Shown here piece by piece: positions 1 to 64,000 of a stretch of 64,000 nucleotides of DNA. A program made the position numbers and the translations under genes. Position 1 is the first letter of the stretch, and the number at the start of each line of letters is the position of its first letter. The notes below the pieces were generated by a model, which saw only the letters and a list, made by a program, of their open reading frames with translations, was not told the origin of the DNA and searched no databases. Source of the DNA: an uncultured Aquimarina sp. (lineage in GTDB: Bacteria; Bacteroidota; Bacteroidia; Flavobacteriales; Flavobacteriaceae); contig CANLEM010000001.1 in NCBI GenBank assembly GCA_947489685.1, forward strand, positions 744,001 to 808,000, in the 5' to 3' direction.

Positions 1-155
1 TAACCCAATACTGTATTGGTAAGAGTATGTATTTGATCCTTATCTAATAGTTCGTTTAGTGTATATGGATGAAAACCACTTTCGGTTAGGTTATAATCTA
101 CAGTGTTTTCAAATAATGATTGTACTCTTTCAAGTTCAAAAATTGGAATATTCAT
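1..155 (-). CDS. PLP-dependent aminotransferase, N-terminal part
   Basis: The first 51 codons run off the left edge, so the stop and active-site lysine are not seen. The start MNIPIFELERVQ and the later ESGFHPYTLNELL resemble the N-terminus of class I/II fold aminotransferases. The ATG overlaps the TGA of the preceding cyclodeaminase gene in an ATGA arrangement, which implies translational coupling and a shared pathway. The family call rests on this short N-terminal pattern only; the substrate cannot be told. Confidence 0.55.
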   Translation of the reverse strand, partial: MNIPIFELERVQSLFENTVDYNLTESGFHPYTLNELLDKDQIHTLTNTVLG

Positions 156-1108
156 AATATTTTGTTTTTAAATTTTGTATAAACAGCTTCTGCAATCATG
201 ATATCCTGCACGGCCACTCCTGTTAAATCTGCGATGGTAATTTGGTGGTTGTTATTTCTTTGTAATGTTTTGCTTTGGATAGCAATACCTAGTTCGATAC
301 TCTTTTTTAGTGTTACTTTATTATCTTTTACAGCACGATAAATCTCTCCTCTACTTTTACTTTGAGAAATACTATCTGCTATAAGTAGATCTGATCGATG
401 AAGCAACTCACTATCAAGTTCCTGCTTTTCAGAAGTATCCGAGCCTATAGCTGTAATATGTGTTCCTGGCAGGATATCTTCAGAAAATAATAGCGGTGTT
501 TGCGAAGGAGTTGTTGTTACAATCAAATTTGAGTTTGCCGCGACTTGTGCAGGGGTTTTCGCTATAAAAATATCAAAATGATCGCGCAATTCTGATTTGA
601 ATTGCGCCATATTTTCTAGTGTTCTTCCCCAAACCCAAACAGTTTTGCATGGGGTGTGTTTTTGGAGATATTGCAATTGTAATTTTGCCTGAATACCCGT
701 TCCGATAATTCCGATTGAAGTAATGTTTTTTGGAGCAAAATATTTTGCCACCAAAGCACCGGCTGCCGCTGTACGAATATCGGTAAGATATCCCTCGTCT
801 AACAAAATGGCTATAGGTTGCCCTGTTTTTTGACTAAAAAGTAACATGAGCCCCTGACTAGAGGAAATACCTAGTTTAGGATTTTCATAAAAACCAGATG
901 CTATTTTAACAACATAGTATTCATCATTTTTGATATAACCATATTTAATATGGGTTTCTCCTTTTGGAGTATCAAAAAGTAGTTCGCCTACAGGAGGCAC
1001 AATAGTATTTCCGTTACTATAGGCTATAAATCCTTTTTCCATCGCTGTAATTACATCGATATCCTGGATAATATGTTCGATTTCTTTTTTATGAATGATA
1101 GCCGCCAT
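152..1108 (-). CDS. ornithine cyclodeaminase / mu-crystallin family protein
   Basis: A 318-residue protein of the NAD(P)-dependent ornithine cyclodeaminase / mu-crystallin family, normal in length. It has the Rossmann motif GIIGTG near 133-138, a conserved substrate-side lysine in VVKIASG near 68, and DIRTAAAGA near 110-117. Family members act as cyclodeaminases, amino-acid dehydrogenases or imine reductases, so the substrate is open. I chose the ATG at 1108 over a GTG two codons upstream. It overlaps the aminotransferase start by four bases, and the pair probably converts one amino acid. A terminator-like hairpin precedes it in its leader. Confidence 0.85.
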   Translation of the reverse strand: MAAIIHKKEIEHIIQDIDVITAMEKGFIAYSNGNTIVPPVGELLFDTPKGETHIKYGYIKNDEYYVVKIASGFYENPKLGISSSQGLMLLFSQKTGQPIAILLDEGYLTDIRTAAAGALVAKYFAPKNITSIGIIGTGIQAKLQLQYLQKHTPCKTVWVWGRTLENMAQFKSELRDHFDIFIAKTPAQVAANSNLIVTTTPSQTPLLFSEDILPGTHITAIGSDTSEKQELDSELLHRSDLLIADSISQSKSRGEIYRAVKDNKVTLKKSIELGIAIQSKTLQRNNNHQITIADLTGVAVQDIMIAEAVYTKFKNKIL

Positions 1109-1147
1109 AATCACATAATATTTATGTTAGTGATGTTTTAGAAACAA

Positions 1148-1201
1148 AAAACCTCCGTATACCACATCAATTTTAATTGATTTAAGGTATACGGAGGTTT
1201 T
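1148..1201 (-). terminator. Rho-independent hairpin in the leader of the cyclodeaminase operon (attenuator candidate)
   Basis: A perfect 16-bp stem (1148-1163 pairs with 1186-1201, core CCTCCGTATACC) encloses a 22-nt loop. Read on the minus strand it is followed by a T-rich run. It ends only about 40 bases before the cyclodeaminase ATG, with no room for a promoter in between, so transcripts into the operon must read through it. It could also simply end the upstream gene. Confidence 0.7.
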
Positions 1202-1213
1202 CCGTAGGATTAT

Positions 1214-1256
1214 CACTTATTTTTCCAATTTCTTCCTTAACGTTGAAAAATAAGTG
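1214..1256 (-). promoter_or_regulatory. second leader hairpin upstream of the cyclodeaminase operon
   Basis: CACTTATTTTTC at 1214-1225 pairs perfectly with 1245-1256. It lies between a possible promoter (-7 element near 1290-1297) and the terminator hairpin, as expected of a regulated leader. No leader peptide with an ATG is visible, and I recognise no known riboswitch class. Confidence 0.45.
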
Positions 1257-1289
1257 TGTAATACGCTGATTACTATATTTTCAATAACA

Positions 1290-1297
1290 CAAATATA
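1290..1297 (-). promoter_or_regulatory. possible Bacteroidota -7 promoter element
   Basis: On the minus strand this reads TATATTTG, an exact match to the TAnnTTTG -7 consensus. The upstream TTG at a suitable distance is not convincing. It would start a leader of about 170 nt carrying both hairpins before the cyclodeaminase gene. Confidence 0.4.
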
Positions 1298-1371
1298 GAA
1301 AAAAATAGTATCGTAAGATATCGCAAAATAGTTGGTATACCTTATTGGTTTGATTACGCCAATAATAACAA

Positions 1372-1749
1372 TCAATACATCGTATTTGGGTTTGCAGAAT
1401 TTTCAGGGATTTGTTGAATCGAATCCCAATGTTCACATATTTTCCCGCTTTCGTCGAATCTAAAAAAATCCATGGTTACGTATTGGTCGTTTCCTGGCCA
1501 TGTTTGATGTGTATGTAATGCCACCAAATTTCCTTCGGCAATACATCTAACAAATTCGATCGATTTATTAGGGTATTCCTTTTGCATTTTTTCAAAATAA
1601 TCAATAAAACCTTGTGTTCCATCTGCAACATCGGGGTTATGTTGTATATATTCTTTACCCACATATTGATCGATTGCCCCCTTTGGATTTCCTAAGTATG
1701 CCATTTTATAAAAAGCGATAGCATTTTCTTTATTCTCTTTTAAGTTCAT
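1372..1749 (-). CDS. SnoaL/NTF2-like protein
   Basis: A 125-residue cytosolic protein of the NTF2-like cone fold. The pattern YVGKEYIQHNPDVADGTQGFIDYF followed by VALHTHQTWPG and DFFRFDESGKICEHWD is typical of SnoaL-like/ester-cyclase-like proteins, with the usual HNP and EHWD signatures. Function is not predictable. Starts at the ATG at 1749; the GNAT gene lies 44 bases upstream. Confidence 0.75.
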   Translation of the reverse strand: MNLKENKENAIAFYKMAYLGNPKGAIDQYVGKEYIQHNPDVADGTQGFIDYFEKMQKEYPNKSIEFVRCIAEGNLVALHTHQTWPGNDQYVTMDFFRFDESGKICEHWDSIQQIPENSANPNTMY

Positions 1750-1793
1750 GATTGATTTTTGATATGATTAGGAATGTTGATTCTACTAATAGA

Positions 1794-2252
1794 CTATTTG
1801 CTGGTAATATTATGGTTTAATTGTTGTTCCATGAGGTACAAATCTAATCCTTGCCCCCAATAATTCTTTTCAATTTTCTTAAGCCGAAAATCAAACTTTT
1901 CAAAAAATCTAAAAGCTAATTGAGAGGTGGTTACTACTAATTTTTGGATTACTTGATTTGATTTTAGTATTTCTAAACAATGAGTGACCGCTTTTTTTCC
2001 TAATCCGAGTCCTGAGTAATCGGGGTGAAAAAATATCCAGGTAATATGTCCTGATTTATCATTTTCATTAAAATAATATCCTGTGCCACCAACTATTTTA
2101 TGATCATACTCGATTGTTAAATAGGTATTATCCCGTTTTTGTAAATATTCTTTGAAATCATTGATTTCTTTTGGATCAAAGAATTTGGGAGTATTAAGTG
2201 TCAAAATCTCAACTAATCGTGCTTTGTCTGATAGCTTATATGGTCGTATCAT
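1794..2252 (-). CDS. GNAT family N-acetyltransferase
   Basis: A 152-residue single-domain acetyltransferase. The acetyl-CoA loop is in HPDYSGLGLGKKAVTHCLE (a variant Q/RxxGxG/A) near residues 78-96, preceded by the beta strand GHITWIFF. The substrate is unknown. It ends 44 bases before the SnoaL-like gene and follows the propeller gene by 30 bases, so these may be one transcript. Confidence 0.8.
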   Translation of the reverse strand: MIRPYKLSDKARLVEILTLNTPKFFDPKEINDFKEYLQKRDNTYLTIEYDHKIVGGTGYYFNENDKSGHITWIFFHPDYSGLGLGKKAVTHCLEILKSNQVIQKLVVTTSQLAFRFFEKFDFRLKKIEKNYWGQGLDLYLMEQQLNHNITSK

Positions 2253-2282
2253 ATGGATAATTTCAAGATCGTTATCGATTTT

Positions 2283-3800
2283 TTATCGTATAAAAAACAT
2301 GTTAGCGATTTTTCCATTTTCAACTTCGTAGATGGCAACAGCATCAAAATTATCTCCATTTGCTGTTACAAATTCTTGATCGATTACAAAATTGCTTATC
2401 GAGATTCTGTTTTTTATTTCGCAATGTAAATCAGGAGTTTGCGAAAAAAAGCCGGAAAATATTTTTTGTAGCTGTTCTTTTCCGTCGATATTAATTTTAT
2501 TAGGATAATCATACGCCTTTATAGTATTGGTAAAAGTATTTACAAAACCATCGATATTCTTATTGTTATAGGCTTCTAATTGTTTCTGAACTATTTTTTC
2601 TGCTTCAGGAACATCTTTATTGTGATGAATGAATGACATGCTAATTATCTTACCATTTTTCACTTCGTATATAGCTACTTGGCGATGTTTTTTTCCGTTA
2701 ACTTCAGCACTTTCTTCATCAATTACTTTATTGCCCATAACAATACGTTTTGTTACCGTAACTTTTGATTGATTATTGGCAAGAAATTGTTTGTAATTTG
2801 ATTTTAAGGTTTCATTACCGATATAAAGTGTATCCTTAGGAAAATTACGCACTACGACATTATTAGAATAGCAAGCGGCAAAACCATCGAGATCAGCTTT
2901 ATTAAAGGTGTCTACTTGTTTTTGAACAATAACGGCAGGGGATTCTTCAGAAACAATTGCCAAATGTTTACCATCTTTACTAACTGCAATTCTTGATATT
3001 TCGTTGATTTCATCTTCAGTAAAACGATGTAAAACATTCCAGTCTTTATCAGTTTTGGGATTAAATTTGGCAATAATTTTACCTAACCCCATGATCATAG
3101 TGCCATCGTTTAACCAAAACATATCTTCAATTTTTAAAGGTACCGGTTTAATTTCTTGAACAACTCCCGAGATAGGGTGGATAGATTTTATTACCCAAAC
3201 ATCATTTTCTTTGCTTATAAAACTTACCAAATCGGTATTTGGGATTTTATGTAGCGAGCGCCCCACATTTTTATGTAATGTACGGTTGGTTTTATCTTGT
3301 ATGTTAGACACCATTAAGTCCATTCTGTCATCAACCAAAACTGATGAAAGTAAGATATGATCATTATACCACACATGATACCCAACCTTTAGATCTTTTA
3401 ATAAGACTTTTGATTCATTACTTTTTGTGTCATATTGATATAGGCGTTGTAACCCTGTCGTATCCAGACGGATAGCCGAAATAGCTTCTTTGCCAAGAAC
3501 TTTTAAAGGAGAGTATTCACTCCCAGCACTAGTATTTGTGATATATGATAATTTTTTTGTTTGTATATCATACTTGGCGATATCTGTTTGTTTGTTTCGG
3601 GTAGAGGAAAAGAGTATGGTGTTATTATCGTAAAACGAAGGTTGATTGTCATAACCTTTGTTATTAGAGATATTTTTTAAGTTGGTGAGCTCAATTTTTC
3701 CATCGTTATTTATAATCTCAAAAAGATATACCTCGGTATTAGATTGGGCAGATAACGAAACTGAGGTTATTAAGAGTAATATGAAATACAGTTTTTTCAT
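2283..3800 (-). CDS. secreted beta-propeller protein fused to two NTF2-like domains
   Basis: 505 residues. A signal peptide ends at SLSAQ near 19. Residues about 20-285 form a TolB/PD40-like WD propeller with repeats such as GYDNQPSFYDNNTILFSSTR. The C-terminal part holds two successive NTF2-like domains of about 105 residues (QVDTFNKADLDGFAACYS... and QLEAYNNKNIDGFVNTFT...), each ending in AIYEV(K/E)NGKI. The two are clearly duplicates. It probably works in the periplasm or outside the cell. The order propeller-NTF2-NTF2 is unusual to me, and the function is unknown. Confidence 0.7.
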   Translation of the reverse strand: MKKLYFILLLITSVSLSAQSNTEVYLFEIINNDGKIELTNLKNISNNKGYDNQPSFYDNNTILFSSTRNKQTDIAKYDIQTKKLSYITNTSAGSEYSPLKVLGKEAISAIRLDTTGLQRLYQYDTKSNESKVLLKDLKVGYHVWYNDHILLSSVLVDDRMDLMVSNIQDKTNRTLHKNVGRSLHKIPNTDLVSFISKENDVWVIKSIHPISGVVQEIKPVPLKIEDMFWLNDGTMIMGLGKIIAKFNPKTDKDWNVLHRFTEDEINEISRIAVSKDGKHLAIVSEESPAVIVQKQVDTFNKADLDGFAACYSNNVVVRNFPKDTLYIGNETLKSNYKQFLANNQSKVTVTKRIVMGNKVIDEESAEVNGKKHRQVAIYEVKNGKIISMSFIHHNKDVPEAEKIVQKQLEAYNNKNIDGFVNTFTNTIKAYDYPNKINIDGKEQLQKIFSGFFSQTPDLHCEIKNRISISNFVIDQEFVTANGDNFDAVAIYEVENGKIANMFFIR

Positions 3801-3851
3801 TGGATATTGGATTTGTGTGAAAAATTATATGTTAATCTAAAGTATCTAAGG

Positions 3852-4544
3852 TTATTCAAAAAAATGACATACTTCATTAATTTCTTTTCGATCAAGTTTG
3901 GGTACAAAAACTTGTTCTTTGGCATAGCCTACCGGAAATAATATATAAGCTCTTTCATTTGAGGGTCTTTCTAATAATTGAGCAAGAAAATTCATTGGGC
4001 TAGGAGTATGAGTAAGTGTTACTAGTCCTGCATTATGAATAGCCGAAATTAGCATTCCGCATGCGATTCCTACAGATTCATTAACATAGTAATTATTATG
4101 CTTGGTACCATCCTGATCAAATTCATAAACTTTTTTGAAGGCTACAATAATCCAAGGGGCCGTCTCGATAAATGGTTTATGCATGTTGGTTCCTAAATGA
4201 GCTAGATCTTTTTTCCATCTTTCGCTCATTCTACTTTCATAACCTAATTTTTCTTCAACCTCTGCCGCGACTCTAATTTTCGATTTCAATTTTGGGTTAG
4301 ATATGGCACAAAAAGTCCAAGGTTGTTTATGAGCACCAGAAGGTGCAGTAGAAGCTGATAGAATTATATTTTGAATAACCTCTTTAGGAACAGGTGTGTC
4401 CGAAAACTCTCTTACCGAACGACGTTCATCTAACCAGTTGTAAAAAGAAACGCTTCGAGTTATCATTTCTTCTTCTGTATACGTTTTTGGTTGGTAGCCT
4501 ACGTGCTCAAATCCATTAACGATTATTTTTTCTTTAGTATACAT
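3852..4544 (-). CDS. nitroreductase-fold flavoprotein, iodotyrosine deiodinase-like
   Basis: 230 residues of the FMN-dependent nitroreductase superfamily. The FMN-binding RRSVREFSD is near 41-49 and SGAHKQPW near 69-76. The lid region has E98, Y102 and K123 at the spacing of the Glu-Tyr-Lys set that binds the zwitterion of halotyrosines in human iodotyrosine deiodinase (from memory). The C-terminal half keeps VGIACGMLISAIHNAGL and PVGYA. This points to reductive halotyrosine dehalogenation rather than generic nitroreduction. It appears to be a single gene: a strong terminator lies upstream of it. Confidence 0.8.
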   Translation of the reverse strand: MYTKEKIIVNGFEHVGYQPKTYTEEEMITRSVSFYNWLDERRSVREFSDTPVPKEVIQNIILSASTAPSGAHKQPWTFCAISNPKLKSKIRVAAEVEEKLGYESRMSERWKKDLAHLGTNMHKPFIETAPWIIVAFKKVYEFDQDGTKHNNYYVNESVGIACGMLISAIHNAGLVTLTHTPSPMNFLAQLLERPSNERAYILFPVGYAKEQVFVPKLDRKEINEVCHFFE

Positions 4545-4668
4545 GCATATTATTTAAGGTGTTAGATTATTCGTATGTATTAATTAAAGCTTATTAAATG
4601 AATAGGTAAGCTATTTTTTAGCTATTTCTTTTGTTTGTTTGAGTAAAGTAATTTACAAAATAAATAGC

Positions 4669-4701
4669 AATAGCGATATGAGTTCAACTCATATCGCTAT
4701 T
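4669..4701 (-). terminator. intrinsic terminator-like palindrome
   Basis: A 16-bp perfect inverted repeat (4669-4684 with 4686-4701, core AGCGATATGAGTT) lies between the membrane-protein gene and the nitroreductase gene. It is most easily read as the terminator of the membrane-protein gene. There is no long T tract, so a regulatory palindrome is an alternative. Confidence 0.6.
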
Positions 4702-4744
4702 ATGCTAACAAACATTATTATAAGATGTACTAACCCATGATTAG

Positions 4745-5098
4745 TTACACAATTACTTCGGGTTTGTGTAAGCTTACTACAATAAGTACGGCAATTCCAT
4801 TAATCCAATAATAATACGCGTCAATTCCTTCGAAAGAAAAGATAAAAGGGGCGATTAAGAATACTACCGCCACCAAAAAATCAACGATTAAATGGAACTT
4901 ATAAGGTATAACTCTTAGTGCACCCAAATGATGATCGGTCAATAAGGTTAAAATAAAAGCTGCAATACCTGTTGCTACTGATAATTGTAAGGCTATCGGA
5001 TTGGAGTTTCCCAACCCAAGTAAAAAAGGGAGTGCTATTAAAGCAATAGCTACCGGATAGTCTAAAAATGCATGTATTCTCTTTGTCACAAATTTCAT
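4745..5098 (-). CDS. SPW-repeat-like integral membrane protein
   Basis: 117 residues from the ATG at 5098; an upstream extension of the frame lacks a good start and is not used. It begins MKFVTKRIHAFLDYPVAI and has four predicted membrane segments. DHHLGALRVIPYKFHLIVD between segments 2 and 3 recurs in small flavobacterial membrane proteins related to the SPW-repeat family. The role is unknown. A terminator palindrome follows it. Confidence 0.6.
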   Translation of the reverse strand: MKFVTKRIHAFLDYPVAIALIALPFLLGLGNSNPIALQLSVATGIAAFILTLLTDHHLGALRVIPYKFHLIVDFLVAVVFLIAPFIFSFEGIDAYYYWINGIAVLIVVSLHKPEVIV

Positions 5099-5316
5099 AA
5101 TTTTAAATTTATAGGTGATTATTTGATAAATTGGTAATAAGTATTCCTCAATACCAATTGTTATTGTACAAAGATGCATAGGAAATGAAATTTTGATGCT
5201 ACAAAAAAAGGACGAAGAGTTGTACTTTTTAAGTTTAGGATTGATCCAAAATTCTATATAAAAGGGAGAAAATAGACGAGATAGATTCTTAGAATATATA
5301 CTACGTTTGTATCGTG

Positions 5317-5604
5317 CTATTTTTTAATTCGTAATTGATGAGGGCTTGTTTTGGGTATTCGCTCAATAATTTGTCTGGCTTCTAAATCAAGCTTGACCGT
5401 TACAATATACCAAATGACTTTCCCATCAAATTTATGAGTTAATCTGTCAATCGCTATATCTGTTAGATCTTGATAAGAGATTTCATTATGCTCTTCTACG
5501 GTTGATAGTATAAAAGATTTTATTTGGTCATACCTCCTTTTTAGAATATTCACACCCTGCTTACCTTGAGGATGTAATGTCATTATCTTTTCTTCATTTG
5601 GCAT
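5317..5604 (-). CDS. small conserved protein, DUF6958-like
   Basis: 95 residues with no membrane segment or signal. The start MPNEEKIMTLHPQGKQGVNI and the later DGKVIWYIVTVKLDLEARQIIER match a small winged-helix-like family I recall as DUF6958. The function is unknown. It has its own leader, with over 300 non-coding bases upstream. Confidence 0.55.
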   Translation of the reverse strand: MPNEEKIMTLHPQGKQGVNILKRRYDQIKSFILSTVEEHNEISYQDLTDIAIDRLTHKFDGKVIWYIVTVKLDLEARQIIERIPKTSPHQLRIKK

Positions 5605-5933
5605 AGCTATTTTTTTAATGTGAATAACTCAAATAAAAGGTCCAAAAGAATAAACGAAACCACTCGATCCGGTAGACTAACAAAAGTGTAATCTAGAGGA
5701 AAGGTACATCAATTCGTTTGACCAGGTGGATTGTATGGTTTTAAGTGTATTGTGCTGGTTAGTAATGATTTATCAAGAATTTGAATAAAAGTAATAAAAA
5801 AACGCAAGTTTTAAGAACTTACGTTTAATAATCATTTCACAACTACTGGCGAATATTTTAAAATATACTTCAAATTTGTAACCTACACATTTTATTGTAG
5901 TATCGTTATGTGCTTTTAGGTTTAAAATTTGGT
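5605..5933. other. non-coding spacer
   Basis: 329 bases without a credible gene. Apart from the terminator hairpin near 5800 I see only AT-rich sequence and no repeat of the array type. Confidence 0.6.
5794..5826 (-). terminator. intrinsic terminator
   Basis: On the minus strand the stem AAACGTAAGTT / AACTTGCGTTT (one mismatch) is followed directly by a run of seven T. It lies downstream of the secreted protein gene that ends at 5934 and probably stops its transcript. Confidence 0.75.
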
Positions 5934-6365
5934 TTAATGCTTATTGACCAAATCAATAATTAAGCTTTTTAATTCTTCAACTGTTTCATTTTTTTCATGA
6001 CTAAAGAAGAAGATTAAGTATTTTTTCTGTTTTTTGAATACTGAGTTGTAAACAAAAAGCCCTTTTTCATTTGGATTAAGGTAGACATGATACGAATCAC
6101 CTTTTCTACCGTTGAAATTGATTTCTCCTTTTTTCTTAAATTTTATTTTTTTGACAGATATTTTATCGATTGGAAAAGTTTGTGAGCCTGCGCTAGAAAC
6201 TACTAAATCATCTCCAGAAATTGAAAAATTATATTTTGATTTACCAATACTAGATGATAAAATGGTATTGATTTTTTCAATTTGTTTTTGCTCATCATAA
6301 CTGTCTTGACCAAATAAAGTAATAGAGCTTAATACCAGTGCCGCCAGAATAATTAGATTTTTCAT
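5934..6365 (-). CDS. secreted protein of unknown function
   Basis: 143 residues with a signal peptide ending near SITLFGQ (residue 20). The mature part is lysine-rich and beta-rich (SKYNFSISGDDLVVSSAG; KISVKKIKFKKKGEINF). I recognise no family. It is a single gene with a strong terminator 110 bases downstream. It is probably periplasmic. Confidence 0.6.
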   Translation of the reverse strand: MKNLIILAALVLSSITLFGQDSYDEQKQIEKINTILSSSIGKSKYNFSISGDDLVVSSAGSQTFPIDKISVKKIKFKKKGEINFNGRKGDSYHVYLNPNEKGLFVYNSVFKKQKKYLIFFFSHEKNETVEELKSLIIDLVNKH

Positions 6366-6555
6366 AATAACTATAGAATTTTGAGTTTAAAAAAACATGT
6401 ATTGCTTTTATCTATTATAGATGTTCATAAAATAGCAAAATGTTAACCTCCTGACAATTTTTTTACCCTAAAGGACTAGTTATAATTTTTGGTTAAACTT
6501 CTATATACCATATGACTTTAGCAGTATTCACGAAAATCGTATATGATGTGAAACG

Positions 6556-7752
6556 TTATTTTTTTATGGGTAATAGTTTTTTGTAAGTCAAACACCTCCA
6601 TATCCACTCCAGTGGTCCAAAAAGGAAGTAATTTAACCAGATTTTACTCAAAATTACCTGAAAAACAAAAACTATAATAGCAATCAATAATGTTTCTGAA
6701 GGACTTAGTGTTTCATAAAGTTTGCATCCGATAGAGGAGAATAAGATTAGCCCTATTAGACTTTGCATGATATAATTTGTTAGCGCCATTCTACCTGCAT
6801 ATTTTAATGGCAATAACACAATATTTAATTTTGTGTTATACCAAATCCAACCGATACCCCAAAGATAAAATAAGCCCATCGCAGTATCCGAAAGTATCAT
6901 TAATTTAATAAATATTGGTCTAAAAGTTTCGGTTGAATAGATCTCATATTCAGGAAGAATGAACAAAAATATAACTCTGTATATATTGGTAGTGATAGCA
7001 ATTACCAACATTGGCTTTTTTATTTTTTGAATAAAAATATCCAAAGACTCATAAATCTTATTTTTACCTAGATAAAGTCCAAGAAGAAACATAGAGATAG
7101 CAGTTGGTGCCAAAAAACCAAACAGCATTGGGATATTAGAAAGATATTCTAACAATCTTAATTTTACTCCTTCAAAATATGTACCTTCTTTAATTACTTG
7201 ATTTACGATTTCTCCGGTATAATCGCTCAAATATGTTTCTGGTTTAAAATTTAAAAGATTGAATACGAATTGAAAAATTTGATCGTAAAAAGGGAAAAAC
7301 AAAAAAAATGCAGAAAGGATTAGAATTAATGTATTAGATTTTTTTAGCATTAGTGTTGTTAAAAGTCCAAGTAATGCATAAAGATTAAGAACATCTCCAG
7401 ACCATAAAAACACAATATGGAAAACTCCAAAAAGAAATAGTATAAACATTCTTCTTGCAAAAAATGAAAATGAGAGTTCGTTTTTACTAAACATTTTTAA
7501 TGCCTGCATCGAAATTCCTAAACCAAAAAGTAAAGAAAAAATAGGGAAGAACTTGGTATAAAAAAATAGCTGTAGTATTTTTTCGGATACTAGATCAATA
7601 GTCGAAGTCCATTGTTTTGCAAATTCATCTTGATTAAGAAATGTTGAATTCATAATGACAATATTGACCACAAAAATTCCAAGAATCGCAAATCCTCGAA
7701 AGATATCTAATACTTCAATTCTTTTTTTGACTTTAATTGGTTGTTCGTTCAA
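6556..7752 (-). CDS. DUF418 (YeiB-like) membrane protein
   Basis: About 398 residues and some ten membrane segments. The N-terminal RIEVLDIFRGFAILGIFVVN is the hallmark of DUF418 proteins, and the C-terminal GRMALTNYIMQSLIG and FLFGPLEWIWR match the family's conserved C-terminal block. An in-frame TAA lies just upstream and no ATG precedes the conserved N-terminus, so the start must be the TTG at 7752. It lies 14 bases after the cyclase gene and probably shares its transcript. Function unknown; transport has been suggested for the family. Confidence 0.85.
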   Translation of the reverse strand: MNEQPIKVKKRIEVLDIFRGFAILGIFVVNIVIMNSTFLNQDEFAKQWTSTIDLVSEKILQLFFYTKFFPIFSLLFGLGISMQALKMFSKNELSFSFFARRMFILFLFGVFHIVFLWSGDVLNLYALLGLLTTLMLKKSNTLILILSAFFLFFPFYDQIFQFVFNLLNFKPETYLSDYTGEIVNQVIKEGTYFEGVKLRLLEYLSNIPMLFGFLAPTAISMFLLGLYLGKNKIYESLDIFIQKIKKPMLVIAITTNIYRVIFLFILPEYEIYSTETFRPIFIKLMILSDTAMGLFYLWGIGWIWYNTKLNIVLLPLKYAGRMALTNYIMQSLIGLILFSSIGCKLYETLSPSETLLIAIIVFVFQVILSKIWLNYFLFGPLEWIWRCLTYKKLLPIKK

Positions 7753-7766
7753 TTTTTAATTTTTCA

Positions 7767-8462
7767 TTATGATTCAAATATCGCAACTGCCCTCACCGGT
7801 GAGCCAGTCCCTCCTCTAATTTTTAATGGCAACCCAATAAATCGAAATCTACCCCTTCTAATTAATAAATGTAGATTTATCATATTTTCGTAATGGGTGA
7901 AATTGAGTTCTCCGCAAATGTGATGTACTTCTTTATTTGATATTTTTGGAACACCGGGAGACATCGTTTCGACTCCAAACGCGGCTATTTTTTTTTCTCC
8001 TAACCAACGTGCAGCTTCAGCAGAAATGCCTGGTCCACTTCCCCAATGTATACCATTAAAATGTTTACGATAATGATCTGTATAAATTAATACAGTGTCT
8101 CCTTTTTTGATAGTTAAATTTTCTTTTTTACATGCATTTTCGATTTCATCAGGTTCTATTAATTCTCCGAGGTTTTTATGAGAAAAATCTAAACAAATCC
8201 CTTCGGTATAAAACATAGATAAAGGCATTTTATCTATGGATTGACCTTCATATTTTTTGGCCATATGGTTGATGGCATCAACATGGGTTCCAGTATGTTC
8301 TCCAAGTTCTAATTTGTGTACAGCAGGTGTTCTTTTTTTAGGGTTTTTTATTCCATCCCATTCTTCATGAGAATTGTGAATTTCCATTTTAACTTGTGGG
8401 AGGTCTTTAAAAACGGGCATTCCTTCATAAATTTCTTGACTTAGGTCAATAATTTCTATCAT
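7767..8462 (-). CDS. cyclase family protein (kynurenine formamidase-like metal hydrolase)
   Basis: 231 residues. The metal site HTGTHVDAINH lies at 56-66 (H56, H60, D62, H66) and is typical of the cyclase/KynB family, which hydrolyses amides and lactones such as N-formylkynurenine. Downstream GVETMSPGVP and the closing GSPVRAVAIFES are also family features. No other kynurenine-pathway gene is nearby, so the substrate is open. It is followed closely by the DUF418 gene. Confidence 0.8.
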   Translation of the reverse strand: MIEIIDLSQEIYEGMPVFKDLPQVKMEIHNSHEEWDGIKNPKKRTPAVHKLELGEHTGTHVDAINHMAKKYEGQSIDKMPLSMFYTEGICLDFSHKNLGELIEPDEIENACKKENLTIKKGDTVLIYTDHYRKHFNGIHWGSGPGISAEAARWLGEKKIAAFGVETMSPGVPKISNKEVHHICGELNFTHYENMINLHLLIRRGRFRFIGLPLKIRGGTGSPVRAVAIFES

Positions 8463-8557
8463 TCCTTTTTTTATTTGTTAGTTGTACATCCTCAATTTTT
8501 ATAAGAATAGTTTAATGGATTTACGCAAACATAAACAATACCAATAACAGTTTTGTA

Positions 8558-9028
8558 TTATGCGTTTTTAATTAATTTTTTAATAAGTATTACTTGACCT
8601 AAATGATAGTAGGTATGCTCGATTATTACATCAATGTTTCTATGATAATTCCCGTACTTTTTATCAAAAAAGTCATCATAGAGTTTTTCTTCTTCCATAT
8701 TTTCTACAAGATGGATAAACTTTTCTGAGTCTGAACAGAATTTTTCAACGAGATGTATCCAGTCTTGATTGCACTGAATAGGAGGGTAGTCAAAACTAAA
8801 TTTATCCCTGATTTCAAGAGTACCTCCTTCAAGAACTTTAATTACTCCAGCAATGTAGTAATTCACATGAAACGTTAAATCGGCAATAGTATTAAGGTTG
8901 TCTATTTTCTTAATAGCGTCTTGCCAGTCCAAATTCAAAATTTGCTCTTTAAAATTGGTTCCTGTGACCCATTTTCCGGTAGTAAGAATCTCTTTTAGAC
9001 GGGTGGATAAAGATTTACTTAATTCCAT
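8558..9028 (-). CDS. DinB-like four-helix protein
   Basis: 156 residues of the DinB/DUF1572 type. These are four-helix metal-binding bundles related to bacillithiol- or mycothiol-dependent transferases. Probable ligands are the histidine of DLTFHVNYY near 54 and the pair in VIIEHTYYHLGQ near 137-141. No partner is visible. The next gene is a second, divergent DinB-like protein. Confidence 0.7.
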   Translation of the reverse strand: MELSKSLSTRLKEILTTGKWVTGTNFKEQILNLDWQDAIKKIDNLNTIADLTFHVNYYIAGVIKVLEGGTLEIRDKFSFDYPPIQCNQDWIHLVEKFCSDSEKFIHLVENMEEEKLYDDFFDKKYGNYHRNIDVIIEHTYYHLGQVILIKKLIKNA

Positions 9029-9071
9029 TTTTGTTGTTTTTTGAATGCGATAGAATCTTTTTTAGATGTTT

Positions 9072-9596
9072 TTATTTCTTTAAAATTCCTAAATAATTTA
9101 CCCAAGGCCCAACCGAATCTTTATATTGTTTAGCCATGACTCTACTGATTTGTCCAATATGCCCTAAATCATGAACTGTCCAAGTTGATAAAAGCTGTTC
9201 TAGTGTAACCTTTCCAAATTCAGGATGTATTCCGGTTAGTTTCAAATCATTTTGAGTTATTTTTAAAGATTTTAATTCCTCCAGATTCCTTAACCGTAAT
9301 TCTCTGAAATTAATTAGTAAATCTTTAATTGGTATATTTTGATCTTCTTGTTGTTGTGCAAACCGATCAAAAGGTTTAAACGATTTATTTTCTGAAGTAT
9401 TCAGGATTATTTTAATTCTTACCATCCAATCTGTTTTCTCGCCAATGATTAAATGACCTATAATGTCATAAGGACTCCAGGTGTCTTGCCCTTCATTATT
9501 CCTTAGCCAATCATCGGATAATCCCAAAACATAAGACTCTAAAATTGTAGGTGTCTTTTCTAAAATTTCAATTGATTTGTCTAAATTAAATTGCAT
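9072..9596 (-). CDS. DinB superfamily protein
   Basis: 174 residues. The pattern TWSPYDIIGHLIIGEKTDW near 39-57 and TVHDLGHIGQISRVMA near 138-153 give the three histidines of the DinB metal site. It is clearly in the family but distant from its neighbour at 8558-9028, so the pair is not a recent duplication. Function unknown. Confidence 0.8.
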   Translation of the reverse strand: MQFNLDKSIEILEKTPTILESYVLGLSDDWLRNNEGQDTWSPYDIIGHLIIGEKTDWMVRIKIILNTSENKSFKPFDRFAQQQEDQNIPIKDLLINFRELRLRNLEELKSLKITQNDLKLTGIHPEFGKVTLEQLLSTWTVHDLGHIGQISRVMAKQYKDSVGPWVNYLGILKK

Positions 9597-9737
9597 TTAT
9601 TCTTATTTTAAGAAGGTGTACCATAATCTGTTGGTATATGGTTTGTTGCATAGCACTAAGATAGCAAAAAAGCAAAACCCATAATCCTACTGTGAGCCCA
9701 GATAGACATGAGGCAGAAGTAATGAATTATATATTCT

Positions 9738-10004
9738 TTATGAATAAAAAGAATAGAAATCAGTTTTTACATAATTAAACCTATCGAGAACGTCTTTACA
9801 GTTTTGGACCAATACTGTACATCGTATTATTACAAAACCAATTATAAATAGTATTATTCCAGAACTAAGTAGACCTAGGCGCCAAAGTTGTTGAGCAAAG
9901 GTGTCATTTGCTTTATTTCCCCAAATCAAATACGGTATGAGTCCTGCCACAATACCAGGTTGAAGAATTGTGAAAACCAAATTTCGAATGAGTAAGGCAA
10001 CCAT
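9738..10004 (-). pseudogene. truncated isoprenylcysteine-methyltransferase-like membrane protein
   Basis: 88 residues. The N-terminal MVALLIRNLVFTILQPGIVAGLIPYLI and the next membrane helix match the start of the isoprenylcysteine/phospholipid methyltransferase family of membrane proteins. The catalytic C-terminal half, with its GxxRYxRNPxY block, is missing. After RCTVLVQ the sequence becomes unrelated and stops. I read it as a decayed gene; a short real protein cannot be excluded. Confidence 0.55.
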
Positions 10005-10178
10005 AATTATAGTTAATCTTTGCTTTTTAAAGTTAAACTGAATTTTTGATCATTTCTTGTAGCGTTTTTGATGTTGTGTGTCGCCAATAAATACAGATAA
10101 CGCTAAGTTATGCGTTGTTACTATGAGGATGAAAAAAATATGATCGTTGTAACTATTGTTATAAACGGGTTTTTATTT

Positions 10179-11147
10179 CTAATCGGTAATTCCAAAAAAC
10201 TCGTTTATTAAGGAGTAAAACTTTTCTGGCTCTTCAAGATAAGGATTGTGTGCACTTTTTTCGAACATCTCAAATCTTGCTTGAGGCATATATGTTTTAT
10301 ATTGAACTGCAAACTCTGGGGTAGAAACTCCATCATAGCGACCAGCAATAATCAGGGTTTTTGCAGTAACATCTTTTAACTTCCTGCGATAATCTTGGTT
10401 GATCATACTCCCGCTTACATCAAAATCACCATCTGGACCGATGATTTGGGCATACACATCTGGAGACCAGCCTCTATATTTTTTTTTGGGAGAATTTTGT
10501 TTTAAACTGGTGTTATGGTAGTAAATATATTTGGTGGGGAAATCACCATAAACATCTTGTAATGGTTTGTCTGTTGATAGATATCCAAGGGCCCTTAAAG
10601 AGTCTACTACTTTCCATCTCTCTGGGAAATGTGTTTTGGCATAATGGTTATAACTATCACAATTGGCTTGCCACATTGCGCCACTATGAAAACCATTGAT
10701 TAGAACCATCTTATCTACTTTACCAGGATACTTGATGGCATAACCCTGTGCTGGCACTGTCCCATATGAATGTCCTACCAAAGAAATTTTATCAAGTTTT
10801 AAATAAACACGAAGCTTCTCGATCATTTCTATATCTGCTTCTACCGAATACTCTTTTATATCTTTAGCATCATCTGAAAAACCTCTGCCCAACCAATCAA
10901 AAAACACCAATTTGCGGTTTTTGTAGTATTGCCCAAAACTACCTTGCATATAATCATGCGAATTTCCTGGGCCTCCGGGTAAAAAGAAAATAGGATCGCC
11001 TTCTCCCTTTACTTCAAGATGAATATTGTATCCATCAATTTGTATCTTTTGCTCTTCATATATATCAAATATTTCTGGATCGATCTGGGCATTTGCTAAA
11101 GTTGCGAAAACAAGTATAAAGACAATTAGAGAATATAATTTCATCAT
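10179..11147 (-). CDS. secreted alpha/beta hydrolase, prolyl aminopeptidase-like
   Basis: 322 residues with a signal peptide ending at TLANAQ near 21. The oxyanion segment LPGGPGNS is near 56-63 and the nucleophile motif GHSYG has Ser127. The acid is in GRYDGVSTPEF and the histidine in SAHNPYLEEP. The GGPG plus GHSYG pairing fits the S33 proline iminopeptidase group, but many such enzymes are esterases. Two ATG codons stand in tandem at 11147 and 11144, and either may be used. Confidence 0.8.
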   Translation of the reverse strand: MMKLYSLIVFILVFATLANAQIDPEIFDIYEEQKIQIDGYNIHLEVKGEGDPIFFLPGGPGNSHDYMQGSFGQYYKNRKLVFFDWLGRGFSDDAKDIKEYSVEADIEMIEKLRVYLKLDKISLVGHSYGTVPAQGYAIKYPGKVDKMVLINGFHSGAMWQANCDSYNHYAKTHFPERWKVVDSLRALGYLSTDKPLQDVYGDFPTKYIYYHNTSLKQNSPKKKYRGWSPDVYAQIIGPDGDFDVSGSMINQDYRRKLKDVTAKTLIIAGRYDGVSTPEFAVQYKTYMPQARFEMFEKSAHNPYLEEPEKFYSLINEFFGITD

Positions 11148-11282
11148 TGTAATTTGATTTTATTGATCTTACATATCCACAAATATCTCTTGGATGGTGT
11201 ATTTGCTTATTGAAAGAAGCATACGCAATATACGAATTGTTGGGTGTTGTTTTTACTTTACGTTAATCCTATAAAAATCTTA

Positions 11283-11708
11283 TTAATCTAAAGATTGCCA
11301 TAATACTTTTGAAATCATCCATTTATCACCATTCTTAACCATGAGTAAGTAATCAATCCCCCAATATAAAGTTAATTTTACGCAGGCAATTTTATCCTGA
11401 GCATCCATTATCTCTATCTTTTTCACAGCGTCTTTTGGAGCTGCCCATTTTGGGTCATTTGCTACATCTTGAGCAAAACTGATAGCCCTGTCGTACGACA
11501 TAATATGTTCTTTGGACCCTTTACTCTTGCTTCCATATCCTAATTTTGATAAGTCTGGATGAATACTCCTTTTTATTTTGGTAGTATCTCCTTCATAAAA
11601 GCCTTCGATGTAGTCTTGCGCTGCTTTTTTTATTTTATCCAGATCCTGGCTATATGAATTAATATGAAAACAAAATAGAAGTAGTAATATTAAAATTGTT
11701 TTTTTCAT
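11283..11708 (-). CDS. secreted NTF2-like (lumazine-binding-like) protein
   Basis: 141 residues with a signal peptide ending near SYSQ (21). KKAAQDYIEGFYEGDTTKIKRSIHPDLSKLGY is characteristic of the putative lumazine-binding subgroup of NTF2-like proteins, which ends in KWMISKVLW as here. Such proteins are usually small periplasmic ligand binders of unknown role. It lies between the hydrolase and a serine hydrolase of the beta-lactamase fold. Confidence 0.75.
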   Translation of the reverse strand: MKKTILILLLLFCFHINSYSQDLDKIKKAAQDYIEGFYEGDTTKIKRSIHPDLSKLGYGSKSKGSKEHIMSYDRAISFAQDVANDPKWAAPKDAVKKIEIMDAQDKIACVKLTLYWGIDYLLMVKNGDKWMISKVLWQSLD

Positions 11709-11759
11709 TATTCGTTTATTTAGAGTTAATTACATATAACTGTTAATATAAAATAAGTT

Positions 11760-12845
11760 TTAATACTTCTCAACCAATTCTGCTATTTTTCTTGTAATTT
11801 TTGTAGGTGAATTACAATCACAATTACTTAATCCAATTACATAGATGTCTGAATCGGGTAAGTAAACACCCATTGATTTGAAACCAAAAATTGAACCACC
11901 ATGTTCAAAACTTCTAGTATCGCTATTGTTTATAGTTTTAATATGCCAACCATAACCATAGTTCATATATTCTCCATTATTTAATGTATAATTCGTGAAT
12001 GCTTTTTTAGTAGTTTCTTTACTAATTAAAAGATTGTTTTTTATTGCTTGTTGCCACTTAAACATGTCATCTACACTAGATATTAGGGATCCGGCAGCAT
12101 AAGGTAACGTATAACTAATATGCATATTTTTAATATAGTCATCTCTTTTATGATAACCAGAAACTTTGTTTTTAATAATTTTGGTATGAGTTGCATAAGA
12201 GGAAGATGTCATATTTAATTTTTTGAATATATTTTCCTTTACAAAACTGGCATAATTTTGTTCGGATAATAATTCTATAATATAACCCAAAATGATATAA
12301 CCAGAATTATTATACTTGAATTGTTCTCCAGGTTCAAAATCCATTGGTTCATTTTTAAAGAAATCTATAAGCGCTAAGGGGGTTAAATCATTTTTAGCGA
12401 TTCCTCTTATTTCTTTCATGCTTGTATAGTTCTTTATGCCAGATGTATGGGTTAGTAAATGGTGAATTGTAATTTTTTTACCAAGAGTTGGGTAATCGGG
12501 GATAAATTTTGTGATTTCATCATTCAAATCTAGTTTCCCTCTTTCCATGAGCATTAAAATTGATATTGCGGTAAATTGCTTTGTAATAGAGCCTATTTCG
12601 AATACATTTTCTGATTGCATAGGAACATTCAATTCTAGATTTGCTAGGCCAAATGCTTTTTTGTAGATAATATTCTCGTTTTTCGAAATTAAGAAGGTTG
12701 CACCCGGAGCATCTGACGGATATTTTTCTTGTAATAAACTATCAATATTGGATTCTAAATCTTGCCCATAGCATATAGATTGAGAATTAATGGCTAAAAC
12801 AGCAATTATTATTAATAGATACTTTATATAAAATGGCTTTTTCAT
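11760..12845 (-). CDS. serine hydrolase, class C beta-lactamase/DD-peptidase fold
   Basis: 361 residues with an N-terminal signal sequence of about 27 residues ending near SICYGQ. The catalytic motifs of the family are SITK at 86-89, the YNN of YNNSGY near 178-180, and HGGSIFG near 314. Proteins of this group include esterases and D-amino peptidases; true beta-lactamase activity is not implied. It starts at the ATG at 12845. Confidence 0.85.
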   Translation of the reverse strand: MKKPFYIKYLLIIIAVLAINSQSICYGQDLESNIDSLLQEKYPSDAPGATFLISKNENIIYKKAFGLANLELNVPMQSENVFEIGSITKQFTAISILMLMERGKLDLNDEITKFIPDYPTLGKKITIHHLLTHTSGIKNYTSMKEIRGIAKNDLTPLALIDFFKNEPMDFEPGEQFKYNNSGYIILGYIIELLSEQNYASFVKENIFKKLNMTSSSYATHTKIIKNKVSGYHKRDDYIKNMHISYTLPYAAGSLISSVDDMFKWQQAIKNNLLISKETTKKAFTNYTLNNGEYMNYGYGWHIKTINNSDTRSFEHGGSIFGFKSMGVYLPDSDIYVIGLSNCDCNSPTKITRKIAELVEKY

Positions 12846-12997
12846 TTCTAAATGTTATTTGTTAGTTTGACGACAAATAAAACATTTAGGTTACAAAAAG
12901 TTAAAACGGATATGATGGGGATTATTGATAAAATATGGGTTTTACGTGGTGTATAACATTAAGGTTATTAGTAATTTTTGGTTAAATAGTTATTCTT

Positions 12998-13465
12998 TTA
13001 CCAGTATTCAAAGATTCGGGATATTTTACCATTTTTGAATTCGAAAAGTGTCATTTCTGATTTTCCTTCCTTGATTCTACCGTCTTTTCTTTCGACAAAT
13101 CTTTTTTGTACAGCCACAGCGTTCAAGCCCACAATTTTATTTAGTATTTTAATATCCGTCACTTTTCCATCGTAACCGCCATTCTTTTGATTTCGCACAT
13201 ATCCATTATACAAATCTTCTCTTGTATATATCCCACCATATTTTGGATGAATATAAGTAAAGTCGTCTGTAAAAAGTTCAAAAACTCTGTCAATATCTGT
13301 GATGGTTGAGTTGGCCTGAAATATTTTAAGGTTTAAATCATAATATTTCGTAATTACAGTATTTAAAGAATCCTTATGAACTTTTGTTGCGTCCTGAGCA
13401 ATAATTTGATTTGTGGTTAAAAGAATCAAGAGAAAGGAAATCAATATTTTTAAACGGATTTTCAT
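12998..13465 (-). CDS. secreted DUF4440/SnoaL-like protein
   Basis: 155 residues with a signal peptide ending near QIIAQ (24). The NTF2-like body contains FELFTDDFTYIHPKYGGIYTREDLYNGY and ends FEFKNGKISRIFEYW, a DUF4440-like layout. It is one of at least nine NTF2-like domains in this window. Role unknown; it precedes the SRPBCC gene in sequence but shares no obvious pathway with it. Confidence 0.75.
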   Translation of the reverse strand: MKIRLKILISFLLILLTTNQIIAQDATKVHKDSLNTVITKYYDLNLKIFQANSTITDIDRVFELFTDDFTYIHPKYGGIYTREDLYNGYVRNQKNGGYDGKVTDIKILNKIVGLNAVAVQKRFVERKDGRIKEGKSEMTLFEFKNGKISRIFEYW

Positions 13466-13505
13466 ATATGTTTTTATTTGTTATTCGAATAGCTTTTCTT
13501 TCTTA

Positions 13506-13946
13506 TTACCAGTATCTAAGGGCTTTTCCATTTTCCAGGTATTCTTTTAATGACTCATGAATCAGGTACTCCCATCCGCCAACAAAATTATCACGGATAA
13601 AATCAGGGTTTGTAAAAGTTTCAAGTCCTTCATGGATGAGCTTTACTTTAGTTTTTTTACCAACAGATGACAATTCGAACGTAACAATGGATAATCCGGA
13701 ATACCCTTCATAACTCCATGAATATTTGAGTTTCTTAAGGGGTATTATCTCAAGAATCTCACATAAATGTAGGTAGCGCTTGTCTTCTTCACCGCCTTCA
13801 AAATGAAAATTATAACCTACTTCCAATTTGAAATCAGGGATATCAAAATACCACTTTTTCATTAATTCCTTTTCGGTAATAGCGCGCCAAACAAGTTCTA
13901 ATGAAGCATCGAACTCTTGTTCTATTATTACTATTTTAGTATCCAT
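13506..13946 (-). CDS. SRPBCC (AHSA1-like) protein
   Basis: 146 residues of the START-like fold. VIIEQEFDASLELVWRAITEKELMKKWYF and the C-terminal FVGGWEYLIHESLKEYLE are the usual AHSA1/activator-of-Hsp90 signatures. It probably binds a hydrophobic ligand in the cytosol. Starts at the ATG at 13946. Confidence 0.85.
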   Translation of the reverse strand: MDTKIVIIEQEFDASLELVWRAITEKELMKKWYFDIPDFKLEVGYNFHFEGGEEDKRYLHLCEILEIIPLKKLKYSWSYEGYSGLSIVTFELSSVGKKTKVKLIHEGLETFTNPDFIRDNFVGGWEYLIHESLKEYLENGKALRYW

Positions 13947-14409
13947 TTTAATCGTGCTTTTATAGTATTTTTTTGGATTTGGGTTGTATTTCGTTCTAAT
14001 AACTTATCATGCTGATTGAATTTTATGGCCCTCGTCTTTCTGAAACGCACCAACCGATAGGCAACTTCTGCTAGTCTTTGAACTTATGGATTACAATAAT
14101 GTTCTCGACTTTCTTTTTTTATTTTGATAACATCACATCTTTAAGGATATTTAATTTTCCCTACTTAGAAGTCCTGTTATAGCATTAAATACATTTTTTG
14201 TAATATATAGTTGATAAACAGGTAATTACTTGCTAATATATATGAAAGTATTTACTTGCGCAATTTTTTTAAAAGATATCTTAATAGAATAAGGTGTGGA
14301 GTTAATTAGCGCGAAGTACATACAACGCTTAATAACTAATTGAAAATCCAAAAGAATTTTGGTAAACGGGTAGTACCTGTAATTAACTTTATATGGAGTT
14401 TACGGGCAG
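13947..14409. other. 463-bp spacer without an intact gene
   Basis: No intact reading frame. A patch at about 14010-14095 is richer in G and C than its surroundings; on the minus strand it can be read as a short tail ending FQKDEGHKIQSA, perhaps the end of a lost gene. The last 80 bases carry AACG and imperfect inverted repeats (GTAAAC near 14363, GTTTAC near 14398) reminiscent of the array repeats but too degraded to call. Confidence 0.4.
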
Positions 14410-15300
14410 TTATTTTTTTAGTTTCATTACTTTTTCCAGCAAGGGCGGCAGTCCGTTTTCTGTTATGGTGTCGTTATTCCAAAAACTCATAACACAACTA
14501 ACATAATTATTTCTCACTTGAGCAGCTACATAGTAAATAGTCAATGTTTTTCCTCCAGATACACTAGCCAAAGCTGAAGTGATTCCTTTAAAATCATAAA
14601 TTACTTTTGTCGCTTTAGTTTCTGTTCCCTCAAACTCTATATCAACTATATCTTCAGAAATTACTTTTCCACTTTTTCTTGATTTGGTTATCGCAAACTG
14701 ATATTCGATTGTATTTTTTGCATCTTCTAACTCTTTGTGAACGGACCAATTCATTTGGCCATAATATGGGCATTGAATCGAGTTTACGTTTATCCAATTG
14801 CAGTTTGTTTCTAATTTGATTTTTCTACCAGCAAAATTAATACTACCAATTCTCAGAGAAGCATAATTCTCTTTTGGGATCGATTTTTGAATTATTAGAT
14901 TGATGATTGTTCGCTCAAATTCGTTATCGATTTTATTAATAGAACTAAATTGAATAATGGTGATTCGTTTCTCTTGATTTTCTATAAAATAATATGAGTT
15001 GTTTTGAACTAAATTTTCAATGATTTCCTCGCTATTGGTAACGTGATAATTATTGTAAGATAATTGCTCATCTGTAGTTTTCTGATCATCTTTTTTGATA
15101 GCATATTTACGATAAACTTTTTTTAAACCTTTTTCGGTAAAAGGATAGTTTAATGTTTGGCTGGTAATTGTGTATCCATCGATATTGTAAAAGGTCAATC
15201 CATTATTATTTATTGCTTGTAATCTATTTAAAATGCTGTCGTTTTGAGCAAAAACTGTAGTAAAAGCAAAAAATAATAAAGTTGAAAATATTTTATTCAT
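14410..15300 (-). CDS. secreted protein of unknown function
   Basis: 296 residues with a signal peptide ending at TTVFAQ (19). The mature part is mixed alpha/beta. The central region has Cys-containing NCNWINVNSIQCPYYGQMNWS and the C-terminal half has ATKVIYDFKGITSALASVSGG. I recognise no family; the style is that of flavobacterial periplasmic proteins. It is a single gene with long spacers on both sides. Confidence 0.6.
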   Translation of the reverse strand: MNKIFSTLLFFAFTTVFAQNDSILNRLQAINNNGLTFYNIDGYTITSQTLNYPFTEKGLKKVYRKYAIKKDDQKTTDEQLSYNNYHVTNSEEIIENLVQNNSYYFIENQEKRITIIQFSSINKIDNEFERTIINLIIQKSIPKENYASLRIGSINFAGRKIKLETNCNWINVNSIQCPYYGQMNWSVHKELEDAKNTIEYQFAITKSRKSGKVISEDIVDIEFEGTETKATKVIYDFKGITSALASVSGGKTLTIYYVAAQVRNNYVSCVMSFWNNDTITENGLPPLLEKVMKLKK

Positions 15301-15655
15301 AGTTTATTCTGTAATTAAAAAAAGTATAGATTAATCCCCTTTTACTATTAACTCTTTTTTCTAATTTTTGGTTTTATTTGGAGTCAAATGTAACATTATT
15401 TTTTAGGCCGGTGTTTAAATAATTTAGGCTCCAGCAAAGTATATTAGTTTTTATATTCCCTTCTTTTGTTAATATGGTTGTTGTCAACATTAAGAATACG
15501 AAAAGTAGCAAAATAAGAAGCCCTTTCTTTCAGTTTATAACAAAGATAATTGAAAAAAGCCTAACTCTAAGTTAAGCTCTTAATGGCTGTTTACTATATA
15601 CATTCATTGTTGCAACCAGCTATTGTAGTATTCACTTTGTTGTACGGTGTAAAAA
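15301..15655. other. 355-bp spacer
   Basis: No gene seen. It holds the terminator near 15553-15578 and AT-rich sequence. The stretch ending at about 15650 (TTGTTGTACGG) resembles a repeat end but lacks a matching second arm. Confidence 0.5.
15553..15578 (-). terminator. intrinsic terminator
   Basis: On the minus strand AGCTTAACT pairs fully, with one G-T wobble, with AGTTAGGCT across a 3-nt loop, and six T follow. It lies downstream of the operon that ends with the lipoprotein gene at 15656. Confidence 0.75.
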
Positions 15656-16147
15656 CTAATTTTTAGGATGAGTAAAAATAACTTCTCTAGTTATTTGCCA
15701 GTGATCCTCTTCCCAAAGGAAATCTAAAATCACAGTCAATTCATTGTTTTTTTCGGTAAGATTTACTCTTCTTTTAACAACTATATGGCCATTATTTTGA
15801 TTAACTTCTGTATGAATAAATTTCGCCCAAGTATTCTTGGTTCGTTCTTCTCCTTCCAATTTGGAGGCGATCAATGTCATGAATTCATCTTTTTTTAAAA
15901 TGTTTTTATTATCATTTTGATCGATCATAATAACAATCATATCATCATGATAAATTGAATCAAGCGTAGCTAAGCTAAAGTTTTTATCGGGTTTTATTAA
16001 TCTATTTATTGCTTTTATTAATCCTTTTTCTGTTTGTTCATCTTGATGTTTCATATTTTGATTTTGATTTTTTGGATCCTTACAGGAAAATAGTAATAGA
16101 GGTATTAAAAATAGTTTTGGTATCTGATTAATTATGGATAGCGTCAT
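15656..16147 (-). CDS. lipoprotein with NTF2-like domain
   Basis: 163 residues. The lipobox LLFSC near 18-22 marks a lipoprotein. The rest is an NTF2/DUF4440-like domain (LIKAINRLIKPDKNFSLATLDSIYHDDMIVI and FLWEEDHWQITREV). It is the last gene of an operon starting at 17593, seven bases after the DoxX gene, so it probably belongs to that redox-linked set. Confidence 0.75.
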   Translation of the reverse strand: MTLSIINQIPKLFLIPLLLFSCKDPKNQNQNMKHQDEQTEKGLIKAINRLIKPDKNFSLATLDSIYHDDMIVIMIDQNDNKNILKKDEFMTLIASKLEGEERTKNTWAKFIHTEVNQNNGHIVVKRRVNLTEKNNELTVILDFLWEEDHWQITREVIFTHPKN

Positions 16148-16154
16148 AGCTTCT

Positions 16155-16538
16155 TTATTTAACAGTTATTTTTTGCACGTATTCACCAAATAACTTTCTA
16201 TCGAACCTCCATGAAACAATAGTTAATATGATAGCGGCAAACCCGTGGTATATAAATCCGTCACCAACCATTAAATGAGCGGCAACTGCAAGAATAGCAT
16301 CAAATAGAAAACCAGCATAGGCCAATTCTTTTAAGAATAACGACTTTCTGGTCAAAATTGCAATAGGACCAAGAATTTTGAGCACCGCCAATGGATATAT
16401 AATCCAAGTAGGGAACCCTAAACTAATAAAAAATTGATGAGCATAATCGTAATTAAAAAAGTACATTAAAGCACCCGAAGCAAATAAGAAACTAATAATT
16501 CCTGTTGCTCCCCAATAAATAATTTTTTCTCTTCTCAT
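16155..16538 (-). CDS. DoxX-like membrane protein
   Basis: 127 residues with four membrane helices. The shared signature is FFISLGFPTWIIYPLAVLKI followed by FLKELAYAGFLFDAILA. It is a tandem paralogue of the protein at 16543-16932. Genes in this operon are four to seven bases apart. The DoxX-like family is linked with thiol and quinone redox homeostasis, consistent with the peroxiredoxin upstream. Confidence 0.8.
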   Translation of the reverse strand: MRREKIIYWGATGIISFLFASGALMYFFNYDYAHQFFISLGFPTWIIYPLAVLKILGPIAILTRKSLFLKELAYAGFLFDAILAVAAHLMVGDGFIYHGFAAIILTIVSWRFDRKLFGEYVQKITVK

Positions 16539-16542
16539 GAGT

Positions 16543-16932
16543 TTATATTTTCGAAATAGTTACACTTTGACGATAATTTCCATATACTTTTCTATCGTAA
16601 ATCCATGAAATAGTTAGTAAGACAATAGAAATAAAAGCAGGAACATATTCTCCGTCATTTACCATGATATGAGCTGCTAGAGCTAAAATAGCATCAAATA
16701 AAAAACCTGAATAAGCGAGTTCTTTTAAGAAGTTTGATTTTTTGGTTAAAAGGGTTAATACTCCCAAAATTTTGAGAATTGCTAATGGATAAATAATCCA
16801 AGTAGGAAATCCAAGACTAATAAAAAAGCCTTCTGCTCTTGGATAGTTTAAAATATACATCATTGCTCCAGCAAAAAATAGGAGACATAATAATCCAGTA
16901 GCAATCCAATACATAATTTTATTTTTTTTCAT
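16543..16932 (-). CDS. DoxX-like membrane protein (tandem paralogue)
   Basis: 129 residues with four membrane helices. The central FFISLGFPTWIIYPLAILKI is nearly identical to that of the next gene, while the ends diverge, so this is an old tandem duplication. It starts four bases after the peroxiredoxin stop and is co-transcribed with it. Confidence 0.8.
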   Translation of the reverse strand: MKKNKIMYWIATGLLCLLFFAGAMMYILNYPRAEGFFISLGFPTWIIYPLAILKILGVLTLLTKKSNFLKELAYSGFLFDAILALAAHIMVNDGEYVPAFISIVLLTISWIYDRKVYGNYRQSVTISKI

Positions 16933-16936
16933 GGTT

Positions 16937-17593
16937 TTATATTGTTTTTAATGATAAGTTTTTTTTGTTTAAAAGTTCAGATGGTTCTAAACGCGTCATG
17001 TAATCTTCTTCGAAATGAGTGTAAACGATTTGCATATCTTTATTAATTATATAGACTGCTGGTACTGGTAATTCGAAATTGTCATTCCCATGAATTTCGG
17101 TAAAGTCCATCCCAAAGTTCTCGTACTCTCGTTTAGAGGCCTTATCTAATTGAAATACAATTCCTATTGCTTTCATCAATTGTGCATCTACATCTGTCAA
17201 AACCGGAAATGTTAGTGCATTTTTATTTGTTGTATTGTTCGCTCTGCTTGGTGTTTCAGAACTGATTCCAATAATATCAATACTCATCTTGTTAAAATCA
17301 TTTCGCAGTCTTTCATATTCTCTTAATTCCAAATTACAGTATGGACACCATCCTCCTCTGTAAAAATTTAGAATTAAAAATTCTGATTGTTGTAGTTCGC
17401 TTAGCAATACTGCGCCTCCATGGATGTTTTTCAATGGTAAATCAGGAACTTTATCTCCTATTTGAAGAGCATTTTTTTTCAATTGATTTTCTCGAAGCTC
17501 ATTTATGCTGTCTTTAAATACTTGAATTATTGACTGAGGCATACGCTCCATAGTAGCGTCCCTCATTAATTTTAATTCTTTTTGAAGTTTCAT
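16937..17593 (-). CDS. AhpC/TSA-type peroxiredoxin-like protein
   Basis: 218 residues of the thioredoxin fold. The redox motif RGGWCPYC at 79-86 has two cysteines (C83, C86), as in the PRX-like2 group. GDKVPDLPL near 47-55 is the usual domain start. The N-terminal 40 residues form a helical extension. It probably reduces peroxides or acts as a thiol oxidoreductase in the cytosol. It is the first gene of an operon with two DoxX-like proteins and a lipoprotein, downstream of an AraC regulator. Confidence 0.85.
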   Translation of the reverse strand: MKLQKELKLMRDATMERMPQSIIQVFKDSINELRENQLKKNALQIGDKVPDLPLKNIHGGAVLLSELQQSEFLILNFYRGGWCPYCNLELREYERLRNDFNKMSIDIIGISSETPSRANNTTNKNALTFPVLTDVDAQLMKAIGIVFQLDKASKREYENFGMDFTEIHGNDNFELPVPAVYIINKDMQIVYTHFEEDYMTRLEPSELLNKKNLSLKTI

Positions 17594-17669
17594 TTATATC
17601 AAATTTTGTATGATACAAATGTCAGAGGAAGGCCTTAATTATTAATTATCTATTTAAAATTATAAATAG

Positions 17670-18557
17670 TCAATCTCTAACCGAAGAAGATTTTTTTAAC
17701 TCGTCTTGAAATTGAGTAGGGGTACTTCCGGTAAACTTTTTGAAGAAGCGAATAAAGTTTGAAGGTTCATTGAATCCCATTTTAAAAGCTATTTCTTGAG
17801 AGGTATATTTATATTCTGAAAGGTTTCTTTTTATTTCTAGCAGTAGCCAACTATCTAAAAATGACTTAGCCGTTTTACGACTAATTTCTTTACAAATATC
17901 ATTCAAGTATTTATATGAGATGGATAATTTGAGCGCATAGTCTTTCGCATTATGTGTCTCATTATAATGTTCGGTAATTAGTTGCTTATATTTTATAAAA
18001 TCTTTAAATCTTTGACTTTCAAAAGTTTTATGTTGGTATATAGAAAGACGTTTGATTTGAAAAAGTAAAGTCATAAAGGCAGAATTTACAACTTCGGACT
18101 TTAGGTTAATATTAGAATCTTGATGAAGTTTTTCAAGCGATGACAAAAAAGGAAGTAAATTCTCTAAATTTTCTTCACCAATTAAAATACTTGGAGTATG
18201 ATAAATATGAAGAAAATGAAATAGGTTTTTCTCGCTTGTATTTTGGGTGATGAAGCGCTCTTCAAACGAAATAATATAACCTTTTACAGTTAGTTTTTTA
18301 CTAAAAGAATGAACTTGATCTTTGGTTAATGGTAGAATCACTCCTGGGGATAGTATTTCTTCTTTAAAATCAATAAAGTGTTTACTTTTTCCTTCAAAAA
18401 TAATAATCAATGCATTAAACTCAATTCTATGTGGAATAGATAGATCATAGTTACTTTCTTTACAACGTTTATATAACTCATCAATTGAAATAAATTCAAA
18501 AGGAATAGGTTGATTTACAAATCGTGAAAAGACAATATTTTCAATTTCATTTTGCAT
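17670..18557 (-). CDS. AraC family transcriptional regulator
   Basis: 295 residues. The N-terminal cupin-like sensor has the pattern HRIEFNALIIIFEGKSKHFIDF. The C-terminal double HTH spans about 195-290 and ends GFNEPSNFIRFFKKFTGSTPTQFQ, the AraC signature. It lies 76 bases upstream of the peroxiredoxin/DoxX operon in the same direction and is the likely regulator of that operon. Confidence 0.85.
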   Translation of the reverse strand: MQNEIENIVFSRFVNQPIPFEFISIDELYKRCKESNYDLSIPHRIEFNALIIIFEGKSKHFIDFKEEILSPGVILPLTKDQVHSFSKKLTVKGYIISFEERFITQNTSEKNLFHFLHIYHTPSILIGEENLENLLPFLSSLEKLHQDSNINLKSEVVNSAFMTLLFQIKRLSIYQHKTFESQRFKDFIKYKQLITEHYNETHNAKDYALKLSISYKYLNDICKEISRKTAKSFLDSWLLLEIKRNLSEYKYTSQEIAFKMGFNEPSNFIRFFKKFTGSTPTQFQDELKKSSSVRD

Positions 18558-18571
18558 TTTCTTTTTAATTG

Positions 18572-18807
18572 GCTACGACGTTTCGACTATGGTTTGTAAG
18601 CGAATTAAAAGTAGTGAACTTTCGATTATGTACTTAGCGAAAACTTTTTATTTTGTTTTATTTTTTAGGGTAAAGCTAAATCAAATAGGTTTGATGAACT
18701 TAGTTTTAAGCTCTAATTTTCTTTAGAACAAGCATCACACCTTTCCAAAATACCATAACCATACAATCTGTTACTTAGCCGTTACGATCACATATCTAAT
18801 GTTGTAA
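18572..18807 (-). repeat. cassette-array repeat, long type B
   Basis: A long repeat between two minus-strand genes. It ends in the conserved GATCACATATCTAATGTTGT and contains the AAGCATC...CCAAAATACCATAACC block shared with the repeats at 46.7 and 60.9 kb. The outer arm CGACG/TTTCGACTATGG is degenerate. Confidence 0.6.
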
Positions 18808-18817
18808 AATGTATGTA

Positions 18818-19267
18818 TTAATACCTTTTCAATTTTTTCTCCATAAAAGTGCTTAACGGATCGTCTTTATATGAACCAAACTTTCCGCAGATTGAATATC
18901 CGAGTTTTTCATACAGTCTTATTGCATCTTTGGAATAAGGTCCAGTTTCTAATCTTGATAAGAATATGTTTTTTGAAATTAAGAGGGTTTCGAGTTTATC
19001 AATTATTTTTTTTGCTAACCCCTTTCTTCTCTGAGTAGGTGGAACATAAATTCTTTTTAATTCACCATAATCAGGAAAAATTTTCACAGAACCTATAGCA
19101 ACAATTTCCTCATTTTCGACAACTCCATAAAAATATACATTTTCATTTCGCAGCGTTTCAATACTGTCTAAATGACAACTATCAGGCGGATATAACTTAC
19201 TTTGATATTCATCTAATTCCTTTATTAGATTTTCTGCTTGTTTTGGATCTATAAGTTTTATTTCCAT
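18818..19267 (-). CDS. GNAT family N-acetyltransferase
   Basis: 149 residues. The acetyl-CoA loop is PPTQRRKGLAKKIIDKLE (RRKGLA) near 77-94 and the C-terminal strand LYEKLGYSICGKFGSY is typical of GNAT enzymes. Substrate unknown. The stop lies about 15 bases from a type B repeat, so it looks like a cassette gene. Confidence 0.85.
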   Translation of the reverse strand: MEIKLIDPKQAENLIKELDEYQSKLYPPDSCHLDSIETLRNENVYFYGVVENEEIVAIGSVKIFPDYGELKRIYVPPTQRRKGLAKKIIDKLETLLISKNIFLSRLETGPYSKDAIRLYEKLGYSICGKFGSYKDDPLSTFMEKKLKRY

Positions 19268-19313
19268 TGTATATTAAAGTAGTAACATCGGTTTTTGTTA
19301 TATGCGATATTTA

Positions 19314-19820
19314 TTATTTTTCTTTTAACGAATCTTTAGGTTCAGGATAGTTTCCTATATGCCATTCCCATTCCTTATTTTCAATCTGCAGGAATTTATT
19401 AAAATCTGTTGGTCCTTTGCGCTGATATTCCCGCCAAAATTTGATTTTTCCATTTTGGAGTTCAACGACTACGATTCCGACATCCGAAGTATCTTTTCCA
19501 TAACTGAAAGTGTATTCGGCTGCTCCTGATTGTGTATTTTTATTGAACCATAGATTATGGAATTCCATTTTGTATTTACTATCCAATTCGTCAAAGTAAG
19601 GTCTCAATTGTTTATGTCCTCGGTAATATTGAATATTAGGTGGTTCCATATAAATTGCATCTTCATCAAAACTACTAAGGGCTTTATTCGTATTTTGGGT
19701 AGACCAGCCTTCTGCTATATTTTCCATTAATTCATGGAATTCATTCTCAGAGATTTTGCTCTCAGAATTATTGCAAGCGACTAGAAAAAACAGGAATAAT
19801 ATAGAAATGCAATATTTCAT
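19314..19820 (-). CDS. lipoprotein with DUF4440/NTF2-like domain
   Basis: 168 residues. The lipobox FLVAC near 12-16 predicts a lipoprotein. The NTF2-like body reads IAEGWSTQNTNKALSSFDEDAIYMEPPNIQYYRGHKQLRPYF and ends with a Trp-rich EWEWHIGNYPEP tail. Role unknown. A cassette-type repeat lies just upstream of its start. Confidence 0.75.
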   Translation of the reverse strand: MKYCISILFLFFLVACNNSESKISENEFHELMENIAEGWSTQNTNKALSSFDEDAIYMEPPNIQYYRGHKQLRPYFDELDSKYKMEFHNLWFNKNTQSGAAEYTFSYGKDTSDVGIVVVELQNGKIKFWREYQRKGPTDFNKFLQIENKEWEWHIGNYPEPKDSLKEK

Positions 19821-19845
19821 TTGGTAACACTTTTTTCATATGATA

Positions 19846-19974
19846 CACAACGGTTAATATAAGAGTAGGAGCGGGTATGGATGTACTTATTTTCAGATAT
19901 CAAGATACTAAATAAAATACAATAGCGGTTCGAGCTTGCACCCGAACCGTTATTGGTTTTATACCTTGTTGGTA
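19846..19974 (-). repeat. cassette-array repeat, type D
   Basis: Begins CACAACGGTTAATAT and ends ATACCTTGTTGG, with AAC at 19849 and GTT at 19968. It holds an inner hairpin at 19921-19954. It separates a lipoprotein gene from a gene remnant. Confidence 0.75.
19921..19954. terminator. inner hairpin of the type D repeat, terminator-like
   Basis: AATAGCGGTTCG (19921-19932) pairs with CGAACCGTTATT (19943-19954) with one wobble, flanked by A and T runs on the two sides. Related hairpins occupy the same place in the repeats at 22.9, 35.4 and 45.5 kb. Confidence 0.55.
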
Positions 19975-20028
19975 ATAGTGTTTTTTTGTTCCTATGTGTT
20001 TATTCAATAATTAGCCAAAAAAACAAAT

Positions 20029-20211
20029 CTAGAAAGGAAAATTTACCTCTGTTTCCTTTTTTGCTAAGTCCCATAATTTGGTATTAAGTTTAGCGTCACT
20101 AGAATTACCATCCAACACACTTTTAGAAGCCTTTTCTAATTGCTTTTTGAATGATTTAGCTATTTGGGAATCTCTGTTACTTTCTTCAATGGGGTTGTAT
20201 AGACTAAAATT
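20029..20211 (-). pseudogene. C-terminal gene remnant, possibly short-chain dehydrogenase
   Basis: An open stretch of 60 codons without any start codon ends at a TAG at 20029-20031. The end, SSDAKLNTKLWDLAKKETEVNFPF, resembles the C-terminus of some short-chain dehydrogenases. It lies about 55 bases from a repeat end, where cassette genes normally stop. I read it as the tail of a decayed cassette gene. Confidence 0.5.
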
Positions 20212-20231
20212 TTATACGGTTTCCTCGATTA

Positions 20232-21209
20232 TTACTTAAACACACTGTTATGCGTAGTTTCAATATTATTCAAAAAAGTGATTACTGCATTTTTAGATTC
20301 GACCATAGCTCTTATTGTCGCCTCTTTATTTCCTCCAAATAAGAATTTATGCTTTTTAATACCTGTTAAATTCATTGATTGATACTCGGGTACATATGTT
20401 GGTTTCTCTTTGTTAAACCAGACAAATTGATGCCCACAATCTTTGTATGATTTATGTATCACATTTATGGTTGAATTACTTTCATTTATTTTTGATTGTA
20501 TTAAGCTTGCCATTCTTGTCGATGGCCAAACCATATCATCCTCTCCGGACAAAAGAAGTAAATTACATGTAATATTTTCGACCCTTATTGTTGATTTATC
20601 TAATTTTGCGATATCATCAAAAATGGGAGTAATATATTTATTATAAGTAACCCTTCCAGCTTTGTCACTAAAGTACGCCAATTCTGCAAACGGAATTTCT
20701 TTTCCATTCAAAGTCCAAGAGGATTTTTGTATTTCATTTTTCTTTAAACCAACGTGATTTGGTAGTACGAATGAACTGGGAGAATAACATATTATTCCAT
20801 CAACAAGATTGAATTTACTGGCAAAGGTTAAAACATATTCTGCACCTTTCGAAATCCCTAGTAAAACTATCTTTCTGTCAGGAAATCTTGCTTTCTCTAC
20901 TAATAGAATTTTTTTTAGGTACTCTAATGGCACTTGTTCAATTTTCTTCGGCAAACCTCGTTTTCCAACATAGGCAATAGAAAGAACATCATATCCACTT
21001 TGAACTAAGCCGAAAAGATATTTATCTGGCATATAACTACCTCCTGATCCAGGAACAACTACAACCATTGGACGGTCTAAATTCTTGGGATTAGTAATGA
21101 GTTTGTAATGAATTTTATTCGAACCTATTTGTTCTATAAAAATGCCTTCTGGTTTACCCTTGCATCCTAAAGTCAAAACACATAATATGGTAAGTAAATA
21201 GATCTTCAT
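20232..21209 (-). CDS. lipoprotein alpha/beta hydrolase, acyl-CoA thioesterase/BAAT C-terminal-like
   Basis: 325 residues from the ATG at 21209 (a TTG three codons upstream is less likely). The lipobox is LTLGC. The alpha/beta hydrolase core has VVVPGSGGSY as oxyanion loop, GISKGAEY as nucleophile elbow, SGEDDMVWPS with the acid and CGHQFVW with the histidine. The layout around the nucleophile matches the BAAT/acyl-CoA thioester hydrolase C-terminal family. The lipoprotein signal implies an envelope location and a non-CoA substrate. Confidence 0.75.
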   Translation of the reverse strand: MKIYLLTILCVLTLGCKGKPEGIFIEQIGSNKIHYKLITNPKNLDRPMVVVVPGSGGSYMPDKYLFGLVQSGYDVLSIAYVGKRGLPKKIEQVPLEYLKKILLVEKARFPDRKIVLLGISKGAEYVLTFASKFNLVDGIICYSPSSFVLPNHVGLKKNEIQKSSWTLNGKEIPFAELAYFSDKAGRVTYNKYITPIFDDIAKLDKSTIRVENITCNLLLLSGEDDMVWPSTRMASLIQSKINESNSTINVIHKSYKDCGHQFVWFNKEKPTYVPEYQSMNLTGIKKHKFLFGGNKEATIRAMVESKNAVITFLNNIETTHNSVFK

Positions 21210-21223
21210 TTCGTTCAATTAGA

Positions 21224-21308
21224 TACAACGGTATCATGTAAGATTAGTTATGGGATGTTTAGTAAGAAACATCTTATTGTTGGTAATTAATTATACATGG
21301 TGTTGTTA
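21224..21308 (-). repeat. cassette-array repeat, type A (short form)
   Basis: Left end ATACAACGGTATCATGTAAG, inner box ATTAGTTAT; right end TAATTAATTATACATGG then TGTTGT. AAC at 21227 and GTT at 21302. Arms pair as in the other type A repeats. Confidence 0.8.
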
Positions 21309-21318
21309 ATAGTATATT

Positions 21319-22101
21319 TTATTTTTGAATAACCTTTAATATTCTCAACATATCTTGTCCTTCACTTTTCCATCTTCCGATAAAACCTTTTGGTAGAACA
21401 AAAAAATCTCCTTTATAAAAGGTTTGCGGTTCTCCCTTTTTTGATGTGATAGTTACAATTCCATTAAGAATATGAATAAACTGCTCATTAGGACTATCGG
21501 ATATTTCAAATTCACCTGGTATTTGAGATTCTATTATAATTTCCAACTCTACTCCAGAATGAAGCACTTTATCATGTCTTTTGTCACCATTTTTTATTAA
21601 TCCAATTCCTGATATCAATTCTCTGTTCAATAAAAAAGGTGTTTTGCTTTTTGAAATTAAACTACTGTCCGCGCGTTTGTTCGATATCACCGACAGCTCC
21701 AAATGGTATTTACCACCACCATTATTGGTCCATTTTCCCGAAAAACCTCTTGGTACAAAAATATAGTCTCCTGCAAAAAAGGAGTATGGCTCTTTGTTTT
21801 CTATTTCTATATCTGCTCTTCCGTTAAGATAATAAACAAATTCATCGATAGGGAATTTAGCGATTTGATTAATGGCAGTTTCACTAGAAAGTATATAAAC
21901 ACTTAACTCTGCTCCTTTGTATATTCTCTTTTGAAAATACGCTCTATTAGGATGGGCTTTTAAGGTCTGCTTGGGAATATCTAACCCTGATAATAATCGC
22001 TCCTCGATTTTAAATGGTTCAAGTAATGTGTTTTTATCTGATTTTTGGGCATATAATGTGGTTGCTACTAAGAAGACAAAAAAACCAATCAATGTTTTCA
22101 T
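21319..22101 (-). CDS. secreted bicupin protein
   Basis: 260 residues from the ATG at 22101. The reading frame continues upstream into the neighbouring repeat, but the signal peptide MKTLIGFFVFLVATTLYAQ marks the true start. Two cupin domains of the DUF861/EutQ-like type follow, each with a GDYIFVPRGFSGKW or GDFFVLPKGFIGRW block near its end. Possibly a periplasmic sugar or small-molecule binder. Metal ligands are not complete, so catalysis is doubtful. Confidence 0.75.
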   Translation of the reverse strand: MKTLIGFFVFLVATTLYAQKSDKNTLLEPFKIEERLLSGLDIPKQTLKAHPNRAYFQKRIYKGAELSVYILSSETAINQIAKFPIDEFVYYLNGRADIEIENKEPYSFFAGDYIFVPRGFSGKWTNNGGGKYHLELSVISNKRADSSLISKSKTPFLLNRELISGIGLIKNGDKRHDKVLHSGVELEIIIESQIPGEFEISDSPNEQFIHILNGIVTITSKKGEPQTFYKGDFFVLPKGFIGRWKSEGQDMLRILKVIQK

Positions 22102-22128
22102 AATATTTATTTCTTGTTTAGCATTATA

Positions 22129-22298
22129 TACAACCGTTTTGTATATGAACAGTAACATAGTAAATCGTTATCACGCTTTTCGATTTTTATGCGAATTCGT
22201 CGCTAACTTTACTTTTAAATAAGCATTGCACCATTTCAAAATACAATAATCATTTGATCCAATACTAAGCTACAATTAACACATGTATTGTGTTAGCA
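22129..22298 (-). repeat. cassette-array repeat, type B-like
   Basis: Left end TACAACCGTTTTGTATATG and right end ACACATGTATTGTGTTAGC, with AAC at 22132 and GTT at 22292. The interior AAGCATTGCACC...CAAAATACAATAATC relates it to the long type B repeats. Confidence 0.75.
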
Positions 22299-22304
22299 TC
22301 GTAG

Positions 22305-22853
22305 TTATTTTTTTAATTCTGATTGTAGTTTGTGTGCGTGAGCAATAAATCCTTTCCCTACAATAATGTTAGTCCCTTCGGTTAAATCCACACTATTTTT
22401 ATCATTGTCAAGCCATAAAAACAAATTCTCGTTGTCAAAATAATATCGATCAGTACTTATTTTACTTTTTTTAGGGTCAAAAATTTCATTATCTCCATTT
22501 TCTTGGGATTTTTTTTCATTCCAGTATATAGGTCGGTTATACTCATGTCTTTGATCGAATACGAAAAATAATTTTTGATTTTTAAAATAATATTCAGTCA
22601 TATTCTTCCCTGTTTCTCCATACCCTACAACAGTAATTAGTTTTACATCATTTCTGTCAAAATATGCAATCACTTCTCCTTCTTCGGTCGACTCACTTTC
22701 TGCGTCAAAACTTACTTTTTGATATGATGGTAGATTATCTTGGATGATCTTATATTCAACTCTAATGTTCTTTAAAATTTGATCATTAGATTGAGCTATT
22801 ACAAACCCGAATCCCCAAAATAAAGTAAACAATGTAATTATTAGTTTTCTCAT
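22305..22853 (-). CDS. secreted protein of unknown function
   Basis: 182 residues with a signal peptide ending near FVIAQ (21). The mature part is beta-rich with many Tyr and Asp (GEVIAYFDRNDVKLITVVGYGETGKNMTEYYF). I recognise no family. It is bounded by a repeat on each side and so has the form of a single-gene cassette. Confidence 0.6.
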   Translation of the reverse strand: MRKLIITLFTLFWGFGFVIAQSNDQILKNIRVEYKIIQDNLPSYQKVSFDAESESTEEGEVIAYFDRNDVKLITVVGYGETGKNMTEYYFKNQKLFFVFDQRHEYNRPIYWNEKKSQENGDNEIFDPKKSKISTDRYYFDNENLFLWLDNDKNSVDLTEGTNIIVGKGFIAHAHKLQSELKK

Positions 22854-22884
22854 TTTTTTTAGTGTTAATGTTTAGTAGAAGAGT

Positions 22885-22994
22885 GGTAACGGGTTAAGAT
22901 AAAGTATCTTTCCGTTATGCAATATACTTAATAAAAAGCAATACCGATTTGAATTAATATCCAAACCGGTATTGCTTTTATGCATTGGTATGTA
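22885..22994 (-). repeat. cassette-array repeat, type D
   Basis: Left end GGTAACGGGTTAAGAT; right end TTATGCATTGGTATG, where GTT has become GTA. The middle is occupied by the strong hairpin at 22934-22979. Confidence 0.65.
22934..22979. terminator. bidirectional intrinsic terminator inside a repeat
   Basis: AAAAGCAATACCG (22934-22946) pairs perfectly with CGGTATTGCTTTT (22967-22979); the stem extends by TTTG/CAAA. It carries A and T runs on the two flanks and lies 24 bases beyond the stop of the serine hydrolase gene that ends at 23003. Confidence 0.85.
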
Positions 22995-23002
22995 CAGTTA
23001 TT

Positions 23003-24646
23003 TTATTCACTTCTAGAAAATAGTACATCATAAGAATTTTGCCCAGATATCTTACACCCATCGATGTTTTCTTTAGTATTTCTTGTAAATTCTACACGAC
23101 CAATATATGACGAATCAGTAATGAATATATCTTTGGCTATTGGCTTTAACTCTATATCTTTATTAAAATTATGTGTGGCTATTAATTTGTTATCTTTTAT
23201 TATGATTTCATAGGAAGTTTCAACTTCATCACTTGTATAAACCCCTTTAAATTCTTTTAAATCTATATCGGCATATTTTGGAGGTTTTAAAGTTACTTTT
23301 TTGGCAGGATAATGAAAATCTGAAAAATGCCAGTTAAGACTATTTTTCATAAATACAAACTTACTATGAGCTCTGGCAGAAAACTTAAATTCATTCTCTC
23401 TCAAAACGGGTAATCTTAATTTAACATTCGAACCATAACTTTTAAAGTAAAGCGTATCTTGTTCAGCCAAAATGGTTATATATAATCCGGGAAAAACTTG
23501 ATAGTTTCCTTCAAACTTTTTCAAATCCTTATTAGCATAATTAGGTTGTGCTTTTAGGATAGATTCTTTAATGTGATTGGATAAAAATATATCTAATAAA
23601 CCATAAGAAATATTTAAAGGATTGAATGATTCAAAATTACCAGAAACAACAATATTAAGGTTGTGTTTCGGAACTCGTAATAAATAAGATCTAAAACCAG
23701 CATCACCTCCTCCGTGAAAAATAACATCCAAACCTTTGTATACCTTTAATTCTTGACCTAAAGCATAAGGTATTATTTCTCCATTATTTAAACGACTTTT
23801 TGTTTGCATTTTTTCGAAAATCCTTTTGCTTCCAATGGTGATATCGTTAAAATTATTAGCCCAAAGAGATAAATTGTTTACTGTTGTATAAAGCCCTGTA
23901 GAGCCAACAATTGATCTATTAAATGGTATGTAATAATAGTCATCATTTTGTTTAATATAAGAGAGCGCTTTGTTTTTTACAACGAGACTTGGGTCATCTA
24001 AAAACAAACTTTCTTTCATATTAAGCGGTTCAAAAATTCTTTTGCGAGTAAATTCTGCAAACGTCATCCCAGAAAGACGTTTCACAATTTCGGCCAATAA
24101 TACATAACCAGAATTACAATATTGAAACCTAGATCCAGGGATAAAATTTAATGCCTTTTGTCTTAATAATAAATCCACCATTTCTGCTTGACTAGTTAGG
24201 TCTAAATCCGTTCTACCCTTAAGGCTATTTAAATCGGTATTATCTCTAAATCCGCTTGTGTGATTTAAAAAATGTTTAATTGTTACTTTGTATGGTAAGG
24301 TTTTAAGTTCTGGTAAGTATTTTGTAATAGGATCATCTATCGAAAGTTTTCCTTCTTCTTCTAATAATAAAATAGAGAAAGCGGTAAATTGTTTTGATAT
24401 AGAGCCTACAATAAATTTTGTAGAATCTGTTATAGAAATCATATTTTCTAAATTAGAGTATCCTTTATTTTTTTTATAAATGACGTTTCTATCTTTAGTC
24501 ACAGAAATAGCTATTCCTGGACTATTTTGTATTGTATATTCATTAAGTAGTGCTTCTATGTTTTGAGTATTGATATCTTGCGATTGGTTTTGCGCAAAAA
24601 CAGAAAAAGTGATAAAAGTAAAGATTGATATAAAAAGAATTTTCAT
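23003..24646 (-). CDS. serine hydrolase, class C beta-lactamase fold, with C-terminal beta domain
   Basis: 547 residues with a signal peptide ending at FAQ near 19. The catalytic SISK is at 82-85, the Tyr motif in YCNSGY near 176, and HGGGDAGF near 315. Residues from about 365 form a DUF3471/lipocalin-like C-terminal region (KFEGNYQVFPGLYITI, FKGVYTSDEVETSYEIII). Such proteins act as periplasmic esterases or peptidases. A 7TM-AraC regulator lies directly upstream. Confidence 0.85.
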   Translation of the reverse strand: MKILFISIFTFITFSVFAQNQSQDINTQNIEALLNEYTIQNSPGIAISVTKDRNVIYKKNKGYSNLENMISITDSTKFIVGSISKQFTAFSILLLEEEGKLSIDDPITKYLPELKTLPYKVTIKHFLNHTSGFRDNTDLNSLKGRTDLDLTSQAEMVDLLLRQKALNFIPGSRFQYCNSGYVLLAEIVKRLSGMTFAEFTRKRIFEPLNMKESLFLDDPSLVVKNKALSYIKQNDDYYYIPFNRSIVGSTGLYTTVNNLSLWANNFNDITIGSKRIFEKMQTKSRLNNGEIIPYALGQELKVYKGLDVIFHGGGDAGFRSYLLRVPKHNLNIVVSGNFESFNPLNISYGLLDIFLSNHIKESILKAQPNYANKDLKKFEGNYQVFPGLYITILAEQDTLYFKSYGSNVKLRLPVLRENEFKFSARAHSKFVFMKNSLNWHFSDFHYPAKKVTLKPPKYADIDLKEFKGVYTSDEVETSYEIIIKDNKLIATHNFNKDIELKPIAKDIFITDSSYIGRVEFTRNTKENIDGCKISGQNSYDVLFSRSE

Positions 24647-24698
24647 TTTTGTTTTGTTTTAAATTCAAAGCAAAAGTGAAAAGATGCAGTTAATTTGG

Positions 24699-24772
24699 CG
24701 TACAACTAAATAAAGTAGTACGCTTTTTTGTACGATAAATACGTCTCACTTTTTCAGAAGACGTACTACTTT
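24699..24772 (-). promoter_or_regulatory. palindrome cluster upstream of the serine hydrolase
   Basis: AAAGTAGTACG (24712-24722) is inverted perfectly at 24762-24772. Inside lies a second stem, ACGTCT (24741-24746) with AGACGT (24759-24764). GTACG or CGTAC occurs four times (24699, 24718, 24730, 24762). It sits between the AraC stop and the hydrolase start. It may be an operator cluster or a terminator for the regulator gene. Confidence 0.5.
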
Positions 24773-24775
24773 AGG

Positions 24776-25924
24776 TTAATTGGTTTTATTGCAGTGTTTT
24801 ATGCGGTATTCTGTTGGTGTTAATCCTGTGTGTTTTTTGAAAGCTTTATTGAAAGGAGATTTAGAATTAAAGCCTACATCGTATAAGATTTCTAAAACAG
24901 TGAGTTTTTTATTGAATGGATCTTCCAATAAACTAATGGCTTTTTTTATACGATAAGTTGTTATAAAATCGAAAAAATGTTGGTTTAGATGATGATTGAT
25001 TAAAATAGATAATTCTCGTGAAGGCATTCCAAATTGATGAGCTAATTTTTGAATAGTTAATGAAGCATCAAGAAAGGGTTCTTTCTCTTTCATAAAATCC
25101 TTTAGCTCCTGTATTTGTAGATTTAGATTTGTATCAGTTTTAGTAACTAAATCCGTTTTGTTTAACTCTTCAGTTACCAAAAGATGTTTAGTGTCTATAG
25201 CCTTAAATAACTCTGGATGATACATACTTTTTAATACAATCCAAAACAAGAAACCTAATAAAACTAGTATGAGTAATAAACGCATTAAATTTAGTGTATC
25301 AACGTCACTACCAATAAATTTATACAATTGTTTAAATTGGGAAAAAGCAAAAATACATGAAACGACCAAAGTTAATTGATATAACCATTTGTAGTTAAAA
25401 GAGGAGGTGTTTGCATAATTTTCTATTAGTAATTTTTTGTATTTTTTTAATTCAATAAACATTAAAATTAGATAAAAAAAAGTGATGCATGTGCCAATTG
25501 CATAGCTAATTTTAACTTCAATTTTCGAGTTGAAATTTTCAGTAAAAAGAACTCTTTCACTTTCACTAACCCCATAAAATCGCGGGGCAAATATTAAAAT
25601 GCCAATAAGTAAAGGAAGTAAATGTAAGAGGTGTATAAAACGAAATTTAAAATCTGAATAGATATTAGCTAATAGATACAAAAAAAGTAACGGACTTGAT
25701 AAATCTATAATTTGGTCGCGTAACATTTCAATAACAGTTGGTAACTCTATATATCTAGAATAGAAGAAAACACTAATATGCAATGCAAATACAATAAAAT
25801 AAATGGCTAATAATCTATTTCCTATTTTGTTTTTAGTTTTTACAGTTAGAAGAAAAAAAGATAATAGGACAGAAAAAAATAGAATAACTAAAGTAATAGT
25901 ACCTACTATAGTAAGTTTATCCAT
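24776..25924 (-). CDS. membrane-anchored AraC family regulator
   Basis: 382 residues. Seven membrane helices fill about 1-235. The C-terminal AraC HTH (275-378) contains MPSRELSILINHHLNQHFFDFI and ends FNKAFKKHTGLTPTEYR. This layout is common in Bacteroidota, where the membrane part may sense an envelope signal. It precedes the secreted serine hydrolase, with a palindrome cluster between them, and probably controls it. Confidence 0.85.
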   Translation of the reverse strand: MDKLTIVGTITLVILFFSVLLSFFLLTVKTKNKIGNRLLAIYFIVFALHISVFFYSRYIELPTVIEMLRDQIIDLSSPLLFLYLLANIYSDFKFRFIHLLHLLPLLIGILIFAPRFYGVSESERVLFTENFNSKIEVKISYAIGTCITFFYLILMFIELKKYKKLLIENYANTSSFNYKWLYQLTLVVSCIFAFSQFKQLYKFIGSDVDTLNLMRLLLILVLLGFLFWIVLKSMYHPELFKAIDTKHLLVTEELNKTDLVTKTDTNLNLQIQELKDFMKEKEPFLDASLTIQKLAHQFGMPSRELSILINHHLNQHFFDFITTYRIKKAISLLEDPFNKKLTVLEILYDVGFNSKSPFNKAFKKHTGLTPTEYRIKHCNKTN

Positions 25925-25959
25925 TTGTTATAGAGTTTTTATTTTTTGTCATAATTGTA

Positions 25960-26088
25960 TATAACGATTTGCGCATGATTAGTTGCAAGAAAGTACGCGA
26001 GCACTTTCTGCTGTTGCTAAAGATAATTAATGCAAGTGAATTTTCGATTGAGAAATTTTGCCGCAATTAATTATATATGTTGTTAGCG
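25960..26088 (-). repeat. cassette-array repeat, type A
   Basis: Left end TATAACGATTTGCGCATGATT then AGTTGC; right end GCAATTAATTATATATG then TTGTTAGC. AAC at 25963 and GTT at 26082. An inner hairpin (GAAAGTACGCGAGCACTTTC) lies next to the left arm. Confidence 0.85.
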
Positions 26089-26089
26089 A

Positions 26090-26161
26090 TTATTTTTTTG
26101 GTCTAAATGTAAATGATAAGGCATACGATACTCTTTTTACTTTTCCATAGATTCGATAAAG
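26090..26161 (-). pseudogene. 23-codon gene tail attached to a repeat
   Basis: After an in-frame stop the frame reads LYRIYGKVKRVSYALSFTF and then RPKK before TAA at 26090-26092. This looks like the last strand of a hydrolase or beta-barrel protein. The stop sits at the usual distance from the repeat end, so it may be the remnant of a cassette whose 5' part is lost. No other gene is seen between this and 26254. Confidence 0.35.
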
Positions 26162-26253
26162 TTACATACTTTAATGTAAAGCACTTTTATGTTATGATCG
26201 CCTTAATGTAATGTTCTACTTTTGTTTGAAGAAAATATAGTATTGGCTAGCAT

Positions 26254-26778
26254 TCAATAATTTGATTTCAAAATATTGTAATGATGCTCCGTATGATAAG
26301 CTGTCCAAATTACTATTTCTCTGATCGTCATTCTTCCCATAAGAGGGTGGGGAAGTAGATAAGTATCCAAATCATGCTCAGTCCAATTTTGGAACTTCTT
26401 AATCAGTTTCATTTTTTCTTTATCCAATTTGGAGATATAAGAAATTTTATTGGCGGGCGTTATTGTGGGCATATTTTTGGAGATATCAGCAACAACACCT
26501 GGATTATCAGCTAGTTTGTCTTGATATTTTTTGACAATCTGATGATAAGTACGATTGTCTCTATTATTAGTTCCAAACTTATATTTCAAGAAAAATTTTG
26601 GTAACCATAAGGCTTTGTTTAAGGCATTTTCACTTTGAATCAAATGAACGATGTGCTCACCAGTATTCCACTTATCTCGAGGGCCTTTTACCCAATTTTG
26701 ATCCGGATGATTTTCGAGCCATTCATATAGTGTTTGGTGTTTCTGCTTTAGGGTACCGATTATTTCTTCTTTCGTCAT
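26254..26778 (-). CDS. DinB-like protein
   Basis: 174 residues. KWNTGEHIVHLIQSENALNKALW near 36-58 and the C-terminal TIREIVIWTAYHTEHHYNIL (about 150-169) give the metal-binding histidines of the DinB fold. It is the third DinB-type protein in the window and is not closely similar to the other two. Function unknown. Confidence 0.8.
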   Translation of the reverse strand: MTKEEIIGTLKQKHQTLYEWLENHPDQNWVKGPRDKWNTGEHIVHLIQSENALNKALWLPKFFLKYKFGTNNRDNRTYHQIVKKYQDKLADNPGVVADISKNMPTITPANKISYISKLDKEKMKLIKKFQNWTEHDLDTYLLPHPLMGRMTIREIVIWTAYHTEHHYNILKSNY

Positions 26779-26887
26779 AGTTTAATATTTAGGATTGATT
26801 TATGGATTCTAAACCTAATAAAGAGAGTATTGATTTATAGTTGCTCTTCTATCCTTGCTATCCATAAAAACCGATCAGTATATACGT

Positions 26888-27178
26888 CTACTTGTTTCTC
26901 AATTGAAAAATAATATCCATGATTTCTATATCTGGAACTTTATTGATAGCATAGGCTGATGGTATACTTTTGGCTAAATCAGATTCTTGGTAATTTTGTT
27001 GAGATTGTATAGAATCCCAGATATATACCCCTCCATATTCTCCTTCTTCGCTTGTTTTTATATAATATTTTTGTAGAAGTCCAGGAATAGACTTAAAATT
27101 AGATTCTCTTTCTTTGGCTCTTTTTAGTAATTCATCTTCTGGTAAATCCGATTTCAACTTAATAATTTGCAAGATCAT
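26888..27178 (-). CDS. YdhR/ABM-like small ferredoxin-fold protein
   Basis: 96 residues. MILQIIKLKSDLPEDELLKRAKERESNFKSIPGLLQKYYI followed by YGGVYIWDSIQSQQNY is the pattern of the YdhR / antibiotic-biosynthesis-monooxygenase dimeric alpha-beta barrel. It could be a small monooxygenase or a non-catalytic member. The AraC gene lies 32 bases upstream in the same direction. Confidence 0.7.
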   Translation of the reverse strand: MILQIIKLKSDLPEDELLKRAKERESNFKSIPGLLQKYYIKTSEEGEYGGVYIWDSIQSQQNYQESDLAKSIPSAYAINKVPDIEIMDIIFQLRNK

Positions 27179-27210
27179 AATGATTAGATTTTTATTTTTT
27201 AAAATGCAAT

Positions 27211-27960
27211 CTATTCATTTTTGATGATTGAAAATTGTAAAAATCGGTCGTTTTCATTTTTCAGCAATGCTTTTGGCGTAAATCCTGTTATTTTTTTTAT
27301 TCCTTTTATAAAATGTGGTTGATCAAAATAACCTTGTTGAGGGTATAACTGTCCTTTTCTTATCTGACTGTATGTGGCAGCACCTTTTCGGATACTACAA
27401 TAACTTTTTAAGGAAAGCCCAAAAGTAGATTGGAAATATCGATTTATTTGTCGTTTTGACCAATTAGCTTTTTGCGAATAATATTCAACGGTCTTATTTC
27501 CTTTTGTTTGATTAATCGATTTTAAAAGAATCGATTTTCTTGGATCAATTGGGCTGTGTTCTTCAATGCACGATAACAAGGATTGGTTCAGGTATTCGAA
27601 GAAGTAAGCGTCAACATTTTTATTAAATTCATCAAGTCCCCAATAGGATTTTTCTAACCTTTTTATATTATTAAGTAATGGGGTGATACTTTCTTGAATT
27701 ATCTTTTCTATTGCAAGTAACCTGAACTGCACTCCATATATTGTAGTTTCTGGCGAGATAACAACATTGGTTTTATGATCCCATAAACCAGTTAAAAACA
27801 CCCCATCTAGATTGTCATTATGATAGCAAATCAATAAATCGAAGAAGCCATCGGGCAATATTGTGTACGATCGAAAATCTTTCTTATTGTTTTCGATCTT
27901 CCAGTAACATCTTACATAATCCCTAAGATTTGGATGTGCTTGTTGTTGAAAGTAAATCAT
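27211..27960 (-). CDS. AraC family regulator with DUF6597-like sensor
   Basis: 249 residues. The N-terminal YFQQQAHPNLRDYVRCYWKIE and LPDGFFDLLI mark the DUF6597-type sensor found in AraC regulators. The C-terminal HTH (about 150-240) ends HFIKGIKKITGFTPKALL. It lies directly upstream of the small YdhR-like gene, which may be its target. Confidence 0.8.
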   Translation of the reverse strand: MIYFQQQAHPNLRDYVRCYWKIENNKKDFRSYTILPDGFFDLLICYHNDNLDGVFLTGLWDHKTNVVISPETTIYGVQFRLLAIEKIIQESITPLLNNIKRLEKSYWGLDEFNKNVDAYFFEYLNQSLLSCIEEHSPIDPRKSILLKSINQTKGNKTVEYYSQKANWSKRQINRYFQSTFGLSLKSYCSIRKGAATYSQIRKGQLYPQQGYFDQPHFIKGIKKITGFTPKALLKNENDRFLQFSIIKNE

Positions 27961-28026
27961 TTAAAACTCCTATTTTAATATGTTGTTGGTCCCTGTTTAC
28001 ATTCATTTACTAACTTGTCAGTTTAT

Positions 28027-28102
28027 TTAAGCGGTTAGATTCTTTATGTTAATGGCCATTAACGTTTTACCCTGCGGGTATGTACTATACACCTTGTTGT
28101 GG
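28027..28102 (-). repeat. cassette-array repeat, short type
   Basis: Left end AAGCGGTTAGATTC, right end ACTATACACCTTGTTGTGG with GTT at 28096. The middle carries a perfect 16-bp palindrome GTTAATGGCCATTAAC at 28048-28063. The stop codon of the DUF2071 gene lies inside this repeat. Confidence 0.65.
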
Positions 28103-28819
28103 GGTCGTTATTTTTATCGTTTTTTTATTTTCTACTGTAATTTCTGAGCCTTCAGCTAACATTACCGAAACTGGGTTGGTTGAATTTAGAAATTCAAATT
28201 CTTTTCCGTAGACAGCTCCAAAGTCTATATCAATTTCATAATCGTTCACTTTATACGCTTCCCATCTTGGGTGGGTTACCTCATACTCATTGGATTTACT
28301 TTGATTTACTTTTGCATAACCCCAATAATGCTCGGTGATAAATTCTATCTCACTGTTCGATTCAATCTTAAATTTTTCAATACTCGCATCAATTTTTATC
28401 GAATTCCATTTACCTGATTTTTTCCATCTGTATTGAACAGTCCTTTGATTATCGCCTGAACGCCAAGAGTGTTCCATTGGTAATGTTTCGTAATTTTCAT
28501 TATAAACTGTATTTGCTACAAAAGTCAAAGCGCGTTTGGGTACAATTTCTTTAATAAACACAACGCCTCTTTTCCATTCTCCATTGTCGAATCGTTTAAC
28601 GTAAAATCGTAAATTAACTTCTTCGAAATTCGTATGAAATGGAATTTTAAGCCCTAATAATTTAGTGTTAACAAACATGAATCCGACCAAACTCACATAA
28701 CAGTTTCCATTCCACAAGTCCAGTTCAGTACCTATAGGTAGATATTTATCAAGTAGTTTTTTATCAATTATATAATTCGCTAATGCGAGTTTTCTCCATT
28801 CTGCTTTTAGGAAGCTCAT
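28085..28819 (-). CDS. DUF2071 (YqjF-like) protein
   Basis: 244 residues. The start FLKAEWRKLALANYIIDKKLLDKYLPIGTELDLWNG and the later VSLVGFMFVNTKLLG and NLRFYVKR are the DUF2071 signature; the family has an SRPBCC/acetoacetate-decarboxylase-like fold. Function unknown. Its last five residues (PQQGV) and stop are encoded by the repeat arm downstream, as in other genes of this array. Confidence 0.85.
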   Translation of the reverse strand: MSFLKAEWRKLALANYIIDKKLLDKYLPIGTELDLWNGNCYVSLVGFMFVNTKLLGLKIPFHTNFEEVNLRFYVKRFDNGEWKRGVVFIKEIVPKRALTFVANTVYNENYETLPMEHSWRSGDNQRTVQYRWKKSGKWNSIKIDASIEKFKIESNSEIEFITEHYWGYAKVNQSKSNEYEVTHPRWEAYKVNDYEIDIDFGAVYGKEFEFLNSTNPVSVMLAEGSEITVENKKTIKITTPQQGV

Positions 28820-28839
28820 TTCGTTTAGTTTTAATACAT

Positions 28840-28966
28840 CACAACGGTTTGTATAAGATTAGTTGCGTGTTTTAAACAACTAATTTAGCAAATACAAACC
28901 GAATGAAAATCCATTAGATGTTTTGTAATTAGACTTGTAGAAGCAATTAATTTTATATGTTATTAT
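28840..28966 (-). repeat. cassette-array repeat, type A
   Basis: Left end CACAACGGTTTGTATAAG then ATTAGTTGC; right end GCAATTAATTTTATATG then TTATTA, so the right box is degraded. AAC at 28843. The left arm is almost identical to that at 60.1 kb. Confidence 0.85.
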
Positions 28967-29424
28967 ACGTTCGTTTTTAGTTGTAAATCTTTTGCAAGGC
29001 ATATGCTGTCCGGAATATTCTTTAGGATACCATATTTCTCTATAGCATTATAATTGTTTCTTCGATAAAGCTTACCAGCTTCAGGTTGTTTTGACCCCAT
29101 AAAGAGTATGCATCTAGAATATCCTAGTTCTTTAGACCAGTTTTCTAATTCAGATAAAATCTTCTCTCCAACTCTTTGACCTCTTGTTTCGGGTGATACA
29201 TACATTCTTTTAATCTCCATAGAATTAAAATTGTATTCAGAGATTGCTCCACAACCAATTGCTTTATCTTTTTTCAATGCTAAAACAACATAATTTAAAT
29301 TGGAGATGTCATTGAATTGAGATAAAGGATGAGTTTTACCGTCTCTTCCTGCAAGGTCTAAATTTAGAGATTGTACAAGTCTTTTAAATTCTGGATTTTG
29401 AGAATTTGTTCTTATTATTTTCAT
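28963..29424 (-). CDS. GNAT family N-acetyltransferase
   Basis: 153 residues. The acetyl-CoA loop SPETRGQRVGEKILSELE (RGQRVG) is near 77-94, and the C-terminal LYRRNNYNAIEKYGIL fits GNAT. FNSMEIKRMYVSPE is the usual strand before the loop. Substrate unknown. The stop codon lies at the edge of the type A repeat, again a cassette-like arrangement. Confidence 0.85.
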   Translation of the reverse strand: MKIIRTNSQNPEFKRLVQSLNLDLAGRDGKTHPLSQFNDISNLNYVVLALKKDKAIGCGAISEYNFNSMEIKRMYVSPETRGQRVGEKILSELENWSKELGYSRCILFMGSKQPEAGKLYRRNNYNAIEKYGILKNIPDSICLAKDLQLKTNV

Positions 29425-29450
29425 TATGTTTCAGAGTGAATTAAATGACG

Positions 29451-29475
29451 TACAACGGTTTGGCTATACTCAAGA
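29451..29475 (-). repeat. orphan left arm of a cassette repeat (array boundary)
   Basis: TACAACGGTTTGGCTATAC matches the left ends of the complete repeats, but no right arm follows before the AsmA gene at 29644. The sequence from 29475 to 29643 is unlike the array, so this marks a breakpoint. Confidence 0.65.
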
Positions 29476-29643
29476 CGTCGCCGAGTCTGCTTTATCCAAA
29501 GATACTCAAACAGTTATAAATACCATAGACAAACCAAGTTAGAAAACACAAGTAACTAGAAAATTGGGAGGATTGATAAGTGCCTGTTTGGATTTCAACA
29601 ATATCAAGAGCTCATCCATCTGTAAAATTTTCAAAATCAGATG

Positions 29644-32600
29644 TTACTTTTCTTTTTTCTTACCCAATGAAACCTTGTAGTCATCTATGCTCCCCTTGAT
29701 CTTTAGATTGAGATACTTTATTTTTTTGTTAGGATCTATTTCTACAATCTCATCTTCTTGCTCCTCATTAATAGCAGCATCGGCATCTTTCTTGTTTCCA
29801 AATAATTTTTGCCAAGCAGCTTTTCTTACAGTTTTCCAGGGAATCCGTAAATAATAATCGATATTTTGATTATTATCATGCGTACCTGACAATTCTATAT
29901 GACCCAAAGTAGATTTGATCGTCATAGATGGGATAGTAATCTTCCCCTTCTTTATATCCAAGCTATTTCGTAAGGTGTCAAACTTAATGTTTTGCAAGTT
30001 TTTAGCTCCCATATAATCTGAAAGTGCCAGCATTGGATCATAATTTTTTAATCTTCCATTTAATACTTTTACGTCCATTTCTAAAGTAGATTGATCCAGA
30101 TCTGGTACCATATCAGGGTATACTCTGATCTTACCTTTAATTCTAGAGGTGAGTTTCCCTTGTAAATTTTCTGAAACGAGATGGTCTTGCCCAAAATTTT
30201 CAAATTTGAACAGCAATTTATCCAAATCAACATTATTCATAACCAAATCCGGCTGCATATAGATATGTTTAGGGTCGCTACCATTAAAATATCCACTTAA
30301 TTGAATATTTCCTCCTGCAGCATCCATGTGTAACGTATCTATATAAATGTAATGGTTGGGAGTTGTTCTTAAATCTGCTTTGATATTTTGAAGATCTATT
30401 CTATGATAAATAAAGTGAGCGACATCTGCCTTAAATTGCATATCGGTAAATGGCAACTCATATAAATTGAAGGCATCGGCATGTTCTTTTACATCTGCAG
30501 TTTTTGAAGTAACAATTGCTGTTGGTTTTGGTGGACTTAAATCGAAATTAAAAAGCGCATCAAAGTCGATATAATTTGCCTTTAATTCGAGATAATTATC
30601 TCTTTTCTTTATTTGCGGGTCTTCCCCCAAATAATAGTTTAAATCGAAATTAAAATTGGTGGTTCCTATTTCGCCATGAAAGTCTTTTATAACGATGTGC
30701 TGGTCTTCATAATGTATGTTTCCTCTAAAATCATGAAAGCGAAGCGGATGCAATTTCATTTTTGTATCTAACTTATCTAAAGCCAGATCGATAGAATGTA
30801 ACGCCGAATCTTTATAGTGTATACTAGAAGCAAAATGCAATGCCAAATCATCAAAGGCTTCATGTCGGTATTCTTTTGGTACATAATTTTCTCCCTTATA
30901 TGAAAAGACATCTTCTAGTCTTAACTTATTAGAAGTAAGATTGATATCTAAATCTACATCTCCGTTAAGTTCAGGTTTCATCCAAAAAGCATAGTCATGT
31001 ATTAGCCCGTCAAAATGAAAATCACTATCATCTATATAACCCGTAAAATCTATAATTTTTAAGTCTTTGTCATCTATTAACACATCGGCATGAAAATCAT
31101 GTAGTTTATGCGGATAATGCTTCAAGTCTGCATACAAGCTATCGATAAAAAATTCACCTTTAGGTAAATACTCTGATTCTGTGAAATCTTTGGCAGAAGC
31201 TTTAAAAGAAAGCCCTAAGCTCAGTTCTTTTATTTGCTCATCAAAACCGGTTTGAGTAGTGTCTTGTTTTGAAAAACCTGTTAATTGGGCAATATCTAAG
31301 TACTTAGAGGTAATATCTAAGTGGGCTTCTACGGGGATGTTTGTATGATGCACTATTGCGGGTAAGTCCGAAAGGAAACCACGTATCGATAGATCTGAAT
31401 TTCCGATCAATAGTTCAAACTGATTCAAGGTTGCTTTCTTACCATTCATTACTAAATGTACATTCAAATCGTGCAAAGGAGCTGGAAGTTCTTTGGCGAC
31501 CAAACTCAAGTCTTTTACAATCAATTCTGTAAAGTACGCTTGATTGAGTTTTTGCAATGCCTTTTCGGGATTGTCAATATCAATAATGTCATGAAAATTC
31601 ATTTTCAGAGAAACTTTTCCAGAGGCATCTTCTACTTGCTCTAGTTCAAAAAAGTCTGCAATAAAATCGAGATTAAAATTCGAGTTTATTTGCATATCTA
31701 CTTCTGGAGATTCAAAATTCTTCACAAAAATAGAGCCTTCAAATTCTCCCTTTTCTAAAGACGCAGTCATATCGGTTAGAGAAAATTCCATAGTACTTGC
31801 ATCTCTGTTTTTGCCATTGGTAAAATGACCATTGAAGCCCATATTATCTATTTTTTTTTCTCTTTCGGTATTTTCTAAAAAGGCTTTTCCAGCCCCAAAA
31901 TTAGCATTGATAAAAGGTCTGTTGCCTTTGTTGGCAGGTCCTTGGATACTGGCATTAAAATAGATTTCACCAGCATTTTTGTATTTCTCTAATACGGGGA
32001 TTATATCAGTAGGAGCAAAAGCTATAAGCATGTCAAAATTGGGCTTTGTTCCTTTTATAGAAAGGTCAAGGTCTACATCATTCTTTGTGTCTATGGAGCC
32101 TTCCAACTCAAAATCACCATTTTCCATTACAATACCTGACGGTTGTATGTCAAGAATGCCTGTATATTCATTAAATACCAGATCTGTATGAACTTCAAAA
32201 TGTTTTTTACGAATGAAGGTCGTATCTCCATCTTTTATCACATTTAATTCTAAATCTGTATCTATATGCCCAGCAATGATACTATCTTTTCGGCTAAAAC
32301 CGCCTTTGCCAGTATATATGAATTTTTCGACATCTGTATTGGTGGCTTCATCTAAGGTGTGGATATCTAGATTTTTAAATTTAATTTTTTTTAAGTGAAT
32401 ATTGGTAGAGGGGGTTTCTGTTTCAGAAGTGCTAGCTAAGGAGTTTTGAATATTAGTAGTATTATTTTCATGAATAACAATATTAAAAACACCTTCTTCA
32501 ACTAATAGAGATTGGATATCATAATTTTTATTAACGATATCCCATAAGTTAAAGCCTATATATAGGTCTTTTACGTCCATTATGATAGGCGCATTGTCTT

Positions 32601-32844
32601 CTTTGGTTTCAAAAATTCGCACATCATATACTTTAATGGATATATACGGAAAGTTGCCAAAAAGGGATAATTCACTTTCACCAACGCTAATGAGACCTTT
32701 GTGTTCTTTGTTTAGTGTGGCGATCTCCTCCTTAATAATTTCAGATTGGTTACTCTGAATATATAGCATTAGGCCTCCTACTAATAAAATTGGAACTAAG
32801 ATTAGCACTAATAAAATTCGTTTCCAGAATTTTTTAATCTTCAA
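29644..32844 (-). CDS. AsmA-like inner-membrane-anchored protein
   Basis: 1066 residues. One N-terminal membrane helix (about 9-28) is followed by a long run of beta-strand repeats. The N-terminal block VGESELSLFGNFPYISIKVYDVRI and the C-terminal LALSDYMGAKNLQNIKFDTLRNSLDIKKGKI are AsmA features. AsmA-like proteins are periplasmic bridge-like lipid-transfer factors that support the outer membrane. No ATG precedes the conserved start, so TTG at 32844 is taken. It is divergent from the ABM gene and lies in the non-array block. Confidence 0.85.
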   Translation of the reverse strand: MKIKKFWKRILLVLILVPILLVGGLMLYIQSNQSEIIKEEIATLNKEHKGLISVGESELSLFGNFPYISIKVYDVRIFETKEDNAPIIMDVKDLYIGFNLWDIVNKNYDIQSLLVEEGVFNIVIHENNTTNIQNSLASTSETETPSTNIHLKKIKFKNLDIHTLDEATNTDVEKFIYTGKGGFSRKDSIIAGHIDTDLELNVIKDGDTTFIRKKHFEVHTDLVFNEYTGILDIQPSGIVMENGDFELEGSIDTKNDVDLDLSIKGTKPNFDMLIAFAPTDIIPVLEKYKNAGEIYFNASIQGPANKGNRPFINANFGAGKAFLENTEREKKIDNMGFNGHFTNGKNRDASTMEFSLTDMTASLEKGEFEGSIFVKNFESPEVDMQINSNFNLDFIADFFELEQVEDASGKVSLKMNFHDIIDIDNPEKALQKLNQAYFTELIVKDLSLVAKELPAPLHDLNVHLVMNGKKATLNQFELLIGNSDLSIRGFLSDLPAIVHHTNIPVEAHLDITSKYLDIAQLTGFSKQDTTQTGFDEQIKELSLGLSFKASAKDFTESEYLPKGEFFIDSLYADLKHYPHKLHDFHADVLIDDKDLKIIDFTGYIDDSDFHFDGLIHDYAFWMKPELNGDVDLDINLTSNKLRLEDVFSYKGENYVPKEYRHEAFDDLALHFASSIHYKDSALHSIDLALDKLDTKMKLHPLRFHDFRGNIHYEDQHIVIKDFHGEIGTTNFNFDLNYYLGEDPQIKKRDNYLELKANYIDFDALFNFDLSPPKPTAIVTSKTADVKEHADAFNLYELPFTDMQFKADVAHFIYHRIDLQNIKADLRTTPNHYIYIDTLHMDAAGGNIQLSGYFNGSDPKHIYMQPDLVMNNVDLDKLLFKFENFGQDHLVSENLQGKLTSRIKGKIRVYPDMVPDLDQSTLEMDVKVLNGRLKNYDPMLALSDYMGAKNLQNIKFDTLRNSLDIKKGKITIPSMTIKSTLGHIELSGTHDNNQNIDYYLRIPWKTVRKAAWQKLFGNKKDADAAINEEQEDEIVEIDPNKKIKYLNLKIKGSIDDYKVSLGKKKEK

Positions 32845-33092
32845 AGTAGATGTCTTTAGGGTTAGAAAAGATGTTTGACCTTAAAAGTAACGAATTAGTA
32901 TGAAAAATCTTATTTTAGAATACGATTTAGTTTTTAATGCCTTTGTCTTCATTACTCGTTCTAGTAAACTTTATTTCAATAAATACCAATGTAATTACTG
33001 TCTAGAAAATTGTCCATGCATTAGTAATAGATGTCCATTCCAAGAACTCTAGTTTCGTCTCAAATTTGCACTGTAACAAAAAACAAGAAAAG

Positions 33093-33812
33093 ATGAAAAC
33101 TAAAATTCCATTACAATTAACCATCCTAGTGCTACTTCTAGGATTTTCAACTCAAACATTTTCAAACCCTAAAAATACAAACATTATGAATGACGCAAAA
33201 AAAGAAACAATCGGATTATTAGTAATTATGAAAGCTAAACCAGGAAAAGAGCAAGATGTTAAAAACTTTTTACTTGGTGGATTATCATTGGTACTTCAAG
33301 AACCCCAAACAGTATCTTGGTTTGCATTTCAGATAGATGAAAGAACTTTTGGGATCTATGACACCTTCGAAGTTGAAGAAGGTAGACAAGCCCATTTAAG
33401 TGGCGAGGTTGCAAAAGCGTTATTAGCAAACGCAAGTAACCTATTAGAAAACTTTGATGCTCAAACGAGTATACAACCTATAAATGTTATCGCTTCTAAT
33501 CATAAAGCAGGTTTCCAAAACAATGGATTATTGGTAATCATGAAAGTTAAACAAGGAAAATCTGGAGATGTAGAAAATTTCCTTAATGCGGGTATGCAAT
33601 TGGTAGGAAATGAACCAAAGACACTGTCTTGGTATGCCATGAAGTTGGATGATACCACCTATGCTATATTTGATACTTTTGCTGGGGATGCCGGAAGAAA
33701 TGCACACCTTACAGGTAAAGTGGCCGCAGCTCTTATGGAAAACGCTCCCGTTATTCTAGAAGGCTTTGAGGCATCGGCAATTCAAAAAATTGATATTTTA
33801 GCTTCAAAGTAA
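33093..33812 (+). CDS. secreted protein with two ABM-like domains
   Basis: 239 residues from the ATG at 33093, behind an A-rich leader. A signal peptide of about 24 residues (ending TQTFS) precedes two tandem copies of an ABM-type alpha-beta barrel: GLLVIMKAKPGKEQDVKNFL and GLLVIMKVKQGKSGDVENFL begin them, and each ends with AxLxxNA. The two copies are clearly duplicated, so the protein is a fused dimer. It is followed by a terminator and an AraC gene in the same direction. Confidence 0.8.
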   Translation: MKTKIPLQLTILVLLLGFSTQTFSNPKNTNIMNDAKKETIGLLVIMKAKPGKEQDVKNFLLGGLSLVLQEPQTVSWFAFQIDERTFGIYDTFEVEEGRQAHLSGEVAKALLANASNLLENFDAQTSIQPINVIASNHKAGFQNNGLLVIMKVKQGKSGDVENFLNAGMQLVGNEPKTLSWYAMKLDDTTYAIFDTFAGDAGRNAHLTGKVAAALMENAPVILEGFEASAIQKIDILASK

Positions 33813-33823
33813 TTGCTATCTTT

Positions 33824-33852
33824 AGAAGGGAGTGTTGTAGGCACTCCTTTCT
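33824..33852 (+). terminator. intrinsic terminator
   Basis: AGAAGGGAGTG (33824-33834) pairs with CACTCCTTTCT (33842-33852) with one wobble and a 7-nt loop, followed by a T-rich stretch, 12 bases after the ABM gene. Confidence 0.8.
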
Positions 33853-33900
33853 TTATATTACTGAATAGTTGTACAGAAGGTGGACAAAGATTAAATTATT

Positions 33901-34758
33901 ATGGCTCAGATTATTATCGATAAACAAAATGGTGAATTAGCTTTTAGGTTGGAACAACTCAATGACCTAAGTCAATTTGACCATTTACAGCGAAAAAATT
34001 ATTACTCAATTATATTGTTAAGCGGAAACAATTATAATCTAACTGTTGATTTCTCTAAATATGAGCTGTTGAGAAATCAGATGATTTGTTTAGCACCATA
34101 TCAACCGTTTATGATTACTTCAAAAGAGCAGTGTACAGGTTATCTGTTAAACTTCCATCCCGATTTTTTTTGTACCTATCGTCATCAGAATGAGGTTGAA
34201 ACAGAAGGTATTCTTTTTAATAACTTTCATGGGCTTCCTTATTTTCAAATTTCTGAGGAAGCATTATTTTTCAATCTAATAGACCAAATTTCTAGAGAGA
34301 TGGATAGAGATTCTATCGCTCAGCATGAAGTTCTTGTTGCTTTTTTAAAGGTGTTTCTAATAGAGGCTGTTAGACAAAAAAAGCAATTTGATGAAACCAT
34401 TACACCAAAATTTTCTGATAGCCAATCTGAGATTCTACAAAATTTGACAGATGCTATTGAGAATAACTATTCTAGGTTACATTCCCCTCAGGAATATGCA
34501 GATGTGTTATGTGTTAGTCCTAAAACACTGGCCGGAATTGCAAAAAAATATCTTAATCAAACCCCTACGTCTTTGATTACCAATAGAATTATTATAGAGG
34601 CTAAACGTGAGCTTTATTTAACTTCTAAGCCTGTAAAACAGATAGCAGCTTTTTTAGGGTATCAAGATGAATTTTATTTCAGCCGATTCTTTAAAAAAAA
34701 GGTAGGAGTTTCACCGGATATCTATCGAAAGACTGTAGGTTTTGCCAAACTAGAATGA
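33901..34758 (+). CDS. AraC family transcriptional regulator
   Basis: 285 residues. The N-terminal cupin-like sensor (YYSIILLSGNNYNLTVDF; FMITSKEQCTGYLLNFHPDFF) is followed by an AraC double HTH at about 180-280 ending FLGYQDEFYFSRFFKKKVGVSPDIYR. It lies downstream of the secreted ABM gene on the same strand and is a plausible regulator of it. Confidence 0.85.
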   Translation: MAQIIIDKQNGELAFRLEQLNDLSQFDHLQRKNYYSIILLSGNNYNLTVDFSKYELLRNQMICLAPYQPFMITSKEQCTGYLLNFHPDFFCTYRHQNEVETEGILFNNFHGLPYFQISEEALFFNLIDQISREMDRDSIAQHEVLVAFLKVFLIEAVRQKKQFDETITPKFSDSQSEILQNLTDAIENNYSRLHSPQEYADVLCVSPKTLAGIAKKYLNQTPTSLITNRIIIEAKRELYLTSKPVKQIAAFLGYQDEFYFSRFFKKKVGVSPDIYRKTVGFAKLE

Positions 34759-34789
34759 GGATAAATTTTACGTACTAGAATCAGTTGTT

Positions 34790-34839
34790 TATAACGGTCT
34801 TGATACAAGAGTTTTAATTCAATTTATCTTTTGTTATAA
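34790..34839 (-). repeat. short cassette-type repeat
   Basis: TATAACGGTCTTGATAC at the left and TTTTGTTATA at the right, with AAC at 34793 and GTT at 34833, form a 50-bp imperfect inverted repeat. The stop codon of the next gene lies inside it. It marks the point where the array resumes after the AsmA block. Confidence 0.5.
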
Positions 34840-35351
34840 GTTTTTTTTTCTAATTTATACCAAATTGCCTCTCGTATCATTTCATCATAAGGAGCTTGCT
34901 TATCATATATCATTCCTACCTTTTCCATTATTCTGATTGACGCCTTGTTTTCAGGCAATGCTATTGCTATTATTAAATCAAGATTAAGCACATTAAAGCC
35001 GTGATCAATAATTGCTTTAGAGGCCTCAGTTGCAAAGCCCATACTCCAGTATTTCTTTTTGAATCTGTATCCAAGGTCCACTTTATCAAATTCTGGTAAA
35101 TATGTTAATCCCGCCCAACCAATAAACTCATTTGTTGTTTTTAGGATTACAGCCAATCTTCCAAACCCATACTTCCTATAGTCATTAAGTCTTATTCTTA
35201 TCGCCTGTTCTATTTCTTTCATTGATTCAACAACTGGCTCTCCTGTCCATTTTTGCACTTTTGGATCGGAGTGTAATTGAAACAATTCCTCTTTGTCATC
35301 AAAAGTAATTTCCCTTAATACTAACCTTTCGGTTTCAATCAAGATTTTCAT
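34824..35351 (-). CDS. GNAT acetyltransferase, RimJ/RimL type
   Basis: 175 residues. TERLVLREITFDDKEELFQL at the start and YRFKKKYWSMGFATEASKAIIDHGF with the acetyl-CoA loop (about 92-116) are typical of the RimJ/RimL subgroup. The end RIMEKVGMIYDK follows the usual pattern. It may acetylate a ribosomal protein or small amine. The stop falls inside the 34.8-kb repeat. Confidence 0.85.
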   Translation of the reverse strand: MKILIETERLVLREITFDDKEELFQLHSDPKVQKWTGEPVVESMKEIEQAIRIRLNDYRKYGFGRLAVILKTTNEFIGWAGLTYLPEFDKVDLGYRFKKKYWSMGFATEASKAIIDHGFNVLNLDLIIAIALPENKASIRIMEKVGMIYDKQAPYDEMIREAIWYKLEKKTYNKR

Positions 35352-35360
35352 TTTATTGCT

Positions 35361-35487
35361 TATAACAGGTGTATATACAAAGTAGTGGATTTAAAATCAC
35401 TAACTTTTTAAAAAACAAGATACTTAATTAAAACGTAAAAGCGGTTTAGATGTGCATCTAGGCCGTTATTTTTTAAATATGTTGTTT
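35361..35487 (-). repeat. cassette-array repeat, type D
   Basis: Left end TATAACAGGTGTATATAC; right end AAATATGTTG with GTT at 35481. The inner hairpin AAGCGGTTTAGATG / CATCTAGGCCGTT with a following T run is terminator-like. The stop of the dehydrogenase gene lies inside the right arm. Confidence 0.7.
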
Positions 35488-36501
35488 TATTGCCGTTTTC
35501 TTCCCTTTCCAATCGTTTTTTAAATATCTCAAAGCATCTTCCAAAGCCTTTTTTGAAGATTTAGGATTAAAACCTAGTTCTTCTCTTGATTTATTGATGT
35601 CATAGTCTTGATTTAATCCGTAAAACATATCCAAATAATGTCGTTGTAATTGAGGTTCTTTTCCTGTGATTTTACTACTGAATTCCATTAATCCAGCAAT
35701 TGAATACAATAAACATTTTGAAATTTTTTTTGGTATTTTTAACTTTAATTCAGGATATAATTCTGATGCTATTTTTACAGTTTCTTGTAAGGAGGTATGT
35801 TTTTCATTGGATAAAATATATCGCTCTCTATTACTACCTTTTAACATTGCGTTATAGGCTCCAGAAGCTACATCTTTAACATCAACCCAATTTAAGGTTA
35901 CGCCAGTATCTACGGGAATTTTTCCGTTTAGGACTTGTAGTACAAGGCTGTTAGAATAGCTCAATTTATGAGCTTCTGCACCAATCATAGCAGAAGGAAG
36001 AATTAAAACAGTTCTTATCCCGTATTTCTTACCTAACTCCAAAGCTAATTTATCAGAATCATTTTTTGAGTTATAATACCAGTTTCTTCGGTCCTTATTG
36101 TATCCATTGTCTACATTGGCTGGTAACTTTGAGAAATCTAAACTGGCGACCGAACTTACATACACGATATTCTTTATCTCACATTCTTTAGCAATATCAA
36201 ATACATTTTGAGTTCCTTGTAGGTTATTATCATAAATTTCAGTTTTGGGGTTTTTGGCCCACATACTAAAATTGGCTGCTACTGCATATAGGTTTGTAAT
36301 TCCCTGAAACGCTTTTTTCAGGGATTTTCTATCGGTAATATCTGCTTGTACAACCTCACAGTCTAAACCCTCAAAAGGTTCTTTGTTATTGATATTTCTA
36401 ACGGTTGTTCTTACCTTTTGATTTTCGGAAAGTAATAGTCTAATTAAGTTGTTTCCTAAATGCCCGTTTCCCCCTGTCACTAATGAAATTTCGTTGCTCA
36501 T
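35473..36501 (-). CDS. extended short-chain dehydrogenase, dihydroflavonol-reductase-like
   Basis: 342 residues from the ATG at 36501 (a TTG start eight codons upstream is unlikely). The NAD(P) motif TGGNGHLG is near 9-16; VYVSSVASLDF and YYNSKNDSDK supply the Ser and the Tyr-Lys pair. The layout is that of the dihydroflavonol-4-reductase/3-beta-HSD group of NAD-dependent epimerases. It probably reduces a ketone or aldehyde. A Crp/Fnr regulator lies 62 bases upstream in the same direction and probably controls it. Confidence 0.85.
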   Translation of the reverse strand: MSNEISLVTGGNGHLGNNLIRLLLSENQKVRTTVRNINNKEPFEGLDCEVVQADITDRKSLKKAFQGITNLYAVAANFSMWAKNPKTEIYDNNLQGTQNVFDIAKECEIKNIVYVSSVASLDFSKLPANVDNGYNKDRRNWYYNSKNDSDKLALELGKKYGIRTVLILPSAMIGAEAHKLSYSNSLVLQVLNGKIPVDTGVTLNWVDVKDVASGAYNAMLKGSNRERYILSNEKHTSLQETVKIASELYPELKLKIPKKISKCLLYSIAGLMEFSSKITGKEPQLQRHYLDMFYGLNQDYDINKSREELGFNPKSSKKALEDALRYLKNDWKGKKTAIKQHI

Positions 36502-36562
36502 AATTTTTGAATTTTGTTTGAACAAATTTCAAGACCTTTTAAGAGTTTAAAAATAACATTTG

Positions 36563-37132
36563 TTAGAAAGCAATTTGTTTTCTAATACGACTTAGGGATT
36601 GAGGTTCCATTCCCAAAAAAGAAGCGATATTTTCAATAGACACATTCAAAGCTAATTTGGGGTATTGATTTACAAATTTCAGATAACGCTCCTTGGCAGT
36701 TAAAATTTGAAAATCTTTAATACGTTCTAATTTACAACTTAAATGCTCATTGGTTACTTCTTTTACAAATATTGCCCAGAATTTTGTTTCTTTTTGTAAA
36801 ATATCGAAATCAGGTTTTGATATTTTTAAAAGCCTACAATCTGTAATAGTTTCGTAATAATCTAATGAAGGTGTTTCGGTCATAAAACTGTCTAAAGATG
36901 TAAAAAAATCGTGTTCTGCTACAAGGTGTTGTATAACAATCTTTCCATCAATATTTTGGTATCCTTTTACAATACCAGTATCCAAGAAATAAATATACCT
37001 TTCTACTTTTCCAGATTTTAAAAGATTAGTTTGAGCTGGAATTTCTTCAGAAACAAAATACTTTTTGATTAAATCAATATCGTTTTGAGTTAAAGTACTT
37101 CTTGATTGGATGTAATTAATTAGATTTTTCAT
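36563..37132 (-). CDS. Crp/Fnr family regulator
   Basis: 189 residues from the ATG at 37132; upstream codons run towards the repeat and are not needed. The cyclic-nucleotide-type beta roll has LKSGKVERYIYFLDTGIVKGYQ. The C-terminal HTH, NVSIENIASFLGMEPQSLSRIRKQ, is short. This subgroup has no Fe-S cysteines and is common in Bacteroidota. It is followed closely by the dehydrogenase gene. Confidence 0.85.
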   Translation of the reverse strand: MKNLINYIQSRSTLTQNDIDLIKKYFVSEEIPAQTNLLKSGKVERYIYFLDTGIVKGYQNIDGKIVIQHLVAEHDFFTSLDSFMTETPSLDYYETITDCRLLKISKPDFDILQKETKFWAIFVKEVTNEHLSCKLERIKDFQILTAKERYLKFVNQYPKLALNVSIENIASFLGMEPQSLSRIRKQIAF

Positions 37133-37151
37133 TGTTGATTTGTAATGGTAT

Positions 37152-37284
37152 AGAAAGGTCAAGTATATAAGTAGTAGTGGATTTCTACTTACAGGCCTTT
37201 CAGTTTTGCATGAACCTTTGTTTTATTATGTTTATACTTTTGTTTTATCACCTTAGTCGTTATCAATTATGCACATTGTTGTAG
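37152..37284 (-). repeat. cassette-array repeat, type C
   Basis: Shares a long block with the repeat at 54.65 kb: AGTAGTAG...TTTCTACT, then ACCTTTGTTTTATTATG and TTATACTTTTGTTTTATCA. Ends TATGCACATTGTTGTAGG with GTT at 37278. Confidence 0.8.
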
Positions 37285-37300
37285 GTAGTACTTTTTGAGC

Positions 37301-37819
37301 TTAAATCGTTTTAACATATAGATCAACACTTATTAATTTTCCATTTTTTATTTCACAATTTTCCATTGTTTTTTCGTGTTGAAAATCAAGTTTAGACATT
37401 GCCTTTTTACAATTCATATTTTCAGTTTCTATAAATCCTTCAATTCGCTTTAGTTTAAGGTGATTAAATCCATAATCAGAGATTAATGGTAAAACCTCCT
37501 TCATAATTCCTTTTCCCCAAAATTTTGGAAGTAGCCAAAGTCCGATTTCTGCTTTGTTTTCTTTAGCATTAATATCATTAAGTCCGCCAGCGCCATAAAA
37601 AGTTTGGTTATCCAGCGAGCAAATCGCCCACCACATTTGTTTTTTATCCGTAAACCAAATCATTTGTTCTTTTGTAGCATCCAAGCTGTCAAAACTAATT
37701 CCGTAATGTTGAATAACATTCGGATTTGAAAGTCCATTAAAGATGTTTTCAAGATCTAAATCCGTTATTTCACGCAGAAGAAGTCGGTCAGTTTTTATCG
37801 TTGGAAAATTCTTACCCAT
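37301..37819 (-). CDS. GNAT acetyltransferase, RimJ/RimL type
   Basis: 172 residues. TDRLLLREITDLDLENIFNGLSNPNVIQHYG at the start and EIGLWLLPKFWGKGIMKEVLPLISDYGF with the acetyl-CoA loop (about 93-118) define the subgroup. CKKAMSKLDFQHEKTMEN closes the fold. The sequence is bounded by repeats on both sides, as in a single-gene cassette. Confidence 0.85.
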   Translation of the reverse strand: MGKNFPTIKTDRLLLREITDLDLENIFNGLSNPNVIQHYGISFDSLDATKEQMIWFTDKKQMWWAICSLDNQTFYGAGGLNDINAKENKAEIGLWLLPKFWGKGIMKEVLPLISDYGFNHLKLKRIEGFIETENMNCKKAMSKLDFQHEKTMENCEIKNGKLISVDLYVKTI

Positions 37820-37854
37820 TATTTAGCCTTTCAATTCAGTTCGATTTTTGTATT

Positions 37855-37991
37855 ACAAACTGCATTCTGTATATATAGTACGTTGCCACATTTCTTAGTT
37901 CATATTTTTCAGCCATGACTAATTTTTTTGGTAGGGGGGAGGATTTAAATTTAGGCAAATTTTGACAATATGTTGTATACATTGTTGAATG
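37855..37991 (-). repeat. cassette-array repeat, divergent
   Basis: Left end TACAAACTGCATTCTG and right end TATGTTGTATACATTGTTGA, with AAC at 37858 and GTT at 37984. Arms pair only partly; the call rests on position and outer boxes. Confidence 0.5.
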
Positions 37992-37998
37992 CAATGTT

Positions 37999-38664
37999 CT
38001 ATTCACTACTATAATTTAGTTTTTTTATATTCCATAACGCTATTGTTGATGCGGCAAAGAAGATAACCAATATAAGATTTAAGTAACCACCGCACACCAC
38101 TGTTCTAATCTTTCCAGACAAATTGTTACAAATAGTGCCTTGAATCAAAAAAGGGATAAGCGGAAAAAAAAGAATAATCCATTTCGGATATAAGGTTTTT
38201 CTTTGCCAAACTTGTGTAATAAATAGAATGGATAAAATTCCAAAAATCGGATAAACAAATAACCTCAAGACATTGTTTGCCTCTGCGGCCAATGAAACAG
38301 CTTCATCTAAATTGAGGCTATTTTCGGAAGCTAATTTTGCTGATGTAGCAATGGAAACGAAAGCGCCATGAATAACGCCATACGCAATTGATATCGCACC
38401 AAAACAAATTAATATCGTATTTCTAATTATGGGTTTAGCTGGTTTAAAAGCATGATATACCTGAAAGACTCCCAACATATAGAACCAAGCACCAATTAGA
38501 GCTGTAACAGCACTAGCAATAATCCTGAAGTCAGAAGCATTTCCCATATTTTCCCTGAAATTGGTGTTAATTGGGTCATAGTAAAAAAGCATATCTCCAG
38601 TAAACAAAATCAATCCACCTAATATTCCGAATATTCCTAAAACTCTAATCCAAAATTTATTCAT
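37999..38664 (-). CDS. multi-pass membrane protein, DUF6796-like
   Basis: 221 residues with about six membrane helices. LGIFGILGGLILFTGDMLFYY near the start and YGVIHGAFVSIATSAKLA in the middle match a family of small membrane proteins I recall as DUF6796. The function is unknown. It lies between a divergent repeat and a short repeat. Confidence 0.6.
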   Translation of the reverse strand: MNKFWIRVLGIFGILGGLILFTGDMLFYYDPINTNFRENMGNASDFRIIASAVTALIGAWFYMLGVFQVYHAFKPAKPIIRNTILICFGAISIAYGVIHGAFVSIATSAKLASENSLNLDEAVSLAAEANNVLRLFVYPIFGILSILFITQVWQRKTLYPKWIILFFPLIPFLIQGTICNNLSGKIRTVVCGGYLNLILVIFFAASTIALWNIKKLNYSSE

Positions 38665-38692
38665 ATTTATCTATTGTTGGTTTCTTCGTATT

Positions 38693-38748
38693 GCACACAG
38701 CGGTTTGAATAAATGACCGTCTAAGTGGCGTTTATTTTTTGTTATAGT
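38693..38748 (-). repeat. cassette-array repeat, short type
   Basis: CAGCGGTTTGAATAAATG at the left pairs partly with GCGTTTATTTTTTGTTATAG at the right. GTT at 38741. The stop codon of the hydrolase gene is inside it. Confidence 0.5.
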
Positions 38749-39559
38749 TTTTTGTTTTTTCCAGTACGAAATTTACAAAAGGACTGTTTTCTTGCCCCAA
38801 TTTATGTGCAATTTGATAGTGGTTTAGTTCAGGGTATTCGTAATATTCTATTGGAGCTTCTAATCTGTTTTGCGTATATAAGTTCTTAGATTGTTCAATA
38901 AAGAAATTGGTTTCATTAGATCCAACACTAAGTAAAACAGGGCATTTTAAAGCAGATAAATCCTTATTCGAGATGCTATAAAATTCTACATCATTTTCCT
39001 CCAATTGCAAAACCTTATTGAGGGAACTGTTTTTTATAGGTTCCAAATCGAATATGCCACTCAGACTACAAATTGCCTGGATATTTGACCTCAAATTGGC
39101 ATTCATCAAATAAGTCATTAAAGCGAGGTGTCCTCCTGCTGAATGTCCACAGAGTATAATCTTGTTTGGATTGCCATTGTAAACAGATGCTTCTTTTTGA
39201 ATCCAATTTATAGAATCTGTAATATCGTTTAAGACAGTTTCCATATCCACCGACGGAATAAGCCGGTAGTTGACAATACAGGTTGTCAAATTGTTCTGTA
39301 CAAAAGGCGCAGCCACAAAACTGTAACTCTTTTTATCCAATGCGCGCCAGTAGCCTCCATGTATAAATATTACAATTGGTGAATTAGGGATGATCGATGG
39401 AAATATGTCCAATGTTTGGAGCGGAGCTTCTCCGTATTTCTCATCTAGATAGCAATGATGATTTTTCCTTACTCTTTCGGATTCGTTTTCATTGATGTCC
39501 AAAAAATATTGAAAATTTGGATGCCGTGAACGCAGGTCGAGTTGGTTATCTTGAGTCAT
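38732..39559 (-). CDS. alpha/beta hydrolase, arylformamidase/carboxylesterase-like
   Basis: 275 residues with no signal peptide. The oxyanion motif HGGYW is at 67-71 and the nucleophile motif GHSAGG has Ser140. The acid lies in SVGSNETNFF and the histidine in LNHYQIAH. HGGYW plus the overall length fits the arylformamidase (kynurenine formamidase) branch. With the cyclase at 7.8 kb the window carries two enzymes of possibly similar activity. Stop inside a short repeat. Confidence 0.8.
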   Translation of the reverse strand: MTQDNQLDLRSRHPNFQYFLDINENESERVRKNHHCYLDEKYGEAPLQTLDIFPSIIPNSPIVIFIHGGYWRALDKKSYSFVAAPFVQNNLTTCIVNYRLIPSVDMETVLNDITDSINWIQKEASVYNGNPNKIILCGHSAGGHLALMTYLMNANLRSNIQAICSLSGIFDLEPIKNSSLNKVLQLEENDVEFYSISNKDLSALKCPVLLSVGSNETNFFIEQSKNLYTQNRLEAPIEYYEYPELNHYQIAHKLGQENSPFVNFVLEKTKNYNKK

Positions 39560-39577
39560 GTTGCTTGCTTAATTGTT

Positions 39578-39709
39578 TACAACGTCTGGGCTATGAGTAG
39601 TTGTATGAGTAATGTCCTTAACTTTGAAAGTATACGGCAAGCTTAAAATCCTCCGCGAGGATTTTAGGAGTATATAAGAATAAACAATTACTTATAGTCA
39701 CCGTTGTAC
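39578..39709 (-). repeat. cassette-array repeat, type A
   Basis: Left end TACAACGTCTGGGCTATGAG; right end CAATTACTTATAGTCACCG then TTGTAC. AAC at 39581, GTT at 39703. An inner hairpin AAAATCCTCCGCGAGGATTTT is perfect. The VOC gene stop lies inside the right arm. Confidence 0.85.
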
Positions 39710-40549
39710 GCAGTTTTTTACTAAAATAAAATAATTATCCAAGGTCTCAAATGTGATTATATTATTTTCTTGCCTGAATGAAATGTCATTAGTTTTAAGC
39801 TTTTCTTTTAAAACACCTAAATCCCCAGAGAAATTTACAGTTTGTAAACCGTTTTTATCAGTAGAATTCAGCTTAAAATCGTCATCATGTTCGCTATCCC
39901 AATAATGCTGAATTTCAACAAATAAATGACTTTGTTGGTACATCCATTCTCTATTATCTATAGCATCTATATCTGAATTTGGCGCCTGTAAGTTTTTATC
40001 ACCTAAAAAATACAAGGTAAAACCTCTGCCACGATTGACATACATTCGTACAAAGAGTTTCATCTCTAAAATGTCTTCGTAAAGATGAATGATTTTAACA
40101 GGGTCTTTGGTTCGTAGGGTCAATAAACCAAAAGCTGTAGATTCTTCTGTTTTTAGTATTCCGTTTTGCTTAAAAGTTTTTTGAATCAATTCAATATTAT
40201 GATTTTCAACATCTTTGGTGTGAGATAGGTAGCCAATATCTTCAAATTGATAAGGTTTGCCAACAGGGATGTTATGTTGTGCAAGGTTTTGATAAGCCTT
40301 CTGGATATTATCTACAAACAAACTGTATTTCCAATAATTATCTGTAAAAACTTCTTGGTATGCTATTTTTTCTAAAGTAGATGTATATTTTAACTGAATG
40401 TAAAAGTCAGGGTTTTTAAACCCTAAGTTATAATATGTTGAATCATCTTTAGAAAATTCATTTAAAAGAGAAAATCCTAAAACACTGGTGTAAAAGTCAA
40501 GTGTTTTTTGAGGTTCAAAAATTTGTAATGTAAAACTGTTTAGTTTCAT
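39698..40549 (-). CDS. double-VOC (glyoxalase-like) protein
   Basis: 283 residues with two vicinal-oxygen-chelate modules: FEPQKTLDFYTSVLGFSLLNEF near 12-33 and LRTKDPVKIIHLYEDILEMKLF near 146-167. It may be a glyoxalase-, dioxygenase- or resistance-type protein; metal ligands cannot be fixed. Its last codons (VQR, stop) lie inside the neighbouring repeat. A terminator hairpin stands 14 bases before its ATG. Confidence 0.8.
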   Translation of the reverse strand: MKLNSFTLQIFEPQKTLDFYTSVLGFSLLNEFSKDDSTYYNLGFKNPDFYIQLKYTSTLEKIAYQEVFTDNYWKYSLFVDNIQKAYQNLAQHNIPVGKPYQFEDIGYLSHTKDVENHNIELIQKTFKQNGILKTEESTAFGLLTLRTKDPVKIIHLYEDILEMKLFVRMYVNRGRGFTLYFLGDKNLQAPNSDIDAIDNREWMYQQSHLFVEIQHYWDSEHDDDFKLNSTDKNGLQTVNFSGDLGVLKEKLKTNDISFRQENNIITFETLDNYFILVKNCVQR

Positions 40550-40562
40550 AAAGTTAAAAATA

Positions 40563-40592
40563 AGACTGTTCAGTATTTATACTGAACAGTCT
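40563..40592 (-). terminator. intrinsic terminator
   Basis: AGACTGTTCAGTAT pairs perfectly with its inverted copy over 14 bp with a 2-nt loop, followed on the minus strand by TTATTTTT. It lies 13 bases after the double-NTF2 gene and 14 before the VOC ATG, so the VOC gene depends on read-through or a start within this gap. Confidence 0.85.
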
Positions 40593-40604
40593 AAAGTTAC
40601 TAAA

Positions 40605-41495
40605 TTAATATTGTGTTAAAACTTCAAATTCATCATATGTTAATACCCATTTCCCATCTTTTTTCTCCCATTTTTCTTGGTATACATTGCCTTCTCCAAT
40701 ATTCATACTCCATTGAGATGATAACACGACAGCTTTATTAGTGATTGCCTTAAATGTCGGGTTGTGATAGATTAAGTTTTTAGCACCATCTTGCATCATT
40801 TTTGCCCAAAAACCTTTTATGCCTTCTTTACCGTTAATTGAAGCAAAAGGTACTGCATTCATGGTGGCATTATCAGAATAACCATTACCACAAATAGCAC
40901 TTTTTCCAGAATTAAAACCATTTGTCCACGTTATAGAAGTTTTAATTGCTTCTTCTAGTGCAATATGGCTTGCTACTGGATTTGTAGTATTTGGTCTAGG
41001 CGTTTTAAATTGTTCTAGTATCTGAAAGTTATCATAGGTGTATACCCATTCGCCATCTTTTTTCTCCCATTTTTCTTGATAAATTACGCCTCGCCCTACA
41101 TTCATGCTCCAATTTGCGGATAAAAAAACGGTGGTTTTATTAACAACTTCAATACGTACATTGGTGTATATTAAATTAGTTGCACCTGAAGCTATAAAAG
41201 GTGTCCAAAATTCAGAGATTTCTTTAATTCCTTTTTTTATGCCAAATGGCATAGCACTCATTGTTGCATTGTTGTCATATCTATCTAGGCAGGCTCTGGT
41301 ATTTCCTTTGTTAAACTGCTCAATCCAATTTTTACTTGCGCTTAACACTTCTAAAGCTACTTCATGGTGTGCAGTTGTTCCATGTTCTTGATATGATTGT
41401 GTTACAGGTGCTTTTTTCGTTTTATCTTGTCTAATACAAGATGTAAATGCTATGACTAAAGTTATAGCTGTCACTATCGTTTTTAGATGTTTCAT
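40605..41495 (-). CDS. lipoprotein with two NTF2-like domains
   Basis: 296 residues. The lipobox is FTSC near 17-20. Two homologous NTF2-like domains follow: SASKNWIEQFNKGNTRACLDRYDNNATMSAMPFG and TSITWTNGFNSGKSAICGNGYSDNATMNAVPFA, each ending VYQEKWEKKDG(E/K)WV. It is an internal duplication. Probably periplasmic; function unknown. A Crp/Fnr-type regulator lies 78 bases upstream. Confidence 0.8.
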   Translation of the reverse strand: MKHLKTIVTAITLVIAFTSCIRQDKTKKAPVTQSYQEHGTTAHHEVALEVLSASKNWIEQFNKGNTRACLDRYDNNATMSAMPFGIKKGIKEISEFWTPFIASGATNLIYTNVRIEVVNKTTVFLSANWSMNVGRGVIYQEKWEKKDGEWVYTYDNFQILEQFKTPRPNTTNPVASHIALEEAIKTSITWTNGFNSGKSAICGNGYSDNATMNAVPFASINGKEGIKGFWAKMMQDGAKNLIYHNPTFKAITNKAVVLSSQWSMNIGEGNVYQEKWEKKDGKWVLTYDEFEVLTQY

Positions 41496-41573
41496 TGTAA
41501 TTGTGATTTAAATTCAATACAAAATAAGGGCGTATAAAAATATATCACCTGTGACTTTTGTTACAACGAGGAA

Positions 41574-42191
41574 TTATTTCTCTAAAATGATGATTTCTTT
41601 TTGTCCTAAGGTAATCTTATGTTCTTTTTCTAAATTCTTTAGCAACCTAGAAATCACTTCTCTTGCAGTACCTAACTCTCTAGCTAATTGCTGATGTGAT
41701 TTTTTTACGATAGATCGATCTGCTTTAGAAACCAGATAATCAAATAAACGATCTTTAAGTGGTTGAAATGCTAAGTTTGCATATTGATTGATAAGGTGGT
41801 TGTAACTTTTTCTAAAAGTATTGGTAGTGAACGTATTCCATGATTTGTATTTGAAATTCCAATCTCTAACAAAACGTACGGGAATGTTTAAAATCGTACA
41901 TTCTTCTTCAACAATAGCATTAACATTACTTTTACAATCTTCAAAACAAGCTGAAAGTGACAATGTACACGTTTCCATGGTATTGAGATAGTAAATTAGA
42001 ATCTCTCTATCTTCATTGGCTTGATACACCCTTACTTTACCTTGTAAAACAATCTTTAAAACCTTGATGTATTCATTGTTTTTAATGATGAAATCCCCTT
42101 TTTTATGCTTAGTGATGGTAGAATACTCAAGAAGTTCATCTTTGAGTTCTGGTTCTGTAATTCGAAGATTATTTATAAAAATATTGAGCAT
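41574..42191 (-). CDS. Crp/Fnr family regulator
   Basis: 205 residues from the ATG at 42191. The frame is open for a further 17 codons into the repeat, but those codons are repeat sequence. The beta-roll has TKHKKGDFIIKNNEYIKVLKIVLQGKVRVYQ and the HTH is SHQQLARELGTAREVISRLLKNLE. CFEDCKS near 100 offers cysteines, but I cannot argue for a cluster. It is likely to regulate the double-NTF2 lipoprotein downstream. Confidence 0.85.
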   Translation of the reverse strand: MLNIFINNLRITEPELKDELLEYSTITKHKKGDFIIKNNEYIKVLKIVLQGKVRVYQANEDREILIYYLNTMETCTLSLSACFEDCKSNVNAIVEEECTILNIPVRFVRDWNFKYKSWNTFTTNTFRKSYNHLINQYANLAFQPLKDRLFDYLVSKADRSIVKKSHQQLARELGTAREVISRLLKNLEKEHKITLGQKEIIILEK

Positions 42192-42203
42192 GTTTAGATG
42201 GTA

Positions 42204-42329
42204 TACAACGTCTAGGCTATGAGTAGTTACGTGATTTAGCAATTAACTTTGAAAATACGTACTGAGTTAGGAATTCTTCGGGAATTCCTAAAATATGCGA
42301 GTAGAAGCAATTACGTATAGCCATTGTAG
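42204..42329 (-). repeat. cassette-array repeat, type A
   Basis: Left end TATACAACGTCTAGGCTATG; right end GCAATTACGTATAGCCATTG then TAGTAC. AAC at 42207; the right box is GTA at 42326. The left arm GGCTAT pairs with ATAGCC. An inner hairpin GGAATTCTTCGGGAATTCC is present. Confidence 0.85.
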
Positions 42330-42334
42330 TACAG

Positions 42335-42925
42335 TTATTTTTTGATTAATCCGATTAATTCATTCTGTCTTTTCTTTAATTTACTAAATGAACTATCTAC
42401 ATATTTATTTACTTCTCGAGCGGGAAAGTTAATTATTGATGTATGTTCACTAAAATCATTCTGTTCCCATTTGTGAATTACAGTTTTGTATGCCGCTACG
42501 TGGGCACATAGTAATTTCAAACTCTCAGGCATTTCTTCTTCTATTAATAAATCCAGTCTAGAATTAATGATTTCGAACATTTTATTATTATTAGGCATAA
42601 AAACAATACTCATCCAAAGTCTCCAAGCTTTTAATTCTTCTTCATTTGGCATATCATTATTGGAAAAATAATGAGGTGTGTTTGAACGATATTTTTGTCT
42701 AAAACCGGACCAAGCTATTTCAGATGATTCGTTTAAAGCTTTCAAAGGACCGTAAAACTTTTCTAATTGCTCGTTAACTCTATTTAGTTCAGAACTTAAT
42801 TTATTCTTTTCAGATTCCAACAAGGCTTTCTTGGTCATAATGCGTAAGTCATTCAGGTATTTGACGAAATACCCAACAATTGCTAGAACAATAGCGACTA
42901 GAGTCTTTATTTCAAATTCTGTCAT
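42335..42925 (-). CDS. membrane-anchored coiled-coil protein of unknown function
   Basis: 196 residues. A membrane helix (about 7-22) is followed by a coiled coil (LLESEKNKLSSELNRVNEQLEKFYGPLKALNESSEIAW) and a helical domain with AWRLWMSIVFMPNNNKM. The FYGPLKAL block recurs in uncharacterised bacterial proteins, but I do not know the family name. It is flanked by array repeats. Confidence 0.55.
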   Translation of the reverse strand: MTEFEIKTLVAIVLAIVGYFVKYLNDLRIMTKKALLESEKNKLSSELNRVNEQLEKFYGPLKALNESSEIAWSGFRQKYRSNTPHYFSNNDMPNEEELKAWRLWMSIVFMPNNNKMFEIINSRLDLLIEEEMPESLKLLCAHVAAYKTVIHKWEQNDFSEHTSIINFPAREVNKYVDSSFSKLKKRQNELIGLIKK

Positions 42926-42968
42926 TGGTTCGTTTTAATTGTAGACAAAGTTGTTATCCACAGTTTTT

Positions 42969-43550
42969 TTAATCTAAAATAGTCAGTGCGTTCTCAACCA
43001 TTTTTTTCATGTCTTTTTTGGAAGTGTTGGTTCTATTCAAAACCTTAATTCCATTATTTAAAGTAAATAAGAATAATGCTAATGATTCTAGGTCTTTATC
43101 TGGTGAAATTTCGCCATTTTCAACTCCAGTTTTTAAATGGTCTTTAAATAAATTCACAAACGTATCTTGATTATTTTGAATAATAGATTTTATGACATCA
43201 TCATGTGCAGTAAGTTCGGTAGTTGTATTTACTACAAAACAACCTTTTTTATCTTTATCCGTTTGTGTTTCCTTGGCAATGTTTATAAAGAGTTTTTTTA
43301 ATCCACCTTTTACCGAATTTTGACTATATAAGAAGGTTCTTAAATCTGATAAAGAAGTTCTTCTGTAATGAGAAAACGCTTTTAAAAAGAGCTGCATTTT
43401 GTCTCCATACGTGTCATAAATGCTAGCTCTATTGATTTGCAAATGTGTAACGAGGTCTTGCATTGAGGTAGCATAAAATCCATTTTTCCAAAAAAGATTC
43501 ATCGCTTTTTCCAGTACTTCGTTTTCATCAAAAGATTTTATTCTTGGCAT
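42969..43550 (-). CDS. TetR family transcriptional regulator
   Basis: 193 residues from the ATG at 43550. The N-terminal HTH is FDENEVLEKAMNLFWKNGFYATSMQDLVTHLQINRASIYDTYGDK. The rest is the ligand-binding helical domain with FVVNTTTELTAHD. It lies 69 bases downstream of the secreted ABM gene, whose promoter carries two copies of a GAAC-N4-(G/A)TTC motif. It probably represses that promoter and its own transcript. Confidence 0.85.
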   Translation of the reverse strand: MPRIKSFDENEVLEKAMNLFWKNGFYATSMQDLVTHLQINRASIYDTYGDKMQLFLKAFSHYRRTSLSDLRTFLYSQNSVKGGLKKLFINIAKETQTDKDKKGCFVVNTTTELTAHDDVIKSIIQNNQDTFVNLFKDHLKTGVENGEISPDKDLESLALFLFTLNNGIKVLNRTNTSKKDMKKMVENALTILD

Positions 43551-43619
43551 ACTTCTATAGATATAGCAGGTTAGCTTATTAGGCAAAACCTGCTATTAAA
43601 TTATCTTAAATGTTTAACA

Positions 43620-44072
43620 CTAATTTTTTTTACTTGCTAAATTTACTGAAATTACGTCATAAGGATGATAGTCAGGCGTAGAATTACTAAATACCTCCAA
43701 CATATTTGGTGCTTTACCTGCCTCAATTAGTTTGACTGCTTCTTGAAGAGAAGCGCCATCTTTCCATTGTGCATAAACTATAACATGCTCACTATCCAAA
43801 CTTTTATGGATGTTTGCTGAGATAAAGCCTTTTTGATAACGCATTGTTTCTGTCATTCCTTTTTGTAGTAATTCAACGATTTTTTCTTGCTGTCCTTGTT
43901 TTGGTGTAATTACGTTAATAACGGTAAGAATTTCTTTGTCAGCATTAATAATTGCATTTGACTCATTTATATTTAAGTCTGTAGAGTTTTTTAAATCAAA
44001 GCTCATCGTTATAATTGAAATGATAAGTACAGGAAGAGCTAATAGGAATTTACGGTTTCTAATAGTTTTCAT
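43620..44072 (-). CDS. secreted ABM-like protein
   Basis: 150 residues. A signal sequence or N-terminal anchor (about 9-25) precedes an antibiotic-biosynthesis-monooxygenase-like domain: LTVINVITPKQGQQEKIVELLQKGMTETMRYQKGFISANIHKSLD. Without haem or quinone ligands visible, catalysis is open. It is the first gene of a probable two-gene unit with the TetR gene, under an operator-bearing promoter. Confidence 0.75.
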   Translation of the reverse strand: MKTIRNRKFLLALPVLIISIITMSFDLKNSTDLNINESNAIINADKEILTVINVITPKQGQQEKIVELLQKGMTETMRYQKGFISANIHKSLDSEHVIVYAQWKDGASLQEAVKLIEAGKAPNMLEVFSNSTPDYHPYDVISVNLASKKN

Positions 44073-44102
44073 TTTTTCTTGTTTTAAATTATTATTTATT
44101 TG

Positions 44103-44114
44103 GAATGATCGTTC
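44103..44114 (-). promoter_or_regulatory. putative TetR operator A
   Basis: GAATGATCGTTC on the plus strand is GAACGATCATTC on the minus strand, one change from the palindrome of operator B. It lies in the 5' leader of the ABM gene. Confidence 0.6.
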
Positions 44115-44147
44115 TGAAATAAATCAAAAAAATATCATTTTCTGGTG

Positions 44148-44181
44148 CAAATATATCTATAACAGAACGTATGTTCCAAAA
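44148..44181 (-). promoter_or_regulatory. promoter of the ABM/TetR unit
   Basis: On the minus strand TTTTG (44181-44177) is followed after 21 bases by TATATTTG (44155-44148). This matches the TTG / TAnnTTTG promoter of Bacteroidota exactly. An operator palindrome fills the spacer. Confidence 0.7.
44165..44176 (-). promoter_or_regulatory. putative TetR operator B
   Basis: GAACGTATGTTC is a perfect palindrome (GAAC-N4-GTTC) lying exactly between the -33 and -7 elements of the ABM promoter, where a bound repressor would block RNA polymerase. Confidence 0.7.
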
Positions 44182-44402
44182 TATTAATATTTAATTAACA
44201 CAATTGATTTTATAATAATTAGTGATTCTCAAATTGTATACTCCTTAAGTCTGATTATTTTGGGTTCAAGATCTCACATCTCTCCATTCATTTCCATTAT
44301 TTTTAATGGAAAATCTATTCGGTTTATTTGAAAAGTAGAATCTTTATTGAAAATTTAAAAAAGGTTTTAAATTCAGAGTCTACTATTATTAGGAATTTCA
44401 GA

Positions 44403-44428
44403 GCAATGAACTATACACGTTGTTAGCC
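44403..44428 (-). repeat. right arm of a cassette repeat, partner unresolved
   Basis: GCAATGAACTATACACG then TTGTTAGCC matches the right arms of type A and C repeats, with GTT at 44422. I see no convincing left arm in the 220 bases towards the ABM promoter; that stretch otherwise holds only a small TTTCCATT/AATGGAAA hairpin near 44291-44312. Confidence 0.6.
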
Positions 44429-44433
44429 ACCGT

Positions 44434-45351
44434 TTATTTAATAAAAAGGTTTAAAATATTAGATAAATCCGTAGTGTTGCCATTAACTGTTCGAAAATTG
44501 TTGTAGTAACTATCCGTTATTGGATAAAACCTATCTGCTTGTTTGGCTTCTGACCAACCCTCTTTTATTGATTGCAATGCGCTAGGATTATTTTCATGCA
44601 GGTTTAAAAACAAATCGAAAATCTTTTTTTTATCCGATTTGGAAAGTTGATTGCTTACTAAGACAGGACCTAACGGGATTTCTTTCGAAATCCAAAGTAG
44701 TCTAGTCGATTTTAGAAGTGTCGAATCCTTTTCAATTTGCTTAAAATATTCATTACTCCCAATTGCGCAGATATCAGATTTACCATCTATTAATTTAGTA
44801 AAAGTTGAGGTATGATTACCACCATATTTTACTTCTTTGAATTGACTTTCTGGTGACTTAATACCGATTGAACTTAGTAGTAGTCTGGGGACGAGATTAC
44901 CAGAAGTCGAGCCTTCGGCCACAAACATCATCGAAAGGTCGTTCACCTTATTTTTAACTGCATTTAAATCATTGATGCTATCCTTGTTGGTCAGTAAAAC
45001 TGTTTTATAATTATCAACGGCATCTTTTTTTACCTTTAGAGTAGCTATTGGCTTCATATTCTTGTTGTCCAATGAAAGAAGTAAATAGCCCAAGGTATTT
45101 ATCAACCCCACATCTACCTCGTCAGACTTAATTCCTTCAATAAAAGAGGCTACATCTGGATAGCTCTTTATTTGAACTGGCCTATTGAGAGCAACTTCCA
45201 AATTTTTTGATAATGGTTTCAAGTTATCTATCCGATCATTTGTAGAATAAGTGTAGGTAGCTAACCTTAAGGGTTTAGTATCATTATTACATCCAGTTTG
45301 GATTAAACCAATCAAGACTATAATTAAAAGGTTTTTTATGTTTTTGTACAT
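44434..45351 (-). CDS. PhnD-like phosphate/phosphonate-type substrate-binding lipoprotein
   Basis: 305 residues from the ATG at 45351; upstream codons are repeat sequence. The lipobox is LIQTGC. The type 2 periplasmic-binding fold has LKPLSKNLEVALNRPVQIKSYPDVASFIEGIKSDEVDVGLI near the start and FVAEGSTSGNLVPRLLL in the middle, typical of PhnD-like proteins. No ABC permease or ATPase gene adjoins it, so it is an orphan sensor or binding protein here. Confidence 0.8.
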   Translation of the reverse strand: MYKNIKNLLIIVLIGLIQTGCNNDTKPLRLATYTYSTNDRIDNLKPLSKNLEVALNRPVQIKSYPDVASFIEGIKSDEVDVGLINTLGYLLLSLDNKNMKPIATLKVKKDAVDNYKTVLLTNKDSINDLNAVKNKVNDLSMMFVAEGSTSGNLVPRLLLSSIGIKSPESQFKEVKYGGNHTSTFTKLIDGKSDICAIGSNEYFKQIEKDSTLLKSTRLLWISKEIPLGPVLVSNQLSKSDKKKIFDLFLNLHENNPSALQSIKEGWSEAKQADRFYPITDSYYNNFRTVNGNTTDLSNILNLFIK

Positions 45352-45375
45352 TTTTTTCTTTGTTATTAGAATAGG

Positions 45376-45507
45376 AGCTACCGGTCTCAACTATGAGTAG
45401 TTGCAGAATTTACACAACTACTTTTTAGTTTACAATATACTTTAATAAAATGAGATAGCCGTTCGAGATAGCACCTCAACCGCTATTGCTTATACATCGT
45501 GTTAGCC
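45376..45507 (-). repeat. cassette-array repeat, type D
   Basis: Left end GCTACCGGTCTCAACTATG then AGTAGTTGC; right end TTATACATCGTGTTAGCC with GTT at 45501. The inner hairpin ATAGCCGTTCGAG / CTCAACCGCTAT resembles those of the other type D repeats. Confidence 0.8.
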
Positions 45508-45525
45508 ACCGGCATTATCTTATAC

Positions 45526-45912
45526 CTAACTTAAAACATCAATCAGACAAAAAGTATTTGCAACACCTAATATAATTTCAAATAAAATTCCTTGAGTAAT
45601 TTGTTTATTCGGTTTTCCATCAACTTTTAGACTTATTAACCTACCGATTGCGAAACCTATAAAAATTAATGCAGCGACTAAATGCGAATTAAAAGTTAGT
45701 TTTTCGATAAATGTTCCAAGTGAAATAATGATTCCTGCAAAAAGCATTACTGCAGCAACTCCTCTCATTTCATTTAATAAACTAACATCATTTTCAAGTT
45801 TAATCCCAGAACTTTTTGAATAAGTCTTTATTGGGTTGCTTAATCTCATTACACCGACAAATACAAGCATTAAAGCTGATAATGATAAGACTACAATTCT
45901 GATAATTTCCAT
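45526..45912 (-). CDS. DUF4345 membrane protein
   Basis: 128 residues with four membrane helices. MRLSNPIKTYSKSSGIKLENDVSLLNEMRGVAAVMLFAGIII is the conserved DUF4345 segment, with the NEMRG motif near 46-50. Function unknown. The WYL regulator lies 68 bases upstream in the same direction and may regulate it. Confidence 0.8.
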   Translation of the reverse strand: MEIIRIVVLSLSALMLVFVGVMRLSNPIKTYSKSSGIKLENDVSLLNEMRGVAAVMLFAGIIISLGTFIEKLTFNSHLVAALIFIGFAIGRLISLKVDGKPNKQITQGILFEIILGVANTFCLIDVLS

Positions 45913-45980
45913 TTTTAGATTTTTTAATTATTATATCCGCAAATGTAAATTGGAGTTGCGACAAGGTTATGTCAAGGGTA

Positions 45981-46682
45981 TTATTGATTTTTCACATATT
46001 TTTCAAAATACTCCTTTATAGTCATATTATGAGGACTAAATGTTTCATTTTTAGTAATAATATTTTTAATGTAATCTATTCTGAAATGCCTAAAATCATT
46101 TCTTAATTGACAAAAAGCTACTAATAAAAAATCTCCGTGAATACTATAAATTGCAAAAGGTTCAATACTTCGAGTAGTTTGTTTCTTTTCAGAAGAAATG
46201 TAATCTATTGTTAATATTTTATATTGGGTAATAGCCGATTGTATTTGCATCAGATTATTACTTGTTTTTTCTTCGTTATTATTACCACTAAAGTAAATTC
46301 TCTCTGCTAATAAATCAGCATTTCCTTTTTGAGAATAACGTAATATAGCTTTGATTTTTTCTAATGCACTAGAAATGTTATCAACTAATGATTGGTCTTT
46401 GTTTTTTATTGCTAATTGTTCTATCGTAATTAAAGCGTTGGCTTCGTCCTCTGTAAAAAGAACAGGTGGGAGGTGATACCCTTCCATAATTGAATAGCCT
46501 TTTCCTTCTTCGGTTACAATAGGAATTCCTGATTTTTCAAGAGTTCGGATATCTCTATAAATGGTTCTTAAACTCACATTATGCTTTTCAGCGAGTTGTC
46601 TTGCTGTAATAATTCTTTTGGATTGCAATTGGGTAAGAATAGCAGTTAATCTCGAAAGTCTTGGTTTTTCTTTTTCTTCCAT
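45981..46682 (-). CDS. WYL-domain transcriptional regulator (YafY-like)
   Basis: 233 residues. The N-terminal HTH (RLTAILTQLQSKRIITARQLAEKHNVSLRTIYRDIRTLE) is of the HTH_11 type. The WYL region has KILTIDYISSEKKQTTRSIEPFAIYSIHGDFLLVAFC near 150-190. The family senses small ligands or nucleic acids. It is paired with the DUF4345 gene. Confidence 0.85.
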   Translation of the reverse strand: MEEKEKPRLSRLTAILTQLQSKRIITARQLAEKHNVSLRTIYRDIRTLEKSGIPIVTEEGKGYSIMEGYHLPPVLFTEDEANALITIEQLAIKNKDQSLVDNISSALEKIKAILRYSQKGNADLLAERIYFSGNNNEEKTSNNLMQIQSAITQYKILTIDYISSEKKQTTRSIEPFAIYSIHGDFLLVAFCQLRNDFRHFRIDYIKNIITKNETFSPHNMTIKEYFEKYVKNQ

Positions 46683-46702
46683 TTTCGTGTTTTCTGCTTG
46701 TG

Positions 46703-46873
46703 GTTAACGGTTAGTGTATGTGTCGTAGCAAAGCAAAATGTTAACAAACCATTGACTTTTTCTGTGTTTTGGTTGCTGATTTTTACTTTTTGTAAGCATT
46801 GCGCCATACCAAAAATACAACAACCTTTCGATTCGTCACTTAATTGCTATGATCACATATATAGTGTTGTAGC
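46703..46873 (-). repeat. cassette-array repeat, long type B
   Basis: Left end GTTAACGGTTAGTGTATG, right end GATCACATATATAGTGTTGT, with AAC at 46706 and GTT at 46866. Most of its length matches the repeat at 60.87 kb, including TTGGTTGCT, TTTTTACTTTTTG and AACCTTTCGATTC. Confidence 0.85.
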
Positions 46874-46880
46874 ATACTTT

Positions 46881-47825
46881 TTACTCCTTTAGAAAAACAG
46901 CGGCTCTTCTGTATTTGTCGTAAATATGCTCAAATTCAATGGAATAAATGTTTGTTCGAGTACTTTCAAGGCTATCGCTACTAGAGAAATATAAGATATT
47001 ATCATCTTCAATTAATTCTGGATAAAGGTCACTCCCTGTAGTATTAATTTCCCGAATATTTTGTGGGAACGACCAGTCATCATCTAATTTGAAACTTATA
47101 TATAGATCACCATAAGATGAGAGGTTCTCCACTCTTTCAGAAGCTTCAAAGATGATAATATTACCTTCTTTGTTCACTTCTAAGTTCCATTCTCCTTTTT
47201 CCGTATTCAATGAATTTCCTAAATTTACTGGTGAACCATAGGTGTTATTTGTTTTTTTAACAATATAGAGATCACCTTGACCATACCCCATATTGCGGTC
47301 AGAAGCAAAATATAGGTTACCATATTTATCAGTCTTAATGCAATACTCATTTTGTGAAGAGTTGATAGGACTATCTAACCTAATTGGTGTTTCCCATTGG
47401 TTATTTTCATTTCTTTCAACTTTCCATATATCCTGTGAAACTTGTTGGACTCCATCGTAAGGTCTTTGGGAAATAAAATAAAGAGTTTTTCCATTATTGG
47501 TAATATGGGGAGCACTGTCGTCATATTGACCAGAAAAAGGTGCTAATTTGGGTTTTGACCACTTTTGGTTTTTTTTGACCGAAAAGTATATTGAGCTTTT
47601 AATATTACCCTTTCCCCATTTGTCATTACTTTTCGAAAAGTAAACCTCTGAACCAGAAGATGAAAAGCTTGGAGCATATTCTATTGCTTTGGTAGATATA
47701 TTATTTGCTTCAAAAACTAATGTTTTAAATTGTGCCGACGTCTTTTTACAACTATTAGAAAGGATTAATAGCGTACCCAAAATAATTATTGAAAATAAAT
47801 TAATTGAAATCCCTAACTCTTTCAT
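46881..47825 (-). CDS. lipoprotein with PD40/WD40-like propeller
   Basis: 314 residues from the ATG at 47825; the longer upstream frame has no good start. The signal ends in LILSNSC, a plausible lipobox. Repeats such as EYAPSFSSSGSEVYFSKS, APHITNNGKTLYFISQR and YPELIEDDNILYFSSS are PD40 blades. This resembles the propeller part of OmpA/peptidoglycan-associated proteins of Bacteroidota, without the OmpA domain. Function unknown. Confidence 0.75.
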   Translation of the reverse strand: MKELGISINLFSIIILGTLLILSNSCKKTSAQFKTLVFEANNISTKAIEYAPSFSSSGSEVYFSKSNDKWGKGNIKSSIYFSVKKNQKWSKPKLAPFSGQYDDSAPHITNNGKTLYFISQRPYDGVQQVSQDIWKVERNENNQWETPIRLDSPINSSQNEYCIKTDKYGNLYFASDRNMGYGQGDLYIVKKTNNTYGSPVNLGNSLNTEKGEWNLEVNKEGNIIIFEASERVENLSSYGDLYISFKLDDDWSFPQNIREINTTGSDLYPELIEDDNILYFSSSDSLESTRTNIYSIEFEHIYDKYRRAAVFLKE

Positions 47826-48286
47826 TTCATCGTTTAATTTATAGTGCTGATTATGTGAAAAGTAGTAGATTAGAAATGCAATTACTTTCCTTTTAGAAAC
47901 AAAGATAGTAGAAAAGCATAAACTTTCCATTTTACAATTACCTGCGGTTTTTTATATACCATGTTATGCCTTTTTTTCTTTTAGACACCAAATTCGTGCT
48001 TTCGTGTACAAATATTAAGCGGTTATGATATTTTTTCAGAATTCAAGTCAATTAACTCTTCAACTTTGAATTGTCTAATGGTATGAGGTAACAGGATTAA
48101 GTATAATTACTCAATTTTAAAGAACAGGTGTTTACACTGTAGTAAAATCTAAAGTATCATTAGACATTTACAATGTAATCAAAAACAAATTATTCGATTG
48201 AGTAGCTACTATTAGTTTGTGATTACCTAGGCGGGTTCCGAAAAGCCAATTTTAAACAGAGTAGGGGATTAAATTAATTTTCTAAT
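47826..48286. other. divergent spacer between the array and the plus-strand island
   Basis: 461 bases between divergent genes. Near 47939-47969 the sequence ACCTGCGGTTTTTTATATACC followed by ATGTTATGCC looks like a collapsed cassette repeat. TGTCTAATG (48072-48080) is inverted at 48158-48166 and may be an operator. I found no clear promoter for the plus-strand gene. Confidence 0.4.
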
Positions 48287-49975
48287 ATGAAAGCGCAAAG
48301 TTCAACGGTAATAGCTAAGAAAACAACAAAATTTCCGCAAGTCAAAATTACCAACAAATTATCATACAGTATAGATATTTATGATGTATTTAATGAAGGA
48401 AAAAAAGGACAAACAGTTCCTTACACTTATACTAAATTGGCAACAGTAGCTCCAGGTGTAACAACAAGTGTCCAAACTATTCGTGAAGCTTCACAATTAG
48501 AAGCAACGAATTCAGCAGTAATTAAGACCTTAAACAACTTTTACTTTGATAAGTTTCCTGTAAAAGTAATGGCTGCCGTACAGTTCAGCTTCGGTAACCC
48601 TCCACCACTAGAATTTACAGTAGATTCAAGCGATGAAACGGCTATGATTCAATCTTTCTTGTTTCATCGATATGCAATGGCTAACCCTAACTCTGCATTA
48701 ACTAAAAATCTTTATGCAGCACTTAAAAAAGGAAGCGTTGATGATGTAAATGCATATTTTACTGGAACAAAAAACTTTAAAAATTGTACACTTTCTTCTT
48801 GGAATGCGATCCTTACTTATTTGCAAATGAATACTTCGGGATGGCAAGGACCTTACTTCTTATATGAACAAGCTCCAAAAAACCCACCATCAAGTTATGT
48901 TCCTCAATTAATTGCAACATTAAACATTGTATCCTCGGCAACAGCAAGTACTGCAACATTAAAAATGTGTAGCGCAGATGCTAAAGGAAATCCTGTTTTT
49001 GCAAATCCTCCGCAAACAACAACTATTGTTATGAATGGAGATGGAACAATGGGAGATAGTAATCCAGGTGAAGATGTTCCGGTTTCTCTTACTCCAGTTT
49101 GGATGAATGTGATTCAAACTACAATGAAAGACAATAAGCCTACTTCTAAATACATTGCTGGTCCAACAGTAACAGGAACAATAGCTGGTAAACAAGTAGT
49201 TTCTTCGCAAACAGCTCGTCAAATACCAGGGAAAAAATCAAATAAAAAACAAACATCTTCATTCGATGCTTCCTTCGGTAAAATATGTCAAGGAGTTGGT
49301 TTGTTGGTTGGTTTATTAATGTTAGGAGATTTTGCTTCTAAAATGTTCAAATCAGCCAAAGAAAAATTAACTAAAGCTAAGGAAGATGCTTCTTCAGAAG
49401 ATGAATTTAATAATGATGCATCATCTATTGATTCTACTCCAGATCCAGATGTAGTTTCAGATGTAACTTCTTCTGAGTCTGATTTTGATTCGGATGCAGA
49501 TGATTTAGCATCTAATTATTCTGATACTTCTGAGGCGTTACAAGAAAATGTAATGACAGAAACCATGAATGATACTGCTACAACTATTCAGGATGAAATA
49601 TCTGAGCAATTAGAAGATGGTGTTACTCCAACACAAGATTATGAAGATGCTGTTTCTGATATGGAAAGTTCATTTTCTGATGCTGCTGAAAAAATTAAAG
49701 ACGGTGATTTATCAGACGCTAGTACTGAACTATCAGATGCTTCTGCAAAAATAGATCAGACAATTAAAGATAGTGGTGACGCTCTTGAACAATGGGAATC
49801 CGATTCACTTGAACAGTCTTCGGATGCAATTAGCGATGCTGCTTCTGAATCAGATGCACTAGATACTGCACAAGAAGATCACGATAGCTCAATGGAAGAC
49901 GCAGATGATGATTCTGGATACGATGCTGATGATGACGATTGGCCATCATCGGATGAAATTCCAATGGAAGGTTAA
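48287..49975 (+). CDS. large cytosolic or exported protein without signal peptide, acidic tail
   Basis: 562 residues, family unknown. Residues about 16-180 form a beta-rich domain also found at the start of the gene at 51158 (compare KITNKLSYSIDIYDVF and YFTGTKNFKNCTLSSWNAIL). Then come a second beta-rich part, a hydrophobic helix near 331-350 (GVGLLVGLLMLGDFASKMF), and an acidic Ser/Asp/Glu-rich helical tail from 365 to the end. There is no secretion signal. It is the first gene of a four-gene plus-strand set. A membrane-acting or self-assembling role is only an inference. Confidence 0.65.
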   Translation: MKAQSSTVIAKKTTKFPQVKITNKLSYSIDIYDVFNEGKKGQTVPYTYTKLATVAPGVTTSVQTIREASQLEATNSAVIKTLNNFYFDKFPVKVMAAVQFSFGNPPPLEFTVDSSDETAMIQSFLFHRYAMANPNSALTKNLYAALKKGSVDDVNAYFTGTKNFKNCTLSSWNAILTYLQMNTSGWQGPYFLYEQAPKNPPSSYVPQLIATLNIVSSATASTATLKMCSADAKGNPVFANPPQTTTIVMNGDGTMGDSNPGEDVPVSLTPVWMNVIQTTMKDNKPTSKYIAGPTVTGTIAGKQVVSSQTARQIPGKKSNKKQTSSFDASFGKICQGVGLLVGLLMLGDFASKMFKSAKEKLTKAKEDASSEDEFNNDASSIDSTPDPDVVSDVTSSESDFDSDADDLASNYSDTSEALQENVMTETMNDTATTIQDEISEQLEDGVTPTQDYEDAVSDMESSFSDAAEKIKDGDLSDASTELSDASAKIDQTIKDSGDALEQWESDSLEQSSDAISDAASESDALDTAQEDHDSSMEDADDDSGYDADDDDWPSSDEIPMEG

Positions 49976-50037
49976 ACAAATAATTTACTAATCACAGGCA
50001 CGACAACTTCTGTAATGCCTATTTAAAACGAAATATT

Positions 50038-51090
50038 ATGATTATTACATGGAACACAGACCCCTCAAAAGGAACTTTTGCACCTGGTAGTGGTAAATAC
50101 TCTTCTTATTACCAGTACGATACCGTATCGGGAAAATTTGTTAGAGTTAGATTGGAACTAGGAAGAGCAGCGAGTCAATCAGGAGGAGATTCAGGAGGAA
50201 CAGGTGCTTTTTTTACAGAAAAAAGATATGTCGGATTTGGACCGTCGGATAGTGCAAGAACTTCTCAACCTACAAGATGGAGTATTAATGACAAAGGAGA
50301 ACTTTGTTTTGATGGTGCAGCATTAGCTACTAAGCCTTCAGCTGGTTTAACTACTTTTGACACTTCTTCAACTACTTTTACAGATAGTACATTTATACAC
50401 AGAGGAAATCCAGTAACTGAAACACCGAACTATCCTGAAGGAATTAGAGCTGCCCACCTAAGTTTAATTGCCAATGATGCAATTATTAATCAGGCTTCTA
50501 CAAGAAACATCACAGCCGCAACAGCATCCTCTGATGATTTAATTGCAGCTTTAAAAACAAAAATAGGTGTTATTGTAGACAAACCTTTCGCCGAAATAAC
50601 GAATGATGATTTACTTGCCTGTCTTAAAACTCAAGTTGCTCAAATAAAAACAGAATCAATTGCTCCTTCAAAAGAATCATTAGATTCTTGCCTTGATACT
50701 GTTGATGAACTTATCGAGGGTATTAAATCTGAAATTAGGGATAAAGGATTAGTTCCTGATGAAGATTTTACTGCTGCCTTTGACGATTTGGCGGCTAAAT
50801 ATGAAGCTGCAAAAACCGCATCAGCAACTGGAAAAGATGTTTCTAAATCTATAAAAGAATTAAGTGAAGCAAAAACTGCTTTGAATAAAGCAGTAACAAC
50901 AATAGATGAACAACATCAAGCTTCTTTAGAAAATCAACTTGATGCTTCTGAAGTAGCAATTGAAGCAGCTCAAATCGACAGTGAAACTTGGGAAGGTATC
51001 GACTCAGAATATGAAGAAGCTGAAAAATCTACCTCTCTTGACGAATACGAAGAAAGCATTGGCAACGACGAAGTTGTTGAAGCTAGATAA
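50038..51090 (+). CDS. protein with N-terminal beta domain and acidic helical tail
   Basis: 350 residues, family unknown, no signal peptide. Residues 1-150 are rich in Gly, Ser, Thr and Tyr and beta-like (MIITWNTDPSKGTFAPGSGK; KRYVGFGPSDSARTSQPTRW). From 160 on the protein is helical, with coiled-coil stretches and an acidic C-terminus (EEAEKSTSLDEYEESIGND), similar in style to the tail of its upstream neighbour. It is spaced 62 bases from that gene, with a spacer related to the next one. Confidence 0.6.
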   Translation: MIITWNTDPSKGTFAPGSGKYSSYYQYDTVSGKFVRVRLELGRAASQSGGDSGGTGAFFTEKRYVGFGPSDSARTSQPTRWSINDKGELCFDGAALATKPSAGLTTFDTSSTTFTDSTFIHRGNPVTETPNYPEGIRAAHLSLIANDAIINQASTRNITAATASSDDLIAALKTKIGVIVDKPFAEITNDDLLACLKTQVAQIKTESIAPSKESLDSCLDTVDELIEGIKSEIRDKGLVPDEDFTAAFDDLAAKYEAAKTASATGKDVSKSIKELSEAKTALNKAVTTIDEQHQASLENQLDASEVAIEAAQIDSETWEGIDSEYEEAEKSTSLDEYEESIGNDEVVEAR

Positions 51091-51157
51091 CATTTATTAA
51101 TCAGGGGCATGCAACTAGTGAAAAGCAACTAGTCCTTGTACTTATAAAAATCAAATT

Positions 51158-51475
51158 ATGACTTATCCAAAAATTACAATTAAAAATTCGTTAAAGGATA
51201 GCGTTGTCGTATACGATGCATTTCAAAACGACGCAAAAGATAAAAATCTGTCCAATTTTTTTGGAACATTAACAAGTATCTCTAATGTTGCAGCAGATGG
51301 AAGCGAAGTTTTCGAACCAATACATGGTCCACTTTCGACTTACATCATTTACGATGGTAAATACAATCCAATTAAAAGAGTATTTACTATAGGAACAAAA
51401 GCCGAAAGTTTTACTGTTACCGATGCAGATGTCGCAATAATGACATCAACTAATGCATTTATTAAACTTTTATAA
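51158..51475 (+). CDS. N-terminal part of a large protein cut by an in-frame stop
   Basis: 105 codons ending at TAA 51473-51475. The frame stays open beyond the stop to 53719. The product begins like the gene at 48287 (PKITIKNSLKDSVVVYDAF against PQVKITNKLSYSIDIYDVF), and the homology continues past the stop codon. I therefore regard it as the 5' piece of one interrupted 853-codon gene rather than a separate short gene. Confidence 0.6.
   Translation: MTYPKITIKNSLKDSVVVYDAFQNDAKDKNLSNFFGTLTSISNVAADGSEVFEPIHGPLSTYIIYDGKYNPIKRVFTIGTKAESFTVTDADVAIMTSTNAFIKLL
51473..51475 (+). other. in-frame TAA interrupting a large gene
   Basis: The codon lies between IKLL and NTPTDPQ in a frame that is otherwise open for 2.5 kb. 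It aligns with a sense codon in the homologous domain of the gene at 48287. It may be a real mutation, a read-through site or a sequencing error. Confidence 0.7.
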
Positions 51476-51604
51476 AACACACCAACCGATCCTCAGGCTG
51501 TTTCTTTCCAAAAAATCATTAAAAATGGAAAGGGAACTGCTGAAAAAATAAATACTTTTTTCAAAGGAACAACCGATTACAAAACCTGTACTTTTATTTC
51601 GTAC

Positions 51605-53719
51605 ATGTTAGCTTCTGTAGCAATAGCACGTACTCCGGCTACCAAAAACAAGCCACCACAAGAGCAAGTGTATAGCTTAAGTAGTTTGGTTAAGTCCATG
51701 GGGTTCGATTGGCCTTCCGGAATTCCGGATATCACTATATCCAACTTTAACTGTTCGGAAAACGCAGAAGCAATCATGATTGGCGGAAAATTAAACATCA
51801 ATGATGTAACGCTTGCCGATGGTGTATTAGCTCATGTTCTTTCATTCTTACCAAGTCCAGAAATCACATTTGGAGTAGAGTTTGTATACAATGATGGCTT
51901 AGCAACAGGTTCAACTTGTTTTAAATTCACATTGGATAATATTAAAATTCCAATTGGAAATGGTAAAACATTCGACATTGATCAGCCTACTATTTTATTA
52001 AGTCTTAACCCATTATTTAAGTTTGTAGTATTCGAAGTAAAAGCTGAAATACCATTTAGCATTTTTAAGAGTCCAACAATTGATGCTGATATAGCGATGA
52101 CAATCGATAATATTGAAGCCGAAGTTGGTGTAGAACTTAAGGGAAACACCTCAAGTTTGTTGACTCCTCCTGGAGTTAAAGGTTTACATTTTGATACTTT
52201 TGGAGTAGGCTTAGGTGTAATTTTTGAACCACCAGGGTTTGCAATTGGTGTAGAGGGAACTTTCCATATAGGAAACGCGGGAGAAGTACCTTTAAATGAT
52301 GATAAATTTGCCATTATTTGCGAAATGGAAGAAGAAGTACCTAACCCAGTCTATCTTTCGTTCTATATTCCAAAATTAGATTTAAGTGAGGTTATTACAC
52401 TTTTTACTAATACTACAATAGATTTAGATTTCCCTGTTTCATTCCAAGACCTTTCGGTAACATGGGCAGAAAATTTAATGGAGCCTCTTGTACTACCTGA
52501 TGGCTCATTAACAAAAATGGGATACGGATTTAGTGCTTACATGGATATTTTTGGACTTCAATTTTACGGTTTCTTGCAAATTGACTTAACTTCTGGGGTA
52601 TCAGGAGATATTACCATGTCGCCATTAAGCTTTGGAAGTTTATTGAAATTATCAGGTAACGGAAAAACCATTGATTTAAAATACGGATCAAATGGGAAAC
52701 CAATACCAAATAATACAATTCCTAAAACAGCTGCTGAAAAAAAGGCTATTGCTAGTGCTAGCTCTAAGCAAATAATCGCTGCAGGTGGGCCTTCAATGAC
52801 GTTAAGTACTTCTTCTTCACCTTACTTTTCATTAGATGCTGAAATTAGTTTATTTGAACTGATCAACGAAAAAATAGATGCTACAATTAGTAAAGATGGT
52901 ATTTCATTTGAACTTGATTATGGTGCGGTCATGCAAACTAAAATGCAATGTACGCTAGAAGATTATCATAACTTCTCTGGAAAATTTACTTATGGCATTG
53001 ATTTAGACATACCATTACCTAGCATTGCTGGTTTTAGTCTAGGATCAATCGATCTAGATGCGGGGTGTGATTTAGGTTTAGCTATTTCGACATCTACTTC
53101 TGATGTAAGGTTTGGTGTTCAAGGAGGATTTAATTTTGAAGATTTAGACTTAAACTTTGGTCCTTTTGAGGCTGATGTAAATATTTCATCCATTTCAGGT
53201 TTAATTGATGCTGTGGGTAAATATGTGTTAGCTCACGCAGGTGATATATTCAAAGCATTTATTTCAAATGCATCCAAATGGGCTGAATTTGTGAAAAACG
53301 AGGTTATTAAAGGGGTTAAAGATGTTGCTCAAGGTTTAAAAACGGCGTTTGATCAATCAGCAACTGAAGTTGCTTCGATAATGCATGGTGTTGGATATGG
53401 AGTTGATGAAATTGCGTCAGGAATTCAAAGTGCATTTTCGGCATCTGCTAATGAAATTGCTACAGCATTAAAAGATGGACTTGGAGCCTCTGACACGGTA
53501 GTAACAGGTGCTTTAAAAGGTATTGGTTTTGGTGCACAAGATATCGCTACTGCTCTTAATTCGGTATTTGGCTTAGCACCAACAGCTATCAAGGATATCT
53601 TAAGTGCGGCTGGTTTTGCTGATAGCGCCATTGAAAGTGCTTTTAACGCCATTGGTGGAGCATTTGCAAGTGCTGCCAAAAGTATTTGGCATGCAGTGAC
53701 TCATTGGGATCACTGGTAG
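51605..53719 (+). CDS. C-terminal part of the interrupted gene: beta-rich body and amphipathic helix repeats
   Basis: 704 residues from the internal ATG at 51605; the same frame is open from 51476, and the ATG has no A-rich leader. The first 30 residues complete the domain shared with the gene at 48287. About 40-530 is a long beta-rich body of amphipathic strands (FGVGLGVIFEPPGFAIGVEG; GYGFSAYMDIFGLQFYGFL). From about 560 there are helical repeats of roughly 22 residues with GFGAQDIATALNSVFGLA-like units, ending in WHAVTHWDHW. No signal peptide. A lipid- or membrane-binding function is possible; the family is unknown to me. Confidence 0.65.
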   Translation: MLASVAIARTPATKNKPPQEQVYSLSSLVKSMGFDWPSGIPDITISNFNCSENAEAIMIGGKLNINDVTLADGVLAHVLSFLPSPEITFGVEFVYNDGLATGSTCFKFTLDNIKIPIGNGKTFDIDQPTILLSLNPLFKFVVFEVKAEIPFSIFKSPTIDADIAMTIDNIEAEVGVELKGNTSSLLTPPGVKGLHFDTFGVGLGVIFEPPGFAIGVEGTFHIGNAGEVPLNDDKFAIICEMEEEVPNPVYLSFYIPKLDLSEVITLFTNTTIDLDFPVSFQDLSVTWAENLMEPLVLPDGSLTKMGYGFSAYMDIFGLQFYGFLQIDLTSGVSGDITMSPLSFGSLLKLSGNGKTIDLKYGSNGKPIPNNTIPKTAAEKKAIASASSKQIIAAGGPSMTLSTSSSPYFSLDAEISLFELINEKIDATISKDGISFELDYGAVMQTKMQCTLEDYHNFSGKFTYGIDLDIPLPSIAGFSLGSIDLDAGCDLGLAISTSTSDVRFGVQGGFNFEDLDLNFGPFEADVNISSISGLIDAVGKYVLAHAGDIFKAFISNASKWAEFVKNEVIKGVKDVAQGLKTAFDQSATEVASIMHGVGYGVDEIASGIQSAFSASANEIATALKDGLGASDTVVTGALKGIGFGAQDIATALNSVFGLAPTAIKDILSAAGFADSAIESAFNAIGGAFASAAKSIWHAVTHWDHW

Positions 53720-53740
53720 AAATACAACTATACATTTCAT

Positions 53741-53768
53741 TCGGTGTGATTCATTAGAGTCACACCGA
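53741..53768 (+). terminator. hairpin after the helix-repeat gene
   Basis: TCGGTGTGA (53741-53749) pairs perfectly with TCACACCGA (53760-53768) across a 10-nt loop. It lies 22 bases after the stop. No long T tract follows, so termination may be partial. Confidence 0.55.
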
Positions 53769-53801
53769 TATACTAAATTAAGTCGTCTTATAACATCACT
53801 T

Positions 53802-54590
53802 ATGAAACAAAGTAAAAACGAAATATTAGCATATAATTCTTTTAATTTATTAAATCAATTACATGATCCCAAAGCAAAACAATATTTAGAATGGTCTGTT
53901 ACTTTAACCGCAGATAAGTTTGAGTTTCGTAATAAACCTACGCTATATGTTTACCCAAATGAAGATTTTAATGCGTATCAAAACTTAAATAAGCTACTTC
54001 ATAAGTTAAATTGCCCAGAGGAGCTAATCCAAATACATGAACATTCTTTCGCCACATCAATGTATCAAGGTATAAGAATACCTGATATAAACCTACTTGA
54101 AAAATGCCTGTATATTCACCATGAAGGCGTCTCTCATATTGATTGTTACCGCTGGGAAAATCAAATGCATTATGAAAATTGTAATTATGTTTATCATAAA
54201 AGTTTTGATTTAAATAATACTTTTTCTATGACCCATAGCGATTTAACGCCTTTTTTGGAAAAGTTATTCAAGGCAGAACAATTTGTTCATCACTTTGGGG
54301 TTTGGTTTCAAGAAAGTAAAGAAGAAATACGTGAAGTTTATTATTCTTTTCCGAATAGAACTCGGTTTAATTGGGTAGTTAAGGCTTTTGAAAATTTGTT
54401 GAATAAGGATGTATATCAAAAATCTTCAAAATTCAGAAATTTTAAGTTTAAAAATATAGGTTTTGATAGTACGCTACAACAAAATTCTCCTGCAATTACA
54501 ATTTATTTTACGCTTCCGATTACAGAAAAATTTCCAAACGATTACAAAGAATTAATAAGATCTTGTTCTGATTTATTTGATGAAAACTAA
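53802..54590 (+). CDS. protein of unknown function, last gene of the plus-strand island
   Basis: 262 residues, cytosolic, rich in aromatic residues and histidine (YIHHEGVSHIDCYRWENQMHYENCNY; QFVHHFGVWFQESKEE). I recognise no domain. It follows the interrupted gene by 82 bases on the same strand. It could be a chaperone, immunity or accessory protein of the island, but nothing in the sequence proves this. Confidence 0.55.
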   Translation: MKQSKNEILAYNSFNLLNQLHDPKAKQYLEWSVTLTADKFEFRNKPTLYVYPNEDFNAYQNLNKLLHKLNCPEELIQIHEHSFATSMYQGIRIPDINLLEKCLYIHHEGVSHIDCYRWENQMHYENCNYVYHKSFDLNNTFSMTHSDLTPFLEKLFKAEQFVHHFGVWFQESKEEIREVYYSFPNRTRFNWVVKAFENLLNKDVYQKSSKFRNFKFKNIGFDSTLQQNSPAITIYFTLPITEKFPNDYKELIRSCSDLFDEN

Positions 54591-54649
54591 TATGATAATT
54601 GAGGCTTTAATGTTTCTAAAGTTATATTAAAACACCTAAAATTAGGCAT

Positions 54650-54778
54650 GACGATCTAGTTTATGAGTAGTAGCGGACTTCTACTCACAAATCTTTTGGT
54701 TTTACACAGACCTTTATTTTATGCTTATACTTTTGTTTTATCATTTAAACCGCTATTTCTTATACACATTGTTAGCTG
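54650..54778 (-). repeat. cassette-array repeat, type C
   Basis: Matches the repeat at 37.15 kb along most of its length: GAGTAGTAG, TTCTACTCAC, then GACCTTTATTTTATG and TTATACTTTTGTTTTATCA. Ends TTATACACATTGTTAGC with GTT at 54771. It marks the resumption of the array after the plus-strand island. Confidence 0.8.
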
Positions 54779-54784
54779 CTGCTG

Positions 54785-55117
54785 TTATTTTAATACTTCG
54801 TTAATCATTTCGGCAATTCCAAATTCCTCTATTTCCTCAATAGTTTTAATTTTAATATGCCTCATAGATTTACCTGTTCCTTCTATTAAATGACTATTAG
54901 TTTTTATTTTGTTAAACTCGAAAAACCCAAGAGTAACTGCTTTCTTGGTTGTTTTTAAATAGCAAAAATCTTTATCAGTTGCATAAACGGGTCTGCTCCA
55001 TTTAAACTGTTCGTTGGCATTAGGCACTAAAGAGAAGATTAATTCTCTTAAACTACCTAAAATCGGTTGATTATTTTCTTCCGAATTTTTGATATAATTG
55101 GTAACTTCTTGATTCAT
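54785..55117 (-). CDS. DUF1801 protein
   Basis: 110 residues. VTNYIKNSEENNQPILGSLRELIFSLVPNANEQFKWSRPVYA is the DUF1801 pattern, followed by FCYLKTTKKAVTLGFFEF and a lysine-rich RHIKIKTIEEI end. The family (YdhG-like) has an unknown function, with a proposed iron-chaperone relative. It is a single-gene unit next to a type C repeat. Confidence 0.85.
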   Translation of the reverse strand: MNQEVTNYIKNSEENNQPILGSLRELIFSLVPNANEQFKWSRPVYATDKDFCYLKTTKKAVTLGFFEFNKIKTNSHLIEGTGKSMRHIKIKTIEEIEEFGIAEMINEVLK

Positions 55118-55235
55118 TTTTAATTCTTTTTCGGTACTGGTTGTCAGTTTACTATTTTGGCTTTCGATTTGTTCACCTTCGAATTTTTAAATATTCGATA
55201 GGTTTTTAAAGATTCCCACATAGAGTTGTAAATGA

Positions 55236-55438
55236 TTAATCTGTAACTCTCATTCTACTTTTTTTTAGAGAAGACTCATTTATCTTCTTTAAATAATTAT
55301 TCCAGAATTTTTGATCATCTGGATCGGATTCAATTTTGGTAATTCTACTGTCATTCGATTTTATTTGTTTACGGTCAATTTTGCAATCAACGTTATTTTG
55401 ACAACTAAGTGCTAGAGCCAAAATAGAAGTTTATTCAT
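55236..55438 (-). pseudogene. small lipoprotein, apparently frameshifted near its start
   Basis: A 61-codon frame ends at 55236 and begins with LALALSCQNN, a lipobox without its usual upstream codons. An ATG at 55438 (MNKLLF) lies in the next frame just before it; one base in a T run would join them into a standard lipoprotein of about 67 residues. The tail DPDDQKFWNNYLKKINESS is not recognised. A lost frame or a TTG start at 55421 are the alternatives. The rest of the 55118-55543 spacer holds a short repeat. Confidence 0.45.
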
Positions 55439-55455
55439 TCTTTTGTAGAATGTGC

Positions 55456-55525
55456 TGCAACGCGTTTGTGTATGATTAGTTGGCATTGACATATTTTGAC
55501 AATTAACTATACACATTGTTGTGTA
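55456..55525 (-). repeat. cassette-array repeat, short type
   Basis: Left end GCAACGCGTTTGTGTATG then ATTAGTTG; right end CAATTAACTATACACATTG then TTGTG. AAC at 55459, GTT at 55518. The arms pair over GTGTAT-ATTA-TTG, with the outer spacer unpaired. Confidence 0.85.
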
Positions 55526-55543
55526 CTGGCTTTTTTATTTATG

Positions 55544-55957
55544 TTAATTCCAGGGATTATATGAACCAAAATTCCATATATGGTCTTCAATATCCTTACA
55601 TGTGTAGCCACGACCACCATACTCTTGATCCTTAATTTCTAAAAGTACTTTTGCACCTTTGGCAACAGCATTTTTATAATGTTCATCGATTTTTTCAACA
55701 ATTATATAAGGCGCCTGAGTGTTTATTCCGTTCAAACTGTTGGGTGCTTTTATCAATTTCCCGTAATCGTTATTGTTTTCTGAACTTAACATAACCATCG
55801 AATTTCTATATGTTAGTTGAGCATGTATAATTGTATTGTCTTCTCCTTGGACTACAAGGTGCTTTTCAAATCCGAATGCCGCACATAACCATTCGATGGC
55901 TATTTTTGCATTTTTATATTGAATTGTTGGGATAATACATGCTTTATTTGCTGTCAT
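55544..55957 (-). CDS. VOC-family protein (PhnB/glyoxalase-like)
   Basis: 137 residues. IPTIQYKNAKIAIEWLCAAFGFEKHLVV at the start, HAQLTYRNSMVMLSSE in the middle and YTCKDIEDHIWNFGSYNPW at the end are typical of the PhnB-like branch of the vicinal-oxygen-chelate family. Function not predictable. It is bounded by repeats on both sides, a single-gene cassette. Confidence 0.85.
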   Translation of the reverse strand: MTANKACIIPTIQYKNAKIAIEWLCAAFGFEKHLVVQGEDNTIIHAQLTYRNSMVMLSSENNNDYGKLIKAPNSLNGINTQAPYIIVEKIDEHYKNAVAKGAKVLLEIKDQEYGGRGYTCKDIEDHIWNFGSYNPWN

Positions 55958-56045
55958 GATTTTATGGATTGTTTGCCCTCAAGTTACTAAAAACGGTTGT
56001 TTTTTGGAAGGCTTTATTCTGGTAAGTTCGGTTATTCCTGCTTGC

Positions 56046-56115
56046 ACACTACGGTTAGTATGTGCCTAGTGCGACTGATAGGAAGCATTATTGCATGTAC
56101 ATCGCTCTCTGTAGT
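56046..56115 (-). repeat. cassette-array repeat, divergent short type
   Basis: Left end CACTACGGTTAGTATGTGCC and right end GCATGTACATCGCTCTCTG then TAG. The left arm TATGTGC and right arm GCATGTAC pair imperfectly. The boxes are degraded. Confidence 0.5.
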
Positions 56116-56117
56116 TC

Positions 56118-56891
56118 TTATTGTTCAAGTACGTTTATTAGTTCACTGTAGTACCTGGTAGCTATAAAATCAGCTCCTGCTTCATTGTAATGAACTTCAT
56201 CTGCTAAAAAACTATCATTAAATCCTGTAAACATATCAACGGCAATTACTTGAGAAGTTGATGTTGTTCGTTGGTCTGCAATTGTTAATACATCTTGTCG
56301 TATTTGGTTGAAAGCATTGGTAAGTTCAGTTGTCATAAAGTCAGAACGACCTTGAGCAGGCTGTTCGATGATAATTATTACATTCGGGTTATTAGCCTGC
56401 AAAGCGTCAATAATTGCGTTGATGTTTGAAATAGTTTGATTATAATCCAAACTTTGTAAGATGTCGTTTCCGCCTGGTGAACTAAACAGAACAATATCTG
56501 GCGAACTTGTTTGACTAAGCCACCCATTTAGCCCATTCAAAATTTGTCCTGAAGTCCAACCGCCCCTACCTTCGTGGTCTAGATCAAAATTAGTGCTATT
56601 GAAAGTTGGATAAGAAGCATTGTCTGATTGAGTACCTATAAAATCAAAAGTCCAATTGTTTTCTTTTAAGTCTATCCAAAGTTCATAGCGGTAGCTCTCA
56701 AACTCGGGTCTTGCTCCTTCTACTCTGGATGCTCCCAAAGGAAGTATTTTATTTATTGAAGTACTTGGCGGTTTAGGATTAGAATCATCATCACTACTAC
56801 AACTTATTAAAAGAAAAATTGCGAGTGTTAATAGTACTAGAATGTAGCTATTATTTGAAGTTTTTAATTGCTGTAATTTATGTGCCGTCAT
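56118..56891 (-). CDS. lipoprotein SGNH/GDSL-type hydrolase
   Basis: 257 residues from the ATG at 56891. The lipobox is FLLISC near 29-34, followed by an SSDDDSNPKPPS linker. The SGNH blocks are PLGASRVEG (Ser in a GAS variant of GDS), DHEGRGGWTSGQI (Gly), SSPGGNDI (Asn) and DEVHYNEAG (Asp, His). Likely an outer-membrane-attached carbohydrate or lipid esterase. It lies upstream of a repeat and downstream of a membrane AraC regulator. Confidence 0.8.
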   Translation of the reverse strand: MTAHKLQQLKTSNNSYILVLLTLAIFLLISCSSDDDSNPKPPSTSINKILPLGASRVEGARPEFESYRYELWIDLKENNWTFDFIGTQSDNASYPTFNSTNFDLDHEGRGGWTSGQILNGLNGWLSQTSSPDIVLFSSPGGNDILQSLDYNQTISNINAIIDALQANNPNVIIIIEQPAQGRSDFMTTELTNAFNQIRQDVLTIADQRTTSTSQVIAVDMFTGFNDSFLADEVHYNEAGADFIATRYYSELINVLEQ

Positions 56892-56999
56892 TTTAATGAA
56901 TTTATAATTAATTGTATGACACAAATAACACCATAATACATTTTTAAATTCTATTTCTAAACTAACATTAAGTATGAAATTATCATCGTTCTTGATATT

Positions 57000-58130
57000 T
57001 TAGGACATTTTTAATTCCTTTCTGTAAATACCTGGAGACTTTTTCTTAATCTTTTTAAATGAACTATAAAATACACTTTTAGATTTGAACCCGGCTTCAA
57101 AACCTATGGCTTCAATAGTAAAGATGTCGAATTTTTCATTGTGAAACATTTTGATGGTATGATTTACTCTGTATTTATTTATGAAATCATTAAAATTTGT
57201 ATTTAAGTTTGTTTTTAAAAGTTCACTTAAATACCCTTCACTTATATCTAATCTTTTTGCTATTAAAGTACGCGTAAGATTTGATTCTAAGTAGTAATTT
57301 TCTTTTTCCATAAGCGAAATAAGTAATTCTATTTTTTTGTTAATTTTTGTTGAGCTTGAGGTAGTTAGATTTTCTGATTTTAGTTTTGCAATTGTTTCAG
57401 TATTGTTTTGAATAGAGTTTGTTACTACTAGTTTTGAAATTTGCTTTCTTTGTTCGGAAACATTTAGGTGATGAACTCCGAAAAAAGTAATTATTATTAA
57501 AAAGATGGCAAGAATTACAAGCAAATATTCCCAAACAGGAAAATCATATATTATGTTAACTACTTCGCTGAACATCCAAATTAAAAGAAAAAGAAAAAGG
57601 AATAAGCTATTTAATTCAAGCCATTTTTTTTCTTCACTATATAGCGTATTTGTACTTTTAATTTTAATGTAAGAGAAACCAATAAGTGTGATTGAATAAA
57701 ATAAGAAAAAAACAGCCTTTACTTCAATAATACTTACTAGTTTATTTTCATTATGGCCAGCTAGCCAATCATATACATCAAAATCAAATATAAAGTCTAT
57801 AAATTGAAACGAGCTGAACAATATAAAAGGAATACTTAAAAGCCAAATTTTTCTACTTGAGTTTAAAGGATGCCTTATAGCCTTTAAAGAAAACATCATA
57901 AAAGCATAAGGAAATAAAAACTCCCAACTAAGTAGTTCAAGAATTCCATTAGAAGGAACAAGACTTTCAAATTGAGTTATAATCAAGAAAAAATTTATTG
58001 CGATAATAGCTGTCGCAAAATAATAGTGTACATCTTTTCTAAAAGACTTTGAAATAAATATTAAAGCAACCAAAAAAAAGCTTAATGCTAATCCCAAAAG
58101 GATTAAAATATCTAAAAAAGTAAAATTCAT
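57000..58130 (-). CDS. membrane-anchored AraC family regulator
   Basis: 376 residues. Seven membrane helices in 1-235 are followed by a C-terminal AraC HTH (about 265-372) with ISEGYLSELLKTNLNTNFNDFI and FYSSFKKIKKKSPGIYRKEL. It has the same layout as the regulator at 24776. It may control the SGNH hydrolase gene 108 bases downstream. Confidence 0.85.
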   Translation of the reverse strand: MNFTFLDILILLGLALSFFLVALIFISKSFRKDVHYYFATAIIAINFFLIITQFESLVPSNGILELLSWEFLFPYAFMMFSLKAIRHPLNSSRKIWLLSIPFILFSSFQFIDFIFDFDVYDWLAGHNENKLVSIIEVKAVFFLFYSITLIGFSYIKIKSTNTLYSEEKKWLELNSLFLFLFLLIWMFSEVVNIIYDFPVWEYLLVILAIFLIIITFFGVHHLNVSEQRKQISKLVVTNSIQNNTETIAKLKSENLTTSSSTKINKKIELLISLMEKENYYLESNLTRTLIAKRLDISEGYLSELLKTNLNTNFNDFINKYRVNHTIKMFHNEKFDIFTIEAIGFEAGFKSKSVFYSSFKKIKKKSPGIYRKELKMS

Positions 58131-58158
58131 TGATTGCTTATTGGGTGGCTAAATTACA

Positions 58159-58292
58159 GAGAACGGTTTGTGTATGGTTTCGTTGCGTGTTTGAGCAACT
58201 AATTTAGTGAATAAACACAAATGAGAGAAAATTCATTAGGAATTCTCCAAATACGTACTTGCCAAAGCAATTAATTATACACGGTGTTAGCT
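58159..58292 (-). repeat. cassette-array repeat, type A
   Basis: Left end GAGAACGGTTTGTGTATGG; right end GCAATTAATTATACACGG then TGTTAGC. AAC at 58162, GTT at 58286. The TAA stop of the next gene is formed by the right outer box itself (GTTA on the plus strand). Confidence 0.9.
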
Positions 58293-58973
58293 GTAGTTTT
58301 TTATCAATTCAGACAAAGAATTTAATTCCAATATTTTATCAAGGTATTTTCCTCTACTGCTATTTACACGTTGATAAGGAGCAAATAGATTTGAAACTTC
58401 ATTAAATTCATTATTCAAAGCGTATAGTTTTTCTTTGTCACTATCTGATAATTTTTTCTCACGGTGTTTTTTATTAAATTCAATTAATCTTTTAACAGCT
58501 ATTTCTTTTTTAGCAATTTCAGCTCCGGTTGCGTTTAATGTGCAAATCCCATAAATTCCTTGGAGAAAGTATAGCCATTCTTGTTCAAATGCTAAATTCA
58601 ATTTCTCCATATTTACACTTCCGTCTTCTTCTATTATGTTGTCATAACCGAAGCTGTTGTGATTACTATTAACAAAAGTATTTATAAATTCTATTTTCAA
58701 TGATTCCTTGAATTTAGATGAATTATTCGCATTTTTATTCTTTTGTATTAAAGCGATTACACTTTTTGGATAGTATTTTTTGACTTCAGAAATTATCTTT
58801 TCGTCACCAAGTGGAGAATTAATTGTATAGGTTGCATTAATTTCATAAGAACTATTAGGGACTAATTCATTGTCAATTAATGTTTGTAAATCTTGATTAG
58901 AAATGCCTGACATTTCACATAATTCATTTGATTCGATAAAATATTCTTCAATGTATTTAATATCAATATCCAT
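58287..58973 (-). CDS. DUF6058-like protein
   Basis: 228 residues, cytosolic. MDIDIKYIEEYFIESNELCEMSGISNQDLQTLIDNELVPN looks like a helix-turn-helix start, and NLAFEQEWLYFLQGIYGICTLNATGAEIAKKE is conserved in a family I recall as DUF6058. The function is unknown. Its stop codon overlaps the outer box of the repeat, a cassette-like fusion. Confidence 0.6.
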   Translation of the reverse strand: MDIDIKYIEEYFIESNELCEMSGISNQDLQTLIDNELVPNSSYEINATYTINSPLGDEKIISEVKKYYPKSVIALIQKNKNANNSSKFKESLKIEFINTFVNSNHNSFGYDNIIEEDGSVNMEKLNLAFEQEWLYFLQGIYGICTLNATGAEIAKKEIAVKRLIEFNKKHREKKLSDSDKEKLYALNNEFNEVSNLFAPYQRVNSSRGKYLDKILELNSLSELIKNYS

Positions 58974-58999
58974 TCTTCAGTTTGTGATGTTTAATTACA

Positions 59000-59134
59000 G
59001 CTAACGGTTTGTGCATGATTAGTTGCGCGTCTCTCGCAACTAAAATAGCAAAAGGAAACCGAACCTTAGGAAAATCCTACGGATTTTCCGAGTACAGATA
59101 TACCCAAGCAATTAATTAGACACGGTGTTACACA
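59000..59134 (-). repeat. cassette-array repeat, type A
   Basis: Left end GCTAACGGTTTGTGCATG then ATTAGTTGCG; right end GCAATTAATTAGACACGG then TGTTACAC. AAC at 59003, GTT at 59127. An inner hairpin GGAAAATCCTACGGATTTTCC is almost perfect. Confidence 0.9.
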
Positions 59135-59144
59135 CAGTTTATTT

Positions 59145-60056
59145 TCAGAATATTACTTTGGTTTTAGGCAATTCGTCTTGTATTCGTAGCTTTTCCTTTT
59201 CAGAAAACTTATTCTTGCTTAATTCTAGTACTTTGAGAGATGAGAATGCATTCAAGTCGCTTGGAAGACTCTTTAAATTGTTGTTTCTTAATAAAAGGAC
59301 TTTTAAATTCATTAGATCATGCAATTGCAAGCTTAAATCTTTTATTGAAAGGTTTGGGTTATTATCAAGTACCAAGCCTTCGATTTGTTTTAATTCATTA
59401 AGGTTTTCAGGAAATGTCTTCAAATTGTTATCAGACATTACAAGAATTCTAAGAGATTCAACTTTAGAGACAACTTGAAAAACCTGTTTAAAATTAAGTC
59501 CTGGATTATTGTCTAAATGAAGCTCTTTTAACTTTTTTATATTAGATAATCCAACAGGAAGTTCTGTAAGTTTATTTCCACTTAGGTAAAGGAAATCTAA
59601 ATTTTCGATATGAGATAAAACTTTGAAGGCTTGTTCAAAATCGAGTTTATTATTTTCGGCTAAGTCAATTTCTCTAAGATTAGAAAAACCAATTAGCAAT
59701 TCAGGTAATTCATGGAAGTTATTATTCCTTAAATTTAACACAGAAAGCATCTCTAATTTTAGTAATTCAACAGGTAATGTAGATAAATGATTTCCTTGAA
59801 TATTTAGTAATGTCAATTCCTGTAAAACTTCCAATCCTTTTGGTAATTCTGTCAATTTACAGTGAGTCAAATAGAGCGACCTAATATGAGGTAATTCTTT
59901 AATACTATTTGAAAACTGCGATAGTTCTTCACAGTTTAAGTCCAACCATTTTACTTTTTCAGTTTCTTCAAGTGCTGTTGAGAACGAAGAATATTTTTCA
60001 TTCTGGGAAATACTTGTTAAAGGAAGAAATAAAATTAGAATTAGTATAGACTTCAT
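59145..60056 (-). CDS. secreted leucine-rich repeat protein
   Basis: 303 residues with a signal peptide ending near TSISQ (17). About ten leucine-rich repeats of 22-25 residues fill the rest, with units such as LTELPKGLEVLQELTLLNIQGNHL and LKTFPENLNELKQIEGLVLDNN. The repeats vary in length, some carrying NNPGLNFKQVFQV insertions. It is probably a periplasmic or surface binding protein. It stands alone between two type A repeats. Confidence 0.85.
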   Translation of the reverse strand: MKSILILILFLPLTSISQNEKYSSFSTALEETEKVKWLDLNCEELSQFSNSIKELPHIRSLYLTHCKLTELPKGLEVLQELTLLNIQGNHLSTLPVELLKLEMLSVLNLRNNNFHELPELLIGFSNLREIDLAENNKLDFEQAFKVLSHIENLDFLYLSGNKLTELPVGLSNIKKLKELHLDNNPGLNFKQVFQVVSKVESLRILVMSDNNLKTFPENLNELKQIEGLVLDNNPNLSIKDLSLQLHDLMNLKVLLLRNNNLKSLPSDLNAFSSLKVLELSKNKFSEKEKLRIQDELPKTKVIF

Positions 60057-60072
60057 ATGGTTTCAAATTGTG

Positions 60073-60203
60073 TGTAACGTTTTTGTATAAGATTAGTTAC
60101 GTGTTTTAAGCAACTAATTTAGCAAATACAAACCGAATAGAAAATCTGCGAGGATTTTCGTAAGCAAGCAAGTAGTAGCGATGAATTATTCGCGGTGTTG
60201 TAC
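60073..60203 (-). repeat. cassette-array repeat, type A
   Basis: Left end TGTAACGTTTTTGTATAAG then ATTAGTTACG; right end AGCGATGAATTATTCGCGG then TGTTGTAC. AAC at 60076, GTT at 60197. The body shares GCAACTAATTTAGCAAATAC and ACCGAAT with the repeat at 28.84 kb. Confidence 0.9.
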
Positions 60204-60212
60204 GTAGACTTT

Positions 60213-60845
60213 TTATTTCAGAATTGTTTTTAGTTCACTAAAGTCAGTTATACAATGTTTAGCATATTCAGATTTTTCTTGCCCGAATTTTGAAACTTGA
60301 ATTGTATTTAAATCGAGTTCAAATCCTGCTTTTAATTCCGAATTGGGATTGTCTCCAATTACATAAATTAAATTAGGATTAATGTTCTTTTTTAAAAGGA
60401 TGCTTTTAAAAATTCCTTTCTTATGAATTCTTTTTGGGTCAAGTATGTCGTCAATATAAATTTCGCCAAATTCTTTTTCTATTCCTAAATCACGAATTTT
60501 GGCATTTTGTAATTTCAAAAATCCAGTCGTTACTAATATTTTTTCTTGTAGTAAATTTTGAACAATTCCAAAATCTTCGAAGGTTTTGATATTCAGTTGA
60601 TATTCATATTCATTTACTAGACTTGCAAATTCTGAATTCAGCTTATTGTCGAATTTATATTTTTGAGCTACAAAATCAAATGGAAACTTCCATAATTCAG
60701 GAACGATTTTTTCGGTCATTTCCTTTCCATATCTTTTTGTCAATAAACTCTCAAACTTGTCAAAAATGGGTTTAACTGACTTTTCACTAATTGATTTTGT
60801 TTCAAAAAGAGTGTCGTCTAAATCGAAAATTAATAATTGATTCAT
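60213..60845 (-). CDS. HAD-superfamily hydrolase
   Basis: 210 residues. Motif I is FDLDDTLF (D8, D10); motif II is LVTTG; motif III is the lysine in KKGIFKSIL; motif IV is VIGDNPNSE. The cap lies between motifs I and II, as in class I phosphatases such as phosphoglycolate-phosphatase-like enzymes. Substrate unknown. A single-gene unit between repeats. Confidence 0.85.
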   Translation of the reverse strand: MNQLLIFDLDDTLFETKSISEKSVKPIFDKFESLLTKRYGKEMTEKIVPELWKFPFDFVAQKYKFDNKLNSEFASLVNEYEYQLNIKTFEDFGIVQNLLQEKILVTTGFLKLQNAKIRDLGIEKEFGEIYIDDILDPKRIHKKGIFKSILLKKNINPNLIYVIGDNPNSELKAGFELDLNTIQVSKFGQEKSEYAKHCITDFSELKTILK

Positions 60846-60873
60846 TTAATTTGAGTCGGTTCTTTGGCTTACG

Positions 60874-61045
60874 TATGACGTTTCATATATGTGTCGTAGC
60901 TGTGCAAATTGTTACCCAACTCTCGACATTATCGGTGTATTGGTTGCTAATTTTTACTTTTTGCAAGCATTTTGCCTTACCAAAAATACAAGAACCTTTC
61001 GATTCATCACTTAACTACTATGATCACATATATGGTATTGTATGC
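60874..61045 (-). repeat. cassette-array repeat, long type B
   Basis: Left end ATGACGTTTCATATATGTG, right end GATCACATATATGGTATTG. The body is closely similar to that at 46.70 kb (TGTGTCGTAGC, TTGGTTGCTAATTTTTAC, AACCTTTCGATTC). Outer boxes are degraded (GAC and GTA). Confidence 0.8.
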
Positions 61046-61051
61046 TGGTTT

Positions 61052-61639
61052 TTAGCTTCTTAAGAAGTTGATTTTTGGATAATATTTTATATTCATTTCA
61101 CTATGTATTTTAAACGTATTTATAAATATTAAAATCACATTCAAAATATACATTGACACAATAAAAATTAAACTTGAGGAAATAATCATACGCATTGATA
61201 GTTCTCCTTTAATTGCTAAAACTCCTAAATTTAAAAGAATGGGAATTGCAAAAAGTAATAAAGTCCAAGTAATCTCAAAGTTTATCAAATCTTTGGCCGT
61301 TTTATTAATTCCTTTTATTTTGTCTTTTTTTGAAACCCACATTATTGCAGGTATAAGAATTCCGAGTAGTGGAAAAATTAAAAAAGTAAGTGCAGATAAA
61401 TTAAGCGCTTTTAAATAGCCTTTATCTTCTTTTATTGTCCAATCGATTAAATCATCAGGATTTACATTTAAAGCGTTGGCTAATCTTTTTAAAGTTTCCC
61501 CAGTTGGTTCAGTTTCTCCATTTTCAATTCGTTGAATTGTTCTCAAACTTAATCCAGATTCTTCTGCAAGAATTTCTTGGGAAAAACCTTTTCGATTTCT
61601 TAGTTCTTTTACTCTTTTTGCTAAATCTTTGTTCTTCAT
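61052..61639 (-). CDS. XRE-type HTH protein with membrane domain
   Basis: 195 residues. The HTH (LAKRVKELRNRKGFSQEILAEESGLSLRTIQRIENGE) is at 6-42. It is followed by three to four membrane helices of a DUF4870-like domain, with KGYLKALNLSALTFLIFPLLGILIP. It is a membrane-tethered regulator of unknown target. The type B repeat starts within 10 bases of its stop codon. Confidence 0.8.
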   Translation of the reverse strand: MKNKDLAKRVKELRNRKGFSQEILAEESGLSLRTIQRIENGETEPTGETLKRLANALNVNPDDLIDWTIKEDKGYLKALNLSALTFLIFPLLGILIPAIMWVSKKDKIKGINKTAKDLINFEITWTLLLFAIPILLNLGVLAIKGELSMRMIISSSLIFIVSMYILNVILIFINTFKIHSEMNIKYYPKINFLRS

Positions 61640-61846
61640 TTTTTCTGTTTTATTTGTTCAGAATAAAACTAATTCTAATGTTGTTGGTTTGGTTGCGTCA
61701 ATATTATGTCATCTTTACGTCATCTGTGCAATTCAACTTTAACCTTGTTTAATTTATAAAAACCTAGCGCCGTTGCAAAAAGGAAATGACTTAATGAACT
61801 AGCACTAAATTGCTCTGATTTTATATATAATACCAGCAACTGGCAT

Positions 61847-62389
61847 TTATTCATTCAGTATTTTTTGGATATCCTTTTGCACACTTATTTGTGTTCTGAT
61901 TAATTCTTCCATCATTAATTTTAATATGACTTTTTCTTTTTTACCTGTTTCAGTTAAGTTGGAGTAGATGAAGTCCAAAAGTTTATTCAGTTTGTACTTT
62001 AAAAGTTCATTTCCTTCTTCTATATCTGTCAAAATAGATAATTTATCATATTCAACCAACTCTATTTTTGAATTCGATAGTGCATTCCAGTAATTAAGTT
62101 TAATACGTGGACCATTAACTCCTCCTGCTTTTTCAATCACTACAAGTAAAGATAATGTTTCGTTGTTCGAGTAAAAATCAAGAGAGTCTACTAATGCCTT
62201 TTGGTATGGGATTTTTTCGGTTATTTCTTTATCCGTATCCTTAAATTCCTTTACTAAAGATATATAGAAGTTGTCAATATACTTTCTGTCTTTTCTTTCT
62301 TCGTTCCAATTGTCAATCCATAAAGCGATTAATACACCTAATAAAACTGGAATAATGTCCTTAACAAACGTTTTGAAATTATTTTTCAT
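61847..62389 (-). CDS. DUF6090-like single-pass membrane protein
   Basis: 180 residues. The N-terminal VKDIIPVLLGVLIALWIDNWNEERKDRKYIDNFYISLVKEF is the signature of a family found widely in marine Bacteroidota (DUF6090): one membrane helix, a conserved NWNE, then a helical periplasmic part. Function unknown. It is followed by a spacer and the XRE gene, and preceded by a 67-bp repeat. Confidence 0.8.
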   Translation of the reverse strand: MKNNFKTFVKDIIPVLLGVLIALWIDNWNEERKDRKYIDNFYISLVKEFKDTDKEITEKIPYQKALVDSLDFYSNNETLSLLVVIEKAGGVNGPRIKLNYWNALSNSKIELVEYDKLSILTDIEEGNELLKYKLNKLLDFIYSNLTETGKKEKVILKLMMEELIRTQISVQKDIQKILNE

Positions 62390-62412
62390 TTCTTCGTTGT
62401 GTTCTGATTGTT

Positions 62413-62479
62413 GCTAACGTTCCGGCTAAAAAGCGTTGCTGTCCCGCAGGCAGTTATGATTTTTAGCCATTGTTGGTTG
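62413..62479 (-). repeat. cassette-array repeat, short type with clear two-box arms
   Basis: Outer box GCTAACG (62413-62419); inner box GGCTAAAAA (62424-62432) pairs perfectly with TTTTTAGCC (62460-62468); outer GTTGG at 62472. The spacers between outer and inner boxes (TTCC and ATT) do not match. This is the cleanest example of the attC-like plan. Confidence 0.9.
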
Positions 62480-62487
62480 TAGTTTTT

Positions 62488-63390
62488 TTATGTTTTTAAT
62501 CGTTTGTCAAACCAATCAATTACCAATTGATTTAATTCATTTTTATATTCTGTAAAATAGTGGTCGGTTTGGTAATTTTTCAATTCAAAGTCGTAATTAA
62601 CTTCAGTTAATTTTTTTGCGATTATGTCTGCTTGTTTTGGATTCACTCTTTTGTCATTAGTTCCACATAAAATTAAAAGGCTACTGCTTTTGTCTAATTC
62701 ATTTGTCCAATAAACTACCGAACGTTTTTTTAATTCAGATTCTTTATTATCCTGATAATTTGGCACACATTCCGCAATAACTTTGGATTCCATTTCTGGT
62801 CTGTCAGAGATTAGTCCAAACAAATCGGTTGGTCCATTTCCGACAATAGCTGTTACTATCTTGTCCGATTTTTGCAGAGCAAGATAAGTCATCATTCCGC
62901 CTCTTGACCAACCAAACATTCCTATACAATTTGGGTCGGCCCTATCAATTTCTTTGACAGTTTCTGTTAAATTTAGTACATCGTTTATTTCTGCTCCACC
63001 AAATTCATCTTTTTCCCGATAGTTACTACCAATTATTACGTAACCTTGTTCAGCTAATTTGGAAGCGTACATAATTAAAGTACCGACAGTTAATTGTGAA
63101 AAATCTCTATTTCCACCACGATTAAAAATTACAACAGGATATTTTCCGTTCTCTTTAGGTTCGATTACTATTCCACGAACTTTTAGGCTGTCACTTTGGT
63201 AAGTGATGAAATAAAAGTCTAATTTATTCAGATGTTTAAAGTTAGAATATAGTTGACCATCTTGTGAAATCCTATTCCAAATTGGCGTTTTTGAAATGTC
63301 TACTAATTTTTTCGATAAAATTTTTCCATTTTGGCTAAAACCAATGCTTATAAAAAGTATAAAGATTATCGATGTTAAGACTTTGTTCAT
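62488..63390 (-). CDS. secreted alpha/beta hydrolase, S9-peptidase-like
   Basis: 300 residues with a signal peptide ending near GFSQ (20). The nucleophile motif GWSRGG has Ser162; the acid is in CGTNDKRVNPKQ and the histidine in YQTDHYF. NRGGNRDF near 90-97 is the oxyanion strand. It resembles the catalytic domain of prolyl oligopeptidases without the propeller. Likely a periplasmic esterase or peptidase. Bounded by repeats. Confidence 0.8.
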   Translation of the reverse strand: MNKVLTSIIFILFISIGFSQNGKILSKKLVDISKTPIWNRISQDGQLYSNFKHLNKLDFYFITYQSDSLKVRGIVIEPKENGKYPVVIFNRGGNRDFSQLTVGTLIMYASKLAEQGYVIIGSNYREKDEFGGAEINDVLNLTETVKEIDRADPNCIGMFGWSRGGMMTYLALQKSDKIVTAIVGNGPTDLFGLISDRPEMESKVIAECVPNYQDNKESELKKRSVVYWTNELDKSSSLLILCGTNDKRVNPKQADIIAKKLTEVNYDFELKNYQTDHYFTEYKNELNQLVIDWFDKRLKT

Positions 63391-63408
63391 TTGTTAAGTT
63401 AAATTACA

Positions 63409-63526
63409 GCTAGCGTGTTTGTGTATGGTTAGTTGTGATGTTAAGCAACTAATTTAGTAAACTATCACGAACTGGAGAAAATTCCGAAGGCACTTTCCAA
63501 GCAATTAATTATACACGGTGTTAGCA
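63409..63526 (-). repeat. cassette-array repeat, type A
   Basis: Left end GCTAGCGTGTTTGTGTATGG; right end GCAATTAATTATACACGG then TGTTAGC. GTT at 63520; the left box is AGC instead of AAC. Arms pair over GTGTAT and TTAGTTG. Confidence 0.9.
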
Positions 63527-63531
63527 ACAGT

Positions 63532-64000
63532 TTATTTTTCAACTATTAAGTATTCAACATACCTCAAGGCAGAAACAATCAAATTATTTCGACTTTTAGC
63601 TTGTTTTTCAAAATCATCAAGGGTTTCTCTATTTAATTTTCTTCCCTTTATAAAAACAGCCGAAGGATTTCGCAATGTAGACAAATTTAGTAAAGGATTA
63701 TCGTCTATTAATAGAAGGTTAGCAATTTTACCAACTTCAATAGTTCCCATTTCATTCATAATTGAATGAGTTTTTGAAGCATTTACTGTGGCGGTTTTCA
63801 ATATCTCATAATTAGAAAGTCCTGCTTCTTTGTAAAAAGAAAATTCTTGATGAATTGAAAATCCAGGTATTGTAACACCTATTCCAGCATCAGTACCGCA
63901 AATAAAGGTGACATCAACCTCATGAAGTTTTTCGATAATATTTATATGAAAGTCGTGCTGTTTTTTTATAGTATTAACAACAGAAGAATCATTTAATTTT
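63532..64000 (-). CDS. amidohydrolase family protein, C-terminal part
   Basis: The frame is open to the right edge, so only the last 156 codons are seen. FICGTDAGIGVTIPGFSIHQEF carries the late metal-binding aspartate of imidazolonepropionase-type amidohydrolases, and ALRNP-like STLRNPSAVFIKGRKL with GTIEVGKIANLLLID are the usual C-terminal elements. The N-terminal HxH motif is outside the window. The stop lies 10 bases from a type A repeat. Confidence 0.85.
   Translation of the reverse strand, partial: KLNDSSVVNTIKKQHDFHINIIEKLHEVDVTFICGTDAGIGVTIPGFSIHQEFSFYKEAGLSNYEILKTATVNASKTHSIMNEMGTIEVGKIANLLLIDDNPLLNLSTLRNPSAVFIKGRKLNRETLDDFEKQAKSRNNLIVSALRYVEYLIVEK

Follow-up and report, generated by a model that had tools for sequence, protein, structure and literature searches.

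A probable integron-like cassette system in Flavobacteriaceae, with a recombinase-less array in an uncultured Aquimarina

A 64,000-nucleotide stretch of an uncultured Aquimarina genome (contig C1, positions 744,001 to 808,000; hereafter the window) very probably holds a recombinase-less, presumably old portion of a cassette system resembling integrons, one that occurs widely in the family and also in other Bacteroidota. This confidence applies to the explanation as a whole, i.e. the cassette system, its mechanism, and a window array that is either served in trans or a relic. A sequence-only reading of the same DNA had proposed that the cassettes form a sedentary array of Bacteroidota type, possibly mobilized by an enzyme outside the window, a proposal supported by a recombinase on contig C3, by the array context and by cassette copies cut at G|TT. 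The sites and genes discussed below are as follows, where R2 is a covariance model trained on sites from other genomes.

63409..63525, minus: attC-like site (R2 58.9 bits, E 1.4e-11)
62488..63390, minus: cassette gene, Peptidase_S9/BD-FAE-like hydrolase (Pfam)
62413..62477, minus: attC-like site, short form, clean hairpin (R1 56.6 bits, itself an R1 training site; R2 39.2 bits)
60873..61042, minus: attC-like site, long (~170-base) type, hand-placed from two arms (absent from the R2 list at E <= 0.05)
60213..60845, minus: cassette gene, HAD-like hydrolase (Pfam)
60073..60202, minus: attC-like site (R2 45.5 bits, E 2.5e-8)
59145..60056, minus: cassette gene, LRR protein (Pfam; cassette ends match 7/7)
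59000..59132, minus: attC-like site (R2 61.3 bits, E 3.7e-12)
58287..58973, minus: cassette gene, DUF6058 (Pfam; cassette ends match 7/7)
58159..58291, minus: attC-like site (R2 77.2 bits, E 5.2e-16)
55456..55523, minus: attC-like site, short form (R2 56.0 bits, E 7.3e-11)
54647..54776, minus: attC-like site (R2 44.9 bits, E 3.6e-8)
46703..46871, minus: attC-like site, long type (R2 30.9 bits, E 8.9e-5)
45382..46707, minus: two-gene cassette, WYL-type regulator and DUF4345 (ends match 5/7)
45377..45506, minus: attC-like site, GTT decayed (R2 43.1 bits, E 9.8e-8)
42204..42331, minus: attC-like site (R2 67.1 bits, E 1.5e-13)
39578..39708, minus: attC-like site (R2 58.8 bits, E 1.5e-11)
28840..28967, minus: attC-like site (R2 74.3 bits, E 2.6e-15)
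25960..26087, minus: attC-like site (R2 52.2 bits, E 6e-10)
22864..22992, minus: weak attC-like site (R2 20.0 bits, E 0.039)
21224..21307, minus: attC-like site, short form (R2 48.1 bits, E 6.1e-9)
19846..19973, minus: attC-like site (R2 49.7 bits, E 2.5e-9)
9622..9742, minus: attC-like site, left of the interval first proposed (R2 29.2 bits, E 2.3e-4)

The sequence-only reading had counted about 28 repeats on one strand. A looser scan, combining a weight matrix with a pairing score and seeded with the window's own repeats, likewise returned 28 minus-strand matches above a score of 26, where five Markov shuffles gave 0, 1, 1, 4 and 4, and at a raised threshold of 30 there were again 28, against 0 or 1. 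The 12 and 9 plus-strand matches at these two thresholds would be expected of palindromes readable in both directions. R2 recovers 17 window sites at E <= 0.05, all on the minus strand and 65-169 bases long, of which 16 fall within 18572-63530; an array does lie in this interval, as first proposed, but the limits were drawn too narrowly, since a further site is found at 9622-9742 and another two stand right of the window edge (C1:808982-809046 and C1:812290-812418). An initial search for palindromes that demanded strict pairing yielded just 7 minus-strand matches at >= 33 (0, 0 and 4 in shuffles) and was dropped, being too strict because of A.C mismatches in the sites. An Rfam search of the window at gathering scores gave no match, a tRNA search of the window found none, and megablast of 18572-43530 against plasmids returned no match.

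The genes between the sites are oriented nearly all alike, as had been described: among 46 non-overlapping ORFs of at least 80 aa picked from 18572-63530, 39 read on the minus and 7 on the plus strand. Of 40 of their proteins that were scanned, 36 hit a Pfam family at E <= 0.001; the cassette-like content first reported was recovered, including GNAT, VOC, DinB, DUF1801, DUF2071, SnoaL, cupin and HAD families and a lone phosphonate-binding protein. The window contains no recombinase, again as described. Conserved gene order between related species had been named as evidence that would count against a cassette array, and it was not seen between species of the genus in the 19.7 kb compared. The two-gene cassette at 45382..46707 occurs on its own in other species of the genus, 88% (G484) and 79% (G485) identical, with different neighbors.

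A covariance-model search of the genome and its relatives, as that reading had suggested, found at least 12 (R1) and at least 25 (R2) sites in the source genome, and sites in 178 of 199 genomes of the family, sampled mostly as one genome per genus. The R1 and R2 totals are lower bounds, with 150 of thousands of candidates scored, as is the count of at least 124 sites in the complete genome G159; per-genome counts in the genome surveys, made with stricter filters, have highest values of at least 17 and at least 11. Scattered, REP- or MITE-like spread, the other pattern named as contrary evidence, was not observed: most sites are grouped in arrays at gene edges, mainly the single-gene boundaries that had been anticipated. 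In G159, 117 of the 124 sites found are in three recombinase-headed arrays, all on the recombinase's strand. Among 231 cassettes from the loci analyzed, 217 have their longest ORF on the strand of the site (8 of the other 14 have it on the opposite strand, and 6 have no ORF of 50 aa).

The sequence-only reading had advised looking for a tyrosine recombinase at an array end, and one of 375 aa, encoded on contig C3 of the source genome, heads a second, cleaner array. A relative of this recombinase (P0001) at E <= 1e-45, a threshold chosen after the data were seen, is absent from 54 of the 178 site-bearing genomes, and a single genome that does encode one is devoid of sites. The family forks with IntI, apart from Xer (88/92, tree drawn open), and the C3 recombinase is distinct from the host XerD (over cut-off) and XerC-like proteins, which are separate genes (L001, L004) and have no sites near them; none occurs in five loci that surround other recombinases in the source genome. 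As judged from alignment, the recombinase lacks the additional domain specific to IntI. The spacing from GKGxKxR to HxLRH is 58-59 residues in 33 family members (one further member with an internal stop left out) versus 100-101 in three integron integrases, with 63-69 in four Xer-type proteins and 59-61 in three other integrases, and alignment to IntI4 (2A3V) places 22 residues in the recombinase against 65. An IntI, which had been considered as the possible enzyme, is therefore not what heads these arrays. A standard integron whose IntI was overlooked by the search would share the layout, and IntI has been reported in Bacteroidota (PMC9024848 and PMC2426708), but we regard this explanation as extremely unlikely. 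It is contradicted, for the headed arrays tested, by recombinases without the additional domain; the C3 recombinase scores 196 bits against TIGR02249, below the cut-off of 265, and this model (E <= 1e-60 or over cut-off) matched in 0 of 199 family genomes, a result that is weak taken alone because 14 control genomes were silent too.

Arrays headed by this family are organized with respect to the enzyme. In relatives, every one of the 270 sites in 33 headed loci shares the strand of the recombinase, and in an earlier locus set 146 of 146 were also downstream of it, where sequence had been fetched unevenly (up to 13 kb downstream versus 1.1-2.4 kb upstream). A further set placed 18 of 22 matches on the homolog's strand; the four others comprise three beside a 37% homolog and one readable on both strands. 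The recombinase gene is oriented as its cassettes, and a putative attI-like site adjoins it where the first cassette joins. A GTT-N7-A point close behind the recombinase stop could be marked, not always convincingly, in 41 of 41 loci, and a palindrome with arms of at least 8 occurs no more than 100 bases after the stop in 25 of 41, versus 4.5% of shuffles; the attI-like point of the source genome's own recombinase has no palindrome. The first cassettes of two loci (L053, L080), starting just behind the recombinase, duplicate later cassettes with 100% identity.

Each cassette consists of TT-N7-ATTT, a leader of ~15-30 bases (median 28 among cassettes examined), usually one gene, and AAAC-N7'-AAC followed by an imperfect palindrome ending in G, mostly 128-133 bases long, where N7' is the reverse complement of N7. 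These inverted 7-mers match in at least 6 of 7 positions in 218 of 239 neighbor pairs, compared with 14 of 276 when both 7-mers come from a single site, 8 of 239 for the following site and 237 of 7954 for random sites; AAC/GTT was required for these counts, which kept 276 of 281 sites. Within the window, only 2 of 8 neighbor pairs match 7/7 and 2 more match 5/7. The match between the two ends of one cassette places the crossover at G|TT. Near-identical copies (99.6-100% identity) agree with this position, complete ones ending at offset 0 from G|TT or, if they are first cassettes, from the attI-like point; the exact cut at G|TT that the sequence-only reading had foreseen for gain or loss between strains is seen in these copies. 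Only two whole-cassette matches of at least 75% were found between genera, one of them exact at its left edge, which makes the case for recent intergeneric transfer a weak one. Inverted repeats at the ends of each unit, and copies occurring more than once in one genome, would also suit small transposable elements moved by an unrelated transposase, with the recombinase a mere neighbor. We consider this very unlikely: each unit has its own variable end sequence, which leaves no fixed end for a transposase to recognize, and the units follow one another head to tail, all on one strand, behind a single recombinase family, their edges meeting inside a shared GTT.

The sites have the anatomy of attC, with outer and inner inverted boxes, an unpaired spacer, a variable terminal part and the G|TT crossover. 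When the arms are paired in isolation, the bottom strand is the more stable in 257 of 267 sites; arm mismatches on the top strand are 583 A.C versus 32 G.T, and the frequent A.C positions become G.T on the bottom strand. The sites covary (487 cells changed on both sides, against 181 in shuffles and at most 97 in slid versions). With regard to the single extrahelical bases that set the strand from the L'' arm of attC, the sites show the frequent A.C positions, one alignment column pair that is non-standard in 148 of 149 sites, and, in some, bulges visible by eye. Whole-site DNA folding with loops included gave no clear strand preference (bottom strand lower in 13 of 21), in our opinion because long loops dominate, and the arm-only test was used instead. 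Foldable repeats just behind genes might be REP/BIME-like or RNA elements, such as terminators or mRNA stabilizers, with no role in mobility. The probability of this is slight in the extreme, as the better-pairing arm strand is the non-coding one, the sequence match joins the two ends of a gene unit and not the flanks of a single repeat, and single-gene units are copied with exact edges.

In the favored cassette system, the recombinase would release a cassette through the joining of two sites at G|TT, and pairing between the N7 and N7' ends in the resulting circle would lengthen the hairpin. The bottom strand, in its folded form, would then recombine into the attI-like site or another site, so that cassettes would enter in one orientation. 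The window array would be either a relic or served in trans by the C3 recombinase, which we infer to be its enzyme. The system thereby appears to work like an integron while falling outside the class as defined, since the recombinase lacks the additional domain and none of the 199 genomes passed the IntI model.

Integrons, including sedentary ones and CALIN, share with this system head-to-tail single-gene cassettes with a folded 3' site, the G|TT crossover, an attI-like site at the head, favored bottom-strand pairing, a variable terminal loop, an unpaired spacer between outer and inner stems, and arrays that vary between species, some without an integrase. The differences are that the recombinase here has no IntI additional domain and mostly carries ~100 more N-terminal residues, that its gene has the orientation of the cassettes, that the inner stem has fixed A.C positions, and that the attI-like site is often palindromic. 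The outer boxes also depart from canonical attC, carrying a cassette-specific 7-mer (a 14-nt end match) and a longer variable part instead of RYYYAAC/GTTRRRY, with a pyrimidine as second base before AAC in 92 of 276 sites; of the boxes first described, AAC and GTT stand, whereas the purine after GTT does not, the bases there being specific to each cassette. Reverse orientation in Spirochaetota (Treponema), taken as the integrase reading with its cassettes, is a likeness to this system, and the use of a true IntI there is a difference. Typical Spirochaetota IntIs are in reverse orientation according to PMC9668308. Smyshlyaev et al. (2021, PMC8138268) place an integron-like subgroup among the simple tyrosine recombinases; the passages used here describe no cassette arrays of the present family, which itself forks with IntI. 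Another parallel comes from Riemerella (2026), where, in the section concerned of PMC13148043, an aph(3')-IVb gene with a 27 bp 5' UTR and a 140 bp attC-like 3' UTR was inserted as a unit without homology, which is left unexplained; leader, gene and attC-like 3' region resemble the cassettes described here, and section 11 of PMC13148043 names no recombinase.

Integrons are thought to be rare in Bacteroidota. IntegronFinder 2.0 names one complete integron in Bacteroidetes proper, in the part used here of PMC9024848. If the present interpretation is true, most genera of the family possess cassette sites that may be overlooked under current definitions, which depend on the additional domain of IntI and on a canonical attC. 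The interpretation would further provide an enzyme family and site model for homology-free gene capture as in Riemerella, a natural test of the purpose of the IntI additional domain and a large pool of unexplored cassette genes, and it may explain the uptake of loose genes, including a few drug-resistance genes, by flavobacteria and relatives. We lean toward a broader view, in which this is a second widespread cassette-capturing class parallel to integrons that recognizes folded single-stranded sites without the additional domain, forms the main cassette platform of Bacteroidota, and probably was the first to harbor some resistance genes, tet(X3) among them, before their escape.

Most members of the recombinase family have the N-terminal extension relative to IntI; L080-L082 (305 aa) have none, yet head arrays. 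A Pfam search at E <= 5 with the N-terminal 100 residues of seven relatives gave chance-level matches only, and a HARP-like DNA-fork-binding domain, an idea prompted by sequence motifs, was without support from any computed result. In the predicted structure (mean pLDDT 77), for which PDB comparison covered mainly residues 102-373, the N-terminal part is strand-strand-helix-strand-strand-helix. Elsewhere, tet(X3) lies directly behind a truncated copy of this recombinase.

The repeats that the sequence-only reading had picked out in the window proved to be genuine. When used to seed a weight-matrix scan, they returned 28 minus-strand matches scoring >30, compared with 0 or 1 in each of five shuffles, and our second covariance model of attC-like sites (R2), calibrated and trained on sites from other genomes, placed 17 sites there at E <= 0.05, all 17 on the minus strand. 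The own genome (G000) is a 4.7 Mb draft of 74 contigs, in which the window is C1:744001-808000. The search of relatives proposed in that reading found sites at E <= 0.001 in 178 of 199 family genomes; across the phylum, 102 of 296 genomes contain sites. Read on the coding strand, a site comprises an outer box ending in AAC, a spacer (mostly 2-3 bases), an inner box of ~16 bases, a loop, a second inner box, a spacer (mostly 4-6 bases) and GTT. The majority of 281 array sites are 120-139 bases long, and there are smaller groups at about 50-79 and 190-199 bases. Three further regions of the window were observed:

9622-18572, minus strand: genes separated by long gaps, with weak remnants resembling sites, left of the interval originally assigned to the array; possibly a decayed portion of it.
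33066-34758, plus strand: gene group breaking into the minus-strand array.
48287-54590, plus strand: second such gene group, including a 562-aa protein at 48287 without a Pfam match.

Neighboring sites are connected through their flanks. The 7 bases before AAC of one site agree with the reverse complement of the 7 bases after GTT of the preceding site at >= 6 of 7 positions in 218 of 239 neighbors, as against 14/276 within the same site, 8/239 with the next site and 237/7954 for random sites (276 of 281 sites used; 5 without AAC/GTT in register removed). The matching 7-mers of sites n and n-1 are the two ends of one cassette. The match reaches 14 bases with one regular difference eight bases out, where C (239/276) stands against T (274/276). 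In the window, 2 of 8 neighbor pairs match at 7/7 and 2 more at 5/7; this array looks older. The longest ORF shares the strand of the site in 217 of 231 delimited cassettes, and 190 of these 217 contain one ORF >= 60 aa; median cassette length is 789 bases, and the first ATG of the longest ORF lies a median of 28 bases past G|TT.

Cassette copies bear out the expectation of cuts exactly at G|TT, the proposed crossover. In a within-array comparison covering 25 of 34 rows, and among the matches listed, near-identical copies occupy separate places in one array in loci L053, L071 and L080 (99.6-100%), and L083 holds a copy that matches at 99.7% along 86% of its length. Complete copies have both edges at G|TT (offset 0), except that for the first cassettes of L053 and L080 the copy starts at the attI-like point behind the recombinase stop. 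Also among the matches listed, the same edges recur in older copies, where identity is 92% in L060, 86% within the own C3 array and 91% when two arrays of genome G056 are compared. In some pairs at 81-83% the edges are displaced by as much as 7 bases.

The recombinase sought near an array end was found on another contig of the same genome, where the 375-aa tyrosine recombinase P0001 (L002:892-2019, contig C3) heads a second array. A G|TT point lies <= 50 bases past its stop, followed by well-formed sites on its strand. P0001 is one of seven phage-integrase family matches in the genome, and ~1.5 kb around the other recombinases, at five loci searched, contained zero sites. Its closest named relatives are from Salinimicrobium and Flavivirga (63%), on which basis the genome probably belongs to the Flavobacteriaceae. 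Near full-length relatives with 54-66% identity occur in 32 of 198 other family genomes among the matches listed (one of them interrupted by a stop codon), family genomes commonly hold more distant ones, and 42 of 148 genomes of the order carry relatives at E <= 1e-45.

In forty loci of relatives (37-65% identical), the first covariance model (R1) identified 146 sites, every one of them downstream of the recombinase and on its strand, the span covered being up to 13 kb downstream and smaller upstream. With R2, 33 of the 34 loci searched yielded sites at E <= 1e-6, 266 in all; L054, L056, L074, L075, L078 and L079, which end <= 210 bases from the gene, were excluded. With four R1 extras, 270/270 are on the recombinase's strand, model and test loci being non-independent because R2 was built from sites in those loci. 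Twenty-one further loci yielded 22 matches, of which 18 share the strand of the homolog and 4 do not, three of them near a 37% homolog (L096) and one read on both strands (L100). Sites were present in 124 of the 125 family genomes where a recombinase matched at E <= 1e-45, a cut-off chosen after the data were seen, vs 54 of 74 without one (Fisher p 6e-9; 199 genomes); arrays lacking a close recombinase, as in the window, are therefore common. The complete genome G159 has at least 124 sites (150 candidates scored). Three recombinases head arrays of 74, 33 and 10 of these sites, each array on the strand of its recombinase, and 7 lie elsewhere. About 20 sites are also densely packed in an array (L111, G071:C1:1461001-1480000) of a single-contig genome whose top P0001 match is only E 6.5e-33, with no relative inside the 19 kb of L111.

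Within 100 bases past the recombinase stop, 25 of 41 loci carry a perfect palindrome with arms >= 8, compared with 4.5% of shuffles, and the first GTT-N7 usually lies a few bases beyond it. In L053 the palindrome counted straddles the GTT of that locus; at the own C3 locus the interval holds no palindrome of this kind. The six draft contigs excluded from the R2 search stop 166-208 bases past the recombinase, immediately after the attI-like site, as would be expected if assemblies broke at this point.

For 149 distinct sites (from the best 150 of 266), paired cells amount to 83.6% vs 68.2% shuffled and <= 34.9% slid, and both sides have changed in 487 cells vs 181 and <= 97, in an alignment that had been fitted to the tested structure. 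A.C is the commonest inner-stem mismatch on the coding strand (583 vs 32 G.T), so most such positions are G.T pairs on the opposite strand. With arms folded alone, 257 of 267 sites are more stable on the bottom strand and 8 on the top strand, after removal of 14 of 281 with <10 Watson-Crick pairs. This bias is the prediction for a site that recombines in the form of its folded bottom strand, as integron attC sites do in the excerpted text of PMC2727003, and better bottom-strand pairing of the arms is the point of likeness. Selection against mRNA hairpins could add to the asymmetry. Whole sites including loops did not clearly show the preference seen in arms, 13 of 21 favoring the bottom strand.

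Cassette order, the remaining comparison suggested by the sequence-only reading, differs between species of the genus over the 19.7 kb compared. A two-gene cassette at 45.4-46.7 kb of the window is common to two other species (88% and 79%) with differing neighbors in each. The 88% match extends to the far edge of the preceding site and no further, while the 79% match begins at the spacer immediately 5' of GTT. The remainder of the 19.7 kb stretch compared matches mainly via sites, plus a few weaker single-gene matches.

Excerpted literature names one complete integron in Bacteroidetes proper, in Salinibacter ruber (PMC9024848), and counts Bacteroidota or the Bacteroidetes/Chlorobi group among integron carriers (PMC9668308, PMC8618304, PMC2426708). 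Among the matches listed, titles and abstract openings of open-licence literature on integrons, attC or cassettes in Bacteroidota, Flavobacteriaceae and Riemerella do not describe the system. One published case stands close to it: in the excerpt of PMC13148043, the unit that inserts into the Riemerella chromosome without homology consists of aph(3')-IVb preceded by a 27 bp leader and followed by an attC-like 3' region of 140 bp, the mechanism being left open by the authors.

Some relatives lie in other settings. L105 and L106 encode integrases that also lack the insertion of integron integrases (IntI) and branch beside IntI, their genes being directly 5' of a transposase gene (IS91-family or another). 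On a contig labelled Syntrophaceae (L090:1003-11769), a P0001-family recombinase is accompanied by three sites on its strand, a hint that the system reaches beyond Bacteroidota, unless the contig is mislabelled. On the plasmids pHH1107 (L097:5043-7064) and pJAT2044 (L101:2967-4988), the recombinase gene directly 5' of tet(X3), named tpnF (xerD in some of the literature), is a truncated P0001-family relative (53% over P0001 residues 146-375, with the same 58-residue gap). The xerD-tet(X3) context is already known from PMC8635130, which in its excerpted text gives it without a link to cassette arrays. R2 scored zero sites at these two loci; tet(X3) occupies the position expected of a first cassette, behind an attI-like palindrome recognized by eye, and a 5' half-site, also judged by eye, seems to lie behind the gene.
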